From Prochlorococcus sp. AG-402-M18 (GTDB lineage Bacteria; Cyanobacteriota; Cyanobacteriia; PCC-6307; Cyanobiaceae), in the NCBI GenBank assembly GCA_003216595.1, contig QCIQ01000009.1, positions 1 to 53,671 of the forward strand: a DNA stretch of 53,671 bases, read 5' to 3'. The notes under the pieces were generated by a model. That model had not been told where the DNA came from. It searched no databases and saw nothing but the letters and a program-made list of their open reading frames with translations. The position numbers were made by a program, and so were the translations under genes. Shown one piece after another: positions 1 through 53,671 of this stretch; position 1 is the first letter of the stretch; each line of letters opens with the position of its first letter.

Positions 1-695
1 TTTTCTCCCAGTCCAAGCATGATTCCAGATTTTGTGGGAATCTTTGGATTGATTTCTCTGGCAAATTTGAGAAGGTTTAGTGAGTGTTCGTAAGTAGCTC
101 CTCTCCTGACTTCTCTCTGAAGTCTCTTTACAGTTTCAAGATTATGGTTGAAGCAAATAGGATTAGCCGAGAGAACTAGCTTAAGTCGCTCTCTTTGTTT
201 TTCATCATTGTCCTTGTTGTTGCCACCCCAGAAATCTGGTGTTAGTACCTCTATTGCGACATCAGGATTCAATGATCTAATTGCATCCATTGTTGTCGTG
301 AATAGATTTGCACCATGATCTGGTAAATCATCTCTTGCAACTGCGGTTAGTACCACGTATTTGAGGTTCAATACCTTAACAGCATTCGCTACTTTTTCTG
401 CTTCGAAATTATTTACTTTTTCGGGCAACTTTCCTTTCTCTACTTGGCAGAATGCACAGCTCCTTGTACAGATTGAACCACCTAATAAAAAAGTAGCCGT
501 ACCAGCGGCGTAGCATTCACCTCTGTTTGGGCATCTACCTTCCTCACAAATTGTATGTAATCTATTTTCCTTTACAAGCTTTTGAACCTTTTCTAGTTGA
601 GATGCGTTCCCTATTGATGGCTTGATCCAATTAGGTAAACGTTCTTCTGGAAAGAAGCTACTATATTTTGTTGTTTTTCTTGTGGTTGTGGTCAT
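1..695 (-). CDS. lipA: Lipoyl synthase LipA (3' end cut off by window edge)
   Basis: LipA is a radical-SAM enzyme that inserts two sulfurs into protein-bound octanoyl groups to make lipoyl cofactor for pyruvate dehydrogenase and the glycine cleavage system. The gene starts at an ATG read leftwards from 695 and runs off the window, leaving about 231 residues. Translation shows both iron-sulfur sites of the family: an auxiliary-cluster triplet at about C50, C55 and C61, and the radical-SAM CxxxCxxC motif at C76, C80 and C83. The N-terminal tail is rich in Thr and Lys. It lies just downstream of recR on the same strand with a 13-bp gap. The family call is firm; the C-terminus is not visible. Confidence 0.93.
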
Positions 696-708
696 TTTTG
701 TTTGATGA

Positions 709-1308
709 TCAATCTAAATCTCTACGTCCTTCCAAAGCGCGTGAAAGTGTTACCTCATCGGCATATTCCAACTCACTTCCAACAGGAAGTCCATAAGCAA
801 TACGAGTGACTTTTGTGAAAGGTTTTAATAATCTTCCAACATAAAGACTCGTAGTATCACCTTCAATACTTGGAGTTAAGGCAAGTATGACTTCTTTGAT
901 ATTTTCTTTATCCACTCTTCTTATAAGACTTGATATTTCAAGCATTTCTGGTCCAATGCCATCCATCGGAGAAATCAGTCCACCAATAACATGATAAAGC
1001 CCTTTGTATTCGTGAGTTCGTTCAAGCGCAAGTAAATCTCTTGACTCGGAAACAACGCAAATTAGATCTTGATTCCTTTGTTTGTTTAAACAAATTTCGC
1101 ATTGTTCTCCGGCAGTTAAATGAAAACACTTCTTGCATTGACCTACCTGATGCTTCGCATTAACTAAAGCCTCTGAAAACACCCTTATTTTTTCTTCGGG
1201 CTGACGCAATAGATGCAAAGCTAATCTCTGAGCAGTTCTGGGCCCTATCCCAGGTAATTGCTCAAATTGATCAATTAATTTTGATAATGGTTTTGTGAAT
1301 CCGCTCAG
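709..1308 (-). CDS. recR: Recombination mediator protein RecR, probable CTG start
   Basis: RecR works with RecF and RecO to load RecA on gapped DNA. The frame shows an N-terminal helix-hairpin-helix ([13 protein letters not shown], about residues 18-30), a four-cysteine zinc finger (CKKC then CEIC, about 20 residues apart) and a Toprim domain ([15 protein letters not shown]). The first conventional-type start in frame is a TTG at 1218, which would remove the helix-hairpin-helix. The open frame continues upstream to a TAA near 1339 without ATG, GTG or a further TTG. A CTG at 1306-1308 gives 199 residues beginning [12 protein letters not shown], which matches the normal family length and the usual N-terminus ([12 protein letters not shown]). 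I therefore place the start there, with moderate certainty. Confidence 0.85.
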
Positions 1309-1428
1309 AGTAAAGAAGCAATTACCTTGAATTTAGTCAGAGTTTTATCTGTGTTGCACTAATTTAAAGAAGATTACCATCAGTTAAATTAGAAATGTAT
1401 CAAAATGGTGATGCTTGAGTCTCTCAAA

Positions 1429-1974
1429 ATGATCAAATTTCTACGAACATCTTTTAAAACTCTTTTGGCTATAGCTCTAGTCTTGACACTCGGAGCATGC
1501 TCTACAGGTGGAGCCGCAGGGTTGGAACCTTTTAAAAGTCAAGACGGACGATATGGTTTCCTTTTCCCAACAGGTTGGACGAGAGTGGCTGTCGATAATG
1601 GCCCAGAGGTTGTTTACCATGATTTGATTAACTCAGATGAAACTCTCAGTCTTGTTATTTCTAAATTGGAAAATGAAGTGGATTTAGATGATTTGGGTGG
1701 AGCCGATGCCGTAGGGGAAAGACTCTTTGGTGAGAAAAATAGTAATAATCCTATTCAATTAATTGATGCTTCTGAGAGAGAACTAGATGAACGTAAATTC
1801 TATGATCTTGAATATTCTGTTGATTTAAAAGACAACAGTAGGCACGAAATTGCTACTGTTGTTGTAGATAGAGGCTATTTATATACACTTGCCGCTAGCA
1901 CCAGTGAACAACGCTGGTCAAAAATGAAAGATACTTTTAAAAGAGTAGTTAGTTCTTTTACTTTTTTTATCTAA
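1429..1974 (+). CDS. psbP: PsbP-type photosystem II lipoprotein (CyanoP)
   Basis: PsbP-domain proteins sit on the lumenal face of photosystem II in cyanobacteria and assist its assembly or stability. The predicted product has a lipoprotein signal peptide: a basic start, a hydrophobic stretch (LLAIALVLTL) and the lipobox LGAC just before the mature Cys. It is followed by a PsbP-like domain with the pattern F..QDGRYGFLFPTGW near the start and a C-terminal YTLAAST..RW segment. Alternative starts lie upstream in frame at 1405 and 1411; the ATG at 1429 gives the most compact signal peptide. It is transcribed away from recR and ends 2 bp before the convergent ABC transporter gene. Confidence 0.85.
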   Translation: MIKFLRTSFKTLLAIALVLTLGACSTGGAAGLEPFKSQDGRYGFLFPTGWTRVAVDNGPEVVYHDLINSDETLSLVISKLENEVDLDDLGGADAVGERLFGEKNSNNPIQLIDASERELDERKFYDLEYSVDLKDNSRHEIATVVVDRGYLYTLAASTSEQRWSKMKDTFKRVVSSFTFFI

Positions 1975-1975
1975 C

Positions 1976-3766
1976 TTAAGTATTATTTTCACCAGCTTGA
2001 ATTTTCCAAAGGTAGTAATAGAAATCTTTATTTTTTAAAAGGGAACTATGTGTTCCTTTCTCAATGACTCTACCTTTATCTAAAACTATAATTTCATCAG
2101 CATCTATTACTGTGCTTAAACGATGTGCAATAACAATTGTAGTGCAATTATTTGTTATCTTCTTTAGAGACCTTTGAATGGCGGCTTCAGTTTCATTATC
2201 TACAGATGCCGTTGCCTCATCTAATATTAATATTGGGGCATTTTTTAAGATTGCCCTTGCAATAGCAATTCTTTGTCTTTGTCCACCAGATAACTTTTGT
2301 CCTCTTTCTCCAACTATGGTTTTCAGGCCTTCCGGCAGTTGATTAATAAATTCAGTTGCTTCGGCAATGTCTGCAGCATTTTTAATTTTTGATTTATCAA
2401 TATTTTTTGAGCCATAAGAAATATTTTCTTCAATTGTGCCTTGGAATAAATATGTTTCCTGGCTTACTAATGCAATACATCGTCTTAGACTTTTTAAATC
2501 CAATGATTCAATTGAGTTTCCATCAATTTCTATTTTACCTTTACTGATTTTATACAATCTTAATAATAGTTTTACAAGTGTACTTTTACCAGAACCGGTA
2601 GCACCCACAATGCCAATTTTTTTTCCCGAACTAATATTTAAATTAAAATTCTTGATAACTTGAGACCTACCTTCATATGTAAAATCAATATTTTTAAACT
2701 TGATTTCACCTTTAATATTATTAGGATCTAATTTGATTTTCCCAGTTTTAATTTTTATTGGAGTATCTATTAAATCTAAAACTCTATTTGTTGATGCCAT
2801 TGATCTTTGATAATCATCTAAAATATGCCCTAATGTAGTTAATGGCCATAATAACCTTTGAGTAATAAATACTAAAAAACTATATGTTCCCACTGGCATT
2901 AATCCTTTCCAAGCTTGGAAGCCTCCAGCAATTAATATTGCAAGGAATGCAAACAGTATTGCGAATCTAATTAATGGGATAAATGCTGCTGATAACTTAA
3001 TTGCCTTTCTATTACTTTCCTGATATAAATTGCTATCGAGTCTTAATCTTTCAAGTTCCCAATCTTCAGTAGCGAAGCTTTTAATAGTAAGCATTCCACT
3101 TAGGTTGTTATTAAGTCTTGAGGCAAGTTCTCCAGCTCTATCTCTGACTTCACGGTAACGGGGGGCCAGGTTCTTTTGAAAATTAATCGAACCCCAAAGA
3201 ATAAATGGAATAGGGACGAATGCCAGCAATGCAATGCCAGGAGCTAACATAATCATTGCCCCACCAACAATAAAAACAGTAATTATTAATTGAATAATTT
3301 TATTAGCTCCTTCATCCAAGAATCTTTCTAGTTGATTGATATCGTCATTCAGTACAGTCATAAGTCTTCCTGTATTATCTGATTCAAAGAATGTCATCTC
3401 CAATTTTTGCAAATGGTCATACGCTTTAATTCGTAAATAGTGCTGTGTCTTCTGAGCTAAGTTTCTCCACAGTAATCCATATAAATATTCAAAGAATGAC
3501 TCAGCCGTCCAAATTAAAAATGAAATTATTGAAAGTACAACTAATTGATCTGGAACAGTATTAAAGCCAATTGAACCTAGCCACGAACTTTCTTTTCTTA
3601 CTACTACATCAACAGATATACCAATTAATACAGGTGGTGCAAGATCAAAAAATTTATTTAATATAGAACAAGTAATAGCTGCATAAATCAGGCGCCTTTG
3701 ACTTTTAAGATTACTTAAAAGTCTTGCTAATGGGATTCTATTATTTTTTGAATTCGATGTATACAT
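1976..3766 (-). CDS. ABC transporter, fused permease and ATPase (MdlB/MsbA type)
   Basis: This is a half-size exporter of 596 residues with an N-terminal six-helix membrane domain and a C-terminal nucleotide-binding domain, expected to work as a homodimer in the inner or thylakoid membrane. The ATPase has a full motif set: Walker A GATGSGKST at about 388-396, Q-loop (LVSQETYLFQGTIEENI), signature LSGGQ at about 492-496, Walker B ILILDEATASVD with D516/E517, and the switch His in IVIAHRLS. All residues needed for ATP hydrolysis are present. The substrate cannot be read from sequence; lipid or multidrug export is typical of the family. The convergent psbP gene ends 2 bp away, so the two probably share a termination region. 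Confidence 0.9.
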   Translation of the reverse strand: MYTSNSKNNRIPLARLLSNLKSQRRLIYAAITCSILNKFFDLAPPVLIGISVDVVVRKESSWLGSIGFNTVPDQLVVLSIISFLIWTAESFFEYLYGLLWRNLAQKTQHYLRIKAYDHLQKLEMTFFESDNTGRLMTVLNDDINQLERFLDEGANKIIQLIITVFIVGGAMIMLAPGIALLAFVPIPFILWGSINFQKNLAPRYREVRDRAGELASRLNNNLSGMLTIKSFATEDWELERLRLDSNLYQESNRKAIKLSAAFIPLIRFAILFAFLAILIAGGFQAWKGLMPVGTYSFLVFITQRLLWPLTTLGHILDDYQRSMASTNRVLDLIDTPIKIKTGKIKLDPNNIKGEIKFKNIDFTYEGRSQVIKNFNLNISSGKKIGIVGATGSGKSTLVKLLLRLYKISKGKIEIDGNSIESLDLKSLRRCIALVSQETYLFQGTIEENISYGSKNIDKSKIKNAADIAEATEFINQLPEGLKTIVGERGQKLSGGQRQRIAIARAILKNAPILILDEATASVDNETEAAIQRSLKKITNNCTTIVIAHRLSTVIDADEIIVLDKGRVIEKGTHSSLLKNKDFYYYLWKIQAGENNT

Positions 3767-3790
3767 TTGATTTAGAGTATTAGCATTATT

Positions 3791-4075
3791 TTAGAGATTA
3801 TATTTTTCAGAGGCTTTATCTCTACAGTAAGCACGAGAGCTTTTTAAGGAATTACCAGAATTATATTTTTTAGAAAAACATTCACATGTAAAATTACTGA
3901 TTTCATTTAAATTTTTTTTATTCTTGATATCAAGTTTTGATTTTAATGTCGCAATACAGAATTTATTAATAAGACTATTTTTAGTACTAATTTGTTTTTC
4001 TTGAGCCTCCAAATTGCTACACATATCTATGAGAAGAAATGTGATCATGCTGCTGAAAAATAATTTACTAAGCAT
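3791..4075 (-). CDS. Small secreted protein, unknown function
   Basis: A 94-residue product with a likely signal peptide (MLSKLFFSSMITFLLIDMCSNLEAQ) and a basic, Lys/Asn-rich mature part that contains four cysteines, including CECF near the middle and a Cys near the C-terminus. I do not recognise the family. It lies between the ABC exporter and the helicase on the same strand with short gaps, so it may be cotranscribed with them. Confidence 0.6.
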   Translation of the reverse strand: MLSKLFFSSMITFLLIDMCSNLEAQEKQISTKNSLINKFCIATLKSKLDIKNKKNLNEISNFTCECFSKKYNSGNSLKSSRAYCRDKASEKYNL

Positions 4076-4093
4076 TTTATTGATGTTTTTTTA

Positions 4094-5860
4094 TCAGTCA
4101 GCTCTGTTTATCTGTAATTCTCTATTCATTACTTTTACTTTCTTTAGGGCTTGAAAAACATTATCAGGCATTTGTTTTGGCAAATCTACTAGGCTGTAGT
4201 TTTCAAATATTCTTATTCTGCCTATAGATCTTCCTTTTAGACCCGCTTCGTTGGCAATTGCTCCAACTAGATTGCCAGGCTTAACTCTATCTCGATGCCC
4301 AACTTCAACCCTGAATCTGTCCATTTCGTCTTCAAGTCTGTTGTTATCAAAATCACCTCTTCGTCGTTGTTTGAATTTATTGTCTCGTCGATCATTTCTT
4401 GTATTCCTTTGAGCTGATTGTTTGATCCAATCCTCATTTCCATTTTCAAGGAGTGCATTAAAACCAACTGCTAAATTTAAAGCGGCAAGTGTTAAGTCTT
4501 TTGGATCTATATCTAATTCTTTTTCTACGTTCTTTATTAATTCTTCTAAAATATTTGCCTCTTCCGGGTTGTCTCTTTCTGTTGAGGCGGCTTTTATTAA
4601 TTTTGCTTTAAGCTTTTTAACTCGGTTGCTGTTGATAAGTTCATTGTCTGGAATATCCATTTTCTCAATTGGTTGACCAACAGCTCTTTCAAGATTACTT
4701 AAAAATGATCTTTCTCTTGGATTAACAAAAAGAATAGCTTCACCATTCCTTCCTGCACGTCCAGTTCTGCCAATTCTATGAACATACGCTTCGCGATCAA
4801 ATGGCATATCATAGTTTATGACTAAACCAATTCGGTCAACATCAAGACCTCTTGCTGCGACATCTGTCGCAACTAAAATATTGATAGAACCCTGTCTTAA
4901 CCTTTCAACTGTTCGCTCCCTTTGATTTTGAGGAATATCTCCATTTAAAACAGCTACATTATATCCAAATGATTCTAATTTTTCAGCGACTACAATTGTA
5001 ATAGCTTTTGTTCTTGCAAATATTATTACCCCTTCTTCTGATACAGCTTCAAGCACTCTTTGAAGTGCATTAACTTTATAAACATTTTGAACACTTATAT
5101 ACCTTTGCCTAATAAGTCTTTCTTTTAATTCAGTTGCTTTTATAGTGATTTCGGCGGGACTATTTAAATATTTTTTTGATAATCTTCTTATCTCAGATGG
5201 CATTGTCGCTGAGAATAAAACTAATTGCCTTTCCTCTGGCAATTGTTCTAGTATCCATTCAACATCGTCGATGAATCCCATTCTTAACATCTCATCAGCT
5301 TCATCTAGAACTAAACAACTTAGATGACTAGTATTGAGAGTCTTTTGACGCATGTGATCCATGACTCGCCCGGGAGTCCCTACGACTACATCAACTCCCC
5401 TTCTAAGAGTGTTGATTTGATTTCGAAAATCAGAGCCTCCATATATTGCAAGTACTTTAAAATGCGGATGACCTGCGGAATAGGTGCGAAATGATTCAGC
5501 CACTTGCATAGCCAACTCGCGAGTTGGAGCTAAAACTAAAACTTGTGGATGTCTTACATTCTTTTCCAGCCTTTCTAGTATTGGCAAAGCAAATGCGGCT
5601 GTTTTTCCTGTACCGGTTTGAGCTTGTCCAACTAAATCTCTACCAAGAAGTAACTCAGGAATTGCTGCTTTTTGAATAGGCGTGGGACATGAGTAGCCTT
5701 TATCAGAGATTGTTTGAATTAGTTCTTGACTAAAATTAAATTCAGAAAATCCATTGTCTGAATTTTGATCACCTTCATCCAATATTTCCTCAGTAGATTC
5801 CTCAAGAACATCTTGTTCTACTGGACATGAGGAATCCCCATGTAGATTTTTATTTGTCAT
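4094..5860 (-). CDS. deaD: DEAD-box ATP-dependent RNA helicase (DeaD/CsdA type)
   Basis: A 588-residue RNA helicase likely to act in ribosome assembly and mRNA turnover, as CsdA does, and in cyanobacteria often redox- or cold-linked. An acidic N-terminal tail of about 40 residues precedes the Q motif. Motif I is AQTGTGKT at about 80-87, followed by Ia PTRELAMQ, II DEAD at about 186-189, III SAT at about 217-219 and VI HRIGRTGRAG. A basic Arg/Asn-rich linker leads to a C-terminal DbpA-like RNA-binding domain (VGAIANEAGLKGRSIGRI). All catalytic motifs are intact. Confidence 0.92.
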   Translation of the reverse strand: MTNKNLHGDSSCPVEQDVLEESTEEILDEGDQNSDNGFSEFNFSQELIQTISDKGYSCPTPIQKAAIPELLLGRDLVGQAQTGTGKTAAFALPILERLEKNVRHPQVLVLAPTRELAMQVAESFRTYSAGHPHFKVLAIYGGSDFRNQINTLRRGVDVVVGTPGRVMDHMRQKTLNTSHLSCLVLDEADEMLRMGFIDDVEWILEQLPEERQLVLFSATMPSEIRRLSKKYLNSPAEITIKATELKERLIRQRYISVQNVYKVNALQRVLEAVSEEGVIIFARTKAITIVVAEKLESFGYNVAVLNGDIPQNQRERTVERLRQGSINILVATDVAARGLDVDRIGLVINYDMPFDREAYVHRIGRTGRAGRNGEAILFVNPRERSFLSNLERAVGQPIEKMDIPDNELINSNRVKKLKAKLIKAASTERDNPEEANILEELIKNVEKELDIDPKDLTLAALNLAVGFNALLENGNEDWIKQSAQRNTRNDRRDNKFKQRRRGDFDNNRLEDEMDRFRVEVGHRDRVKPGNLVGAIANEAGLKGRSIGRIRIFENYSLVDLPKQMPDNVFQALKKVKVMNRELQINRAD

Positions 5861-6008
5861 CTAATAATGGTTGCCTTTTTGTCCTTCAAATTAGGCAGAC
5901 AACTTCCGATCGGTGTATAACCGTGCTTTGCTGACTCGCCTTGTTAAAGGGATATAAGTTTAATTTTATCATCTCAAAAATCCTTTTAGGAATAAGTTGA
6001 AGACATCT

Positions 6009-7730
6009 TTAATAGTCTTCTTCTTTATTGGTAATTACCAGTAATTGTTTTTTTGCACGAGTGATTGCTGTGTAAATCAGTCTTTTTTCATAATCATCAG
6101 AATAATGTTTTTTGAGAGAATTCTCTTTTGAAACTTTTGAGGTATTTGGCCAAAGTAAAAGAACTTGATCAGCTTCACTCCCCTGTGCTTTATGAATTGT
6201 CATTGCATATGCCGCATCATATATAGTTAACCTTGATGGGTTTATTAATCGAGTTACTAGTCTTTGTTCCTCAGAAAAAAGATTAAATAAAAAACGTCTG
6301 TTCTCGCCGTTGCCAATAATTATTCCAACGTCTCCATTTGCTAAACCTATTTCAGGTTGATTACTTTTTGCCATGATTGGTGTTCCCTCCTTCCACATGT
6401 GTACTTCCTTTTCAAATCTCTTTCCTAAAAGTAACTCGTGGATTTTCTTTACACCCCAGGGCCCATATCTTTGCGGACAAAGTATAAGAAGATTATCTAT
6501 GAATTTAAAGAGTTTTATTATCTCAACTGATTGTTCTACATCAATCATGCTTGATTGCCATGCTTCATTAGGAATATGATTAATACAATTTTCTGTTAAC
6601 TTTTTCAGCTTCTTTCTATAGCTTAAAAGAGTTTTTACTACAGGATCCGGAATACTATTTAGGGATGAATAGTATTGACGTATATTTGATGAATCTTCTT
6701 TCATTGAAAGCAGGTGCCAAAAAGCATCTACTCCTTCATCTTTCAGTGTGTTTCTTAATAAAGCGATATCTCCTTTGTTTCGGTATGACTTTGTTAGTTT
6801 GACTGAGTTTGTTTGGTAGTTTGTTTTCGTTTCTTTCTCTTGCAAAATTTGCCATATTCCACCACTTCCTATTGGTAATAATTGGTCAGGATCACCTACT
6901 AAGATTATTTGACATGATTTCGTTAATGCATCGAGCAATCCATTAATGGTTGACAAGTCAACCATTGACATCTCATCTATGACTATTAGATCTAATTTTA
7001 ATAGACGGCGAGAGTTTCTTCTGAAGCCATTTGGTCCTGCTTCTAACCATTTATGTAATGTTTTAGAAGGAATATTAGAAAGCTTATCTTTTACAGGATC
7101 TTCAAAATTTTTAATACCCGCCTGGATAGTATCTTTTAGTTTCTTTGCGGCTTTCCCAGTTGGAGCAGCCATTGCAATATCAAGAGTCGGATTTCTTATT
7201 AGTGCTTGTAAAAGCATTTGAAGGATGGTACTAGTCTTGCCTGTTCCTGGCCCCCCACTTAATAAAATGATTCGTTCACTTTTAACCAGGTTAACAGCTT
7301 CTTTTTGTTGAATATTTAGATGCTCTAGATTCTTAGCATCAATTTGAATAGTTAATTCTTTAGATAGGTGATTAATAGGTTGATTCCTTACAAGTATTTT
7401 ATGAATGGTCTCAACTATCTCATTATGTGTTCGACGCCAACTGATTAAATCCCCATTTAAAACTATTGGGGATTGATCTCCTTTAGTCCAGCCACTCTCT
7501 AATAAGACTTTCATATGATGGCTGGGCCAACCTTTATATTTGAGTTCAAAATCTCTAGGGATTTCCTTCATGTCTATATAAACATCACCTCTTGATAATC
7601 CATCCATTAATACATTTACGACATCAATTAGAGCTTCATTAAACTTTATGGGTGGGAAATGGCGTATTAGAGTAGCTAACAATGATTTGTTTAAATCAGT
7701 TGAGAATTTTCTTTTCAAGAGTTCTCTCAT
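6009..7730 (-). CDS. recD: Exodeoxyribonuclease V alpha subunit RecD
   Basis: RecD is the 5'-3' helicase of the RecBCD double-strand-break repair enzyme. This 573-residue product has the Walker A motif GGPGTGKT at about 159-166, the Walker B-like VIDEMSMVD, a GDPDQLLPIGSG motif and the C-terminal superfamily-1 motif YTAITRAKKQ. Its start codon overlaps the end of recB by 4 bp (ATGA type), which indicates translational coupling and equal stoichiometry. The length is close to that of the Escherichia coli protein. Confidence 0.92.
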   Translation of the reverse strand: MRELLKRKFSTDLNKSLLATLIRHFPPIKFNEALIDVVNVLMDGLSRGDVYIDMKEIPRDFELKYKGWPSHHMKVLLESGWTKGDQSPIVLNGDLISWRRTHNEIVETIHKILVRNQPINHLSKELTIQIDAKNLEHLNIQQKEAVNLVKSERIILLSGGPGTGKTSTILQMLLQALIRNPTLDIAMAAPTGKAAKKLKDTIQAGIKNFEDPVKDKLSNIPSKTLHKWLEAGPNGFRRNSRRLLKLDLIVIDEMSMVDLSTINGLLDALTKSCQIILVGDPDQLLPIGSGGIWQILQEKETKTNYQTNSVKLTKSYRNKGDIALLRNTLKDEGVDAFWHLLSMKEDSSNIRQYYSSLNSIPDPVVKTLLSYRKKLKKLTENCINHIPNEAWQSSMIDVEQSVEIIKLFKFIDNLLILCPQRYGPWGVKKIHELLLGKRFEKEVHMWKEGTPIMAKSNQPEIGLANGDVGIIIGNGENRRFLFNLFSEEQRLVTRLINPSRLTIYDAAYAMTIHKAQGSEADQVLLLWPNTSKVSKENSLKKHYSDDYEKRLIYTAITRAKKQLLVITNKEEDY

Positions 7731-10700
7731 TTATGTTGTCTTTTAATCAATAAATCTAATTTTTTAATTCTTTCAATAGGAGCAGGTTCGACGATTAAGC
7801 CTGGAGTCATTTGAGCAAAATTCTTTTTTTCTAAATCTTCTTTATCTGGAAGCCCTCTCAAAAAAACGTAAATGTAACCTCCTAGATGTTTTTGAGGTGA
7901 ATAATCGGGGAGCCTCCAAGATAAAAATCTATGTAAAGCAAGTAAATATATATGGGCTTGTAGTGGATAGTGATGATGGTACATTTCTTCATCCATTCTG
8001 GAAATTGAATAATTTGAAGGGCCACAAGAAGAACCATGCTCTTTTGATAGCGGATTTCCTATCCAGTTACTCTTCCAATCTAAAACCCACCATTTAGCAA
8101 TTTCATGATTTGGGTTGTCTGCAAAAACTTGATCTATGGATCCGGTTAGGAAGCCGGTGCTATAGATATTCAGATTCATCAGTTTATTTATATAGTCTGA
8201 GCCATATTTATTTTGAACATCTTCTCTAAATATTGATGATAATTCAAGAGTATTAATTGGATTAGTTTCATGACAAATTGGAATATCAAATTTTAATTCT
8301 TTGATAGAGCTTTTAGAATTCAAATCTTTCATTTTAAATTTACCTAAAGGTCCTCCTAAAGGGATATTTGCAATTCTTTTTAATAAGATATTAATTGGTT
8401 CAATAAATGAATTACTTATATTAACTATATTTAATTCTTCTTCTATTATAGTTGAAACTTTTAGTTGATTTTCAATATCATTGAAATCTATTCTTTCAAG
8501 TATTTTATGAAGACAAGTCCCTGCTATAGGGCCACGAGGAAATTTACCAATCGGACTTTCTTTAGGCCATATATGATCTTCTAATGTGTCAATACCTTGA
8601 TCTCTCTCTATAAGCACTTGATCAATTTCTTGGAGTGATAGATCCTCGATTTCATCTTTAAATGCATGATCTTCATTTGACTCTTCTGAGAAGTCTTTAA
8701 GTATTAATTTGTCGTTTTTTTGTGCTATCCATTTTGAAAAACTATACCTTCCCCAACTATTATCAAACTGATGGTTAGGAATCGCTCCAAGTGATAATTT
8801 GACTTCACTTTTAGGTTGAGTCCATGTTTCATTAGTTTCAATTGCTTTTATATCTTGAATATCAACTTTTAGTTCTCTTTTCTTGAATGAGTTTTCCATC
8901 ATTTCTTTTGTATGGTCTTCTATATTTAGATTTATTGATTCAGATCCAAATAAAAATCCTGAAAGAGGGTTCCCTTCTTGACCAGCAGCCTTTGCCCACA
9001 GGACTATTAATTGTTTTTTAGCTCTTGTAAAAGCAACGTAAGCTAATCGCTCTGCTTCATTTAAGGATTCTTTTCTAGTGAAATCTTGATATGAACTATA
9101 TTTTTTATGCCATTTATACTTTTTAGAAATTAATAGATTTTGATTATCTTTCCATAAATGACTTCTTTTCTCAGGAGGCTTTTGCCACAAGTATGGACAA
9201 ATTACTATTTTAAATTGAAGTCCTTTACTCTTGTGGATTGTAATTATATTTATGGCGCTATTACTAATGGCACTGTTAGGTTGATATTCTTCAGGTATTG
9301 GTTCTATGGAATGGAACCGTTGACTACTAAGCCATTGCGATGCTCTTAAAGCATTTAATTTCTGTCGATGGATTTGCTCGTCTACTAATTGTGAGCTTTG
9401 ATAAATATCTCCTAATAAAGTTCCTCGATGTGAAAGATCAGCTATTGATTTTCCTTCTAGAAAATTTGTTAAACAGCCTAATAATCCTACCTTTGGAAAT
9501 AATTTTGCAAGTTCATAGAACTTTGATGATAATAAATCAAAATCGCCATTTATTTTTGATTCAATAAGTTTTTCCTTCTTCCATTGCATTAGCTCAGAAC
9601 AAGCTAGTAGAGCAAGTTTTTGTTGATTAGATGGACTGACGATACAGTTAATGAAAAACTGTAGAATTTGCGCACCCTTTCTAGTAAATATATTTTCATT
9701 ACTTTGAAGTTGTGAAGGGATTTTTATTTTTGATAAATAGCTATGGATGTTTTTAGCTTGATCGTGTCTATTGACTAGTATGCAAATATCTGAGGGGGTT
9801 AAATCTTTGGGATTATTGCTTAATAATTCTAACAAATAATAACCAATAACTATCGGAATTTTATCTTCTATATTGCTTTTCGATTCTAATTCTATTTTAT
9901 CTGTTTTTTCTTTGTCATGATTATCTATTAGATTTATTATCTTAAATGGTTCTTTTATTCCATTCAGTTTTAGTAGATCTTCTTGTGAACATGGCTTAAG
10001 TTCTTGAGTTGACAGATTTGATCTTATTAAACCATCAAGAAATAATTTATTGAGTGATAAAATTAGAGGTTTTGTACTTCTATAATTAGCATTCATTAAA
10101 TGAATTCGATCACAAGCTTCTCTCGCTTTCATATATGTATTTAAGCTTCCACCTCTGAAACTATAGATTGCTTGCTTTGGATCTCCAATCATTAGTAAAA
10201 GATGTGTTGATTGGTTCCCAAAGGCTTCTTTTAGTAATCTTAACTGGACTGGGTCAGTATCTTGGAACTCATCGATTAAGGCTACTTTATATCTATGTTT
10301 TAAGTTTATATATATATTATTAGGATTAACTCCATCCTTAATTCCATTACTATTTTGGTTATTGGGATCTAATAATTTAAGTAGATCTGAATAATTTATC
10401 AATCCCTTATTAGATTTTCTTTTTTCAAGTTCTCTTTTAGTCCATAACAATGCATGTTCCCAAACGAATTCACCTGGACTATCATATAAATCTCCTATAA
10501 TATCAAGAACTGACTTCATTTCTTTTGAAAAAGAATCAATTTTATATTTCATCTCTAATTGGTAAATATATTTAGGATGAAAATATTTATTTATAAGGGT
10601 TTGATTTTTAATATTTTCATATGATGGTCGCTTTTTCCATTTATATTCTTCAATCCAATTACTTAAAAGCTCATAACGATTTTTTCTGGGCTTGGATGAG

Positions 10701-11512
10701 TATGGCTTTGTCTCTTTAATTCCCTGAGACCTTAGATCCTTGGCAATCTCTATGAAGCCATCTTCAATCTCTTGGCCCTTTTCTTGCCATATGGCCGTAA
10801 ACTTTATCCACAAAGATTCAATATAGTTGTTTAATTGATTTGAAAGACTTTCTTCTATTTTCAAGTCATTAAATGTTTGTTTAAAAGCATTATTGGGATC
10901 ATTATCTATTGAACCAAGAACCTGAATTAAATTCTTACGATTGAAATTAGTTTTGAATATACCTTTTAATTCTGAAATTTCTATTTCTAATATTTCTTTT
11001 TTCCAATATTCTTCAACAATTTCTTTAATGAGTGATTCTGAATCTTTTTCGATGGTTAGGTTTAAATTATTTCCATTTTCAATAGCTTCTCTCCGAAGTG
11101 TTTTACTGCAAAATCCATGAATTGTTGTGAAATCTGCATTGTCAATTCTCTCTAATGCTTCAAGCAGTAGTGAGGCTATATATAAAGCTCTTTCTTCAGA
11201 TGTTATATTTAATTCGATCCATTCATTTAATACATTGTCAATCTGATATGGTTTTACGGATGAATTTCTTGATTCAATTATTTTTAAAGCTAAAATTAAT
11301 CTTTCAATAATTCTTGCTTTTATCTCTGATGCTGTTGCTTCTGTAAAACTAACAACTAGTATTTCATCTATTGAATATTCTTTTTCAGTCAATAACCTTA
11401 AGACAAGATGCGAAAGGGAAAATGTTTTCCCAGTTCCAGCACTTGCTTCTATTAAACGCATTCCATTCGTTAACGGATATTTATTCGCTTGAAATAGTTC
11501 TATATTAGTCAT
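7727..11512 (-). CDS. recB: Exodeoxyribonuclease V beta subunit RecB
   Basis: RecB supplies the 3'-5' helicase and the only nuclease site of RecBCD. The 1261-residue product has Walker A ASAGTGKT at about 23-30, an UvrD-like ALIDEFQDTDPVQ motif, GDPKQAIYSFRGG, and late helicase motifs (ITIHKSKGLQF, YVAFTRAKKQ). A C-terminal nuclease domain carries the Asp-x-Lys active-site motif in WVLDWKSNW at about 1142-1150. The nuclease and helicase sites therefore both look intact. recD overlaps its 3' end; recC lies upstream beyond one unrelated gene. Confidence 0.93.
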   Translation of the reverse strand: MTNIELFQANKYPLTNGMRLIEASAGTGKTFSLSHLVLRLLTEKEYSIDEILVVSFTEATASEIKARIIERLILALKIIESRNSSVKPYQIDNVLNEWIELNITSEERALYIASLLLEALERIDNADFTTIHGFCSKTLRREAIENGNNLNLTIEKDSESLIKEIVEEYWKKEILEIEISELKGIFKTNFNRKNLIQVLGSIDNDPNNAFKQTFNDLKIEESLSNQLNNYIESLWIKFTAIWQEKGQEIEDGFIEIAKDLRSQGIKETKPYSSKPRKNRYELLSNWIEEYKWKKRPSYENIKNQTLINKYFHPKYIYQLEMKYKIDSFSKEMKSVLDIIGDLYDSPGEFVWEHALLWTKRELEKRKSNKGLINYSDLLKLLDPNNQNSNGIKDGVNPNNIYINLKHRYKVALIDEFQDTDPVQLRLLKEAFGNQSTHLLLMIGDPKQAIYSFRGGSLNTYMKAREACDRIHLMNANYRSTKPLILSLNKLFLDGLIRSNLSTQELKPCSQEDLLKLNGIKEPFKIINLIDNHDKEKTDKIELESKSNIEDKIPIVIGYYLLELLSNNPKDLTPSDICILVNRHDQAKNIHSYLSKIKIPSQLQSNENIFTRKGAQILQFFINCIVSPSNQQKLALLACSELMQWKKEKLIESKINGDFDLLSSKFYELAKLFPKVGLLGCLTNFLEGKSIADLSHRGTLLGDIYQSSQLVDEQIHRQKLNALRASQWLSSQRFHSIEPIPEEYQPNSAISNSAINIITIHKSKGLQFKIVICPYLWQKPPEKRSHLWKDNQNLLISKKYKWHKKYSSYQDFTRKESLNEAERLAYVAFTRAKKQLIVLWAKAAGQEGNPLSGFLFGSESINLNIEDHTKEMMENSFKKRELKVDIQDIKAIETNETWTQPKSEVKLSLGAIPNHQFDNSWGRYSFSKWIAQKNDKLILKDFSEESNEDHAFKDEIEDLSLQEIDQVLIERDQGIDTLEDHIWPKESPIGKFPRGPIAGTCLHKILERIDFNDIENQLKVSTIIEEELNIVNISNSFIEPINILLKRIANIPLGGPLGKFKMKDLNSKSSIKELKFDIPICHETNPINTLELSSIFREDVQNKYGSDYINKLMNLNIYSTGFLTGSIDQVFADNPNHEIAKWWVLDWKSNWIGNPLSKEHGSSCGPSNYSISRMDEEMYHHHYPLQAHIYLLALHRFLSWRLPDYSPQKHLGGYIYVFLRGLPDKEDLEKKNFAQMTPGLIVEPAPIERIKKLDLLIKRQHK

Positions 11513-11608
11513 ATTTATTTTATAGGTATAATATTAGAATAAGAACTATGCTGTTCCCCGTTAATTAACACTTGATTTATATGTTTTAAATTACTTGTAA
11601 TTATCATT

Positions 11609-12169
11609 TTAGGTTCTCCAGTCTAAATATTTTATATTTTTGAAAATAGCTGGTACTTCTTTAATATAATTTTTGTATTCAGGGAATTTAATTTTCAGCA
11701 TTTCTTCCTCCTTTAAGGCTTTTATTTTTAAAATGTAAGCCAACGATATGAGTATAGAAATATGTATTAGACTCAATGAAAAAATACATATTCCTAATGA
11801 AATAAATAATAATCCCTTATAGACTGGGTGTCGAACATTTTGGTATGAATTATTTCTTATTAGATTCGATTCATTCATTGGATAAGGAAGCGGTGTTATA
11901 TTTTCTCCTAAATCTATGAATGCTTTAATGACAATGAACAGACCTAGAATCGAAATTAATACTCCAAAGGATATACAAAAAGTATTTAAAGAAGATGGTA
12001 TTTGCTTTATTTTTGGGTAGGGAGGTATTAAATGTAAGAGAATTACAAATATTTGTAAAAACAAATACCACTCTCCTTTTGAATTATTAAATATCCCCTG
12101 CTTGCTAAATCCCCAATTTGAAAAGAGAGCTTTAAAATCATAAAAGAGATTGCTTTTTTTTAGCTTCAT
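11609..12169 (-). CDS. Isoprenylcysteine carboxyl methyltransferase-like membrane protein
   Basis: A 186-residue protein with four or five hydrophobic segments and the C-terminal pattern of the ICMT/PEMT membrane methyltransferases: RNNSYQNVRHPVYKGLLF, then a final KEEEMLKIKFPEYKNY block that resembles the SAM-binding end of that fold. Bacteria lack prenylated CaaX proteins, so the substrate is unknown, perhaps a lipid or small molecule. It lies between recC (13 bp upstream) and recB (96 bp downstream) on the same strand, so it is probably part of the recombination operon although no functional link is evident. Confidence 0.75.
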   Translation of the reverse strand: MKLKKSNLFYDFKALFSNWGFSKQGIFNNSKGEWYLFLQIFVILLHLIPPYPKIKQIPSSLNTFCISFGVLISILGLFIVIKAFIDLGENITPLPYPMNESNLIRNNSYQNVRHPVYKGLLFISLGICIFSLSLIHISILISLAYILKIKALKEEEMLKIKFPEYKNYIKEVPAIFKNIKYLDWRT

Positions 12170-12182
12170 TTTTGTTACCAGA

Positions 12183-15100
12183 TTAGTTGATGTTTTTTAA
12201 CAGTGGTTCATAAAGACTCATTAATACATCATTAAATGATTTAAAGTCTAAAAAAGTAGAGGCTTTGCATTCTTTGCCAAAGCAAAGTTCCATTGATAGA
12301 GTTTCTCTTTCTCCTTGCGTATATAAATCACCTTCCCATTTCTTTTTAAATAAATCTTCCTCATTCTTATTCTTATCTTTTGTCGCAAGGGCATAAGTCA
12401 GGCCACTTTCTGGTGGTATAGGCCAACAATTCTTTCTTCCTGCCGTTGCTAATTGATGTATTCGTTTTATGATTTCAATCGCTTCTTTGGTATTGACTGG
12501 TAAGATCTCCTTGCATACTTCGAAATTAATTTTTTTGCTATAATCTGTTTTTTTCGAAATTATCAGTGTTTTATAATTAAATGAGCTATTTGCAGATAAA
12601 TATAAATGATTTAGCCATCCATTCATAAGAGTTTTATATTTTAAACTTCCAACTTCAATCTGTATTAAATTCTTATCTACAAAGTAAAATTCACCCTCCA
12701 AGTCTTGCATCTCAATACTTCTTTTCGTGATCTGTCCGGTAGCGTGTATTGCGGATATTAAATTATTCCATCGCACCTCAAGAAGATCCTCCTCTATTAA
12801 TCCAGAACCTTTTGGAGGGAAAAGACCTTTGCCAGAATAGGTCTCTTTCCAGTAGTTTGAGTTATTCTTTGTGTCGTTAATATTTGTGAGATCACTATTT
12901 TCTAGTCGATTTTTAAGAAGTTTATATCTTTCTAATTCTGAAAGCTCAAGCATATCATTGTCTTCAATAAGATTGACAAATTCTTTTGATTGGATTTCAT
13001 TCTCTTTTAACCATGTTATTTGTGGATTGATTAGCCATTCCTTGGTTTTTTCGAAGGAATAAGATTTTAATTCGCTTACGTTTATTTCTTTCCACTTTAT
13101 TGGTAATGCTAGTGAGATATTTTTAGTTGGTATTGCTTTTTCAATCCATTCTCTAGCTTCTAGATTTTTCCTATCACAACTCATTATTTGTGAATTTTCG
13201 GTTTTTATAAAGTTGGAATTATCAAGAGGATTTGCTGATGGCTCAATGAGAATCTCTTTAAATGTATTGGATCCTAATTTGATTTTTAAGTAATTCAGCC
13301 ATTGTTGAATAGGGCTTGGAGGCTCAAGATCTTCTCCTGTCTTTTCATCTTTGGAATTCCAAGAAATTAAAAGATTTTGACGAGTTGAGATTAATGCTTC
13401 TAACAATGAATAGCGGTCTTTGTCATATTGGTTAGGGTCTCCAAGTTTTCTTTTTCTTTCTAGGAGATTAAAACTTCTTCTATTATCTAGTCTTGGAAAA
13501 GTTCTACTTTCTAGTCCCATGACGATGATGACTTGATGAGGGATTGCTCTCATTGGTTCTAAGGCACTGATCGTAATTTTCCCTGTCCTATGACCAAATT
13601 TGCCATTTGTTGAACTTAAAGCTTTGGTGAGAATATCTTTGACTACTAAACAATCAATTTTAAGTTCACAATTATCTGTTATTTTGCTCCAATTATTAAC
13701 AATAGTTAGTAGTTGTTGCTCTTCCCATGCCCATTCTCCACCATCTCCAAATAAATCTTTTACGAGCGATGTAATAAGTTTTATCCATTCTTTACATGAG
13801 CGTTTACTGCGAATCGCATCGATATAATTGCAAAGTTTTGAAAGTATACCCCAAGCTTTTATAAATTCTGTACTTGAAATATTCTTGGAATAAGGGGAGA
13901 TATTGCTTATTCCATTAATTGGATCATCTGGTAAAACAAGACCAAGTAGAAATCTTTCTAGACACCAACATAGACTATGAGTTTCTTCCCCAAATCTTTC
14001 TGAAGAATCAAGTCCCCATGTAAAGCCAGCGGATTGAAGGTTTTTGGTTATGTCACTCACCTCGTCAATACTTATATTCTGTTGTTTTTGTAATGCTGGA
14101 TTATTTAATAAGTTTTCAAAAATTGATGCGGTTAGACGAGATGCAGATATTTCTAGAAGATTTAACACAAAACGAATTAAACCTACTTTATCTTCTTGAC
14201 TTTTATCTGTGATTACCCAGGGTAGCTGAGTAGTACTGTTATCTATATTGTTAAATACTGATGTAATTATTGGCGCATAGCTATCAATCTGTGGTGTCAT
14301 TATTAGAATGTCTCTAGGTTGAAGTTCCTTGTCATTGGTGAAGAGCTGTAATATATGGTCCCGTATTAATTCCACTTGCCGATACTTTCCTGGAGATTTA
14401 AGGAAAAGTAGTGATTTATCAGATTTTTCTTTGGTTAAAATAATTTCACTTTTTGTGGACAACAATTCTTGTTGTAGTTGTTCTAATAAATTTGGTTTGT
14501 ACCCTTTATTAGTGACGATATCTGCTGTGAGAGAAAAAATATCTTCTTCATTTCTATCTCCCAATTGATATTCACCACTCCCCTCTAGCAACTGTTGAAA
14601 TTCAGCCCCCATTCGGCCAAGTAAGGCTTCAAGTCTTTGAGATTCTAGTAACCATTGCCTGTCAGGAGGAGTATTCCATGTGTTTCTAAATTGCAGTCTT
14701 CTTGCTTCACATCTTTGCCAAAGATCATTGCAAGGGGAAATTAGATAAATTTTTATATTTATTACTTTTGAAAATGCTTGAATTAAATCTATTTGCAATG
14801 GTGCCAGACTGCTAAGACCATAGATGTATAGATTCTTTGGATAATCTAGTTTAGAGATATCATTTTTCTTTAAACGTTTAATTGCTTTTTCGACTTGGAT
14901 GCAAAAAGGATCTTTGTTTATCTTTTTATATAATAAATTAAAAAATTTTTCTTGCCAAATTATATTTTTATTAACACTAATTTCTCTTGAATTATTCTTA
15001 GCTTTCTTGCTTAACCATTGCTTGATAATTTCAGGCCTATAAAGTATGTAATCATCAAATATCTCTGCAATATTTTTTGCTAGATCCCATAAGTTCAGAT

Positions 15101-15476
15101 TAATTTCCTCATTTTCTTTTACGCTTATTTTTAGCCAAGATCGAATTAACTTTGCTTCTTCCTCATTTATTAATTCTGGTAATAATTCTAAAACATTCCA
15201 AACAAGATTATTCTTTTCCCATGGATCTATTTCATTAGGATCAATACCATTAATTCTCTTTACTAACCTTTTTAAGTATGTACCAGGAAAAGGGTATTTA
15301 ACTAATGCATTGATATTATTAATTATTGAAATTTTTTCACTTAGCCATCTGCCTGATGGCCATGTACTAACGATAATATTAACTTCTTCAGTTATTTCAG
15401 GAGGATTTAATCGGAGTTCCTGTCCCAGGATATCTGCTAACCATTCAGCTTTATTACTTCGATAAATTGTTAGCAA
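12183..15476 (-). CDS. recC: Exodeoxyribonuclease V gamma subunit RecC
   Basis: RecC scans for the recombination hotspot and holds RecB and RecD together. The 1097-residue product has the RecC hallmarks: an N-terminal segment ending in WPSGRWLSEKI, KYPFPGTYLKRLV, a YIYGLSSLAPLQIDL stretch, QLLEGSGEYQLG, and a later EPMRAIPHQVIIVMGLESRTFPRLD block. It is a helicase-like fold without functional ATPase motifs, as usual for the family. Translation appears to begin at a TTG (15474-15476), giving LTIYRSNKAEWLA. It is the first gene of the recC, methyltransferase, recB, recD series. Confidence 0.9.
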   Translation of the reverse strand: MLTIYRSNKAEWLADILGQELRLNPPEITEEVNIIVSTWPSGRWLSEKISIINNINALVKYPFPGTYLKRLVKRINGIDPNEIDPWEKNNLVWNVLELLPELINEEEAKLIRSWLKISVKENEEINLNLWDLAKNIAEIFDDYILYRPEIIKQWLSKKAKNNSREISVNKNIIWQEKFFNLLYKKINKDPFCIQVEKAIKRLKKNDISKLDYPKNLYIYGLSSLAPLQIDLIQAFSKVINIKIYLISPCNDLWQRCEARRLQFRNTWNTPPDRQWLLESQRLEALLGRMGAEFQQLLEGSGEYQLGDRNEEDIFSLTADIVTNKGYKPNLLEQLQQELLSTKSEIILTKEKSDKSLLFLKSPGKYRQVELIRDHILQLFTNDKELQPRDILIMTPQIDSYAPIITSVFNNIDNSTTQLPWVITDKSQEDKVGLIRFVLNLLEISASRLTASIFENLLNNPALQKQQNISIDEVSDITKNLQSAGFTWGLDSSERFGEETHSLCWCLERFLLGLVLPDDPINGISNISPYSKNISSTEFIKAWGILSKLCNYIDAIRSKRSCKEWIKLITSLVKDLFGDGGEWAWEEQQLLTIVNNWSKITDNCELKIDCLVVKDILTKALSSTNGKFGHRTGKITISALEPMRAIPHQVIIVMGLESRTFPRLDNRRSFNLLERKRKLGDPNQYDKDRYSLLEALISTRQNLLISWNSKDEKTGEDLEPPSPIQQWLNYLKIKLGSNTFKEILIEPSANPLDNSNFIKTENSQIMSCDRKNLEAREWIEKAIPTKNISLALPIKWKEINVSELKSYSFEKTKEWLINPQITWLKENEIQSKEFVNLIEDNDMLELSELERYKLLKNRLENSDLTNINDTKNNSNYWKETYSGKGLFPPKGSGLIEEDLLEVRWNNLISAIHATGQITKRSIEMQDLEGEFYFVDKNLIQIEVGSLKYKTLMNGWLNHLYLSANSSFNYKTLIISKKTDYSKKINFEVCKEILPVNTKEAIEIIKRIHQLATAGRKNCWPIPPESGLTYALATKDKNKNEEDLFKKKWEGDLYTQGERETLSMELCFGKECKASTFLDFKSFNDVLMSLYEPLLKNIN

Positions 15477-15503
15477 GAGTCAATGTGCGATTTGAAGATA
15501 TTT

Positions 15504-16241
15504 TTAAATTAAGAAGTTATCTTTCCTTGGATTGATAATTAGGCTTTTCATTTCTTTTACTGCTTGAGGTAGGCCTACTGAAAGGGCCCTTGAAATAATT
15601 GTATGGCCAATATTTAATTCTTCAATCCCCTCAATAGCTGCAATCGGTTCAACATTTTGATATGTCAATCCATGTCCTGCGTTTACTCTTAAACCATAGG
15701 ATTTTGCTTTGGCTGTGCTTTCTTTAAGAATGGATAATTCCAAGCCTTTTGCTTGGTTTTTCGTGACTGCATATTTACCTGTGTGCAGTTCAATCCAAGC
15801 TGCTTTTACTTCAGCACAATTCTCCAATTGTTCTTGGACTGGATCAACAAAAAGACTAACTGGAATACCAGCATCTGATAGATGTTTAACTATTTCTTTT
15901 AATTTATTTTTGTGTTTAATTACATCGAGTCCTCCTTCTGTAGTGACTTCTTCCCTTTTTTCTGGAACTAATGTAACCATATCTGGCTTAGTACTAAGAG
16001 CTATTGAAGTCATTTCCTCAGTAGCAGCCATTTCCAGATTTAGTCGTGAATGCACAGTTTCTTTTAGAAGATTTAGATCTCTATCTTGAATATGCCTTCT
16101 ATCTTCTCTTAGGTGAACTGTTATGCCATCAGCTCCGCCTAATTCCGCTAAAAGAGCCATTGTTACTGGATCAGGTTCAAATGTTTTACGAGCTTCTCGA
16201 ACATTTGCTATGTGATCAATGTTTACGCCAAGACTTGCCAT
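15504..16241 (-). CDS. pdxJ: Pyridoxine 5'-phosphate synthase PdxJ
   Basis: PdxJ condenses 1-deoxyxylulose 5-phosphate with aminoacetone phosphate in the DXP-dependent vitamin B6 pathway. The product of 245 residues starts [18 protein letters not shown] and contains [29 protein letters not shown], then [10 protein letters not shown], the Glu/His-bearing IELHTGKYA and a phosphate-binding NAGHGLTY segment. These are the family's active-site elements, and the length is normal. It lies 27 bp upstream of recC on the same strand and may share its transcript. Confidence 0.94.
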
Positions 16242-16367
16242 AGGTATTTAAAATATACGCTAATTGTATTCATCAAAAGCAAAATAAGGTTTAGCCGCTG
16301 GAGTAACTGCCCAGTGCGACAGTTAATTATATAGCTTTCGGAGTTAACTTCATTAGAAAGCTTGTTA

Positions 16368-17060
16368 ATGAGGGATTTTTTGCCCCTTCTTCATCGAGAA
16401 AAAAAAATATGCCTTGGGGTTGATCCTTTCTGGAGTCGATTGGCAATGTTTGCAACGCAAGATTTTGCGTTGAATAATTTTTTTCATAGAAGAATAGTTC
16501 TTGGTGCAGAGCATTTACCTTTAAGCGGTTCTGTTGTACTTGCGCCTACTCATAGATCTAGATGGGATGCTTTGATGCTAACTATGGCTGCAGGGAGAAG
16601 GATTACAGATAGAGACTGTAGATACATGGTTACCCGTTCAGAAATGAGAGGATTACAAGGATGGTTCTTAAACAGGTTGGGTTGTTTCCCTATTGATCAA
16701 GGAAGACCTTCTTTAACTACTCTTAGATATGCTGTGGATTTGTTGATTTCAAGTCAGCAATTAGTTGTATTCCCAGAAGGAAAGATAAATCGATTTGGCG
16801 AACCTGTAAAACTAAAAAAAGGATTGATTCGCTTGGCTCAACTAGCTTCCAATAAAGGTTTAGACATTAAAATTGTTCCTGTTGGTTTAGCCTACAGCGA
16901 TGTTATTCCTAAGTTTTATGGATCAGCATCAATTTGTTTCTCCAAACCATTAGTTATTTCTAAAAATTTTAAGCAATCTACTAATGATTTTAATATGGCT
17001 CTTTCTGAAAGGATGCAAAGCGCCGAAGAATCCGCTTTATTAGCTGTTGGTAGAACATAA
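16368..17060 (+). CDS. plsC: 1-acyl-sn-glycerol-3-phosphate acyltransferase-like (PlsC family)
   Basis: PlsC-type enzymes transfer the second acyl chain to lysophosphatidate in membrane lipid synthesis. The product has the catalytic HX4D motif in PTHRSRWDAL, and the substrate-binding block VVFPEGKINRFG. Both key motifs are intact in a domain of normal length (about 230 residues). An upstream TTG at 16362 is in frame, but the ATG at 16368 (MRDFLPLLHREKK) is preferred. The gene is divergent from pdxJ. Related cyanobacterial proteins may use other acyl acceptors. Confidence 0.85.
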   Translation: MRDFLPLLHREKKICLGVDPFWSRLAMFATQDFALNNFFHRRIVLGAEHLPLSGSVVLAPTHRSRWDALMLTMAAGRRITDRDCRYMVTRSEMRGLQGWFLNRLGCFPIDQGRPSLTTLRYAVDLLISSQQLVVFPEGKINRFGEPVKLKKGLIRLAQLASNKGLDIKIVPVGLAYSDVIPKFYGSASICFSKPLVISKNFKQSTNDFNMALSERMQSAEESALLAVGRT

Positions 17061-17140
17061 TATAATTTAACTTCGTTGATTCTTTAAGCACTCACATTGA
17101 ACTTATTTTCTTCTAAGTCACTTTAATTCCTTGTTTGAAA

Positions 17141-17371
17141 ATGATTACAGCCAAAGAAGTTACTCTTCTAATTAAGCAATCACTTCCCGATGCTCAAATT
17201 GATGTAAAAGATATGGGTGGTGGTGATCATCTTGAAGTAAATGTTGTTTCTGAAGAATTCTCAGGTCTATCTCTTGTACAACAACATCAACTTGTTTATG
17301 GTGCGTTAAAAAATGAATTGAAAACAGAAACAATTCATGCTTTGGCCTTAACAACTTCAACTCCTCAATAA
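17141..17371 (+). CDS. BolA family protein
   Basis: A 76-residue BolA/YrbA-type protein with the conserved core DMGGGDHLEVNVVSEEFSGLSLVQQHQLVYGAL, including the invariant His near the C-terminal helix. BolA proteins bind a [2Fe-2S] cluster together with CGFS glutaredoxins and help sense or deliver iron-sulfur clusters. The next gene, 10 bp downstream, encodes exactly that partner. An in-frame TTG lies two codons before the ATG; the ATG at 17141 is preferred. Confidence 0.9.
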   Translation: MITAKEVTLLIKQSLPDAQIDVKDMGGGDHLEVNVVSEEFSGLSLVQQHQLVYGALKNELKTETIHALALTTSTPQ

Positions 17372-17381
17372 CTTTTTCGAT

Positions 17382-17705
17382 ATGGATTCCACCACTCGTT
17401 CAAAAATTGAACTCTTAATTAATTCAAAACCAATATTTGTTTTTATGAAAGGAAATAAGTTGATGCCACAATGTGGCTTTTCCAACAATGTCGTTCAAAT
17501 TCTTAATTCATTGGGAATGAGCTTTGAAACTTTTGATGTGCTTTCAGATATGGAAATTCGAGAAGGTATTAAAGAATATTCAAATTGGCCAACAATACCC
17601 CAAGTTTATGTAAAGGGAGAATTTATTGGAGGATCCGACATTTTGATAAGCATGTATAACTCTGGGGAATTGAAAGAAAAATTAGAAATTGCACTAGCTT
17701 CATAA
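17382..17705 (+). CDS. grxD: Monothiol glutaredoxin, Grx4/GrxD type
   Basis: A 107-residue CGFS glutaredoxin. The active-site block is MPQCGFSN with the single catalytic Cys at about residue 31, preceded by FVFMKGN and followed by the glutathione-binding WPTIPQVYVKGEFIGGSDIL. Such proteins carry glutathione-ligated [2Fe-2S] clusters and act in iron-sulfur trafficking rather than in disulfide reduction. The close linkage with the bolA-like gene upstream supports a heterodimeric BolA-Grx complex. Confidence 0.94.
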   Translation: MDSTTRSKIELLINSKPIFVFMKGNKLMPQCGFSNNVVQILNSLGMSFETFDVLSDMEIREGIKEYSNWPTIPQVYVKGEFIGGSDILISMYNSGELKEKLEIALAS

Positions 17706-17728
17706 CTTGTTACTTTTTTGATTCATAT

Positions 17729-17995
17729 TTAGACTTCTTTTTGAAAAAAGAGGTTGTTCAGATCACCATCAGGACCAATAAAGCTTGAAGGATCCATGAT
17801 CCATCTTTCAATTAATGCTTCTAACTTCTCTTGGTCCTTAGAGCCTAATCGCTTGCAATTTCTAAGAGAATGCAAATATCCATCTGCATAGATCCTAAGC
17901 TCAGAAGGACTGTGATATCTACTTGTTAGCTCTTGGCAGGCATCACAAATTGATTGGAAGTGTTTGATTGCTTCTGGAGAATCAAAAGATGTCAT
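17729..17995 (-). CDS. Conserved cyanobacterial protein (DUF6761-like)
   Basis: An 88-residue soluble protein with conserved-looking blocks HFQSICDACQELTSRYHSP, IYADGYLHSLR and LIERWIMDPSSFIGPDG. It resembles a family found across cyanobacteria without assigned function; the DUF name is from memory. No membrane segment or enzyme motif is visible. It is convergent with grxD, with 23 bp between the stops. Confidence 0.75.
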   Translation of the reverse strand: MTSFDSPEAIKHFQSICDACQELTSRYHSPSELRIYADGYLHSLRNCKRLGSKDQEKLEALIERWIMDPSSFIGPDGDLNNLFFQKEV

Positions 17996-18082
17996 GGTTT
18001 GCTAAGACACAGACTATTCTTGATAGTCAGTGAGCAGTTTGCTTTAATATCTCCCTAGTCTAAGGGTCTACATTTCTGACTT

Positions 18083-18847
18083 GTGACATTAATACCTGCA
18101 GATCAGCTTGCTACTGAGCAAATTCAAGGATCCTCATCAGGTTCTTCTTCTATTCAAGCAACAACGCAATCACCATCCAAGGTTCTTGTTGTAGAACCAC
18201 ATCCAACTCTCAGAACTGTATTGGTTCAGAGGCTCAGGCAAGATGGACAGTTAGCCGCAGCCGTAGGTTCTGCTGAGGAGGCAGTTGACCTTTGTCGTGA
18301 TCAATCACCAGATTTATTAGTTAGTGCTGAGATATTGGAAAAAAGTTCAGCTCTTCGACTTGCGCAACAGTTGGGATGTTCAGTGATTGTTCTAACAGCA
18401 AGAACTGGTGTTGAACCCGTTGTGGGCCTTTTAGATGATGGGGCTGATGATGTTTTGAGGAAACCTTTTGGTCTAGAAGAATTAGCTGCTAGGTGCAGGA
18501 CCTTACTCAAAAGAGGAAGAATTGGTTTACAAGAACGTGTCGCGGTGGGTCCTCTTGAGGTTCATCTTCTTCTTAGACAGGTAACCTTGCGAGAGAAACC
18601 TGTAGAACTGAGTCCAAGGGAGTTCGCTTTGTTGTGTGCTTTGTTGATGCCACCTGGCATGGTAAGAAGTCGCCACGAGTTACTTCGAATGGCTTGGCCT
18701 CCATTTAGTGGTGGCCCCCGTTCAGTTGATACACAGGTTTTGACACTTAGAAGAAAACTAGAACAAGCTGGTCTAGGTGATGGCGGAGGTATTACAACTG
18801 TCCGACAACAGGGTTATAGATTTAGTCTTGATAATTTGCCTTCATAA
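18083..18847 (+). CDS. OmpR-type response regulator with degenerate receiver
   Basis: A 254-residue transcription regulator with an extra Ser/Gln-rich N-terminus of about 32 residues, a receiver-like domain (about 33-143) and a C-terminal winged helix (VELSPREFALLCALL ... VRQQGYRF). The receiver is atypical. The acidic pair is replaced (VVEPHPTLR instead of VVDDEP), and the strand that should end in the phospho-acceptor Asp reads PDLLVSAEILE, with Ala at about 82. The switch Thr (about 105) and Lys (about 127, RKPF) remain. It is therefore probably controlled without His-Asp phosphotransfer. GTG is the start. No histidine kinase is nearby. Confidence 0.87.
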   Translation: MTLIPADQLATEQIQGSSSGSSSIQATTQSPSKVLVVEPHPTLRTVLVQRLRQDGQLAAAVGSAEEAVDLCRDQSPDLLVSAEILEKSSALRLAQQLGCSVIVLTARTGVEPVVGLLDDGADDVLRKPFGLEELAARCRTLLKRGRIGLQERVAVGPLEVHLLLRQVTLREKPVELSPREFALLCALLMPPGMVRSRHELLRMAWPPFSGGPRSVDTQVLTLRRKLEQAGLGDGGGITTVRQQGYRFSLDNLPS

Positions 18848-18889
18848 CTATAGAAAAGCCTTCACAAACTTTAGAAAAATTTTATAAAC

Positions 18890-20452
18890 TTATTTTGGAA
18901 GTCCCCATTTGTTGATTCCAAGTTTTGTACCGATTTTATGAGCACAGGCATACCCGCTAAAAGCTACTGCGTTTAACCCCTGACCAGGGAAACAAGAATC
19001 ACCAACACAATAGAGACCTTTTATTTTTGTAGTATTAAATGGCATAGGAAGAAGGCCAGGTAATCTCATTGAAGGAATTGGCCCATAACTTCCTTTGCTT
19101 CTGGAAAGAAACCTTTTATGTGTTCTTGGACTTCCAATTTCCTTATGTCGAATATTTTGCCTAAGGTTTGGAAATAATTTTTCTAATTTATAAATAACTT
19201 TATCTCCATCTTCTTTTTTCTTGTCAAGATATTCTTTGTTGCTTAATCCATCCCAATAATCCATTGAAGAAGGAGTAAAGGCATGAACAATATGGCTGTC
19301 TGAAGGTGCTAATGATGGATCTAATAGTGTTGGGATTGATAGAAAAGTAACACCTTGTTCATTCTCCATTTCTTCCCATGCATCGAGAAGTAAGTGATGG
19401 CAATGTGTATTCGAAGGAATAGAATCTTTACTTACTCCCAAATGTAGAGATAAAAAGGAAGGAGAAGGGATATATCTATTTTTCCATTTCGCCTCTGCCG
19501 GTGGGGTTTTATCTGGCCCTACAAGTGGATTATTAACACCTTGATCACCAAATGTATCCCATCTTGTTGCATTAGAAACTATTGTTTTACCAAAAATTTT
19601 TTCATCATTATCTAGTAAAACCCCTATTGCCCTCCCATTCTCAAAAATTATTTTTTTAACTTTAGATTTATATCTAATTTCTCCCTTGAAATTTTCAATT
19701 CCTTTAACTAATTTCTCTGCAATAATCCCCACACCTCCCTTGGGATAGTTAATACCTCCATAATGTCTATCAGAAAAGACCATCCCCGCATTTATCATGG
19801 GTGTCAAGTCGGCGGGCATAACTGACCAGCAAAAACATTCAATGTCTATAAATTTTAAAAGTGCTGGATCTTTGATATATCGTCTAGCAACGTCTCCGGC
19901 ATTAACTGGTAACCATCTAGCAAGTCCAAGGCACGATAAGGGTGATTTAAAGAAAACTTTCATTAGATATCCAGGATCCTCAATTGAAAGTAAAGGCATC
20001 GAATCTAGACAATTAAATACATCCCAACATGTTTCGTAGAAATGATTTATTCCTTTCTCTTCATGGGGAAATAAATCTATTAGTTGTTTAATGAATTTTT
20101 TATAATCTCTATCAACAGTAATTTCTAATTGATTTGGTAAGTGATAAGCCAATTGTGTTGGGTCAGGAATCGTTTCACATTCTTGGCCAACATCTTTGAG
20201 AGCTCGCGTTAGTAAATTGGTATACCCTTTTTTACCAAAGCCGAAAATCATAGATGCTCCAACATCAAAAGTAAATCCTTTTCTTTTAAATGAACCACCA
20301 CTTCCACCAGGGATTTTGTACTGTTCCAACACAAGAACTTTTGCACCCTTGCTTGCTAGTTGACTTGCAGTCACTAATCCACCAATGCCGGAACCAATAA
20401 CTATCGAATCCCAGTTGCAAGCAGCTTGAGTCTTGTTTGATAATTGAGTCAT
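18890..20452 (-). CDS. crtH: Carotenoid isomerase CrtH (prolycopene isomerase)
   Basis: CrtH converts poly-cis-lycopene made by the plant-type desaturases to all-trans-lycopene. The 520-residue product has an N-terminal FAD-binding motif (VIGSGIGGLVTASQLASKG), the second-strand LEQYKIPGGSGGSFKRKGFTFDVG typical of the phytoene-desaturase-like flavoproteins, and the C-terminal GLYCVGDSCFPGQGLNAVAFSGYACAHKI dinucleotide-binding segment. Length and motifs fit the cyanobacterial CrtISO group. It lies 16 bp downstream of trmFO on the same strand. Confidence 0.88.
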   Translation of the reverse strand: MTQLSNKTQAACNWDSIVIGSGIGGLVTASQLASKGAKVLVLEQYKIPGGSGGSFKRKGFTFDVGASMIFGFGKKGYTNLLTRALKDVGQECETIPDPTQLAYHLPNQLEITVDRDYKKFIKQLIDLFPHEEKGINHFYETCWDVFNCLDSMPLLSIEDPGYLMKVFFKSPLSCLGLARWLPVNAGDVARRYIKDPALLKFIDIECFCWSVMPADLTPMINAGMVFSDRHYGGINYPKGGVGIIAEKLVKGIENFKGEIRYKSKVKKIIFENGRAIGVLLDNDEKIFGKTIVSNATRWDTFGDQGVNNPLVGPDKTPPAEAKWKNRYIPSPSFLSLHLGVSKDSIPSNTHCHHLLLDAWEEMENEQGVTFLSIPTLLDPSLAPSDSHIVHAFTPSSMDYWDGLSNKEYLDKKKEDGDKVIYKLEKLFPNLRQNIRHKEIGSPRTHKRFLSRSKGSYGPIPSMRLPGLLPMPFNTTKIKGLYCVGDSCFPGQGLNAVAFSGYACAHKIGTKLGINKWGLPK

Positions 20453-20468
20453 GATGTAAAAGAATTTT

Positions 20469-21872
20469 TTAAATGATCGGTTGAGTAGCTTTTTTATCTA
20501 ATAATGATTCTCTTAATTTTTTTATTTGAAATAAAGATCTATCTCTATATTCTTTGTATCTTTCACGTTTGTTGTGAACTTTATTCTCGAGTTCAGGTAG
20601 TAATCCGAAATTAGCTGGCATAGGTTGAAAGTGTTTTTTATTTTGAACTCGTAGGCTTGCTTGACTATTGCTGACAAAGTTTGTCAATGCCCCAATCATG
20701 GTAGACGATGGCAAAGTAATTGTATTTAATCCCTTTGCTAACAATGCTGCGTTAGTTCCAGCTAACCAGCCACCAGCGATAGCAGCAGCATACCCCTCTG
20801 TACCAGTGAGCTGTCCAGCAGCAAATAAAGTTTTTCTTTTTATGAACTGAAGTGTTGGTTTTAATAGCTTTGGAGATTCAAGAAAAGTATTTCTATGCAT
20901 TACTCCTAAACGAATAAATTCTGCATTCGACAAGCCAGGAATCAATCTGAATACACGTTTTTGCTCGCCCCATTTTAAATTTGTTTGAAAACCAACGAGA
21001 TTCCATAGTTGACCCGCTTTATCCTCTTGTCTTAATTGAACGACAGCATGAGCTCTTTTAAGCCTTCGGAGCCTTTTGTCGTTAACATCTCCCCATCTTG
21101 GATCCCAGAGACCTATTGGCTTTAATGGGCCAAAACGCATGGTCTCTAGACCTCTGTTCGCAAGTTCTTCTATGGGAAGGCAGCCTTCAAAAAAAAGAGC
21201 TGATTCTTTTTCAAAATCCTTTATTTCAGCTTTTTCAGCTTTGATTAACGCAGAGTAAAATCTTAAATATGACTCTTCATTCATTGGACAATTAACGTAA
21301 TCAGCATCACCTTTGTCGTATCTACTTGCCCGAAATGCTGTTGAAAAATCAATGCTTTCTCCGGTAATTATTGGACTAGCCGCATCAAAAAAATGACATT
21401 CATTTTTACCTGTGAATTTTTTGATGTCTTCAGCTAGCGATTCGCTTGTTAAAGGACCTGTGGCCAGAATTGTAATTTGTTGAGCACTTGGTAGGCACGA
21501 ACATTCATCTCTAATGACTCTTATTAATGGATGAGAGGAAAGTTCATTTGTGATAGCTAGGCTGAATTGACTTCTGTCTACTGCAAGTGCTCCTCCTGCA
21601 GGAACAGAGTGTTGATCAGCTTTTGCGATGACAATAGATTTTAAATTTCTCAACTCTTCTTGTAAAAGTCCTGCTGCTCTATCACTACTAAGCGCTCCAA
21701 AGCTATTGCTGCAAACAAGTTCAGCGAATTCGGGTGAGTGGTGAGCTGGAGACTTCTTCTTTGGTCGCATTTCAAAGAGATTTACTTTGACTCCAGCACT
21801 TGCTATTTGCCATGCAGCTTCTGAGCCTGCGAGACCAGCGCCTATTACAGTTACCGATGGATCTTCTGTCAA
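20469..21872 (-). CDS. trmFO: Folate-dependent tRNA (uracil-5-)-methyltransferase TrmFO
   Basis: TrmFO (formerly Gid) makes ribothymidine at tRNA position 54 using methylenetetrahydrofolate and FADH2. The 467-residue product begins with the FAD motif [17 protein letters not shown], continues with [27 protein letters not shown], contains the Cys-bearing block [15 protein letters not shown], and ends with [20 protein letters not shown]. These blocks are diagnostic. The enzyme is shared by cyanobacteria and Gram-positive bacteria. Confidence 0.93.
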
Positions 21873-22084
21873 ATTGTCGTGTTTTTCTTTTTAAAATCTT
21901 AATTTAATAATATTCTCATGTCCCTCAACTATTTATTAAGACTTCAAAAGTATCTGAAAAATCAATGAGGAAGGACGAAAAATATTTTTAAATTGTTTTT
22001 TAGTCCTCAAAAAGGAACATTAAGGTCATTAATGCTTCGACAACGTGATATTTTTCATATTGGACCATTAATATTGGTTTATTG

Positions 22085-22156
22085 GGGTCGCTAGCTCAGT
22101 GGTAGAGCATCCGGCTTTTAACCGGCTGGTCCTGAGTTCGAATCTCAGGCGACCCA
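22085..22156 (+). tRNA. tRNA-Lys (TTT)
   Basis: A 72-nt cloverleaf. The acceptor stem GGGTCGC pairs with GCGACCC, followed by discriminator A. The D arm is GCTC/GAGC, the anticodon loop CTTTTAA gives anticodon TTT, and the T arm has the GTTCGAATC loop. The CCA end is not encoded. The outermost anticodon-stem pair appears to be a T-C mismatch, while the inner CCGG/CCGG pairs are perfect. Confidence 0.96.
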
Positions 22157-22192
22157 TTTTTGCTTAAGGCTATTTTTAGATAACTTGAAGTG

Positions 22193-22543
22193 ATGACAAC
22201 TTATGAATTCTTAAAAAATTATTGTTTTTTGACCTTTCTGATTTTAAGCTTTTCATCAGTAAATGCTGGGTTAAATAGTTTTACTAATTTGATTTTCGTT
22301 GAAGATTGGCTTATCGAGAGGAAGGTTGATTTAACTATTAATGAGACAAAATGCAGAGCCTCAATACCTTTGCATGCAAATTGGTTTGGAGCTCGGATAA
22401 GACTTGGTCCCAATGATGAATTGATAAAACCTATTTGGTTATCTGTTAAGGCTGACCAAGTGATTGATTCAAAATTAACTAAAATCAAAGAACTTCTCGA
22501 TGATTGCCGATCAGGACTTCTTTTCCTACCTGAAAAACTATAA
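22193..22543 (+). CDS. Small secreted protein, unknown function
   Basis: A 116-residue protein with a probable signal peptide (hydrophobic FLTFLILSFSSVNAG near residues 13-27), then a short soluble domain with two cysteines and the segments RASIPLHANWFGARIRLGP and LLDDCRSGLLFLP. A GTG one codon upstream is also in frame; the ATG at 22193 is taken as start. It follows tRNA-Lys by 36 bp. I do not recognise the family. Confidence 0.6.
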   Translation: MTTYEFLKNYCFLTFLILSFSSVNAGLNSFTNLIFVEDWLIERKVDLTINETKCRASIPLHANWFGARIRLGPNDELIKPIWLSVKADQVIDSKLTKIKELLDDCRSGLLFLPEKL

Positions 22544-22631
22544 GATTAAGGACCAATGTGTTGATGAGAGTATAAATACTTTCTCAAATGAAATTTTATT
22601 GCTGAATTAAAAAAGTAGTAATTTACTTAGT

Positions 22632-22718
22632 ATGAAAAAACTTTCAGTAGGCGCTGCTATCGCACTAAACATATCCTTGTATATTTGGGCTTTAATTGAA
22701 CTACCTTTTAACTTCTAA
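22632..22718 (+). CDS. Very short membrane protein (28 aa)
   Basis: The ATG opens a 28-codon frame reading MKKLSVGAAIALNISLYIWA followed by LIELPFNF. It is a single hydrophobic helix with a basic N-terminus, the size and style of the tiny photosystem or cytochrome b6f subunits of Prochlorococcus, but I cannot match it to a named one. No strong ribosome-binding site is evident. Confidence 0.42.
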   Translation: MKKLSVGAAIALNISLYIWALIELPFNF

Positions 22719-22932
22719 GCAGTAAAAAAAGCTAACAATTTTTTTTTATCTTTTCATTATTAGCAGTACGTAAAATTATATAGCTTTAAAATAATTGATT
22801 TTTTAGTTTTGTATTCTAAATAACTTTTTTAACTTTCATTTTTTTTTGCATTCTCAATCCTTTTTTTTTGCCTGAAACGGTTAGGGTCTTTATGGGGTAA
22901 TAAAAGCCTCTTTGTCTTATTGAAATGGGGGT

Positions 22933-23256
22933 ATGGTTAAGAAATCTTCTTCAATTACAAAATCCAATTCTAATTGGCTATGGAGGTGGGCAGAGCCTGA
23001 AAGTGAGCTTTCAGTAATCCCTAAATCAAAAACCAAACGTTTAGCTCAACAGGCAAAGTTAGCAAATGTTGATGCTGAGAGAGCGGTTAGTCGTGCATAC
23101 CAAATTGAATTATCTAGAACAAAGGCAATCGGAGAGGCCATGTTTAAGTCTGGCAAAGCATTAAGGTTTACACTATCTAGTTCTGGAAGGCAGTTAATTC
23201 TAAGAACGCAGGCAGCACGAAGGCAATTTGAGCCTGGTTTTAGGAATAAAAAATAA
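22933..23256 (+). CDS. Basic soluble protein, unknown function
   Basis: A 107-residue Lys/Arg/Ser-rich product with a short N-terminal tail, the segment NWLWRWAEPESEL and a helical middle (RLAQQAKLANVDAERAVSRAYQIELSRTKAIGEAM). No catalytic motif or membrane segment is seen. It starts just after a G-rich stretch that may serve as a ribosome-binding site. Possibly nucleic-acid binding by charge, but that is only inference. Confidence 0.6.
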   Translation: MVKKSSSITKSNSNWLWRWAEPESELSVIPKSKTKRLAQQAKLANVDAERAVSRAYQIELSRTKAIGEAMFKSGKALRFTLSSSGRQLILRTQAARRQFEPGFRNKK

Positions 23257-23291
23257 TTCTCAGATAGAATAAAAGCCCTATCAAAATAAAA

Positions 23292-23588
23292 ATGCAGCTT
23301 TATATAGTTTCTTGGAAATTCGAATCATCTGAGGATCAAAATTATTCATCCGAAGCATTTGTAGATTATGTCGAAAGTGGAAAATCAGAGGATCTTATTG
23401 ATGGCTATGAGAGAATTGCATGGGCCCATACACCACAAGATGGAACAGGAGTGATCATTTGTAGAGCTTCAAGTGCATCTATTTTATTTAAGGTCTTTGG
23501 ATCATGGAGAGATAAATATGGAATGACTTGGGAGTATAAACCTGCCTTAACTACTGAGGAGTTTGTTAGTCTAATAAAAGAAAAATAG
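23292..23588 (+). CDS. DUF3303-like ferredoxin-fold protein, copy 1
   Basis: A 98-residue protein beginning MQLYIVSWKFES with a C-terminal YKPALTTEEFVSLIKE. The pattern of an N-terminal beta strand with a W.F motif, a central ICRASS strand and a final helix after a PALT turn resembles small alpha/beta-barrel proteins of the DUF3303 type (family name from memory). A related protein lies at 50818-51120 (MQTYVIHWQF ... VPVLTDSEFLEVH). No function is assigned. Confidence 0.68.
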   Translation: MQLYIVSWKFESSEDQNYSSEAFVDYVESGKSEDLIDGYERIAWAHTPQDGTGVIICRASSASILFKVFGSWRDKYGMTWEYKPALTTEEFVSLIKEK

Positions 23589-23702
23589 ATATAATTTTTA
23601 TCTATTTCTTAGATCTAATTTATTTGAAAAATAAACTTCTGTCTAAAAAACCTTGATGATAGTGTTGTTTAACTTAGTCTTTTAAAATTATCTGTGCATT
23701 TA

Positions 23703-23882
23703 ATGCTAGCTCATTTTTTCTTTGCTCTGACTGCTAGTGAAATGGGTCTCAGTCCTACAATACTAGCCTTAATAATAGTTTCATCTATCGTTTTTATTGT
23801 TGGCTTTGCCAAAAGCTCAAGAGAGAATGAATACAAAAAACTGATGGATTCATTTATTGAGAAGAAAGAGGAATCTGATTGA
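23703..23882 (+). CDS. Small single-helix membrane protein of a three-member family
   Basis: A 59-residue product reading MLAHFFFALTASEMGLSPTI, then a hydrophobic helix (LALIIVSSIVFIVGFA) and a charged C-terminal tail. The N-terminal LTASEMGLSPTI block resembles LTSSELGVSSFTI and LMSSALGVSSFTI of the proteins at 40628 and 46926. A GTG three codons upstream is also in frame. It is followed by a perfect palindrome that may end its transcript. Confidence 0.62.
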   Translation: MLAHFFFALTASEMGLSPTILALIIVSSIVFIVGFAKSSRENEYKKLMDSFIEKKEESD

Positions 23883-23885
23883 TTT

Positions 23886-23923
23886 ATTCATATTAGTAAG
23901 AAGATCTTCTTACTAATATGAAT
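23886..23923. terminator. 38-bp perfect palindrome, probable bidirectional terminator
   Basis: The left arm ATTCATATTAGTAAGAAGA (23886-23904) is followed with no spacer by its exact reverse complement (23905-23923). It begins 3 bp after the stop of the small membrane protein and precedes the sulfate-type transporter. The sequence is followed by a short T-rich run. Its position fits a terminator, but an uninterrupted perfect palindrome could also be a cruciform or protein-binding site. Confidence 0.7.
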
Positions 23924-23961
23924 TTTCTTATTTAATAAGGCAGGATGGTAGAAGAGTAGTT

Positions 23962-25506
23962 TTGAAATTGAACAATTTATTAGCAAAGGAGAGAATTGTC
24001 TCACCATCCAGAGATGTTCTTGCTGGTCTTGTTGTCGCATTCGCAATGATTCCAGAAGCGATAGCTTTTTCTGGAATTGCAGGTGTTGATCCAAGAGTTG
24101 GATTGTTTGGTGCTTTTTTGCTTTCTGTAACCCTCGCAATATTTGGGGGCAGAATGGCCATGATTACCTCGGTAACTGGTTCAACTGCTCTTCTGATGAC
24201 TGGTATTGTTCAACAAGGTGAAAATATTAGTCCTGGTCTTGGTCTTCAATATCTTTTGGCTGCTGGATTGCTTACAGGAGTCCTTCAGATCGCTTGGGGG
24301 TATTTAAGACTTGCACATCAGATGAGATTTGTACCTCAACCTGTTATGGATGGCTTTGTGAATGGTTTGGCTATATTGATCTTCCTTGCTCAATTGCCTC
24401 ATCTGGGGATTCACTTGGGGCATTCTGCGAAGGTAGTTACTTCAACACAAGTACCTGCAGTATGGGGATTGACCATACTTACATTGTTGATTATTTATTT
24501 GCTGCCAAAAGTTACAAAGATTTTGCCTTCAGCATTGGTTGCTATTTTTATTTGTTCTGCAATTTCTATTGGATTTCAATTAAATATTCCAACTGTATCT
24601 AATTTAGGAATTCTTCCAAATGGATTACCTGGCTTTGGGTTTCCAAAAGTTCCGTTTAATTTTGAGACTTTTGGTTTGATACTGCCAACTGCTTTAGCAA
24701 TATCTTTAGTAGGTCTTATGGAGACATTTCTCACCCAAGATATTCTTGATGATATGACTGATAAAAGTACAAATAAAAATGTTGAGGCTCGAGGTCAAGG
24801 TATAGGAAATATTGTTAGTTCTCTTTTTGGAGGTATGGCTGGATGCGCTTTGGTTGGACAGTCGGTTATGAATGTGGGATATGGGGGAAGAACTCGACTT
24901 TCAACATTAAGTTCAGGGGTTTGTTTAATAGCAATGATTCTTGCTGCTAAAGATTGGGTGAATCAAATACCAATGGCAACATTGGTTGGTGTAATGATAA
25001 TGATTGCAATTAATACTGCTAGTTGGATCTCAATAAAAAATATACGCCGTATCCCAAGAAGTGATAGTTCAGTTATGATTTTAACTGTATTTGTAACTGT
25101 TATTACACATAATCTAGCCCTGGGACTCCTTGCAGGTGTTGGACTTGCTGCAATATTATTTAGTAGAAAGGTTGCAAAAGTTATTAAGGTTGAGTCATCT
25201 TTAAATGGCGACGACCACAGGGTTTATAAAGTTAAAGGTCAGTTATTTTTTGTTAGTAGTATTTACTTCAGACAAGGATTTGAACTTCACGAACATCCTA
25301 AAAAAATCACAATTGATATGGCCGAAGCTCATATTTGGGATCAAAGCGGTGTAACTGTTCTTGACCAAGTAATCAGGAGAATAAAATTAGGTGGATCTCA
25401 GGTTGAAGTGATTAATTTAAATGATGAAAGTTTGAATTTATTTTCTCGAATAGGTCAAGCATCAGAAGCTGGAGGAAGGGGAGGAGAATTTAAATCTTCA
25501 CATTAA
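23962..25506 (+). CDS. SulP family anion transporter (sulfate or bicarbonate)
   Basis: A 514-residue membrane transporter with ten or more hydrophobic segments and a C-terminal STAS domain ([23 protein letters not shown]). The N-terminal block [35 protein letters not shown] is the SulP signature. In marine cyanobacteria members of this family are either sulfate transporters or BicA-like sodium-bicarbonate transporters; sequence alone does not decide. The start is a TTG at 23962, since the frame has no ATG between an upstream TAA at 23914-23916 and that codon. Confidence 0.88.
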
Positions 25507-25955
25507 AAAACTAAACTTCTACTTGAAATTTTTGCAAATTTTTTTAAGAGCTTGCATGAAAGGCTTATAAGGATTCATTTCCATTTGACTGTGGCTTGTA
25601 AAATTTATACACATAAATGTATAAGCCAGAGCCATAACTAATCAAGCCTCATATTGTATGATCATACAGGCCATAAGTTATGCTTATGTATTTTCTTGCC
25701 TTTAGGGTTTATGTGAATTCTTTTTTTATATAGATAGTTATTATGGCTTTAACCATCGTTATCAATTTCAATATAATTTAATTGAATTAAAAAGAGTTAA
25801 ACAAAAAGATCTAAGTCCATCCAGGTTTTTAAAACCTAATGGATTTAGATCTTTTTGTTAGAAGTCTGATTCCCTAGATAGATTTTGAAAATCTAAAGTA
25901 CTTGTTAGGTAAGAGATTTAGCTAATAGGTTTGTCTAAAAGCTATCTTCCTAAGC
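25507..25955. other. Palindrome-rich spacer
   Basis: I see no convincing gene in this stretch. It carries several perfect or near-perfect inverted repeats: TTATACA/TGTATAA with a 6-nt loop around 25606-25625, TGTATGATCATACA around 25655-25669, a 60-bp hairpin listed separately, AGATTTTGAAAATCT around 25881-25896, and a 16-bp palindrome TTCCTAAGCTTAGGAA over the stop of the next gene. Such density suggests structured RNA, terminators or a control region. Confidence 0.5.
25800..25859. terminator. 60-bp near-perfect hairpin
   Basis: The arm AACAAAAAGATCTAAGTCCAT pairs with ATGGATTTAGATCTTTTTGTT with one G-T wobble, and an inner AGGTTTT/AAAACCT continues the stem. The distal arm contains a run of Ts inside the stem, so it may act as a terminator in both directions. 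It lies 293 bp beyond the SulP stop, which is far for that gene, so it could belong to an unannotated short RNA. Confidence 0.5.
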
Positions 25956-26093
25956 TTAGGAATCAAATTTAGACAGATTAGGACCAGCAATTACACCAAC
26001 CAGTCCAAAAAGAACAAGGGATACAACACCGACAATTGTTGCTGAGAGGCTTCCTCCTCCCAAAGCAAAGGTTAAGAATGGCAAATGAAGCAT
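25956..26093 (-). CDS. Small membrane protein (45 aa)
   Basis: A 45-residue frame from ATG at 26091-26093, MLHLPFLTFALGGGSLSATI then a hydrophobic helix (VGVVSLVLFGLVGVIA) and the tail GPNLSKFDS. It has the Gly-rich loop plus single helix style of small thylakoid subunits, but I cannot assign it. Codon use looks genuine. A palindrome covers its stop codon. Confidence 0.6.
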   Translation of the reverse strand: MLHLPFLTFALGGGSLSATIVGVVSLVLFGLVGVIAGPNLSKFDS

Positions 26094-26197
26094 TTTTTTT
26101 TAGATGCAGGTATATATATAAACCTAAAATTGCCCAAATTTAATGAAGTTGTAGCACCTTGATAAATTCAGACATTTTTTAAAGGCTTTAGCTAAAG

Positions 26198-26443
26198 TTA
26201 AGCGGTAGGGAAATTGTTAGGAAATCTCGAAGATAATTCATTTTGACTAGCATTAGTTTCCCACTTGAGCCAGTCCTTTACTCCGTTTGGCTTAACCTTC
26301 TGAGCACTACGAGCAGCGAAAATAATTACATGAAATGGAATCACAATCGCAAAGAAGAAAAAATGAAGTAAATACAAATCCCAAGGGATCCCTTGGTAGC
26401 CATAATCAGGGAAAAATATTGCAGTAAGAAAAGGAAGTACCAT
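26198..26443 (-). CDS. Small membrane protein, unknown function
   Basis: An 81-residue product with one or two hydrophobic segments (LYLLHFFFFAIVIPFHVIIFAA) after an aromatic loop FFPDYGYQGIPWD, and a polar C-terminus rich in Asn (NASQNELSSRFPNNFPTA). The ATG at 26443 is preferred over an upstream TTG. Not recognised. The aromatic loop before a helix is reminiscent of small photosynthetic membrane proteins, but this is only an impression. Confidence 0.6.
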   Translation of the reverse strand: MVLPFLTAIFFPDYGYQGIPWDLYLLHFFFFAIVIPFHVIIFAARSAQKVKPNGVKDWLKWETNASQNELSSRFPNNFPTA

Positions 26444-26676
26444 GTTGTTCAAATTTCAACTGTATTAATCATTATCCATAAAGCTTTAATTTTTTCGATA
26501 AAGCTGAATATTTTAACTTCTAGAAATGGTAAGTATTTTGAAAAGCATATGATGAGTTCTTGCTTTTTAAGCTTTTTGAAATGACTTATGAACGGATTCG
26601 TTATTGACCTAACATGTTGCCAACATCAATTTGTAAAAGATTATTCTATAAATATTTTAATTAAATCCTTAAATCT

Positions 26677-26949
26677 TTAGTTAATAAGTCTTTCTATTAA
26701 TTTAACAAGCCTAAAAGTAAAATAGATGCTAACTATTATCCATGTGGGTAAAAGGATGTTCCACAACTTTTGATATTTTAAAAGTATAATTTTATCTAGA
26801 ACATAAGCTCCGCCGATGGGAATAAAGATTAATAAGCTCAGTTTAAAAAAAATCTCAAGGAATGCTAGCGCTGCTATTGGATTTATTAGCCATGCTATCA
26901 ATATTCCACTTAGTAAATAGCCACCATATTGACCCAGTTTCTTTATCAT
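26677..26949 (-). CDS. Small membrane protein, unknown function
   Basis: A 90-residue protein with three hydrophobic segments: GGYLLSGILIAWLINPIAALAF, LSLLIFIPIGGAYVL and LLPTWIIVSIYFTF. It ends in a short basic/acidic tail. The ATG at 26949 is used; a TTG directly upstream is also in frame. No family recognised. Confidence 0.5.
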   Translation of the reverse strand: MIKKLGQYGGYLLSGILIAWLINPIAALAFLEIFFKLSLLIFIPIGGAYVLDKIILLKYQKLWNILLPTWIIVSIYFTFRLVKLIERLIN

Positions 26950-27140
26950 CAACGAGTTTTCTATAACATTAACTCATTGTATATAAAATAATACTCCTAC
27001 CACTAAAAGCTATTTATTTGATGACTTATTGTTAAGCTGAAGTAACAGTTATTTTTGGTTTAAAAAATTCTTAAGAGTCTAAATTGATATTATATATCAA
27101 TACATGATAGACTTAATAATATAAAATATATTTATAATTA

Positions 27141-27311
27141 TTAATCTGATAAATCTTTGGCCTTAGGATATAGTTTTTTAATAGCATCAGCTTGATTCTT
27201 TTCCTTTCTCTTTATCTGCTTAAATTCATTGTACCTTCTAACTATAATTCCTGGAATGAACCAAATGATTGTTATTACTGCAAAAATAAAAAGTGGATTA
27301 TTTATAGTCAT
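27141..27311 (-). CDS. Small membrane protein (56 aa)
   Basis: From ATG at 27311 the product is MTINNPLFIFAVITIIWFIP, then GIIVRRYNEFKQIKRKEKN and a charged end. It has one membrane helix and a basic cytoplasmic tail. The open frame extends 22 codons upstream, but the ATG gives a typical single-helix topology. An AAGGAG lies 13 bp upstream of this ATG, a longer spacing than ideal. Confidence 0.5.
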   Translation of the reverse strand: MTINNPLFIFAVITIIWFIPGIIVRRYNEFKQIKRKEKNQADAIKKLYPKAKDLSD

Positions 27312-27477
27312 ATCAAGTATATTACTCCTTATTAACAGGAAATATATATTATTAAAGGAAAAAAGTTGATAGTACATTTTTGTTAAATGATGAAGCCCAT
27401 TATAGTTGGAGTTGTGAATTAATTGTTTTTATTTAATCTCTTGCTATCTTCTTTATGCCAGTTTAATTTACTTTATA

Positions 27478-27723
27478 TCATTTTTTGTCTTCCTTAGACT
27501 GGTCTTCTAAATAGACTTTTGACTCATCAGCAATGATTTTTAAATAGTTATCAATTCCTTTTGATTCTTGGATTTCTTTTGAATTGCTATATTTTATTGT
27601 TATATCTTTACCAGACCATGCTGCTTGATCTTTGAATAGATTCCTTTTTGCAGAATAAATAATTTTTTTTCCAATGAATAAAATAGCTAATATAAATATA
27701 GAAAGTAGAAGAACTATTCTCAT
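27478..27723 (-). CDS. Small membrane-anchored protein, unknown function
   Basis: An 81-residue product with an N-terminal hydrophobic helix (IVLLLSIFILAILFIGKKII) and a soluble, charged remainder (ITIKYSNSKEIQESKGIDNYLKI ... SKEDKK). The ATG at 27723 is the only likely start. Not recognised. Confidence 0.5.
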   Translation of the reverse strand: MRIVLLLSIFILAILFIGKKIIYSAKRNLFKDQAAWSGKDITIKYSNSKEIQESKGIDNYLKIIADESKVYLEDQSKEDKK

Positions 27724-27813
27724 TTTTCGATTCCTGATTTAATGTATATTTATTAATGATATCTTCTTATAAATCCTATGTTGCAAGATGAAAAAAAAAT
27801 ATATAAATTTATT

Positions 27814-27999
27814 TCATATCATCGTAGTATAAATTTGCTTGTTCTCTTTTATTGCCCTTTTGCTCATGATCGATACCACTTTTGATTGGATTGCTTCTAT
27901 ATTTTGATATTTTATTAAATTTTCACTTATCAATTGCAATCTCTTTAATTGTTTGCTAAAGATATAAATATTTATAATATCATTCAAAGATGTCTTCAT
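27814..27999 (-). CDS. Doubtful small ORF (61 aa)
   Basis: A 61-codon frame with Lys/Ile-rich composition (DIINIYIFSKQLKRLQLI ...). Its first ten bases overlap the start of the divergent 27990 gene. No motif is visible and AT-rich DNA yields such frames by chance, so it may be spurious. Confidence 0.25.
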   Translation of the reverse strand: MKTSLNDIINIYIFSKQLKRLQLISENLIKYQNIEAIQSKVVSIMSKRAIKENKQIYTTMI

Positions 28000-28331
28000 G
28001 GATTAATCAAAGCAGAGTAGTTTATATTTTATGTAATTTGTTTGTTTTACCAGCTACACTTATTCCTTTTATTGATGTTATATCAAATATTTCTTTTATT
28101 ATTGCATTCATTTCTCTAATCAAAGCAAACACACTGACATCATTAATTTTATGTTCATTATTTATTGTTAAGAATAACTCAAATTATCGATTTAATCTAT
28201 TGTTGAAGCAAAAAGGAGAAGAAATTTCTAAGTCGGATGATGAATGTGTTTATTTATATGCATGGTGTACATTATTAAGATATTTTCTAATTATATTAGC
28301 AGCAAATCAAATTTTTTTATTTTTTAAATAA
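27990..28331 (+). CDS. Membrane protein, unknown function
   Basis: A 113-residue product with three hydrophobic segments (VVYILCNLFVLPATLIPFIDVI, FIIAFISLI, LLRYFLIILAANQIFLFF) and a charged loop KQKGEEISKSDDECVYLYAW between the second and third. Not recognised. It converges with the next gene, with 9 bp between the stops. Confidence 0.5.
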   Translation: MSSWINQSRVVYILCNLFVLPATLIPFIDVISNISFIIAFISLIKANTLTSLILCSLFIVKNNSNYRFNLLLKQKGEEISKSDDECVYLYAWCTLLRYFLIILAANQIFLFFK

Positions 28332-28340
28332 GTTTTTCGT

Positions 28341-28634
28341 TCACTTATTTTTAAAAGGATTAGTGAAAATTCTTTTTGCTATATTTTTAGGTGGATTAAT
28401 CGTTCCTGTATTTGCATTTAGTCTTCTTTTGATGTCTTCAATTGTTTTTTGATGTTGAACCTCATTTTTGTCTGGGTCTAAGGAGGCAAACCAATTATGA
28501 AGATCCCAATTTTGATGACCATCTTGATCTACTTCGATTTTTACAAACCCCTCTTGACCTGAAAAGAAATAAACACCTTCAGGTAGGTTGTCAAAATCAA
28601 ATTCCTTATCTTTTCCCTTTCTGATTGATCCCAT
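28341..28634 (-). CDS. Soluble protein, unknown function (97 aa)
   Basis: A polar product starting MGSIRKGKDKEFDFDNLPEG, with a YFFSGQEGFVKIEVDQDGHQNW strand-rich segment and a basic C-terminus (NPPKNIAKRIFTNPFKNK). It looks like a real small cyanobacterial protein by codon use and amino-acid balance. No family or motif is recognised. Confidence 0.55.
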   Translation of the reverse strand: MGSIRKGKDKEFDFDNLPEGVYFFSGQEGFVKIEVDQDGHQNWDLHNWFASLDPDKNEVQHQKTIEDIKRRLNANTGTINPPKNIAKRIFTNPFKNK

Positions 28635-28795
28635 TATTATTTATTTTTTTTAATTAGAATATATCATTATAGATGTTTTGTTGAATTTCTTTCATCTCTT
28701 GGAAATTAATTCTTCTATCTAAATCTTTAGGAATTATGATTTTTTCTTGCTTTTACCTTTAGTAGTGTGAATGATTAAAAAAATACAAAAGATTT

Positions 28796-28972
28796 ATGTG
28801 CCCATTTAGTAAGGAATTTTCTCTTCTTGCCAAAACATTCGAGTATTCAGATTACCTTGAAGATTCAGATTGGAAATTTCAGAAATATAATTTGGTAAAT
28901 GCTTCTTCTTATTCTGACCTTCTAGAAGATACTGATTGGTGTACTAGATCTGATGATTTAACTATTGCTTGA
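28796..28972 (+). CDS. Small acidic protein with an internal repeat (58 aa)
   Basis: The ATG at 28796 opens a 58-codon frame. The product contains two copies of a short motif, YSDYLEDSDW and, about 20 residues later, YSDLLEDTDW. The conserved repeat in an otherwise AT-rich region argues that the frame is translated. No family is recognised; a binding role is possible. Confidence 0.5.
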   Translation: MCPFSKEFSLLAKTFEYSDYLEDSDWKFQKYNLVNASSYSDLLEDTDWCTRSDDLTIA

Positions 28973-29002
28973 AACTCTTGTAATAGATTTGTTTTTTATG
29001 TT

Positions 29003-29503
29003 TTAATCTGCGATTCTTAGTTCAGAAATGAATGCATTGCTTATCCATTCAAGTTGGTGATCTTCGTTTGGTGTTCTTCCTAGAATAATAATTGGTATTC
29101 GAACTTCTTTATTCTCAATAATTTGTCTATATCCAACTAGAAGCTCAACGTATTTTTTAAATGTCCATCCGTTATTGCCTTTTGTCTTCGATTCTGAAGA
29201 GTTTCTAAGAGATCGATGAAAATCTTCAATTCCAAATTCATTCCAACATTCCTGAATGGCAAGTAAATGTTCATGACCTTCCTTGAGTAATTGTTGATAT
29301 TGAATTAGTTCAGGGGCTTCTTGTGAGTTGTCTGGTCTAAGTACTTTGGCTAAATCAGAGACGGTGACTTTTTTAAGTCTGAACCAATCTCTATCAAAGA
29401 GAAAAACTGGAAAATTCAAAGACCATTTTTTACCGCCTAAACTTTTGTATGTTTTGGTGAATTCAGTCAAGTGTTTTTCTAGAAACTTGTATTGTCTTTT
29501 CAT
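29003..29503 (-). CDS. Soluble protein, unknown function (166 aa)
   Basis: A helix-rich product beginning MKRQYKFLEKHLTEFTKTYK, with FPVFLFDRDWFRLKKVTVSDLAKVLRP, LLKEGHEHLLAIQECWNEFGIEDFH and a C-terminal VRIPIIILGRTPNEDHQLEWI block. It has no signal peptide or clear catalytic motif. The codon use is normal for the genome. Not recognised. Confidence 0.6.
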   Translation of the reverse strand: MKRQYKFLEKHLTEFTKTYKSLGGKKWSLNFPVFLFDRDWFRLKKVTVSDLAKVLRPDNSQEAPELIQYQQLLKEGHEHLLAIQECWNEFGIEDFHRSLRNSSESKTKGNNGWTFKKYVELLVGYRQIIENKEVRIPIIILGRTPNEDHQLEWISNAFISELRIAD

Positions 29504-29630
29504 AAATAGTCCTTCTTATGGAATTATTTTTGATTTTTAATTTTAGAGTTAACGTTAAGCCTTAGAAGCTTTATGTCAATATAAGATTTAGTAAGTATAT
29601 TATATATATAACATTGATTTATTAAATTCA

Positions 29631-29741
29631 ATGAATAATGCTAATAAAAGACCTGCATGGCTTAACTGGGTTTATCTTTTAATATTTTTATATTCTTCTT
29701 ATTTCTTGTTCAATTATTGGTCAGTGATTTTAGAGAAATAA
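29631..29741 (+). CDS. Very short membrane protein (36 aa)
   Basis: The frame MNNANKRPAWLNWVYLLIFL continues YSSYFLFNYWSVILEK and stops at TAA. A Trp/Tyr-rich hydrophobic helix follows a short polar N-terminus. The composition is protein-like. Not recognised. Confidence 0.4.
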   Translation: MNNANKRPAWLNWVYLLIFLYSSYFLFNYWSVILEK

Positions 29742-29900
29742 TAGTATTTATTTGAAAATATTACATTTTAATTGATTTTTTCAAATATTAATATTTTATG
29801 GTTGATTAATCAACCGAATTCTTATATTTAATTTTATTTTTTATATTTAATTTTTAGGCTACCGAATATTGAAATGAAGTAATTTGAATCTATATTCAAA

Positions 29901-29993
29901 TTATCCAGCAAATACGGGCAAACCAATTGTTGCTGTGCTGATTAAAGCTCCAGCAAAAATAATGAAAGGAAGTAATGGGTACTTTTCGATCAT
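29901..29993 (-). CDS. Very short membrane protein (30 aa)
   Basis: From ATG at 29993 the product is MIEKYPLLPFIIFAGALIST then ATIGLPVFAG. It is one hydrophobic helix with Gly/Ala spacing and an acidic and basic residue at the N-terminus. The style matches the small single-helix proteins of cyanobacterial membranes; identity unknown. Confidence 0.5.
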   Translation of the reverse strand: MIEKYPLLPFIIFAGALISTATIGLPVFAG

Positions 29994-30035
29994 GATGCTT
30001 TAGATGCTTGGTTGCTTATAGGTAATTATACCATA

Positions 30036-30434
30036 CTAGGTATTTATACCCCAGCCTGGGCTGAAGATAGTCATAATTGCTTGTTCATTCATACGAGGAC
30101 TAGTACGTTTTTTTACGTCTTCTATTGCCTTTCTGTAGTATCGATACTTTTTTTGGTGATCACTAAAAATTTTTATAACACGCCATTGATCTAAAGGAAA
30201 TCTCTTTTTAATTTCTTCAGCAAGTTGCTTTTCCTCGTGATTTAGATCTTTTTTCTTGAGTTTGTACTCAACGTTCATCCATTCGAAAAGCTTTTCCAAC
30301 TCACATGAGATTTCTCCGTTCTTTATCCATTTCTTGATGTACTTTTCATCTCCATCCTCAATGCAAAAGCATTTTTCAGCTGATGGCAATTTGATCTCAT
30401 GTAGTAACTCAGCAAAATTTTGTATGAGTTTCAT
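30036..30434 (-). CDS. Soluble charged protein, unknown function
   Basis: A 132-residue Lys/Glu-rich helical product (AELLHEIKLPSAEKCFCIEDGDEKYIKKW ... KKRFPLDQWRVIKIFSDHQKKYRYYRKAIEDVKKR). The ATG at 30434 is preferred over a TTG two codons upstream. A single CFC pair is present. No domain recognised. Confidence 0.55.
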   Translation of the reverse strand: MKLIQNFAELLHEIKLPSAEKCFCIEDGDEKYIKKWIKNGEISCELEKLFEWMNVEYKLKKKDLNHEEKQLAEEIKKRFPLDQWRVIKIFSDHQKKYRYYRKAIEDVKKRTSPRMNEQAIMTIFSPGWGINT

Positions 30435-31195
30435 CGACAAGCTTGAAGATGCAATTAAATTATGAAAGGTTTTTGTCCTATTCGTGAAGAATATCGAAGT
30501 GAATTGTGTCTATCATTTTAAATGTATTTTTAAGATCCTATAATATTTTCCTATATAAACTTTGAACGATGGATGTTTTAAATTAAATAAAACCTGCCTT
30601 TGCTTATTAATAATTAATTCTCATCAAACTCAGCTTTAATAAAATTCAAGAATTTGATTTAGGATATCGCTTTAATAATAGAGAAAAAAATTTAATTTAA
30701 GTAAACCTATATTTTGGATTGTTGAAAACCTAGTGCCTTTGGAGGCTCACAATAAACAAACTATTTATAGTAGAAAATTGCTATTGATATCTTAGAGAAT
30801 TAATTTCATATTAAACTCAGTTTTCCTTCTATGCCCCGTACAGATAAAAAGAGAATAAATTCACCTAGATCCCAGAACTCTTATTGGATAGAAGCTAATT
30901 AAACTTTAATTCGTTGAGACATTTAACCTTGTATTCTCAGTTTGAAAAATAAATATAATACAATATTTCTTAGCTTGCCTAATTATTAATGTGATCTATC
31001 TGTCCTTTTCTAATCTCTATTAATTTAAGTTTGATATAACTTGAATTAAATAGCCTTGTATGAGTGATGTTATCGATTTTTATTTTTCAATATCGAATAA
31101 TATTATAAATTTCTCCTTTATTAATTTAAATTGCTTTCGAATTAGATGCTGTAATTTTTTGATTTTTTAGCTAAATATTTTTCCTCTAATTTGAT
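30435..31195. other. AT-rich spacer without a supported gene
   Basis: I see no convincing gene in these 761 bp. Stop codons are dense in all frames. The only peptide-like frame is a 23-codon one at about 30831-30902 starting MPRTDKKRINSPRSQNSYW, basic and polar, which I cannot support further. No tRNA or clear hairpin was found. Confidence 0.5.
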
Positions 31196-31417
31196 CTAGA
31201 GATGGACCTCTTTTTTTTCCTCTTTAGTCAAAGGAATCCAGTTCCAGTTAAAACTAACAGTAAGAAGGTATCCAACTAATAAGTGCCAAATCAATATTGA
31301 AAAGGGGTGATCTAGATGAGGGGCCAAAGGTTTAAAGTGGATAGGTTTTATCCTAACTATTATGAGGAATTCCCACGAGTTCAAAACACATAAATAATCT
31401 AATTGATGCTTTTTCAA
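31196..31417 (-). CDS. Doubtful small membrane ORF (73 aa)
   Basis: The frame begins at a TTG and contains one hydrophobic segment (FSILIWHLLVGYLLTVSFNW) and a charged end LTKEEKKEVHL. There is no ATG in frame. The C-terminal half looks protein-like, the N-terminal half less so; it may be a degraded gene. Confidence 0.3.
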   Translation of the reverse strand: MKKHQLDYLCVLNSWEFLIIVRIKPIHFKPLAPHLDHPFSILIWHLLVGYLLTVSFNWNWIPLTKEEKKEVHL

Positions 31418-31487
31418 GAAGGTTGATTTAAAAATATTTTTTATTCCGCTAATTAAGCGCCTTTGAAGCCTTAAGATTAATGAGTAG

Positions 31488-31561
31488 CGGGGCGTGGCGC
31501 AGCTTGGTAGCGCGGGTGCTTTGGGAGCACTAGGTCGCAGGTTCGAATCCTGTCGCCCCGA
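31488..31561 (+). tRNA. tRNA-Pro (TGG)
   Basis: A 74-nt cloverleaf. The acceptor stem CGGGGCG pairs with CGCCCCG, with discriminator A. The D arm is GCGC/GCGC, the anticodon stem GTGCT with loop TTTGGGA gives anticodon TGG, and the T arm has GTTCGAATC. The gene is the left boundary of the island-like segment described below. Confidence 0.96.
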
Positions 31562-31666
31562 TCAGTCAGAGACAGGTTTCCCAGCCTGTCTTTTTTTATG
31601 GCTATTTTTGTTGAACCCAAAGCTGAACCCAAAAGTTAGATGGAATAAGGGAAGTTAAGGGGTTTT
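31561..31666 (+). repeat. Left copy of the tRNA-Pro flanking repeat (putative att-like site)
   Basis: The sequence from the tRNA discriminator base onwards recurs in degraded form at 52167-52268, in the same orientation. Shared blocks include ATCAGTCAGA, TTTCCCAGC, TTTTGTTGA followed by CCCAAAGC and CAAAAGTT, and TTAAAGGG/TTAAGGGG. The left copy contains the intact terminator of tRNA-Pro. A direct repeat at a tRNA 3' end is a usual trace of integration by a tyrosine recombinase. Confidence 0.65.
31571..31597 (+). terminator. Rho-independent terminator of tRNA-Pro
   Basis: GACAGG and CCTGTC form a 6-bp stem with an 8-nt loop, followed by seven Ts. It lies 9 bp beyond the tRNA. Confidence 0.85.
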
Positions 31667-31718
31667 AACGGACTCAGGAAAATGCTATTAAGATATTGAA
31701 CGTATTTAAAAGTTCAAA

Positions 31719-31863
31719 GTGAAAAAGGTTATTCCATTTAGTTTTTGCTCTTTCAGTTATTGCTGGTCCTTCCCTTGCTTGGGGATGGGGAGAAGGTGGT
31801 TGTTCTAAAGACAAATCAAATCAAGATGCTAAAACTGAGCAAGTAGAAGAAACTGACGCCTAA
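31719..31863 (+). pseudogene. Small secreted protein gene with frameshift in the signal peptide
   Basis: A GTG followed by AAAAAGGTTATT starts a typical signal peptide (VKKVI), but the hydrophobic part HLVFALSVIAGPSLAWGWGE and the mature part (GGCSKDKSNQDAKTEQVEETDA) are in another frame. One extra base around 31733-31735 separates the two halves. No start codon is available in the downstream frame. It probably represents a family of small secreted Prochlorococcus proteins with a GWG.GGCSK signature, inactivated here, unless the extra base is a sequencing error. Confidence 0.55.
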
Positions 31864-31864
31864 G

Positions 31865-31972
31865 TTGGAAAAACAAGTAAAGCTGCCAGAATTTTTAATT
31901 GAATATTTTGCTGGTATAAAAAAGGGAGATTTCTACGAAGAACCAGTTGAAGGAGAATATCCAGATTGGTAG
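31865..31972 (+). CDS. Short ORF (35 aa), TTG start
   Basis: A TTG just after the stop of the preceding frame opens a frame reading LEKQVKLPEFLIEYFAGIKK and ending DFYEEPVEGEYPDW. The composition is protein-like and acidic at the end. No family recognised; support is weak because of the length and start codon. Confidence 0.35.
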   Translation: MEKQVKLPEFLIEYFAGIKKGDFYEEPVEGEYPDW

Positions 31973-31984
31973 TTGCAATGAAAT

Positions 31985-32083
31985 TTGAGTATTAGTGCCG
32001 AGAGCTACAAAAGAGAGTTTGAGCCTTTAATAAAGAAAATTTGGCCCATTCACGAACATGACCAGAAAAGAGTTCATGGATAA
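31985..32083 (+). CDS. Short ORF (32 aa), doubtful
   Basis: TTG-started frame reading LSISAESYKREFEPLIKKIW then PIHEHDQKRVHG. It overlaps the next frame by 26 bp. Protein-like, but not supported by other evidence. Confidence 0.28.
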   Translation: MSISAESYKREFEPLIKKIWPIHEHDQKRVHG

Positions 32084-32174
32084 GTTCTTTGATCTTTGCA
32101 AGGACGCTCAAGAAGAAATCCCACCAAAGGTGATTGCAGAAATTCTCAGAGATTATGCAGATAGGTTGGATTAG
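32058..32174 (+). CDS. Short helical protein (38 aa)
   Basis: The ATG opens a frame MTRKEFMDKFFDLCKDAQEE followed by IPPKVIAEILRDYADRLD. It is an amphipathic helical peptide with balanced charge. It stops immediately before the ATG of the next gene, which argues that both are translated from one message. Confidence 0.5.
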   Translation: MTRKEFMDKFFDLCKDAQEEIPPKVIAEILRDYADRLD

Positions 32175-32441
32175 ATGAAAAAACTCTTTGCTTTCGTTCT
32201 TGGTCTGCTTTTTTTTCTCTGTCCTTTTGCAGTTCAAGCGGAAGATGTTGAGCTAATACCGCAAGAGGAAATAGCTGAAGCACCTGCACATGAACCAATG
32301 TCGGAAGACGCACTTAATTATTTACTGAGTGAGGACATGTATCAAGGCACTCTTTCTTGGCAAGGCAACAAAGCTTCTACCAAATTTAATTACGACAAAC
32401 CAAAAAAAAATAGACAAGAAAGCCCTAGCTCATATGACTGA
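32175..32441 (+). CDS. Secreted protein of an inverted paralogous pair (88 aa)
   Basis: The product has a signal peptide (MKKLFAFVLGLLFFLCPFAVQA) and an acidic mature part with ELIPQEEIAEAP, PMSEDALNYLLSEDMYQG and LSWQGNKASTKFNYD. Nearly the same protein is encoded on the opposite strand at 50088-50330, with about two thirds of residues shared. The start is fixed by direct abutment to the upstream stop. The stop overlaps the start of the next gene by 8 bp. Function unknown; export to the periplasm or lumen is expected. Confidence 0.68.
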   Translation: MKKLFAFVLGLLFFLCPFAVQAEDVELIPQEEIAEAPAHEPMSEDALNYLLSEDMYQGTLSWQGNKASTKFNYDKPKKNRQESPSSYD

Positions 32442-32856
32442 ACCTGAAGTCCATCCAAAGAAATATTTTGACCAAATAGAGGTGTTTGGCTCCATGGAAA
32501 AGCGTTCATGGATCCATGGTCCAAAGTCACCAAAGAGATTCTTTATAAATGAACCAAAATGCCCTGTAAGAAACCCTTTTGACAGAATCGATGGAGTTGT
32601 AAGGGAAGAGGGCATAAAAATGTTTGATAGTTTGGTTTGGCAGAGTTGGCATGAAGATGGAAATATTCCAAAAGCAGCTAAAAAGTGGTTTGAAGCAAGA
32701 GTGAAAGAGTTTAAAGCTGGAACAGATATTGATCTTGTTTGTAATTGTCGAAGATTTAGAGGTCAAGATGATGCTGTAGGTCTACAAGCTAAATACCCTT
32801 GCGATTGTCATGGCTATACATTGAAAAAATATATTGAATTTTTCGCTAACAATTAG
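32434..32856 (+). CDS. DUF4326-like protein
   Basis: From the ATG at 32434 the product has 140 residues. The region NEPKCPVRNPFDR followed by the helical KAAKKWFEARVKEF and then DLVCNCRRF...YPCDCHGYTLKKYIEF resembles the DUF4326 arrangement, in which a conserved Cys and a CxCH pair sit in a small nucleotide-related fold. The family call is from memory. The frame is open for 105 bp further upstream, but the overlap with the preceding gene makes the internal ATG more likely. Confidence 0.55.
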   Translation: MTEPEVHPKKYFDQIEVFGSMEKRSWIHGPKSPKRFFINEPKCPVRNPFDRIDGVVREEGIKMFDSLVWQSWHEDGNIPKAAKKWFEARVKEFKAGTDIDLVCNCRRFRGQDDAVGLQAKYPCDCHGYTLKKYIEFFANN

Positions 32857-32925
32857 GAAGATATTTTTTCCCTATTCTTCAAGCCATAATTCAGAGCCTG
32901 ACAGTTAAAGGTCTATAAAGCTCTC

Positions 32926-33408
32926 TTACAGAAAAGAGGGATCTAAAAGCGATGGTCGATAAGAAAGCACAAATGGACGATGCTCGCTTTTAACTGCCAC
33001 AATCACATCTTCTCCCGTATGCCAAATCCATTGTTGTTGAGGAGAGCCACCTTCGACATCAACACTTGTACCAACTGGAGGACCAAAACGATACCTTAAT
33101 CCTGCCAAAACTTCAGTCATGTTTTCATTGTCTATTTCATAAGCAAGTTGCTTTAATCCATCCTCATTTTCAATTCGAACTCGAAGAACATCGACAGGTA
33201 ATCCACTGATCTGAATATCTTTAACCTCAAAAAGATTCTGGGTAGTTTCTTCTTTGATGGGACTGAAAGATATACCAAGATGGCTCTCTACATTTTGAAG
33301 GTCCATCCCCCACGTCAAACCCTCAACACATGCAAATACTGGCTGAGAGATCAGTTGGGTAAGAAAAAGAAAAACAATTAAAACTAGGGATCTATATAGT
33401 TTTTGCAT
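32926..33408 (-). CDS. Secreted protein, unknown function (160 aa)
   Basis: A signal peptide (LVLIVFLFLTQLISQPVFAC) is followed by a beta-rich domain: VEGLTWGMDLQNVESHLG, LPVDVLRVRIENEDGLKQLAYEI, and YRFGPPVGTSVDVEGG with a QQQWIWHTGEDVIVAV strand. The opening resembles secreted proteins with a GLTWGM..Q.VE motif that compare a computed profile, but I do not recognise the function. One Cys immediately after the signal could be a lipidation or disulfide residue. Confidence 0.6.
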   Translation of the reverse strand: MQKLYRSLVLIVFLFLTQLISQPVFACVEGLTWGMDLQNVESHLGISFSPIKEETTQNLFEVKDIQISGLPVDVLRVRIENEDGLKQLAYEIDNENMTEVLAGLRYRFGPPVGTSVDVEGGSPQQQWIWHTGEDVIVAVKSEHRPFVLSYRPSLLDPSFL

Positions 33409-33479
33409 TTATATCTAAAGAAAACTGTCTAATAATTAAAGGTTAATCCACTTGGAATGAATTAAAAGTCTTGTGTTAA

Positions 33480-33671
33480 TTAAGCCATAGACCACCGCCT
33501 AGCAGTAGTAGGACTTACACCGTAAATATCAGCAATCTTTTTCCAGCTCCATCCATAGGAGCGATAGCGATTAATTCTTGTTCTCTTAGTTTCTAATGCC
33601 CAGAGAAAGAGCATTACAGGAAGGAACAGTGCGACACAAAGCCACACCATTACGCAGGTAAAAGATGTCAT
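33480..33671 (-). CDS. Membrane-anchored HTH microprotein, intact family member
   Basis: A 63-residue product with one N-terminal membrane helix (VMVWLCVALFLPVMLFLWAL) and a C-terminal helix-turn-helix-like segment WKKIADIYGVSPTTARRWSM, the style of resolvase or LuxR-type DNA-binding helices. Degraded copies lie at 41343-41440 and 53579-53640. A membrane-tethered DNA-binding domain this short is unusual; it could also be a truncated recombinase end. Confidence 0.55.
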   Translation of the reverse strand: MTSFTCVMVWLCVALFLPVMLFLWALETKRTRINRYRSYGWSWKKIADIYGVSPTTARRWSMA

Positions 33672-33743
33672 TAGTTTTTAAAAATGCTTTAATGCCGAGT
33701 GAGAACCAACAAGCCCTGCGACTTCGACTCTCGGATTCTATTA

Positions 33744-34136
33744 ATGAAAATAAAAACAATCCTAAAAGCTGTTGGATCTCTTCACTTGTTATTGGGTGTA
33801 CTGCTAATAAACCTGTTGATTTTTTCTATTGATACCATTGCCCCATCAGTCTCAGCAGAAACATTGTTATTTATTAGAGGGACAGCAGATGTTGTTGCAG
33901 CAACAAATATAGGTATTGGCTTCTTATTAATAATTGCTAGTTCCATCAGAGATCACGAATCTGCCAAGAAAGTTTTACTAGGTGAATTGGTATTGATGCT
34001 TTGCCTCTTAATAGTTGCAGTATTCAATACTCTTAATGCAGGAGTCATTGTTGATGCTGGTCCACCTCCACCGTTTTGGATTGTTCTAATTGCAAACCCA
34101 GTTTTGTGTACTTATGGATTACAAAAAGGGAAATAA
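33744..34136 (+). CDS. Membrane protein, unknown function (130 aa)
   Basis: From ATG at 33744 the product has four hydrophobic segments (LHLLLGVLLINLLIFSI, ETLLFIRGTADVVAATNIGIGFLLIIASSI, VLLGELVLMLCLLIVAVF, FWIVLIANPVLCTYGL). The frame is open for 45 bp upstream, beginning with a GTG, but the ATG gives a clean MKIKTILKAVGS start. The next gene begins one base after its stop, so they are cotranscribed. Confidence 0.6.
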   Translation: MKIKTILKAVGSLHLLLGVLLINLLIFSIDTIAPSVSAETLLFIRGTADVVAATNIGIGFLLIIASSIRDHESAKKVLLGELVLMLCLLIVAVFNTLNAGVIVDAGPPPPFWIVLIANPVLCTYGLQKGK

Positions 34137-34418
34137 ATGAACCGTTTAAATGATTTAAGAGTTTTATTTCATAGCTTTTTTAATAGGCAAGCACCTCAAA
34201 AAAGACAAATGAAAAGGGTTTTTCAATGGAGAAGGTATCTTGAATGGAAAGATTTAACTCCTGAAGAAAAGCTCTCAGCTAAACGATTTTTATTAGTACC
34301 AATATTTGCCTATCTAATAATTGGGATCTTTAATCAGAACTTTTTATTGATTGTTCTACTCTTGATTGGATATGTACTTTATAAGAAACTTGAAAAAGGA
34401 GGCATTGTAAAAAAATAA
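34137..34418 (+). CDS. Small membrane protein (93 aa)
   Basis: A basic N-terminal half (LRVLFHSFFNRQAPQKRQMKRVFQWRRYLEW) is followed by two adjacent membrane helices (FLLVPIFAYLIIGIFN and FLLIVLLLIGYVLY) and a basic tail. Its ATG directly follows the stop of the upstream gene. Function unknown. Confidence 0.55.
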   Translation: MNRLNDLRVLFHSFFNRQAPQKRQMKRVFQWRRYLEWKDLTPEEKLSAKRFLLVPIFAYLIIGIFNQNFLLIVLLLIGYVLYKKLEKGGIVKK

Positions 34419-34420
34419 AA

Positions 34421-34600
34421 ATGAAACGCTTTTTACTACCTGCCCTGATCTACTACAACAAAACTATTTTGATCGGCCAGAAAGTAAATATTGAATTTGA
34501 TCTTGACCCAGTTACTTCAGAAGAGGTGGATATGAGATTAGTCCCGTGGGAAGAGCAAGAAACTCATATTAGAGAAACTATCTACGGGCTATTTTTCTAG
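34421..34600 (+). CDS. Small protein (59 aa), unknown function
   Basis: ATG at 34421, 2 bp after the upstream stop, opens a 59-codon frame: a short hydrophobic start (MKRFLLPALIYYNKTILIG) and then an acidic part EEVDMRLVPWEEQETHIR. The start MKRFLLPAL resembles that of the 25-codon frame at 40440 (MKLFLLLAL). It lies 3 bp before the next ATG, so it belongs to the same run of genes (33744 to 34828). Confidence 0.5.
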   Translation: MKRFLLPALIYYNKTILIGQKVNIEFDLDPVTSEEVDMRLVPWEEQETHIRETIYGLFF

Positions 34601-34603
34601 GCA

Positions 34604-34828
34604 ATGTCTGAGCTGTACTTCACTAAGGAAAAAAGTGATGCATTTAGAAAAGAATTTGAGAGATTCAGACGTAAGAGGCTTAAAGAAAGGAATCAGCTGC
34701 TGCGTTCCTCAGAGGTAAAGAAAACAGATCAAAGCTTTGTAGAGGAAACAGCAAATAAAATCAAAAGGAAAACCATGGAAAGAAATAGGAAAATGCTAGA
34801 GAGGATATTTAGATACAGATCAACCTAG
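34604..34828 (+). CDS. Charged helical protein (74 aa)
   Basis: A strongly basic, helix-forming product (SDAFRKEFERFRRKRLKERNQLLRSS ... ETANKIKRKTMERNRKMLERIF). It may be a coiled coil or nucleic-acid-binding peptide by charge. It ends the run of four abutting plus-strand genes. No family recognised. Confidence 0.5.
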   Translation: MSELYFTKEKSDAFRKEFERFRRKRLKERNQLLRSSEVKKTDQSFVEETANKIKRKTMERNRKMLERIFRYRST

Positions 34829-34960
34829 GTAGCTACACTTTTTCGGCGATATAGGAGAAGCCTTGTTTCGATAAGGTAAGAAATTTTATCAAGAACTCTT
34901 AACCCCTTGCATATCAATCAATTTTTTTAAATCAAATTAATTAGCGCATTAAAGAACTAC

Positions 34961-34999
34961 TTGACAACACCCTCATACCGTTGCTAGTACATGTGTACT
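34961..34999 (+). promoter_or_regulatory. Promoter with LexA (SOS) box
   Basis: A perfect -35 TTGACA at 34961-34966 is followed after 18 bp by the -10-like TAGTAC at 34985-34990. The segment AGTACATGTGTACT at 34986-34999 covers the -10. It fits the cyanobacterial LexA-box consensus RGTACNNNDGTWCB, and its arms AGTACA/TGTACT are perfectly complementary. LexA binding there would block the promoter, so the gene downstream is probably induced by DNA damage. Confidence 0.72.
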
Positions 35000-35093
35000 G
35001 CTACAAGCGTATGGCTCCAACGTCCTCACCCTATGCCGTTTTTCGTGCATCAGATTGGAATTCAGTGGTAGCAGAACCTATTGGATTAAGGCA

Positions 35094-35375
35094 ATGTCTT
35101 CGTATCGAACCCAAAAAGTTTTACCCCAGAAGCGTTACAACCCAGCTGAGGAGTGGGACTATCTCGAAGAAGACACTCTTAAACACACACGTTCAGCTAG
35201 CGTTTGCATGACATGTCAACATTTCAATTATTGCTGCGACAGGCATTGCAGAACAATTCTTACCTGTCATCTCCATCAACGTCTTATACCTCATGGAGAT
35301 CATCTAACATCAAAATGTCAGTGTTGGATGCAGCGACTCGAGAGAAAGATTGGATGGTGTCCCGAGGCTGCTTAG
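35094..35375 (+). CDS. Cysteine-rich protein under a putative LexA promoter (93 aa)
   Basis: The product reads MSSYRTQKVLPQKRYNPAEE at the start and then has a Cys/His-rich core: CMTCQHFNYCCDRHC, CHLHQRLIPHGDHLTSKCQCW, with eleven Cys in all. This spacing suggests one or two zinc sites. The ATG at 35094 is used because the frame is open further upstream only with a non-ATG start. The leader from the promoter is about 90-100 nt. Function unknown; with the SOS-type promoter, a DNA-damage role is a reasonable hypothesis. Confidence 0.6.
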   Translation: MSSYRTQKVLPQKRYNPAEEWDYLEEDTLKHTRSASVCMTCQHFNYCCDRHCRTILTCHLHQRLIPHGDHLTSKCQCWMQRLERKIGWCPEAA

Positions 35376-35438
35376 ACTTCTGAGATGTAAGGAGTAAAGA
35401 ATGCAGGAGAAGTCTTTCCCGCGATCTTTTTATTGTTT

Positions 35439-35861
35439 TCAGTAATCTATTTTGGATTGTCTGCTCTTCTTTAGTTCACCTCTTTTCTTCTTTGACTCAA
35501 CCCTTTTCCTCTTAGATGAGCGTGTTGGTGTTGTCTCCCTTCTCTTCTTTGGAGGTGGCTTTAATATCTCTCGTAAGATTGAAGCAAGCCTGATTAAAGC
35601 CAGTTGTCTGTTCTGATATTGAGTTCTCTTATCCTGAACAGCTATACAAATACATCCATTGGTTAACTTAACTTCATCCTGAATTGAGATCCTATGCTTC
35701 TGATATGGAGTTAATGTTCTTGATTCAGATACGTTAAATACAATTTCAACTCGACTGTCTGTCTTGTTTGCGTTCTGTCCACCTGCTCCTGATGATCTAG
35801 AGAATCTCCACTGTATTTCGTTGACTGGTATTTCAAGCTTAGAATTAATCGTTAGATTCAT
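35439..35861 (-). CDS. arfB: Alternative ribosome-rescue factor ArfB (YaeJ-like)
   Basis: ArfB is a codon-independent peptidyl-tRNA hydrolase that rescues stalled ribosomes. The product of 140 residues starts with the class-I release factor core, WRFSRSSGAGGQNANKTDSRVE, with the catalytic GGQ at 27-29, and ends in the long basic tail typical of ArfB (RSSKRKRVESKKKRGELKKSRQSK). There are no codon-recognition domains. The length and tail fit ArfB better than PrfA or PrfB. It is a solitary gene in the island-like segment. Confidence 0.88.
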   Translation of the reverse strand: MNLTINSKLEIPVNEIQWRFSRSSGAGGQNANKTDSRVEIVFNVSESRTLTPYQKHRISIQDEVKLTNGCICIAVQDKRTQYQNRQLALIRLASILREILKPPPKKRRETTPTRSSKRKRVESKKKRGELKKSRQSKIDY

Positions 35862-35910
35862 TTGTCTTTTTAATTTTTCTCGTCATAACTTTTAGAGACT
35901 TCAACATTAT

Positions 35911-36075
35911 TTATGAGTAATAACGATCAGCCATCTCTTTGAGCATTTTTCTGATGTGCTCATCTTTGGCATTAGTTTCTTCTTTTAATTTCTCACATGC
36001 ACCTTTAACTTGCATCCAAACTGCTTCCATCACTTCCCGTTCTTCTTCTGTAGGTTTCCACTTAGATGATTCCAT
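35911..36075 (-). CDS. Small helical acidic/basic protein (54 aa)
   Basis: MESSKWKPTEEEREVMEAVW then a helical WMQVKGACEKLKEETNAKDEHI end. The ATG at 36075 lies within a longer open frame but gives the most plausible start. It is divergent from the 36114 gene, 38 bp apart. Not recognised. Confidence 0.5.
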   Translation of the reverse strand: MESSKWKPTEEEREVMEAVWMQVKGACEKLKEETNAKDEHIRKMLKEMADRYYS

Positions 36076-36113
36076 GCAAGAGATAATAATAGAAATTGAA
36101 CTCTTAAAACTCA

Positions 36114-36266
36114 ATGAAAAGTAGATCAGAAATATTAGATGAGATCATGTTCTATATCCTTGAACGTGCCAAGTGCGAAGAATACACTGACAAGTACCTT
36201 GAGCATGTGCTCGATTACTGCAAGAAGGATTACCAAAAAGTTTACGACAAGAAGAAGGAAGATTAG
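36114..36266 (+). CDS. Small charged protein (50 aa)
   Basis: ATG opens a frame MKSRSEILDEIMFYILERAK ... EYTDKYLEHVLDYCKKDYQK with an Lys/Asp-rich end. The helical, balanced composition suggests a real protein. Its stop overlaps the 3' end of the convergent 36263 gene by 4 bp. Confidence 0.5.
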   Translation: MKSRSEILDEIMFYILERAKCEEYTDKYLEHVLDYCKKDYQKVYDKKKED

Positions 36267-36427
36267 TCATCTCTTACCTTCTTCAGCCAATAGGGAATAA
36301 AAGTCTTTTCCTTCTTCGCTGAATCATATAGATAATCAGATGTACTTTCTAATAAAGCTGCAAGAGTTATTCGCACGCTAGGGAAAGTAAGACCAAAAAG
36401 AATAGCAATCAAAAAGATTATTTTCAC
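36263..36427 (-). CDS. Small membrane protein (54 aa), GTG start
   Basis: Starts at GTG and reads VKIIFLIAILFGLTFPSVRI then TLAALLESTSDYLYDSAKKE and KTFIPYWLKKVRDD. An N-terminal hydrophobic segment is followed by a polar C-terminus with YDSAKKEK. It is the last gene of a run of six small minus-strand genes from 37276 down to 36263. Confidence 0.45.
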   Translation of the reverse strand: MKIIFLIAILFGLTFPSVRITLAALLESTSDYLYDSAKKEKTFIPYWLKKVRDD

Positions 36428-36457
36428 TTGTTCATTTCTGTGAATCTAATTGGTTCA

Positions 36458-36643
36458 TCACCAAAATTTTCTTTTACCAGTCCAGTTATACAACAACCAA
36501 ATCACAAATCCAACCATAAACAACGGCATAAAACTATCGAGCAGTAAATAGGCTGAATAAACAATTAAAGGAAAAAACATTACACGTTTAATATTTAGAC
36601 GTCTACCTCTTGATGTTCTTCTCCATAGTTTTATAAAAGGCAT
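36458..36643 (-). CDS. Small membrane protein (61 aa)
   Basis: MPFIKLWRRTSRGRRLNIKR (basic) followed by two hydrophobic segments VMFFPLIVYSAYLLLDSF and LFMVGFVIWLLYNW and a basic end. Part of the minus-strand small-gene run; 5 bp after the stop of the 36649 gene. Confidence 0.55.
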   Translation of the reverse strand: MPFIKLWRRTSRGRRLNIKRVMFFPLIVYSAYLLLDSFMPLFMVGFVIWLLYNWTGKRKFW

Positions 36644-36648
36644 ATATT

Positions 36649-36858
36649 CTATTCCTGTTTAGTAGGGGATAATCTATCGATTTTAGCTTGTTGATTTTTT
36701 AGTTTTTCTTTTTCTATTTTTGCAGCTCCATAAGTACTCCTAACGCTAAAAGTTATAAAGATTGCATTAATGGCTCCAACGATAATAATCCCTACAATAA
36801 TTTTATTAATCCCCTCAGGAGAACTTAGATATTCCAATAGGACTTCTTGATTAAACAT
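36649..36858 (-). CDS. Small membrane protein (69 aa)
   Basis: A product with EYLSSPEGINKIIVGIIIVGAINAIFITF (one membrane helix) and a charged tail (AAKIEKEKLKNQQAKIDRLSPTKQE). It starts right next to the stop of the 36859 gene. Not recognised. Confidence 0.55.
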   Translation of the reverse strand: MFNQEVLLEYLSSPEGINKIIVGIIIVGAINAIFITFSVRSTYGAAKIEKEKLKNQQAKIDRLSPTKQE

Positions 36859-36999
36859 TTAGTGAACAATCAATCTTTCTAGTAATAGAGCTACAAATAC
36901 TCCTTTAAAAAAGACAAGCCAAAGTAATCCATAATCAGTCAGACCAAGCTTCTTTTTATACCAAGCAATTAGTTGCTTATGCTTGTCTATAAGTTTCAT
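36859..36999 (-). CDS. Small membrane-associated protein (46 aa)
   Basis: MKLIDKHKQLIAWYKKKLGL then TDYGLLWLVFFKGVFVALLL with a short end. A basic amphipathic start precedes one membrane helix. Its ATG overlaps the stop of the 36996 gene (ATGA overlap), a sign of translational coupling. Confidence 0.55.
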   Translation of the reverse strand: MKLIDKHKQLIAWYKKKLGLTDYGLLWLVFFKGVFVALLLERLIVH

Positions 37000-37169
37000 T
37001 CTTTTATCTCAATAATTTCATAATAGGGACGGTCCCCATAATCAGCATCAGAACAACAAACATCGGAATAAATTTCTTCTAATAGATCGTATGCCTCGTC
37101 ATAGCTGTTGAAAGATTGCTGAGTAATTTCGTCAGATTCTTTATCTTGTCTAACGATTTTATAAATCAT
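36996..37169 (-). CDS. Small acidic soluble protein (57 aa)
   Basis: MIYKIVRQDKESDEITQQSF then NSYDEAYDLLEEIYSDVCCS and YYEIIEIKE. It is acidic with a CC pair and no membrane segment. Its stop overlaps the start of the next gene by 4 bp. Not recognised. Confidence 0.55.
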   Translation of the reverse strand: MIYKIVRQDKESDEITQQSFNSYDEAYDLLEEIYSDVCCSDADYGDRPYYEIIEIKE

Positions 37170-37180
37170 GGCGAGATTGA

Positions 37181-37276
37181 TTAGCTTGATAAAAGAGTTC
37201 CGAACAATCCCGCAAAGGCAGAAAGGACAAAAATTGCAACGATACCGATTGCAATAACTTTAGATATGTTTTTCAT
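37181..37276 (-). CDS. Very short membrane protein (31 aa)
   Basis: MKNISKVIAIGIVAIFVLSA then FAGLFGTLLSS: one Gly/Ala-rich membrane helix. First gene of the minus-strand small-gene run, 11 bp upstream of the 57-residue protein. Confidence 0.5.
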   Translation of the reverse strand: MKNISKVIAIGIVAIFVLSAFAGLFGTLLSS

Positions 37277-37300
37277 CTGATTTGATAGTGCTTACCTAGT

Positions 37301-37576
37301 TTAACCACCGAATTGATAATGCTTACGGACTGCCTTATGAACATCCCATCTACAGTCCATTCCAGCTGGGAAGACAACTAAGTCTCCTGCACCAAACTTT
37401 ACGGCTTCTCCCCCCTCAGGAGTGACTGTGACTTCACCCTCAAGCAACAAACAAGTCTCTTTATCGTCATAAGTCCAATCAAAAGAGCTTGCTTCACAAG
37501 TCCAGATTGGCCAGCTTTTAATCCCTAGTTCCTCAATAGTGATCTCAGGACAAGGAGAAGTTACTGATATAGACAA
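37301..37576 (-). CDS. Cupin-domain protein (DUF861/EutQ-like)
   Basis: A 91-residue cupin with IWTCEASSFDWTYDDKETCLLLEGEVTVTPEGGEAVKFGAGDLVVFPAGMDCRW. The pattern WxxxExxxxWxYxxxExxxxLEGEVxV...FxxGDxVxxPxG matches the EutQ-type cupins of DUF861, which lack some metal-binding His residues. A small-molecule-binding or lyase function is possible. It lies 24 bp upstream of the small-gene run on the same strand. Confidence 0.8.
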   Translation of the reverse strand: MSISVTSPCPEITIEELGIKSWPIWTCEASSFDWTYDDKETCLLLEGEVTVTPEGGEAVKFGAGDLVVFPAGMDCRWDVHKAVRKHYQFGG

Positions 37577-37751
37577 GAGGTGAAAATCTAGTGAACTTCT
37601 TTTTAGCTTCTCTTGGAAACAGTTGTCTATAGCTAATTAAATTTTTAGCAAAAATGTCTGAAACCTAATTACGTATAAATCGAGGACACAACGCCCCCAT
37701 AGAGGGAGGTGATATAGAGAGAACCAATGAAGTTTCAATGCTTCCCTTACA

Positions 37752-38015
37752 TTAGTCACCAGTTAAATCTCTAAATTTCACTGCTCTTTCCATAGAACTT
37801 TCCAGCATGGATTCAGTGCTCAACTGAGCATAGGTGGAGTTATGAACTGGGACGCTATGGCCCATGAAAGCTGCAACTTCTGTATCACTTAATTTATAAG
37901 TTTGATGAGCTCGCTTGCTGTAGGAATGACGGAATGAGTATGGCACTGCTCCATGTTTAGTTTTGAGTTGTTTCCAAACATCGTTGAATCTCAAATAATT
38001 ACTACTCGGATTAAT
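37752..38015 (-). pseudogene. C-terminal remnant of a tyrosine recombinase/integrase
   Basis: The frame carries catalytic boxes of the tyrosine recombinases: PYSFRHSYSKRA (box with Arg and His), AAFMGHS (GH) and, eight residues later, the STYAQL segment with the candidate nucleophilic Tyr. The N-terminal half with the first catalytic Arg is missing; upstream in the same frame there is a stop at 38016-38018. About 80 residues are left. It probably belonged to the integrase of the element bounded by the repeat at tRNA-Pro. Confidence 0.78.
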
Positions 38016-38083
38016 TTAAGCCATGAAACCATTAAAAAGTATTAGATTAAATTCACAAAATAAACGTCTATCGTTTCAGGAAA

Positions 38084-38314
38084 TCACTTGAGATCGATAG
38101 TCCAACGACGTTTACCCATGCGATCTGATTCGGAATAACAATTAGCAATCAAAGCTCCATTTTTTTTTCTTACTGAACACTCAATACCATCCTCAGTTCG
38201 ATAGAAACTAGATGTCGCAGCTGAAGCTTCAGTTGATAAGTTGGAGGTCAAATTATTTAAAATCAATGACCAAATAACTTTTTCACTTGAATCTTCATTA
38301 GTTGTGAACTGCAT
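38084..38314 (-). CDS. Small protein, unknown function (76 aa)
   Basis: A polar product, MQFTTNEDSSEKVIWSLILN ... RTEDGIECSVRKKNGALIANCYSESDRMGKRRWTIDL, with two cysteines. Its start overlaps the 3' end of the upstream gene by 17 bp, so they are likely cotranscribed. The C-terminal GIECSVRKKNGALIANCY strands look like a short beta structure. Confidence 0.5.
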   Translation of the reverse strand: MQFTTNEDSSEKVIWSLILNNLTSNLSTEASAATSSFYRTEDGIECSVRKKNGALIANCYSESDRMGKRRWTIDLK

Positions 38315-38522
38315 TTTCAGTTGAATCTTTTGTGGTTTGGAACTTGCCTGTATCTAAGATATCACTTCCAGGAATGCCTTTAGCTACTGATCCAATCAAA
38401 GTCGTATGTGCTTCTGGATCTTTCTTTAAAGTTGTGACGCCAAGATCATTTTTTGAAATTAATATGAAAATAATTATCCCAATAAATGTCAAGATAATTG
38501 CTAGAGCTAATGAGGATTCCAT
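38298..38522 (-). CDS. Small membrane-anchored protein (74 aa)
   Basis: N-terminal membrane helix (SLALAIILTFIGIIIFILI) and a soluble tail (TTLKKDPEAHTTLIGSVAKGIPGSDILDTGKF). ATG at 38522 is preferred over an upstream TTG. Overlaps the downstream gene by 17 bp. Not recognised. Confidence 0.55.
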   Translation of the reverse strand: MESSLALAIILTFIGIIIFILISKNDLGVTTLKKDPEAHTTLIGSVAKGIPGSDILDTGKFQTTKDSTENAVHN

Positions 38523-38750
38523 AAGCAATTTTTATTAGTCTTATTAAAATAGGATAAAAATTAAAATCTATATGCAAAAAGGAACTAACTAAGATCACTA
38601 TTTTTTCAAAGAACTTTATAAATTTATACTATTTTGAAGAAAAAAAAACACATGGAGGTTTGAAGTATAAAAGGAACTTCAATCTCGTAAAATAAATCGA
38701 TATGCAATACAACAATTAATAGATAATTTAAAACCCTTCTACTCGAACAA

Positions 38751-39035
38751 ATGCCTGAAGATAGTTTAAATGCAAGCAACCCTGAGAATGCAAATCATCA
38801 TTGGTTTCCCTTCCTAAGATTTAAGAAAGAATGCGAAGCTGCAGGTAAGGGAGTCAGTGTGAATGAATGGATGAGAGCAACAGGACAACTAGAGGAAAAG
38901 ATAGCTCATGAAGAATCAGTTGCATTAGCAGCAAAAATAGCTTCTGAAAAAGAAGCAGATGCAAAAAAAGAAATCGAAAAAGAAGCTCTAAAGAAAAAGA
39001 AAGAAATACAAAGTGAACTCAATACAAAACCATAA
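38751..39035 (+). CDS. Charged helical protein (94 aa)
   Basis: An N-terminal region (NHHWFPFLRFKKECEAAGKGVSVNEWMRATGQL) precedes a long Lys/Glu/Ala coiled-coil tail (ALAAKIASEKEADAKKEIEKEALKKKKEIQ). No enzyme motif is seen. The coiled coil suggests an oligomeric or structural role. Confidence 0.6.
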   Translation: MPEDSLNASNPENANHHWFPFLRFKKECEAAGKGVSVNEWMRATGQLEEKIAHEESVALAAKIASEKEADAKKEIEKEALKKKKEIQSELNTKP

Positions 39036-39151
39036 ATCAGAATATTGACAACTAAATCAAAAAGTAGAGAATAATTGCTACAACCTTGTACAAGAAAAAA
39101 ATAAAATAAAATAAAATCTAATTAAATCTAAACCTCTAAATTACTTCTATA

Positions 39152-39853
39152 TCATATCGAAGATTTATTCAACCATTCTTCAACTTTATTTTTAGAGCCA
39201 TACCAATCCTTACCAAAAGCTTTTCCGTGTGCTGTTTCTTTTATCACTACCTGTTTTGAGCCAATTAGTAATGCTGAATCTCTAGGAACTAGTCCATCTC
39301 CAATAACATCTCCATTCCCATTCAATGCTCTATAAGATGACCTACTTAACCTCAATGAGGTTTTTGTCGCAATAGGTCCGTTCAAGTCTAATTCGCCAGC
39401 AACAGATATATAACTAACGTCTGCGCTATAGAAACTACCTGGCAATTTAGAGCTTACAAAATTACGTAGATATGTGGCTCTTTTTGCTTGATTGGGACTT
39501 CCTAGGGTAATTAGGCAATTAGCATAATCCTTCCCATTGTATATCTTCCGACTAAATAAAAGATCTGATAAATACAATCTGAGGATCATACCTCCAGAGC
39601 TATGACCTATCAAAGTGACTTTATTTGTAGACGATTCGTTCGATAATTCATTCACTATTTTATCAACTTTATCAAGAATGATCTTCCAACCAAATGACCA
39701 ATTAGTACATAGCCACTCTATTTTATTTACTGGAACTATTACTACTTTGTTATTTGTTCTACTTTTAATATATTCTGTCATTTCCTTATATGCACTACCG
39801 TCAATCAAGAAACCACCAAGGATAACAATTGGCTGATCAAAATATTTATTCAT
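39152..39853 (-). CDS. Alpha/beta hydrolase, lipase-like
   Basis: A 233-residue protein with the nucleophile elbow VTLIGHSSGGMIL (Ser at about 85 in GHSSG) and a lipase-like LITLGSPNQAKRA segment. A likely Asp lies in GDGLVPRDSA and a His in KETAHGKAF near the C-terminus. Related cyanobacterial proteins are annotated as lipases or acyl hydrolases; the substrate is unknown. No signal peptide is apparent. Confidence 0.78.
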   Translation of the reverse strand: MNKYFDQPIVILGGFLIDGSAYKEMTEYIKSRTNNKVVIVPVNKIEWLCTNWSFGWKIILDKVDKIVNELSNESSTNKVTLIGHSSGGMILRLYLSDLLFSRKIYNGKDYANCLITLGSPNQAKRATYLRNFVSSKLPGSFYSADVSYISVAGELDLNGPIATKTSLRLSRSSYRALNGNGDVIGDGLVPRDSALLIGSKQVVIKETAHGKAFGKDWYGSKNKVEEWLNKSSI

Positions 39854-40077
39854 GCTTTAGTACAAGACCTCAAACGAATTTACTCTTAGAAGCCATTCTA
39901 ATCATTAACTTATTGAAATTATTAAAATGCATAATTTAATAAACTAACTAATTTAAATAAAAGCTTTTAGAGGATTCTCTGATAGGAATAGCGACTACAT
40001 ATCGATGTATGAAATGACATTCTCTAAAGTTCTCTCTAAAAAAGCATTTAAAGTAAAAAAGAAAGCAAGGAAAGTAG

Positions 40078-40434
40078 ATGAAGGATGTTGCAATACAATT
40101 TTTTAACGGTATCGATGAAAAAGTTGTCCCTCAAATAAGACTTACCAAAAGCAAAGACGGGCAAGCAGGTCAAGCTTATTTTAGATTTGAGAATCCAGAA
40201 GCATTGTTATCAGATAATTTTAAAGAAATACAGGGAATGTATTTACTAGATGAGGAAGGACAAATTACTACTAGAGAAATACATATAGCTGTATCGAGAA
40301 AAAATGGGACCTATACAGCTATTGAGGCTATTTACAGCTGGAGAACAGAAAGAGATTTTAATAGATTCATGCGTTTTGCAAATCGATATGCCAAAAAAGT
40401 TGGTCTTGCTTATGAAGCGAATAATGACAAGTAA
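40078..40434 (+). CDS. psb28: Photosystem II assembly protein Psb28
   Basis: Psb28 binds the RC47 assembly intermediate of photosystem II on the cytoplasmic side. The 118-residue product matches the family start to end: MKDVAIQFFNGIDEKVVPQI, then RLTKSKDGQAGQAYFRFENPEAL, the central QGMYLLDEEGQI, and AIEAIYSWRTERDFNRFMRFANRYAKKVGL. Whether a second copy exists elsewhere in the genome cannot be seen. It is followed by a 5-bp gap and a short MKLFLLLALTADLLS frame. Confidence 0.9.
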   Translation: MKDVAIQFFNGIDEKVVPQIRLTKSKDGQAGQAYFRFENPEALLSDNFKEIQGMYLLDEEGQITTREIHIAVSRKNGTYTAIEAIYSWRTERDFNRFMRFANRYAKKVGLAYEANNDK

Positions 40435-40439
40435 TTAAA

Positions 40440-40517
40440 ATGAAACTCTTTTTACTCCTCGCCCTAACTGCTGATCTTCTCTCCCCCAATCTATTAACTA
40501 CAAACGCATGTGTCTAA
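40440..40517 (+). CDS. Very short ORF after psb28 (25 aa)
   Basis: ATG opens MKLFLLLALTADLLSPNLLT then TNACV. It looks like a truncated signal peptide. Similar starts occur at 34421. It may be translated with psb28, or be the remnant of a secreted protein. Confidence 0.3.
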   Translation: MKLFLLLALTADLLSPNLLTTNACV

Positions 40518-40627
40518 TAATACTTTTAAAAATATCTTTTTTTATTCTCTTGCTATAAATTGTCTCAGTTTTTTAGATTAGGTTTATTTATTGAGGATAA
40601 ATACAAAAATAAGATTATTTTATTCAA

Positions 40628-40810
40628 ATGATTTTAGCTTTAACGTCTTCTGAGCTAGGAGTCAGTAGCTTCACCATTAATCTCATTCTTCTTACGGCTA
40701 TTGTTGTTTTATTAGCTTTGCCAACTTTCTTCCTTTTCAAGTCAAGTCAGGGCAAATCAGCTGTTTCGAAAAAAACAGAGGTTGAAAACATAGAACCTGA
40801 AAAAAAATAG
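40628..40810 (+). CDS. Small membrane protein of a three-member family
   Basis: A 60-residue product with MILALTSSELGVSSFTINLI, a continued helix LLTAIVVLLALPTFFLF and a charged tail. It is almost the same as the protein at 46926 and related to that at 23703. Its transcript probably ends at the hairpin in the repeat that follows. Confidence 0.62.
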   Translation: MILALTSSELGVSSFTINLILLTAIVVLLALPTFFLFKSSQGKSAVSKKTEVENIEPEKK

Positions 40811-40846
40811 AATCTAAATAAATCTTGTGTAAGAACTAAGTAAACA

Positions 40847-40922
40847 GACTATCGCCTAACAGTTAATGTGAAAGCTCGGTTGACAGTCGATTTATGTGAG
40901 GGGGCTAAATGCCCCCTCTTTT
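40847..40922 (+). repeat. Dispersed terminator-bearing repeat, copy R1
   Basis: A segment containing AACAGTTAATGTGAAAGCTC, then a GACAGT/ACAGTx-like block, GATTTAT and a GGGGGC/GCCCCC hairpin (stem at 40900-40905 and 40911-40916, 5-nt loop) followed by T-rich sequence. A close copy lies in inverse orientation at 51136-51215, and a partial one at 52658-52706. The hairpin probably terminates the upstream gene on the plus strand and the convergent 40925 gene. Confidence 0.65.
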
Positions 40923-40924
40923 AT

Positions 40925-41305
40925 TTATAGTTTTCCTTCTGTTAGTCGGAAATTCCAATTGGTATGAGGTGCTCGAATTGCCTTTAGCCTTTGATATTCA
41001 TCAGATTCGTAGCATTTAATTACTGCATCCTTACCCTTTGGATGTCTTGCAATAACAGTTAGAGGACCACCATCTCCTCTCTTATTTCCTTCTCGTATAT
41101 CTGTATTTCTATCTAATACCAAGGTTGTAAAACCACATTCTTTAGTGAATTGATTAACGTTTTGAAAATACTCTTTAGCTGCTTCTCTATCTTTTGTGGT
41201 TCCTGTAATTACGGCATATCCCGCAGTACCAGATTTAGGTAGTTGAGAACCAACAGCAAGTCCTATTGCCGCTGCAACAACACCCACAATCGCAGTTTTC
41301 TTCAT
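40925..41305 (-). CDS. DUF1330-like protein with N-terminal hydrophobic segment
   Basis: A 126-residue product with a hydrophobic start (TAIVGVVAAAIGLAVGSQLP) and a dimeric alpha/beta-barrel type domain: AGYAVITGTTKDREAAKEYF, TLVLDRNTDIREGNKRGDGGPLTVIARHPKGKDAVIKCYESDEYQRLKAIRAPH. The last segment (Y.S.EYQ.L...R) is the DUF1330 signature. A broken copy in the opposite orientation lies at 44813-45184. Function unknown. Confidence 0.75.
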   Translation of the reverse strand: MKKTAIVGVVAAAIGLAVGSQLPKSGTAGYAVITGTTKDREAAKEYFQNVNQFTKECGFTTLVLDRNTDIREGNKRGDGGPLTVIARHPKGKDAVIKCYESDEYQRLKAIRAPHTNWNFRLTEGKL

Positions 41306-41342
41306 TTGAATTTTTAAAGATCATTGGCAGAATATCGGCTTT

Positions 41343-41440
41343 TTACTGAACTGACCACCGCCTAGCAGTACTAGGACTCACTCCATAAATTTCGGCAATC
41401 TTTTTTCAACTCCAGCCGTAACTTCTATATCTGTTATTTC
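41343..41440 (-). pseudogene. Remnant of the HTH microprotein (copy 2)
   Basis: Reading leftwards, the frame encodes RNNRYRSYGWS, a TGA, then KKIAEIYGVSPSTARRWSVQ and a stop. This aligns with RINRYRSYGWSWKKIADIYG of the intact protein at 33480-33671; the TGA replaces the second Trp (TGG to TGA). The membrane part is missing. The segment overlaps the 3' end of the 41434 gene. Confidence 0.6.
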
Positions 41441-41619
41441 TTATCTTTCCAGCCAAACATCTCAGCCATTTTTCCAGTTGCTGCAAAATATCCAATTACT
41501 CCGAGGAACAAACCAAAAGCAATCAGATTTGGAACAATTCCACCGATGATCTGAGTTTCTCCAAAAGTCAGAAACGTAATCACAACAAAAACCCTTGCCC
41601 AGTTATCAGCGAAACTCAT
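41434..41619 (-). CDS. Small membrane protein (61 aa)
   Basis: Two hydrophobic segments (VFVVITFLTFGETQIIGGIVP and LIAFGLFLGVIGYFAATG) and a short end MFGWKDKK. Adjacent to and overlapping by one base the next gene upstream. Not recognised. Confidence 0.55.
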   Translation of the reverse strand: MSFADNWARVFVVITFLTFGETQIIGGIVPNLIAFGLFLGVIGYFAATGKMAEMFGWKDKK

Positions 41620-41822
41620 TAGGAGGATCGAAATAAATTAAAAATGATTGTAAGAAGCAGGCTGATGGCAATACAGCTAACTACTGGAAAATAGAAAGAT
41701 GAGTTTTCACTTCGAATAATGATGTCCCCAGGCAATCGTCCTAATCCTATTCGTTTTAAGTAAGGATATAGAGCACCGATCGAAGTGATTATTAGGCCAA
41801 GAGTAATTAGTAGTCTTTGCAT
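41619..41822 (-). CDS. DUF2905-like small membrane protein
   Basis: A 67-residue protein with two membrane helices and the linker YLKRIGLGRLPGDIIIRSEN, followed by FYFPVVSCIAISLLLTIIF. The GLGRLPGDI block is the DUF2905 hallmark. It overlaps the downstream 41434 gene by one base, which suggests coupling. Function unknown. Confidence 0.82.
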   Translation of the reverse strand: MQRLLITLGLIITSIGALYPYLKRIGLGRLPGDIIIRSENSSFYFPVVSCIAISLLLTIIFNLFRSS

Positions 41823-41899
41823 TAAGAGTTATCCGCAGCTTGGCCTAATAGTAAGAAGCTGATCAATTTGTGCAGATTAGAGACTTTAAAAGTAATTGC

Positions 41900-42082
41900 T
41901 TAGTCTCGCTCTTTTTCTTCTTTGTTGAATTTGAACCAACCGTTTTCTTTTATTCCTCTTCTGATAGCTGTAACAAGTGCCCCAAGGAAAAAAGAGCCTA
42001 CTCCAGCAAAAATTGCCAGAGTTAATAAAGGCTTAACTCCTGTTAAAGCTGTACTTTGAAGGGCAGGATCGAACGGCTCCAT
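41900..42082 (-). CDS. Small membrane protein (60 aa)
   Basis: MEPFDPALQSTALTGVKPLL then TLAIFAGVGSFFLGALVTAI and a polar end RRGIKENGWFKFNKEEKERD. One helix flanked by a polar N-terminus and basic tail. The VKPLLTLAIFAGVGSFFLGA segment resembles small photosystem or cytochrome helices; identity unknown. Confidence 0.55.
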   Translation of the reverse strand: MEPFDPALQSTALTGVKPLLTLAIFAGVGSFFLGALVTAIRRGIKENGWFKFNKEEKERD

Positions 42083-42097
42083 TAAATCTTTGATTTA

Positions 42098-42331
42098 TTA
42101 ATCGTCATAAACTTTGCATGTTGACGAAGTTGGGTGGATTTCACATTCTTCTTTCCTAAACTCCTCTCTGGTTTCAGCAGGAACTTCATAATTGAAATCA
42201 TGCATGACTCGAATATCGCTCAACGCATTTTTGATTACAGAAAATGGTGTTCTTAGCCTCATAAACCACCTATTTGGATAACTATGTTCTACTTGATTCC
42301 TTGTGATTTCAACACCTCGGCTTTTACTCAA
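42098..42331 (-). CDS. Small soluble protein (77 aa)
   Basis: A basic product starting at TTG (LSKSRGVEITRNQVEHSYPN) and ending with an acidic, Cys-containing tail (REEFRKEECEIHPTSSTCKVYDD). No ATG is available before residue 25. Not recognised. Confidence 0.48.
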   Translation of the reverse strand: MSKSRGVEITRNQVEHSYPNRWFMRLRTPFSVIKNALSDIRVMHDFNYEVPAETREEFRKEECEIHPTSSTCKVYDD

Positions 42332-42361
42332 CTACTACTTCCTGGTTATTCGATAGGGAAC

Positions 42362-42388
42362 AAAAAAAGGGCTGATCTGAGTCAGCCC
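42362..42388 (-). terminator. Rho-independent terminator, minus strand
   Basis: GGGCTGA/TCAGCCC stem with 6-nt loop, preceded on the plus strand by seven As that become the U-run on the minus strand. It ends the 42438-42786 frame. A similar GCTGAC/GTCAGC hairpin ends the gene at 48985. Confidence 0.75.
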
Positions 42389-42437
42389 GAATGTTTTCGA
42401 TAGCAATCGGCTGTCAACCTTTTTTATTTTGACAGGT

Positions 42438-42786
42438 TTAGGAATAAACTCTTGGGTATGGAGTTTGTCCGTTCATTAATGAGGTGTCTATTGGCTTGCA
42501 GATATTGATTAATGCACTCAGTCCAAAACCAGGACCTGTAGGACCATCAATGAATTCCTGGAATTCTTCTATAGAAATCCCTTCTTTTGTTTCCCAAATA
42601 CAGTAGATAGGACCATTTGCAGTAACAGCATTAGCTGAATGTTTTGCCCCCCCTTTTTCTTTGGTTGGCTGCTACAGCTTCATCACATCCTCCAACAGGA
42701 GCCATTGCTGCATAAGCAGTTTTCCACCACTTAGAGGAAGTACCAGCTCTGAATTCATGATGAAAGATATAAAAGTTAGAGGCCAT
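42438..42786 (-). pseudogene. Small protein split by a homopolymer frameshift
   Basis: Two halves of a protein lie in different frames. From ATG at 42786 the first part reads MASNFYIFHHEFRAGTSSKW ... EAVAANQRK. The second part, GGAKHSANAVTANGPIYCIW ... GLSALINICKPIDTSLMNGQ, continues in the -1 frame and ends at TAA. The break is in an A5G7 run (plus strand C7T5 at 42647-42658); removal of one base would restore a single 115-residue frame. It may be a true inactivation, programmed slippage or an assembly error. Confidence 0.7.
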
Positions 42787-42945
42787 TGAGGATTTATTTT
42801 GCAGGATATTTTTAACTTAAAAAATGATTGTTGAGTTAATTGATCCTGTTTTTATGACTTTGATTTTGATAAAGATAAAAATTAATATAAGCATTAACTA
42901 TTGCCAAGGTATAGCTATAAAAAAAAGAGCAAATGATTGATACGC

Positions 42946-43143
42946 ATGCCAAAAAGAACATGGATGAGTGGTTTTAAATTAAATATTCATGCACCAGGAA
43001 CGGGATTTGCACTGATGTTATTAGCTCTAACTCAAGTTCCAGTAGCAATTAAAACCACAGCGGAAATTTATTGCATGGAAAAGCTAGGTCAGAAATATAA
43101 TTCTGCAGTCGTAGCGATTATCCAATGTAATGGTGGCAAATGA
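42946..43143 (+). CDS. Small membrane protein (65 aa)
   Basis: From ATG at 42946, MPKRTWMSGFKLNIHAPGTG followed by FALMLLALTQVPVAIKTTAE and YCMEKLGQKYNSAVVAIIQCNGGK. One hydrophobic segment and two Cys. Its stop overlaps the ATG of the next gene by 4 bp. Confidence 0.5.
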   Translation: MPKRTWMSGFKLNIHAPGTGFALMLLALTQVPVAIKTTAEIYCMEKLGQKYNSAVVAIIQCNGGK

Positions 43144-43283
43144 ATTCATCTCAATTCTCAATCGCTTTACTATTTGTTTTGATTTTAGTGATATTTATCT
43201 GGTGGATCTCTAGAACACTTAAAGAAGGTAGAAAAGCCTTAGAAGAAATGAAACAGGAAAAGTTAAATGATCATTCAATTTGA
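43140..43283 (+). CDS. Small membrane protein (47 aa)
   Basis: MNSSQFSIALLFVLILVIFI then WWISRTLKEGRKALEEMKQE and KLNDHSI. One membrane helix and a basic amphipathic tail. ATG overlaps the upstream stop (ATGA), a coupling signature. Confidence 0.52.
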   Translation: MNSSQFSIALLFVLILVIFIWWISRTLKEGRKALEEMKQEKLNDHSI

Positions 43284-43428
43284 TATACAGAGCATTTATC
43301 GGTATACCCCATAAAGAAGTAGTAGCAACCGACCTTAGTCGTAAAGGCCGTATCTAATCCTTCGGTTCGCAACATTATAAATTTTAATAAGTCGAGTCAA
43401 AGTAGATATATTCTTTGAAATAATCGTA

Positions 43429-43695
43429 ATGTATTCATCTTTATTTGACGCAGTATTCGCTGATTCTTTCTTCTCTCCTATGAGGACTGTTTATGTTGTC
43501 TCTGCTAGTCAGCTAGAAAAAATTAAGCGTAGCCAAAGAGAAGAAGAACTCGAAGATATCGAGGCTTCTCGTAAGAGGTTGGAAGAGAGTTATCAAGCTC
43601 GAGTCAAGGTTCTTGATGAACGTGAGCATGAACTTCAAGAGGAAATCAAAGCTCTTGCTCCAGAAACGAAGGAGAAGGAGCAAGTCACTGCATAA
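43429..43695 (+). CDS. Coiled-coil protein (88 aa)
   Basis: A short N-terminus (MYSSLFDAVFADSFFSPMRT, VYVVSASQLEKI) followed by a long charged coiled coil (REEELEDIEASRKRLEESYQARVKVLDEREHELQEEIKAL). Followed by a clear terminator, so the gene looks intact and expressed. Function unknown; an oligomeric scaffold is possible. Confidence 0.62.
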   Translation: MYSSLFDAVFADSFFSPMRTVYVVSASQLEKIKRSQREEELEDIEASRKRLEESYQARVKVLDEREHELQEEIKALAPETKEKEQVTA

Positions 43696-43743
43696 TTATC
43701 AACTTGAGGATGTTGAGTAAGCATAAATTTTCGGTAGTCTCTT

Positions 43744-43772
43744 CTCTTCCATATAGGGAAGAGGCTTTTTCT
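43744..43772 (+). terminator. Rho-independent terminator
   Basis: CTCTTCC/GGAAGAG stem with a 6-nt loop, followed by GC and a T-run. It lies 49 bp after the coiled-coil gene. Confidence 0.75.
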
Positions 43773-44002
43773 TTGTCTGACTGATCTGTTCAGATTTCAA
43801 CAACTCTACCTCCCTCACGTGCATTCAATTATTCTTTGATTTATTTTATATGCTCAGTATTGTCTCTATCTGTAATACCTCTATCAATAATCCTAAATAT
43901 ACTCTCAACTCCTTAAACGACTACTTAACCTCTATTGCTCTCGTCATTAATAACATCGATTAATCGTTGAGGGACTAGAGGTGCTGCAGCAATAAGTTTG
44001 CT

Positions 44003-44188
44003 ATGGCTTTGATTTACGATTTGTTTTTTAAAGACATGAAGATGAAACAAACTACGTCTACTTTTTATGGAAACTGCAAAAAGGTAATTGTCAATCTCAT
44101 TTTAATTGGACTGCGAATTGATAATATTGACTATTTTTCAGTTTCGAATATCAGAAGGATGAGACGGCAAAACATTGCAAATAGGTGA
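44003..44188 (+). CDS. Doubtful small ORF (61 aa)
   Basis: MALIYDLFFKDMKMKQTTST ... VIVNLILIGLRIDNIDYFSVSNIRRMRRQNIANR, basic at the end. No motif or recognisable ribosome-binding site. Could be spurious. Confidence 0.3.
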   Translation: MALIYDLFFKDMKMKQTTSTFYGNCKKVIVNLILIGLRIDNIDYFSVSNIRRMRRQNIANR

Positions 44189-44286
44189 GCAAATCTCAAA
44201 AAGACCATGCGTAACAGTCGTACAAACAGTTATATAGACCTAAACAATCCACTTCTCAAAGGAAACTAAAAGTATGGAGTTATGAA

Positions 44287-44673
44287 TTAGACCCTGCTAT
44301 AACCAAGTTTACTTTCAAAAATTTTTAATGGTAATCCAGTCGCTTCCATAGCGGCTTTACATTTATCTCCAATAGAACCATAAACTTCGACAGTGAAATT
44401 ATCGCCAAGTTCTGCATGCCCTTGTAAATATTCTTCTACAGGTGGATTTGCTAGATGAGCAAGGAAAGCCTCATCATTTTTATAAAGTTCGGACCAAACA
44501 AAACAAAGGGGATTCTCAGGATCTTGATCAAAAGTGTGGTGTAACATTCCTGGTTCAGAATCCTCCACTGCTTTATCAGTTTTGGCGGCTAGCAATAGAT
44601 ATTCCTGAACTTTATTTGGCTTAATTTGAATACGAGCAAGAAGAATGAATGGCGTCTCAGCTCCGAATGACAT
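44287..44673 (-). CDS. Antibiotic-biosynthesis-monooxygenase (ABM) domain protein
   Basis: A 128-residue ABM/YgiN-type protein with ARIQIKPNKVQEYLLLAAKTDKAVEDSEPGMLHHTFDQDPENPLCFVWSELYKNDEAFLAHL. The strand-helix pattern with EPGMLHHTFDQD and F.W.E.Y.N.EAFLAHL is the domain signature. Members can be quinol or heme-related oxygenases or scavenging enzymes. A truncated relative lies at 46318. The catalytic role cannot be assigned. Confidence 0.82.
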   Translation of the reverse strand: MSFGAETPFILLARIQIKPNKVQEYLLLAAKTDKAVEDSEPGMLHHTFDQDPENPLCFVWSELYKNDEAFLAHLANPPVEEYLQGHAELGDNFTVEVYGSIGDKCKAAMEATGLPLKIFESKLGYSRV

Positions 44674-44812
44674 TTAATTTATTCCAATTAAACAAACATT
44701 AGTTATTTTTTATGAAGTTTTTGTTTCTAAAGGGCGTGTGTTAGCAAGAACAATTATTAGATAGGCAGTTAATTAGAAATTAGATATTGTCTCAACGATT
44801 TTGAAAATTAAA

Positions 44813-45184
44813 ATGAAAACAACTGCGATTGTTGGAGTTACTGCTGCAACGATAGGTCTTGTGGTCGGGTCACAACTTCCTAAATCTTGAACTGCCGGCT
44901 ATGCAGTCATTAAAGGAACAACAATAAATAGAGAGGCCGCTAAAGAGTATTTCCAAAACATTAATCAATTCTCGAAAGAATGTGGATTTACTACCCTGGT
45001 GCTTGACCGAAATACAGATATTCGAGAAGGGAATAAGAAAGGAGATGGTGGCCCTCTAACTGTTATTGCATGACATCCAAAGGGGAAGGATGCCGCAATC
45101 AAATGCTATGAATATCAAAGGCTAAAAGCAATTCGAGCTCCATATACAGATTGGAACTTCCGTATCACAGAGGGAAAGCAATAG
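44813..45184 (+). pseudogene. Second DUF1330-like copy, broken by two in-frame TGA codons
   Basis: The frame aligns along its whole length with the protein at 40925-41305 and lies in the opposite orientation: MKTTAIVGVTAATIGLVVGS, then TGA at 44888-44890 (where the intact copy has Gly), a conserved middle (KEYFQNINQFSKECGFTTLV), TGA at 45071-45073 (where the intact copy has Arg, CGA), and a 9-bp in-frame deletion in the YESDEYQ region. Apart from these changes the residues are well kept and no frameshift occurred. Confidence 0.8.
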
Positions 45185-45193
45185 AAATAAAAA

Positions 45194-45210
45194 GGGAGCA
45201 ATTTGCCCCC
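45194..45210 (+). terminator. Hairpin after the broken DUF1330 copy
   Basis: GGGAGCAA pairs imperfectly with TTTGCCCCC. It corresponds by position to the hairpin after the intact copy. T-run is weak. Confidence 0.4.
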
Positions 45211-45340
45211 TCATGATGTTTCTAATCCACTTACAGTAAAAAAATAATCATCAACTTTCTCTTTTTTTTCGGCTAGAGCAAGAGCTTTAATATAGTTATG
45301 TAGCTTAAGTGAGGATTGCAAACATAAGCAAAGAAAATAT

Positions 45341-45526
45341 TTAATTAGAAGTCAGATATTTGATAACTGATAGGAGTGTAATTGTGATTATTCCGTAGGT
45401 CCAAATAGAACTGCTGTTTCTCGACAAGTTATCCATCCACATTGGAAGACCTTTGTTCTTCGTAATAAACACGAACAGAAATCCGATAATCAGTATTGGA
45501 AGACTGAAAGCAAGAATTAGATTCAT
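45341..45526 (-). CDS. Small membrane protein (61 aa)
   Basis: Two hydrophobic segments (LILAFSLPILIIGFLFVFIT and IWTYGIITITLLSVIKYL) linked by NKGLPMWMDNLSRNSSS. Not recognised. A consensus DnaA box (TTATCCACA) lies at 45559-45567 upstream, which I regard as chance. Confidence 0.5.
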   Translation of the reverse strand: MNLILAFSLPILIIGFLFVFITKNKGLPMWMDNLSRNSSSIWTYGIITITLLSVIKYLTSN

Positions 45527-45893
45527 TTATCAATTTTCATTTAGATAGAGTTAAAAAGTTATCCACAGAAAACAATAAAAAATATTGCTTAAATTGAGCC
45601 AATACAAGCTTTTTCAATATAAAGACCCTGGTTATGGTGTCCTACGGGCCTAGGTGATAGGGGTTTTATCTCTAGCAACATTTCTTCAAAGAAGCAACCC
45701 CCTCTATATCTGGTGCTTAAGTGTGAAGTTTTGTTAGGTGAATCTTTATATGGTGTTATAAGAACTTGAATCCCTCTGAGTTGTTATTAATGTTTTATTT
45801 GACTGGGTGATGGGTCTCAGTCTTTTCGTTCATAAAGGTTAAGCATCGTTAATCCAATTGAGACTTGACCTTTAATTCTTAGGCATAAATTTT
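45527..45893. other. Spacer without a supported gene
   Basis: I find no gene or convincing structure in this stretch. It has a G/C-rich patch at about 45630-45730 with short imperfect repeats (AGGGGTTTTATC and CAACCCCCTC), which could be a small structured RNA, but no known cyanobacterial RNA motif is recognised. Confidence 0.4.
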
Positions 45894-46076
45894 ATGAATC
45901 TTGGATTACTTTTTCTCGAATCTGTTTCGACTGGAGTGATTACTTCAGAAGAGATGAATTGGGTCACATCTAATCAGCCTAATTTTTCTCGAGTTGAAGA
46001 AGCGACTGCTTTGAAACTAGGTCGTCTACTGGATCAAGGCTTAATTCAAATTGGTTGTCGTATTGCTTACAATTAA
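45894..46076 (+). CDS. Small protein (60 aa), unknown function
   Basis: MNLGLLFLESVSTGVITSEE followed by MNWVTSNQPNFSRVEEATAL and KLGRLLDQGLIQIGCRIAYN. Amphipathic and soluble. A hairpin with T-run follows 119 bp later. It has the look of a conserved Prochlorococcus small protein. Confidence 0.55.
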   Translation: MNLGLLFLESVSTGVITSEEMNWVTSNQPNFSRVEEATALKLGRLLDQGLIQIGCRIAYN

Positions 46077-46194
46077 ACATTCAATCGATTACCAAAAATC
46101 GAATTAAATCCTCTGAAGCTTTTGAAACAGCTTTGATTGATTGACGGGCTTTATATTGATGTCTATCATTTTTTCATCGCTGGGTGATGCTACT

Positions 46195-46219
46195 AGCTCT
46201 TTGTATAGGGGCTTTTTTT
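46195..46219 (+). terminator. Rho-independent terminator
   Basis: AGCTC pairs with GGGCT (one G-U), 9-nt loop, followed by seven Ts. Confidence 0.6.
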
Positions 46220-46317
46220 ATTGAGGAAATATTTTTAGAGACACATAAGTTCCTGAACTTCATTAAGTAATTCCATAAGGAAGAGATCTTTTCTGTCGCT
46301 GTTTATAATCCGATGAC

Positions 46318-46560
46318 CTATAAATGCTTAGCACCATAATCGGCAATATCTACAGAGATAGGATCATTAACACCAAGTTCCTGCGATAGCTCCTTCATAA
46401 ATCCTCTTGCCTCATCCAAGTGTTCAATCGTTTTTGGTCTTGCACTAACGAGTGCAGCTTTACTTTCCCAAAGTTCTACAAAACAAAAAACTATCTTCTC
46501 CTGTTTGTGCAATCTATTTGTCTGACAATTCTTCGCAAATAGAATTCCCTATGGATTTCA
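46318..46560 (-). pseudogene. N-terminally truncated ABM-like gene
   Basis: The frame reads RLHKQEKIVFCFVELWESKAALVSARPKTIEHLDEARGFMKEL, the second half of an ABM domain (compare LCFVWSELYKNDEAFLAHL in the intact gene at 44287). The expected first beta strand and helix are missing. The frame is open back to a TAG near 46560 without a credible start other than a TTG at 46512. It is probably a decayed copy. Confidence 0.5.
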
Positions 46561-46633
46561 GAAAATTAATCTACGCATTGAGGCTTCAACTTTAAACGAA
46601 CAACGTTCATGAATTATGGTGCTGTCATTTCTA

Positions 46634-46755
46634 TCAACCTGCCAGGTAACTGCTAATAGCGATTGAATTATATGTAACCAGTAGGTTGATTGGTTTCTCT
46701 ACTTGCTTCAAAAAAAGCTTTTCAATACCCTTTTCTGCTTACTGGATCAAAACAC
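46634..46755 (-). pseudogene. Degraded 3' end of a DUF3764-like gene
   Basis: The three frames together spell VLIQ, stop, AEKGIEKLF, then FEASRETNQPTGYI and NSIAISSYLAG with stop. These align with VVIHQAEEGVAKAFFEQSREAVEATGHIYDSTVITSYLAG of the gene at 47601. At least two frameshifts and one stop codon show it is dead. Confidence 0.7.
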
Positions 46756-46925
46756 AAGAATTGAACACTATCTCTCCTATGACTGGAACTGAAGAAAATA
46801 GCAAATATTTACTCTCAGCCAACTACTCTGAAGAAGTGTAGGGGAATAATTGTCCCTTTAGTTCGCCTCGAAGTTGGTGGTTAACCTTAATCATGCTGCC
46901 TCTATCTTTTCAGATTCTATTTTTT

Positions 46926-47114
46926 TTAACCTCTATTTTTTTCAACCTCTGTTTTTATTGAATTGGTTTTTTTATAAAAAGCTGATTTATCCTGTCCGGA
47001 CTTAAAAAGGAAAAAAGTTGGTAAAGCTAATAAAACAGCTATAGCTGTTAGAAGAATAAGATTAATGGTGAAGCTACTGACTCCTAGCGCGGAAGACATT
47101 AAAGCTAAAATCAT
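46926..47114 (-). CDS. Small membrane protein of a three-member family
   Basis: A 62-residue paralog of the protein at 40628: MILALMSSALGVSSFTINLI then LLTAIAVLLALPTFFLFKSG and a Lys/Glu-rich tail. About two thirds of residues are shared, with the same helix and start. It is in the opposite orientation to the 40628 copy. Confidence 0.6.
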   Translation of the reverse strand: MILALMSSALGVSSFTINLILLTAIAVLLALPTFFLFKSGQDKSAFYKKTNSIKTEVEKNRG

Positions 47115-47331
47115 TCAGATAGAATTAAATCAATTTATTATCAAATTAAATCCAAAAAAATTCTAATCTAAAAAAACGAGACAATTTACAGCAAGAAAAT
47201 AAAAAAAACTATTTCCAGTAGTGCTATTAAGCACATAGGTTTGTAGCCAATAGATGTTAAAAACCAGCGCTTAGGGCGAGTAACCCAAAGCGGTTCACTT
47301 ATTCACCTAATTTTAAAAAATAAAAAATAAT

Positions 47332-47595
47332 CTATAAAGGTCCTTCAAGCTTATAAACAATATCTTTGCAGTTGTTTGCTTTGTCCCATTCTCTAGCGAA
47401 AGGATTATCAAGGATTTTTGAAAAAGCTTCTAAGCTTGTGACGTTATAGAAAGAGTGTGATTTATGGTCATTGATTTTGTTTAAGTCATAGTCAATCACA
47501 ACTCCATCTCCATATCCCTTGACAAACTTTTCAATCGTTTCTTCGTAGTACTCAAAGGAGCAGTCAAAAGTACATACAATAAAGAGATTTTCCAT
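47332..47595 (-). CDS. Small soluble protein (87 aa)
   Basis: MENLFIVCTFDCSFEYYEET then IEKFVKGYGDGVVIDYDLNK and SLEAFSKILDNPFAREWDKANNCKDIVYKLEGPL. A small alpha/beta-barrel-like pattern similar in size to its DUF3764-like neighbour. Starts 5 bp after that gene's stop, so the two are likely cotranscribed. Function unknown. Confidence 0.6.
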   Translation of the reverse strand: MENLFIVCTFDCSFEYYEETIEKFVKGYGDGVVIDYDLNKINDHKSHSFYNVTSLEAFSKILDNPFAREWDKANNCKDIVYKLEGPL

Positions 47596-47600
47596 TTCTT

Positions 47601-47879
47601 TTAACCTGCTAAGTAACTGGTAATAACGGTTGAATCATATATATGACCTGTAGCTTCAACAGCTTCTCTACTTTGTTCAAAAAACGCTTTTGCAACACCC
47701 TCTTCTGCTTGATGGATCACGACAACTGATTCAGGATCATCTTTTCTAACCCCTCTGTATAAAGGTTTTATTGCGTTAGCCTCGTGCATTGCAACAACCT
47801 CTGCACTATCAAAACCCTTAGCCCAATCTATAAAAGGAACAGAAATCTTGAAAGTAAATACTGTGGTCTCCAGTGCCAT
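47601..47879 (-). CDS. DUF3764-like protein
   Basis: A 92-residue protein starting MALETTVFTFKISVPFIDWA, then KGFDSAEVVAMHEANAIKPL, YRGVRKDDPESVVVIHQAEEGVAKAFFEQ and a C-terminal STVITSYLAG. It matches my memory of DUF3764, a small family of marine picocyanobacteria. ATG at 47879 preferred over TTG at 47894. A decayed copy lies at 46634-46755. Confidence 0.68.
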   Translation of the reverse strand: MALETTVFTFKISVPFIDWAKGFDSAEVVAMHEANAIKPLYRGVRKDDPESVVVIHQAEEGVAKAFFEQSREAVEATGHIYDSTVITSYLAG

Positions 47880-48749
47880 CCAAAATGAATACAAGTCATC
47901 AGATCATCGCATATATCTTCTAGTTTTCTAGACTGAAGGCCACCTCTTCAGGCTTTTCAAACAAAAGCATTTCTGAAGCTATGACTTTTACATGCGCTTT
48001 CGCATTGCTTTGTCCCGTGCTTATGATTTTTACTAATGCTTTTTATCTGGACATAAGATATTAAGAAAACAACAATTAATAGGTACAGAAGTTATTGCTG
48101 GGCCAGGTGCAAGATTACAAAAATCTATGGGGTTAGCCTTACTGCTGTTAGTCGATTATCTATGACCTAGAAAGTTTATGTATAGCCTTATCAGATTTTT
48201 TTAAAATTTTTAGAGCCTCTTTTCATGATTTACAAGGATCCGCTTTAGCTTGAAGTTTTAAAAGTTTGGCGTGTTGTTTCTCTAAGTTCATCCAACATTG
48301 GATAAAAACGAAGGTAGAAAACTAATAGCTTTAGGTCCTAACCGAGGAAATCTGATTCGTAGGGTCATCTAATTCGTATATTTTGAGTTATGCAATAGAT
48401 AACCCCGTATTTTAAGAGGAGTCTGTCTAACTTTAATAGTTACTTAATGCTCCAAATTGAAGTCTCGAAGTGAATGGTTAAGTCCTGTATGAAGTAGAAA
48501 ATGCAGAGCTTAGCTTTGTTTATCAAGAAGGACTACCTTTAATAAATTTGTGAGTAAAGGGACAGGATTTCGACGACTGTCACCTTCTCTAATTTGAGCT
48601 TGAACGCAACCTTTTTTAATAGGAGTTACTCGCTATAGCGTGAAAATCTAAAAAGAATTCTTAAAAACTGATGTTCGGTTGTGGTTGGGTTTTCCTACTC
48701 CCTTCTTACTAGTGAGAGGAGTAGACCAAAGGTGTAGCAAGGAGGGCTT
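47880..48749. other. Spacer with gene remnants
   Basis: No intact gene is supported. Contents: a GCC/GGC hairpin with T-run at about 47938-47962; a 42-codon fragment at 48037-48165 without a start, reading LSGHKILRKQQLIGTEVIAG and on to LLLLVDYL, protein-like but unidentified; the TGA-broken small gene at 48160-48291; and a CTACTCC/GGAGTAG hairpin at about 48697-48725. It looks like a graveyard of short genes. Confidence 0.5.
48160..48291 (-). pseudogene. Small protein gene with an in-frame TGA
   Basis: From ATG at 48291 the frame reads MNLEKQHAKLLKLQAKADPC, KS, then TGA (48223-48225), and continues KEALKILKKSDKAIHKLSRS to a TAG. The two halves form one amphipathic Lys-rich protein of 43 codons of the kind common in Prochlorococcus (LEKQ.AKL.KLQ.KA...). 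A CGA or AGA to TGA change would explain the stop. Confidence 0.5.
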
Positions 48750-48902
48750 ATGAAACTCTTTACTCCTTTCACCATTCCTCAAAAAGACAATTGCGATCTT
48801 TGCAGGATCAAAACTAATATAAGAAAAGAAGTTGAAAATCCATTATTAGATCAACTATTTAAATTCATTTACAGGGATAATTTTGATTTCGTTTTCGACT
48901 GA
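48750..48902 (+). CDS. CxxC microprotein (50 aa), copy 1
   Basis: ATG at 48750 is preceded by a strong ribosome-binding site AAGGAGGG. The product is MKLFTPFTIPQKDNCDLCRI and then KTNIRKEVENPLLDQLFKFI with an acidic end. The CDLC motif suggests a metal or redox site. A shorter paralog lies at 51784 with the same upstream sequence (CAAGGAGGG). Confidence 0.6.
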   Translation: MKLFTPFTIPQKDNCDLCRIKTNIRKEVENPLLDQLFKFIYRDNFDFVFD

Positions 48903-48984
48903 TCTTGGTCTATAAAAATGAAGATTATCCAAGGCAAGATAAACATTGATGTTCTATGGCCAAAATAGTAACGGAGGATTTGAA

Positions 48985-49512
48985 ATGCTTTTAAATTTCG
49001 TTCCTACTCACATTTTCCGTGAAACACCTCAAGTATCGTTCTTCGATGCAGGAGTAAAAGGATCCAATGGCTCTGATGTAGTCATTCATCACGGCAATGC
49101 AATTTCACCCCCAAACGATGGTGATTTTGAGCAGTATTACGTACATCGACACCAAATTGATCACAATTTAGTCATCCAAGGTAGTCGTATTTTTACTTTG
49201 ATCAATCCTGAATGGGATGAACCTCATCACATCATTTATTTAAATCGTGCCATGGGTGCACTTCAAATTCCTGTCGGAACATTTCATCGATCAATCTCTA
49301 ATCATGAAGGAAGTATTGTTCTAAACCAAGCTATAAGAGATGAAAAATTTAATCCTAAAAATGAATTTACACCTGTTAGCTTAAGAGACAGAAAAGATTT
49401 ACAAGAAACTCAAAAGAAAAATCCTGTTTACTGGGTTTGGGAAAAAGATCAAATCAAAAGGATTAAGCTAAATCCAATTCAATCTAAGGAAAAAGTTTTA
49501 AATAAATTTTAG
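48985..49512 (+). CDS. Cupin-like protein (175 aa)
   Basis: The ATG at 48985 has a GGAGG 7 bp upstream, which decides the start; the frame is open further upstream. The product starts MLLNFVPTHIFRETPQVSFF and contains a jelly-roll like segment VIHHGNAISPPNDGDFEQYYVHRHQIDHNLVIQGSRIFTLINPEWDEPHHIIYL, with an HxH pair and an IPVGTFHRSIS strand. This fits an RmlC-type cupin without clear enzyme residues. A terminator follows. Confidence 0.65.
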   Translation: MLLNFVPTHIFRETPQVSFFDAGVKGSNGSDVVIHHGNAISPPNDGDFEQYYVHRHQIDHNLVIQGSRIFTLINPEWDEPHHIIYLNRAMGALQIPVGTFHRSISNHEGSIVLNQAIRDEKFNPKNEFTPVSLRDRKDLQETQKKNPVYWVWEKDQIKRIKLNPIQSKEKVLNKF

Positions 49513-49609
49513 GGAAATCTAAGAGCAAATTTAAAATCCAATATAAGCTCAACTCCTATGAATGAAAGTAATATTAGTTGATAGCTAATTACCCATCTAA
49601 CCAACTGGG

Positions 49610-49633
49610 GCTGACTTAGGTCAGCTTTTTTTA
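49610..49633 (+). terminator. Rho-independent terminator
   Basis: GCTGAC/GTCAGC stem with TTAG loop and eight following Ts, ending the cupin gene. Confidence 0.82.
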
Positions 49634-49819
49634 TTTTTTGTTCTTCCTGCTTTCTCTAGCATTTGAATCGTTTTCTAATGTTGTATTAATCAAACCTTGG
49701 AAGTCGCCAAAGGCAGAAGCAATACCAAACATCACGACAAAACTTAAACCAGCAACAATCGTTACAATCCAAGTACCTGTTCCCATATTGAGTGGTATTG
49801 CAAATAAAGGACTAGGCAT
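49631..49819 (-). CDS. Small membrane protein (62 aa)
   Basis: MPSPLFAIPLNMGTGTWIVT then IVAGLSFVVMFGIASAFGDF and a polar tail LINTTLENDSNARESRKNKK. One or two hydrophobic segments with Gly-rich spacing. It converges with the cupin gene; the terminator probably serves both. Confidence 0.58.
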   Translation of the reverse strand: MPSPLFAIPLNMGTGTWIVTIVAGLSFVVMFGIASAFGDFQGLINTTLENDSNARESRKNKK

Positions 49820-49863
49820 AAAAAATCAATTACTAATAAAACACCTTAAAGAGTTTTGGATAT

Positions 49864-50087
49864 TTAACGGTTCCTTCTGTAAATAAAGAAATAAACAATC
49901 CAAAATACAGCTAGGTAAATCAAGAAAACTGCTATTAGGTTTAAACCGCCACCGATACAAATTTTAGTCCTAAAGGAATTGCAGCAAAAATTATCCCATA
50001 TCCAATAATCCGATTGAAAACTCCCCAGCTTCGGAAGTACCAAGACAGGGCAAATCCAATGAAAATTAAAACTGCGAATATTGCCTT
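49864..50087 (-). pseudogene. Frameshifted membrane protein fragment
   Basis: Directly after the TAG of the 50088 gene the same frame continues KAIFAVLIFIGFALSWYFRS WGVFNRIIGYGIIFAAIPLGLK, then breaks; another frame continues ICIGGGLNLIAVFLIYLAVF WIVYFFIYRRNR to TAA. The two halves make a 70-75 residue protein with two or three helices but no start codon. A single frameshift around 49955-49965 separates them. Confidence 0.55.
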
Positions 50088-50330
50088 CTATCTTTTTTCC
50101 TTTTTCATATCGTAGTTAAATTTGGTAGAAGCTTTGTTGCCTTGCCAACTAAGATTGCCTTGATAAATGTCCTCACCCAATAAATAATTAAGTGCCTCTT
50201 CAGACATCGGATCAAGTGGAGATGCTTCAGCTATTTCCTCTTGGGGCATTAGCTCAACATATTGCGCTTGAACTTCAAAAGGATAGAAAAATAAAAGAAG
50301 ACCAAGAACAAAAGAAAAGAGATTTTTCAT
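50088..50330 (-). CDS. Secreted protein of an inverted paralogous pair (80 aa)
   Basis: A signal peptide (MKNLFSFVLGLLLFFYPFEVQA) and acidic mature part with ELMPQEEIAEASPLDPMSEEALNYLLGEDIYQGNLSWQGNKAS. It is a close paralog of 32175-32441, from which it differs mainly near the C-terminus. Same general size, opposite orientation. Function unknown; exported. Confidence 0.66.
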   Translation of the reverse strand: MKNLFSFVLGLLLFFYPFEVQAQYVELMPQEEIAEASPLDPMSEEALNYLLGEDIYQGNLSWQGNKASTKFNYDMKKEKR

Positions 50331-50817
50331 TGCTTTTCTGAGAGTTCCATATTGATGAGAAATTTTATGTTTTTTCGATTGGTGCCATTGTTAATCCTTT
50401 GCTTATGATATAGCTCTGCCTGTTCAAGGTGGCCTCTCCATACTTGCGCCGAACTTTACCTATCTACTTCCACGACAAGTTCCCATGATCTTTTTCACTC
50501 ATCCCTGGGATGATTGCCACAAGATAATTGGCAACATTTTCATATGTATAAAATTATCATCAAGAACTATGATCCTTGCTTCTTGATATTTTCTTTTTGT
50601 TGTCTTTGGATTTAAGACTGTGGTAGTTGAATCAGTAATTCGATTCATGAAAATTAGGGCCAATGCTCCCAAGATAAATCAACTTTTAACCTAGTTTTCC
50701 CCTTACCTGCTAGGGCGTTGACGACAAGGCAAATTGATTACCTTCTCAACATCTTCTCCTTAAAAAAACATCCTTATTTAAAAAACTGTGGTCTAATAAA
50801 TTTTTATAATTTTATTG
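50331..50817. other. Spacer with one weak ORF
   Basis: No firm gene. On the minus strand a 49-codon frame lies at 50499-50648 (listed separately). The rest has no recognisable features; a short C/G-rich patch at about 50400-50520 might carry a remnant. Confidence 0.4.
50499..50648 (-). CDS. Short ORF (49 aa), uncertain
   Basis: ATG at 50648 opens MNRITDSTTTVLNPKTTKRK then YQEARIIVLDDNFIHMKMLP with a TGA stop; after the TGA the frame is open for further codons. The N-terminal half is polar and Thr-rich. It may be an intact short gene or one cut by a TGA. Confidence 0.33.
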   Translation of the reverse strand: MNRITDSTTTVLNPKTTKRKYQEARIIVLDDNFIHMKMLPIILWQSSQG

Positions 50818-51120
50818 ATGCAAACTTACGTAATTCATTGGCAGTTCCCTAATCAAGAAGCACATATAAAAGGCTGTGATGCATTTGCTGAATATCTTGA
50901 AGGCGGTGCTGAGTATGACAAATTTGAAGGTTTTGAGGTCGTTCTTAGAGTCGTAAATCCTGAGGGGGCGAACGGATGGGAAATCGTTAAAGCATCAGAC
51001 CATAAAGCTGTTTGGAAATCTTGTCATCCTTGGTGTGCTGGATTTGGCGTTGATATTGAAGTTGTTCCAGTACTTACAGATAGTGAGTTCTTAGAGGTTC
51101 ACAACGAAATTAAGTCGTAA
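50818..51120 (+). CDS. DUF3303-like ferredoxin-fold protein, copy 2
   Basis: A 100-residue protein starting MQTYVIHWQFPNQEAHIKGC, then DAFAEYLEGGAEYDKFEGFE and a C-terminal VVPVLTDSEFLEVHNEIKS. It has the same strand and helix order as the 23292 protein. ATG at 50818 is preferred over a TTG one codon upstream. Function unknown. Confidence 0.7.
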   Translation: MQTYVIHWQFPNQEAHIKGCDAFAEYLEGGAEYDKFEGFEVVLRVVNPEGANGWEIVKASDHKAVWKSCHPWCAGFGVDIEVVPVLTDSEFLEVHNEIKS

Positions 51121-51135
51121 AACTTACTGAGCGAA

Positions 51136-51215
51136 TAGGAAGGGGGCATTAAGCCCCCTAATAAATCAACTGTAAATCGAGCTTTCACATTAACTGTCAG
51201 ACGGTGGTCTATTTC
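51136..51215 (-). repeat. Dispersed terminator-bearing repeat, copy R2
   Basis: On the minus strand: TAGACCACCGTCTGACAGTT, AATGTGAAAGCTC, GATTTACAGTTGATTTAT, and a GGGGGC/GCCCCC hairpin (stem arms 51142-51147 and 51153-51158). It matches R1 (40847-40922) over most of its length in the opposite orientation. Its first 16-18 bases also resemble the 3' end of the HTH microprotein gene. Confidence 0.65.
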
Positions 51216-51255
51216 TTAAACAAGTGTTTGTATAAGCGGAAAGGCTTCGACAATT

Positions 51256-51502
51256 TTGTGTAATTTATTTTTTCTTTCTTTAGTTGCATTTCTAACTGGA
51301 TGCACCAATGGTGTGCTGTGACTCTACACCCGACGGATTCTCGATGCCAGTAAAAGCAATGGATTCTACCTGTGAAGGAATAATGCCATAAGCACATCAA
51401 ATTTATTGTGATACGGGTGAACACCCTGATCTCTGTTACTGCTATGAGGTGATCGAGCTAAGTAATTTTCTTTATGGACAAATGGTTATCGTTTTCGCTT
51501 GA
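51256..51502 (+). pseudogene. Frameshifted lipoprotein-like gene
   Basis: A TTG opens a signal-peptide-like frame with CNLFFLSLVAFLTGC and lipobox LTGC; it stops at TGA (51319-51321). In the +1 frame a Cys-rich sequence follows: VCCDSTPDGFSMPVKAMDSTCEGIMP, a TAA, then AHQIYCDTGEHPDLCYCYEV. The Cys pattern in the second frame looks selected. One frameshift and one stop break the gene. Confidence 0.5.
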
Positions 51503-51528
51503 GTGGCTTATATATCCTCACTTCGACT

Positions 51529-51693
51529 ATGGATTCTTTTTCCAAAGAGACTCATAGGTATGCTTTCGCAATGGTTAAGGCAGCAAGGACAATGCCTGTT
51601 GATATGGCTGAAAAACTACACCATATAAAGCAATTAAGGTTCAATGTTCAATTAAAGGAATTAAGAAAAAGAATCAATAGAAGGATTACATAG
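51529..51693 (+). CDS. Small basic helical protein (54 aa)
   Basis: MDSFSKETHRYAFAMVKAAR followed by TMPVDMAEKLHHIKQLRFNV and QLKELRKRINRRIT. The frame extends 30 bp upstream with a TTG, but the ATG at 51529 gives a coherent start. Not recognised. Confidence 0.5.
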   Translation: MDSFSKETHRYAFAMVKAARTMPVDMAEKLHHIKQLRFNVQLKELRKRINRRIT

Positions 51694-51783
51694 AAATTAA
51701 CTTTTTGTTCAACTTTTTTAGTGTTCTCCTCCTCCTAATAATCAAAAAGAAAGGTTACCCCAAAGCTGCAGCAAGGAGGGTTT

Positions 51784-51873
51784 TTGAAAATATTTACTCC
51801 ATTCAGTATCCCCAAAAAGGGTAATTGCGACCTTTGCAGGGTTATGAAAACTACTACGAAGAGCGGCAAATAA
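51784..51873 (+). CDS. CxxC microprotein (29 aa), copy 2
   Basis: A TTG start follows AAGGAGGG at the proper distance. The product is MKIFTPFSIPKKGNCDLCRV then MKTTTKSGK. The first 20 residues nearly match the protein at 48750, after which it is cut short by a stop. It is either a truncated copy or a separately kept short form. Confidence 0.52.
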   Translation: MKIFTPFSIPKKGNCDLCRVMKTTTKSGK

Positions 51874-52166
51874 CCTCTCTTTTTTATTGCTGTTCTGCTG
51901 CGAAAATGTATTGGATGAAGCGACAGCCTAAAAATATCTGCGATAAAAACCAAGAGTTACCACTCCACAATGACTATTGAACTTAAGGTTTCTTCGTCCT
52001 TGATAACTTTTGGTGTGAGTGTGCTTATCTTTTTGGAATAGCTACAATTTTTAACTATCTAAGCAGCAACTCTTTAACTAGTAGTGAGGTCTCATTAGAT
52101 GCACTAGTTAGATCTTTCGTTTTGAATCTGTAATAGCTCAAAAGATGAGTATCTTATTTATGTTCC

Positions 52167-52268
52167 ATCAGTCAGATAATGCTTTCCCAGCTTGTTTTTT
52201 TATTGAAAACTTTTGTTGACCCCAAAGCAGAATTCAAAAGTTTTGGGATAAGATAAATTAAAGGGTTC
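52167..52268 (+). repeat. Right copy of the tRNA-Pro flanking repeat (putative att-like site)
   Basis: Contains ATCAGTCAGA, then TTTCCCAGC, TTTTGTTGA followed by CCCCAAAGC and CAAAAGTT, and ATTAAAGGGTT, in the same order and orientation as 31561-31666. The terminator arms have decayed (GATAATG and CTTGTT instead of GACAGG and CCTGTC). Upstream there is no intact tRNA-Pro end. It is a degraded direct repeat at the right side of the island-like segment. Confidence 0.62.
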
Positions 52269-52329
52269 TCTAAAATTCATATATAAACCAGATTGAATGT
52301 GTAAAATTTTCTGAATTATTTTTTGTTTA

Positions 52330-52623
52330 ATGGCTAAGGGGCTTTGGCTTGTTACCACCACGGTTACGAATCCAGCTTTTTCTGAATATGTTGAAGCCTT
52401 TCAGCCTTGGGTGGAATCGGTAGGTGGTTCAGTTTTCGCAAAAGATATGGAAGCAGAAACTGTTGAAGGAAAGGGTGGACAATTAGGAGTAATTATTGAG
52501 TTCCCCTCAAAGCAAGATGCAATTGATGCCTTTAATAGTACGGAATATCAAGAACTAAGCAAATTACGTTGGGCTAATTCAATAGATACGAATATTACCA
52601 TTATTGATGGCGGAGTACATTAA
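52330..52623 (+). CDS. DUF1330 family protein
   Basis: A 97-residue alpha/beta-barrel type protein: MAKGLWLVTTTVTNPAFSEY, VEAFQPWVESVGGSVFAKDM, ETVEGKGGQLGVIIEFPSKQDAIDAFNSTEYQELSKLRWAN. The final EF.S...A..AFNS.EYQ.L...R block is the DUF1330 signature. It ends in front of a C-rich terminator. It lies just outside the right repeat copy. Confidence 0.85.
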   Translation: MAKGLWLVTTTVTNPAFSEYVEAFQPWVESVGGSVFAKDMEAETVEGKGGQLGVIIEFPSKQDAIDAFNSTEYQELSKLRWANSIDTNITIIDGGVH

Positions 52624-52681
52624 TGAATTTTGAGGTTCTTTTCTAGTTAAAAAAACTCTGTTGACTGACGATTTATGGTGG

Positions 52682-52706
52682 GGGGGGAGTAAGCCCCCCT
52701 TTTTTC
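52682..52706 (+). terminator. Rho-independent terminator (repeat copy R3)
   Basis: GGGGGG pairs with CCCCCC over a 6-nt loop, followed by six Ts. The preceding TTGACTGACGATTTATGG resembles the corresponding part of R1 (TTGACAGTCGATTTATG), so this is a third copy of the repeat family. Confidence 0.8.
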
Positions 52707-52720
52707 TCTAGATACGAATG

Positions 52721-52750
52721 AAAAAGAAAAAGAAAAAGAAAAAGAAAAAG
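52721..52750 (+). repeat. Hexanucleotide tandem repeat (AAAAAG)5
   Basis: Five exact copies of AAAAAG follow an ATG at 52718. In that frame it would encode an alternating Lys run (MKKKKKKKKKK, then EMEKS and a stop). The unit count could vary by slippage, but since the unit is six bases the frame would not change. Confidence 0.75.
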
Positions 52751-53027
52751 GAAATGGAAAAGAGTTAGGAAAGTACTACTAAACCGAATATCAATTTTAG
52801 AAAACTTCCTTTTTTATTACTTCAAGATTGGTGACGAGTTTCGATTCGATACGTTTCGAGCTCCAAGTAGAACAGGGGACAGGTGTAGCAATTATTTCCC
52901 TTAGTTCTCACAAATTCGAAGGGCTGGTATTTCCCATCTCGTTTTTTCGCAAACTTCCTCACACAATTTTTTATTTAGTCCTCAACAACAAGAGGGTTTT
53001 CTTTTGCCTAATATCTTTCTTAATTAG

Positions 53028-53264
53028 ATGGCTGTAATGATTGATTTTATCGGGAATTTAATAATTGCTGCTGATGCATGGACTGGGAATATTCAAAACG
53101 AGATGGATGCAAGATATGTAGAGCAGTCATCTCTTACAAATCTTTTTACCGAGCACAAGTTTTGGGGTTGGGCTGGACTACTTTCAATCTTCGTAGCCTT
53201 AGCCGCAATATTTTATTTTCAATTTCAGGCATGGGAGCAAGAAGACCAAGAAAAAAATAATTAG
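53028..53264 (+). CDS. Small membrane protein (78 aa)
   Basis: MAVMIDFIGNLIIAADAWTG then NIQNEMDARYVEQSSLTNLF, TEHKFWGWAGLLSIFVALAA and an end rich in Gln/Glu (FQFQAWEQEDQEKNN). One helix near the C-terminus. Not recognised. Confidence 0.57.
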   Translation: MAVMIDFIGNLIIAADAWTGNIQNEMDARYVEQSSLTNLFTEHKFWGWAGLLSIFVALAAIFYFQFQAWEQEDQEKNN

Positions 53265-53341
53265 CTAAGCAATTGATCACCTCCTCACTGTTTAATGGCT
53301 TATTTTATTTACAACTGCGATTTTTCTATTATTACGTAATC

Positions 53342-53515
53342 CTATACTGCTCTGCCAGCTATCACGCTATGAATAGTAGGGTTGAATTTATATAAAAAGA
53401 ATATCAGTAAGAAAAGGATGTTTAAACCAGTAAAGACACCAAACTGAATCCACAAGAATTTTCTGCTTACGTTAGGGTTGTCAAATCCTGCATCAACACG
53501 AAATGCTTTCGCCAT
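53342..53515 (-). CDS. Small membrane protein (57 aa)
   Basis: From ATG at 53515: MAKAFRVDAGFDNPNVSRKF then LWIQFGVFTGLNILFLLIFF and LYKFNPTIHSVIAGRAV. One helix with a polar N-terminus. Convergent with the 53028 gene. Not recognised. Confidence 0.58.
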   Translation of the reverse strand: MAKAFRVDAGFDNPNVSRKFLWIQFGVFTGLNILFLLIFFLYKFNPTIHSVIAGRAV

Positions 53516-53578
53516 TTTAGATAGGATATTTATTTAGGTATAGACGATATTTTAACTATTGTCGGGGAGCCATCATAT

Positions 53579-53640
53579 ATAGTTGCAATATTTTTTTAGA
53601 TCCATCCATAAGAGCGATAGCAATCAATTCTTTTTCAAAT
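53579..53640 (-). pseudogene. Remnant of the HTH microprotein (copy 3)
   Basis: Reading leftwards: RIDCYRSYGWI, TAA, KNIATIYD. It aligns with RINRYRSYGWSWKKIADIYG of the intact member. The rest of the gene is missing or beyond recognition. Confidence 0.45.
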
Positions 53641-53671
53641 CATTATGCGATTATTTGCCATCTTTATCTCG

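Follow-up and report, generated by a model that had tools for sequence, protein, structure and literature searches.

The window, by which we mean the whole analyzed stretch of 53,671 nucleotides from Prochlorococcus sp. AG-402-M18, is an entire contig that ends at position 53671. It carries an intact tRNA-Pro gene, whose upstream flank is common to relatives, followed by a long run of island-type sequence (Table 1). A reading made from the sequence alone had proposed that the roughly 105 bases directly after the tRNA recur in the same orientation at 52167-52268, and alignment within the window bears this out: positions 31561-31664 and 52167-52267 are 77% identical over 104 columns, in direct orientation. 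We refer to the copy beside the tRNA as R1 and to the distal copy as R2. The repeat opens with the final tRNA base and spans the terminator hairpin and the sequence beyond it. Its local alignment score of 105 was reached neither by other segments of the window (35 or less for 5278 segments on both strands) nor by any of 10,000 dinucleotide shuffles, the best of which scored 42, so that the permutation test of similarity suggested along with that reading was passed. The locus thus possesses what is looked for in a tRNA-anchored island, namely a direct repeat of the tRNA 3' region that is above chance. At an E-value of 0.05, no third copy of the repeat was found in the whole window and no other tRNA-Pro fragment within the interior (31665-52143), and Rfam at gathering scores over 22000-53671 returned two tRNAs and nothing else. 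In named records, the tRNA-Pro motif was found in 25 stretches, all of them from Prochlorococcus. A degenerate tRNA remnant upstream of R2 was considered and rejected, as 393 of 5000 shuffles equalled its score. Positions 52040-52143 of the window match a relative's locus, with no tRNA seen in the piece compared.

Table 1 Features of the tRNA-Pro locus, with positions in the window.
Feature	Position	Strand	Basis
tRNA-Pro (TGG), intact, presumed integration target	31488-31561	+	ARAGORN, Rfam
Inferred recombination core, anticodon stem-loop GTGC-TTTGGGA-GCAC	31516-31530	+	Fragment start and end positions
R1, proximal repeat copy: tRNA terminator hairpin and the intergenic sequence after it	31561-31664	+	Alignment
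Mosaic interior with short genes, ArfB, a second Psb28 paralogue and diverged duplicates	31665-52143		Homology and profile searches
Tyrosine recombinase C-terminal remnant, 80 aa, motif Y-S-F-R-H	37752-37994	-	Homology to relatives' recombinases
Junction lacking the tRNA-Pro 3' half at the distal copy	52144-52166	+	Sequence comparison
R2, distal repeat copy, upstream of the DUF1330 gene, without tRNA 3' half	52167-52268	+	Alignment
DUF1330 gene, next after R2	52330-52623	+	Pfam PF07045, E 1.7e-19
Further island-type sequence to contig end	52624-53671		Homologues scattered in relatives' islands

The open reading frames of the island were scanned with Pfam (20 frames), PHROGs (10) and NCBIfam (12). 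Named hits comprised ArfB, a second Psb28, DUF1330, DUF3303 and DUF3764, as well as a cupin, an ABM-domain protein and a lipase-like protein. Among PHROGs, an integrase (43429-43695, E 7.6e-4), an endolysin (39152-39853, E 1.9e-4) and, at 33480-33671, both a transposase (E 0.0013) and an RNase E (E 1.7e-4) were matched weakly. Replication, capsid or conjugation families gave no hit among the scanned frames. The duplicates that had been noticed between the two copies are indeed present, in diverged form, and so is the tyrosine recombinase remnant. The latter shares 76-79% identity with the C-terminus of an intact open frame of 461 residues in a relative (G007), a frame that starts 167 bases from a tRNA-Pro fragment; the remnant itself found no match in Pfam and only a weak one in NCBIfam, to GmtY (E 0.0036). 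The recombinases of the window are reduced to this one 80-residue remnant, and none is intact.

The sequence-only reading had taken R1 and R2 for the ends of one 20.6-kb element, and comparison with relatives does not sustain this. In G031, R1 stands at the tRNA and R2 lies 6.0 kb away, with 14.8% of the window interior (measured as 20,463 bases) in the interval. In G003, R1 stands at an internal fragment and R2 lies 25.4 kb away, with 7.3% of the interior in between. Further parts of the interior were found beyond R2, amounting to 11.1% in the 4.2 kb fetched from G031 and to 26.5% in the 55.5 kb fetched from G003. When the island was compared with six genomes, 8 out of 130 neighbouring homologous blocks retained order and orientation; the upstream flank of the tRNA retained both in 4 of 6 blocks, which are few because the fetched stretches end there. 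As the content of the interval differs in G031 and G003 and the gene order is scrambled, R1 and R2, judged by this comparison, do not bracket one 20.6-kb element and the interior is a mosaic. Both copies stand apart in these two genomes without most of the genes of the interior, an outcome that had been named beforehand as speaking against the two copies as island ends, and the simple reading fails. Nor can position 52268 be taken for the end of the island. Since the contig stops at 53671 and sequence right of R2 is homologous to parts of relatives' islands, the island seems to continue beyond the right end of the window. Searches for the far flank gave no placement: 20 kb of G003 yielded 11 short matches in the genome to which the window belongs, and a 20-kb stretch of G004 had matches on contigs C18, C8, C9 and others, the order on C18 being unlike that of G004.

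To relate the repeat to the tRNA, 41 Prochlorococcus genomes, including the window's own, were searched with the tRNA-Pro region and the distal region. Among the matches listed, 91 partial ones start after tRNA position 20 (full copies, 5' halves, one decayed copy and one tRNA paralogue were omitted from this set), and 68 of them start at positions 28-33, that is, in the anticodon stem or loop. Fragments starting at or before position 33 occur in at least 28 of the 41 genomes, the window's own not being among them; of such fragments among the matches listed, 49 end at positions 107-123, roughly where the terminator ends, and another 11 at positions 170-191. A 5' half of the tRNA was found in at least 8 of the 41 genomes and ends at position 41 or 42 in seven of these and at 46 in one. 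By coordinates, the listed 5' halves always lie upstream of a full tRNA, with zero to two open frames of 100 residues or more in between in the seven cases examined. The anticodon arm, GTGC-TTTGGGA-GCAC, is the piece common to the 3' fragments and the 5' halves and the likely crossover site.

A common motif at cassette boundaries was also considered and rejected, as one non-simple 14-mer alone reached 18 occurrences: in island sequence totalling 496 kb and taken from ten genomes, this most frequent 14-mer was the tRNA-Pro terminator, present in 8 of the 10. By eye, many of the recurrent block ends coincide with gene ends.

The surroundings of the fragments were then compared in fetched loci, from which those of the window's own genome were omitted and repeats were removed by their 90-base context. 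This left 48 3' fragments, 7 5' halves and 21 full copies, one of which has 78% identity. As these loci were fetched via the tRNA match, the following counts should be regarded as a comparison within the set and not as a census: 21 of the 48 3' fragments have a homologue of the G014 recombinase within 2.5 kb upstream, always on the opposite strand and with its start towards the fragment. No such homologue was found within 2.5 kb downstream of the 48 fragments, or within 2.5 kb on either side of the 21 full copies or the 7 distinct 5' halves. Upstream sequence of at least 1 kb was available for 45 of the 48 fragments, 19 of the 21 full copies and 5 of the 7 5' halves. This control on both sides supports the arrangement of fragment and recombinase. 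The recombinases near the 21 fragments are 19 distinct genes, two fragments sharing a gene with a nearer fragment. Fifteen of the 16 places looked up are intact open frames of 405-462 aa with 23-90% mutual identity; the intact recombinase of G014 has 462 aa. The textbook motif of tyrosine recombinases is H-x-x-R-H, at the place of which all 15 frames read Y-[ST]-[FL]-R-H. When one recombinase was searched against solved structures, the two matches were weak (E 0.029 and 0.035). In G014, a candidate whole element extends over about 29.6 kb from a tRNA-Pro fragment to the full tRNA, and contains a recombinase, a VapE-like helicase, other helicases and a match to a type IIG restriction enzyme. 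PADLOC was run on 7 proteins of a relative's element only.

The DUF1330 gene right of R2 has 20 copies in 18 relatives. It is preceded by a tRNA-Pro 3' half in seven of these (G003, G012, G014, G017, G021, G028 and G033), six of the halves starting at tRNA positions 28-31 and one at 38. Two copies follow a full tRNA (G001 and G020) and four a shortened match that starts at 75-83 (G018, G031, G038 and a second copy in G001), and in the remaining seven no tRNA-Pro match was found in the flank examined (G005, G006, G009, G011, G016, G034 and a second copy in G020). The tails that follow a tRNA or fragment were distinguished as R1, as beside the tRNA of the window, and R2, which leads into DUF1330. 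The R1 type was also found in G031, G038, G003 and G002. In the alignment of the junctions, G033, G020 and G006 show a tail of another kind, and the point at which the tRNA half was lost in G031 and G038 is not that of the window.

G001 deserves consideration as a candidate empty site, for which the sequence-only reading had expected the tRNA to be followed directly by the sequence right of 52268. Its full tRNA-Pro does run directly into R2 and DUF1330, and 6.9% of the window interior was found in the 5.15 kb of contig that lie downstream. The site is not clean, however, because a second DUF1330 copy with a shortened tRNA-terminator match lies on contig C3 and because the tRNA-side copy looks like a chimera of the R1 and R2 types. 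The left part of this copy is 96% identical to the R1 of G038, 91% to that of G003 and 88% to that of the window, but 72-75% to those of G031 and G002, so that two R1s disagree, and it is 71-79% identical to six R2s. The right part is 94-97% identical to the R2s of G031 and G038, 78% to that of the window and 35-53% to the R1s. A chimera of this kind is more readily explained by homologous recombination or conversion within the repeat than by a clean site-specific excision. The second DUF1330 copy weakens the empty-site point only. The G001 junction may represent a site emptied by recombination, with the direction of change ambiguous.

Taken at a probability of about 75%, our reading is that the locus belongs to an integration hotspot at tRNA-Pro and that R1 and R2 are old attachment scars in a scrambled mosaic island. 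The evidence is sequence comparison, from which we infer integration and excision. The hotspot is suggested by a repeat far above chance, by 3' halves that begin in the anticodon arm in at least 28 of 41 genomes, and by upstream, opposite-strand recombinases at 21 of 48 fragments compared with none at the 21 full copies or the 7 5' halves, as well as by the tRNA-Pro terminator being the most frequent non-simple 14-mer; the scars are suggested by the 3' halves, full tRNAs and shortened matches before the relatives' DUF1330 copies, and the mosaic by the differing intervals of G031 and G003 and the scrambled order of blocks. Speaking against this reading, R2 of the window has neither a tRNA half nor an adjoining recombinase, the interior yielded no other fragment, the recombinase remnant has no adjoining attachment fragment, the seemingly chimeric G001 copy fits homologous recombination or conversion better than clean excision, 27 of the 48 fragments have no recombinase homologue nearby, and no tRNA-Pro match precedes 7 of the 20 DUF1330 copies. 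Mechanistically, tyrosine recombinases would cut and rejoin DNA within the anticodon loop of tRNA-Pro. An arriving element would bring its own tRNA 3' half and terminator, so that the tRNA stays whole, and the displaced 3' half would come to lie beside the recombinase gene at the distal end, an arrangement seen in the relatives that would have originated in this way. Repeated arrivals and losses, together with homologous recombination between scars, would have built and scrambled the island. In the window, R1 would belong to the living tRNA and R2 would be an old displaced scar that lost its tRNA half afterwards, the responsible recombinases having been lost except for the one remnant.

Other explanations need to be considered against this one. 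A single 20.6-kb element that integrated at tRNA-Pro, with the copies as attL and attR, and then decayed in place would agree with a direct-orientation repeat pair at a tRNA, with the direct tRNA-to-DUF1330 junction in G001 and with a recombinase remnant inside the interval. We nonetheless regard it as very unlikely, as the copies in G031 and G003 enclose intervals of other lengths that hold minor parts of the interior, other parts lie beyond R2, the gene order is scrambled, and G001 has a copy that looks chimeric besides its second DUF1330 copy with a shortened match. Of the earlier account of an integrated and since decayed element, the anchoring at tRNA-Pro, the integration there, the decay of the repeats, the recombinase remnant and the likeness to tRNA islands of Prochlorococcus are supported, with 3' halves (7 of 20) and full tRNAs (2 of 20) before DUF1330; the copies as ends of a single element are not. 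R2 might instead have arisen without a recombinase, the tRNA terminator and the intergenic region having simply been duplicated and then carried along by homologous recombination or together with the DUF1330 gene. In favour of this, the distal copy of the window has no more than the part that follows the tRNA, which is also true of G018, G031, G038 and the second copy in G001, and the tRNA-side copy of G001 looks like a chimera joined within the repeat. Seven relatives' junctions, however, keep a tRNA 3' half, six from positions 28-31 and one from 38, which is what integration in the anticodon arm would be expected to leave, and we consider such a duplication improbable. It is also unlikely, in our estimate, that the tRNA-Pro fragments are standing recombination sites shared by many divergent recombinases. 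The island would then behave like a cassette array, with individual genes gained, lost, inverted and reordered at tRNA-Pro cores scattered to either side of the tRNA; for the upstream side, the 5' halves separated from the full tRNA by none to two genes are cited.

Much of the ecological variety of Prochlorococcus is carried in islands of this sort, as is well established and also stated in PMC2518516. The kind of island is known and the present copy is new. The hotspot reading gives the locus a threefold interest: it shows how far a Prochlorococcus island can be scrambled, it offers a precise candidate crossover site, the tRNA-Pro anticodon arm, and it draws attention to 19 recombinase genes that adjoin their presumed sites in relatives and could be tested directly.

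Tycheposons, whose original description is reportedly that of Hackl et al. 2023, are said to have a tRNA fragment at the other border, to carry replication or helper genes and to encode recombinases of a deep-branching clade, and seven tRNAs have reportedly been published as their sites. The locus is best read as tycheposon-like, a tRNA-Pro hotspot of the tycheposon kind, and the resemblance to tRNA-linked islands and tycheposons that had been seen in the sequence holds for the tRNA-Pro anchoring and for the recombinases beside fragments in relatives. A tRNA gene is present at one border. An intact tyrosine recombinase is absent from the window but found beside fragments in relatives, and a tRNA fragment at the other border is missing at R2 of the window but precedes 7 of 20 relatives' DUF1330 copies. 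Replication or helper genes were not among the 20 window frames scanned with Pfam, and the candidate element of G014 has a VapE-like helicase. The interior of the window differs in being a mosaic, as does the distal repeat in being without a tRNA part. This comparison uses tycheposon features as described second-hand in PMC10872708 (tycheposons are also mentioned in PMC10654061), together with the background given above; on that basis, the likeness lies in the Prochlorococcus host, the tRNA-anchored cargo islands and the tyrosine recombinase, which is intact in the window's relatives. The tRNA-Met island of Prochlorococcus MIT9313, with five pseudo-tRNA-Met genes, is similar in having several partial tRNA copies in a hypervariable island beside the tRNA, and differs in its tRNA, its degraded transposases and its siphovirus attachment-site match (PMC2784084), whereas here recombinase genes adjoin the fragments in relatives. 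The additive tRNA-Lys island of Methylophilaceae (PMC10872708) likewise combines recurring short tRNA 3' repeats with variable genes of mostly unknown function, its repeats being of 20 bases compared with about 46 tRNA bases plus the terminator here.

The island downstream of tRNA-Pro carries a second paralogue of Psb28. Of the 41 Prochlorococcus genomes compared (its own included), 10 proved to have such an additional full-length copy, and each of these 10 has the other Psb28 copy elsewhere. Among the tRNA-Pro matches listed, the second copy shares its contig with tRNA-Pro or a fragment of it in at least 8 of these 10 genomes; two of those 8 contigs are whole chromosomes. The island region also contains a gene matching PHROG 9052, which is labelled hemagglutinin (E 1.1e-55).

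An open frame reads through tRNA-Pro itself. In the related genome G014, this frame continues into one of 295 amino acids that matches the NAD-dependent DNA ligase adenylation domain. The portion lying within the tRNA probably reflects a false start. Beside tRNA-Pro copies in two other relatives lie genes that look like the pilin type, a family call made by reading the sequence rather than by search: one with a long C-terminal part, flanked by the complete tRNA-Pro and a 5' half of it (G005), and two of this same kind between a decayed full-length copy and the 5' half (G007).

Repeated and rearranged sequence was seen as well. A 90-base stretch occurs three times in the window; the first occurrence closes a small helix-turn-helix gene with a weak match to IS630 transposase (E 0.0015). 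Between the window and G014, two blocks have exchanged places, an arrangement that resembles a circular permutation.

Coordinates of the features described
Feature	Sequence	Position	Strand
Second Psb28	window	40078-40434	+
PHROG 9052 match	window	48946-49512	+
Read-through frame	window	31494-31658	+
Read-through frame, 295-residue continuation	G014, locus L069	15640-16527	
One pilin-like gene	G005, locus L086	14560-16170	
Two pilin-like genes	G007, locus L092	3940-7420	
90-base stretch, helix-turn-helix gene	window	33480-33671	
90-base stretch	window	41353-41442	
90-base stretch	window	53543-53632	
Swapped blocks	window	37988-39089, 39159-40481 (whole 37988-40481)	
Swapped blocks	G014, locus L067	4831-7892
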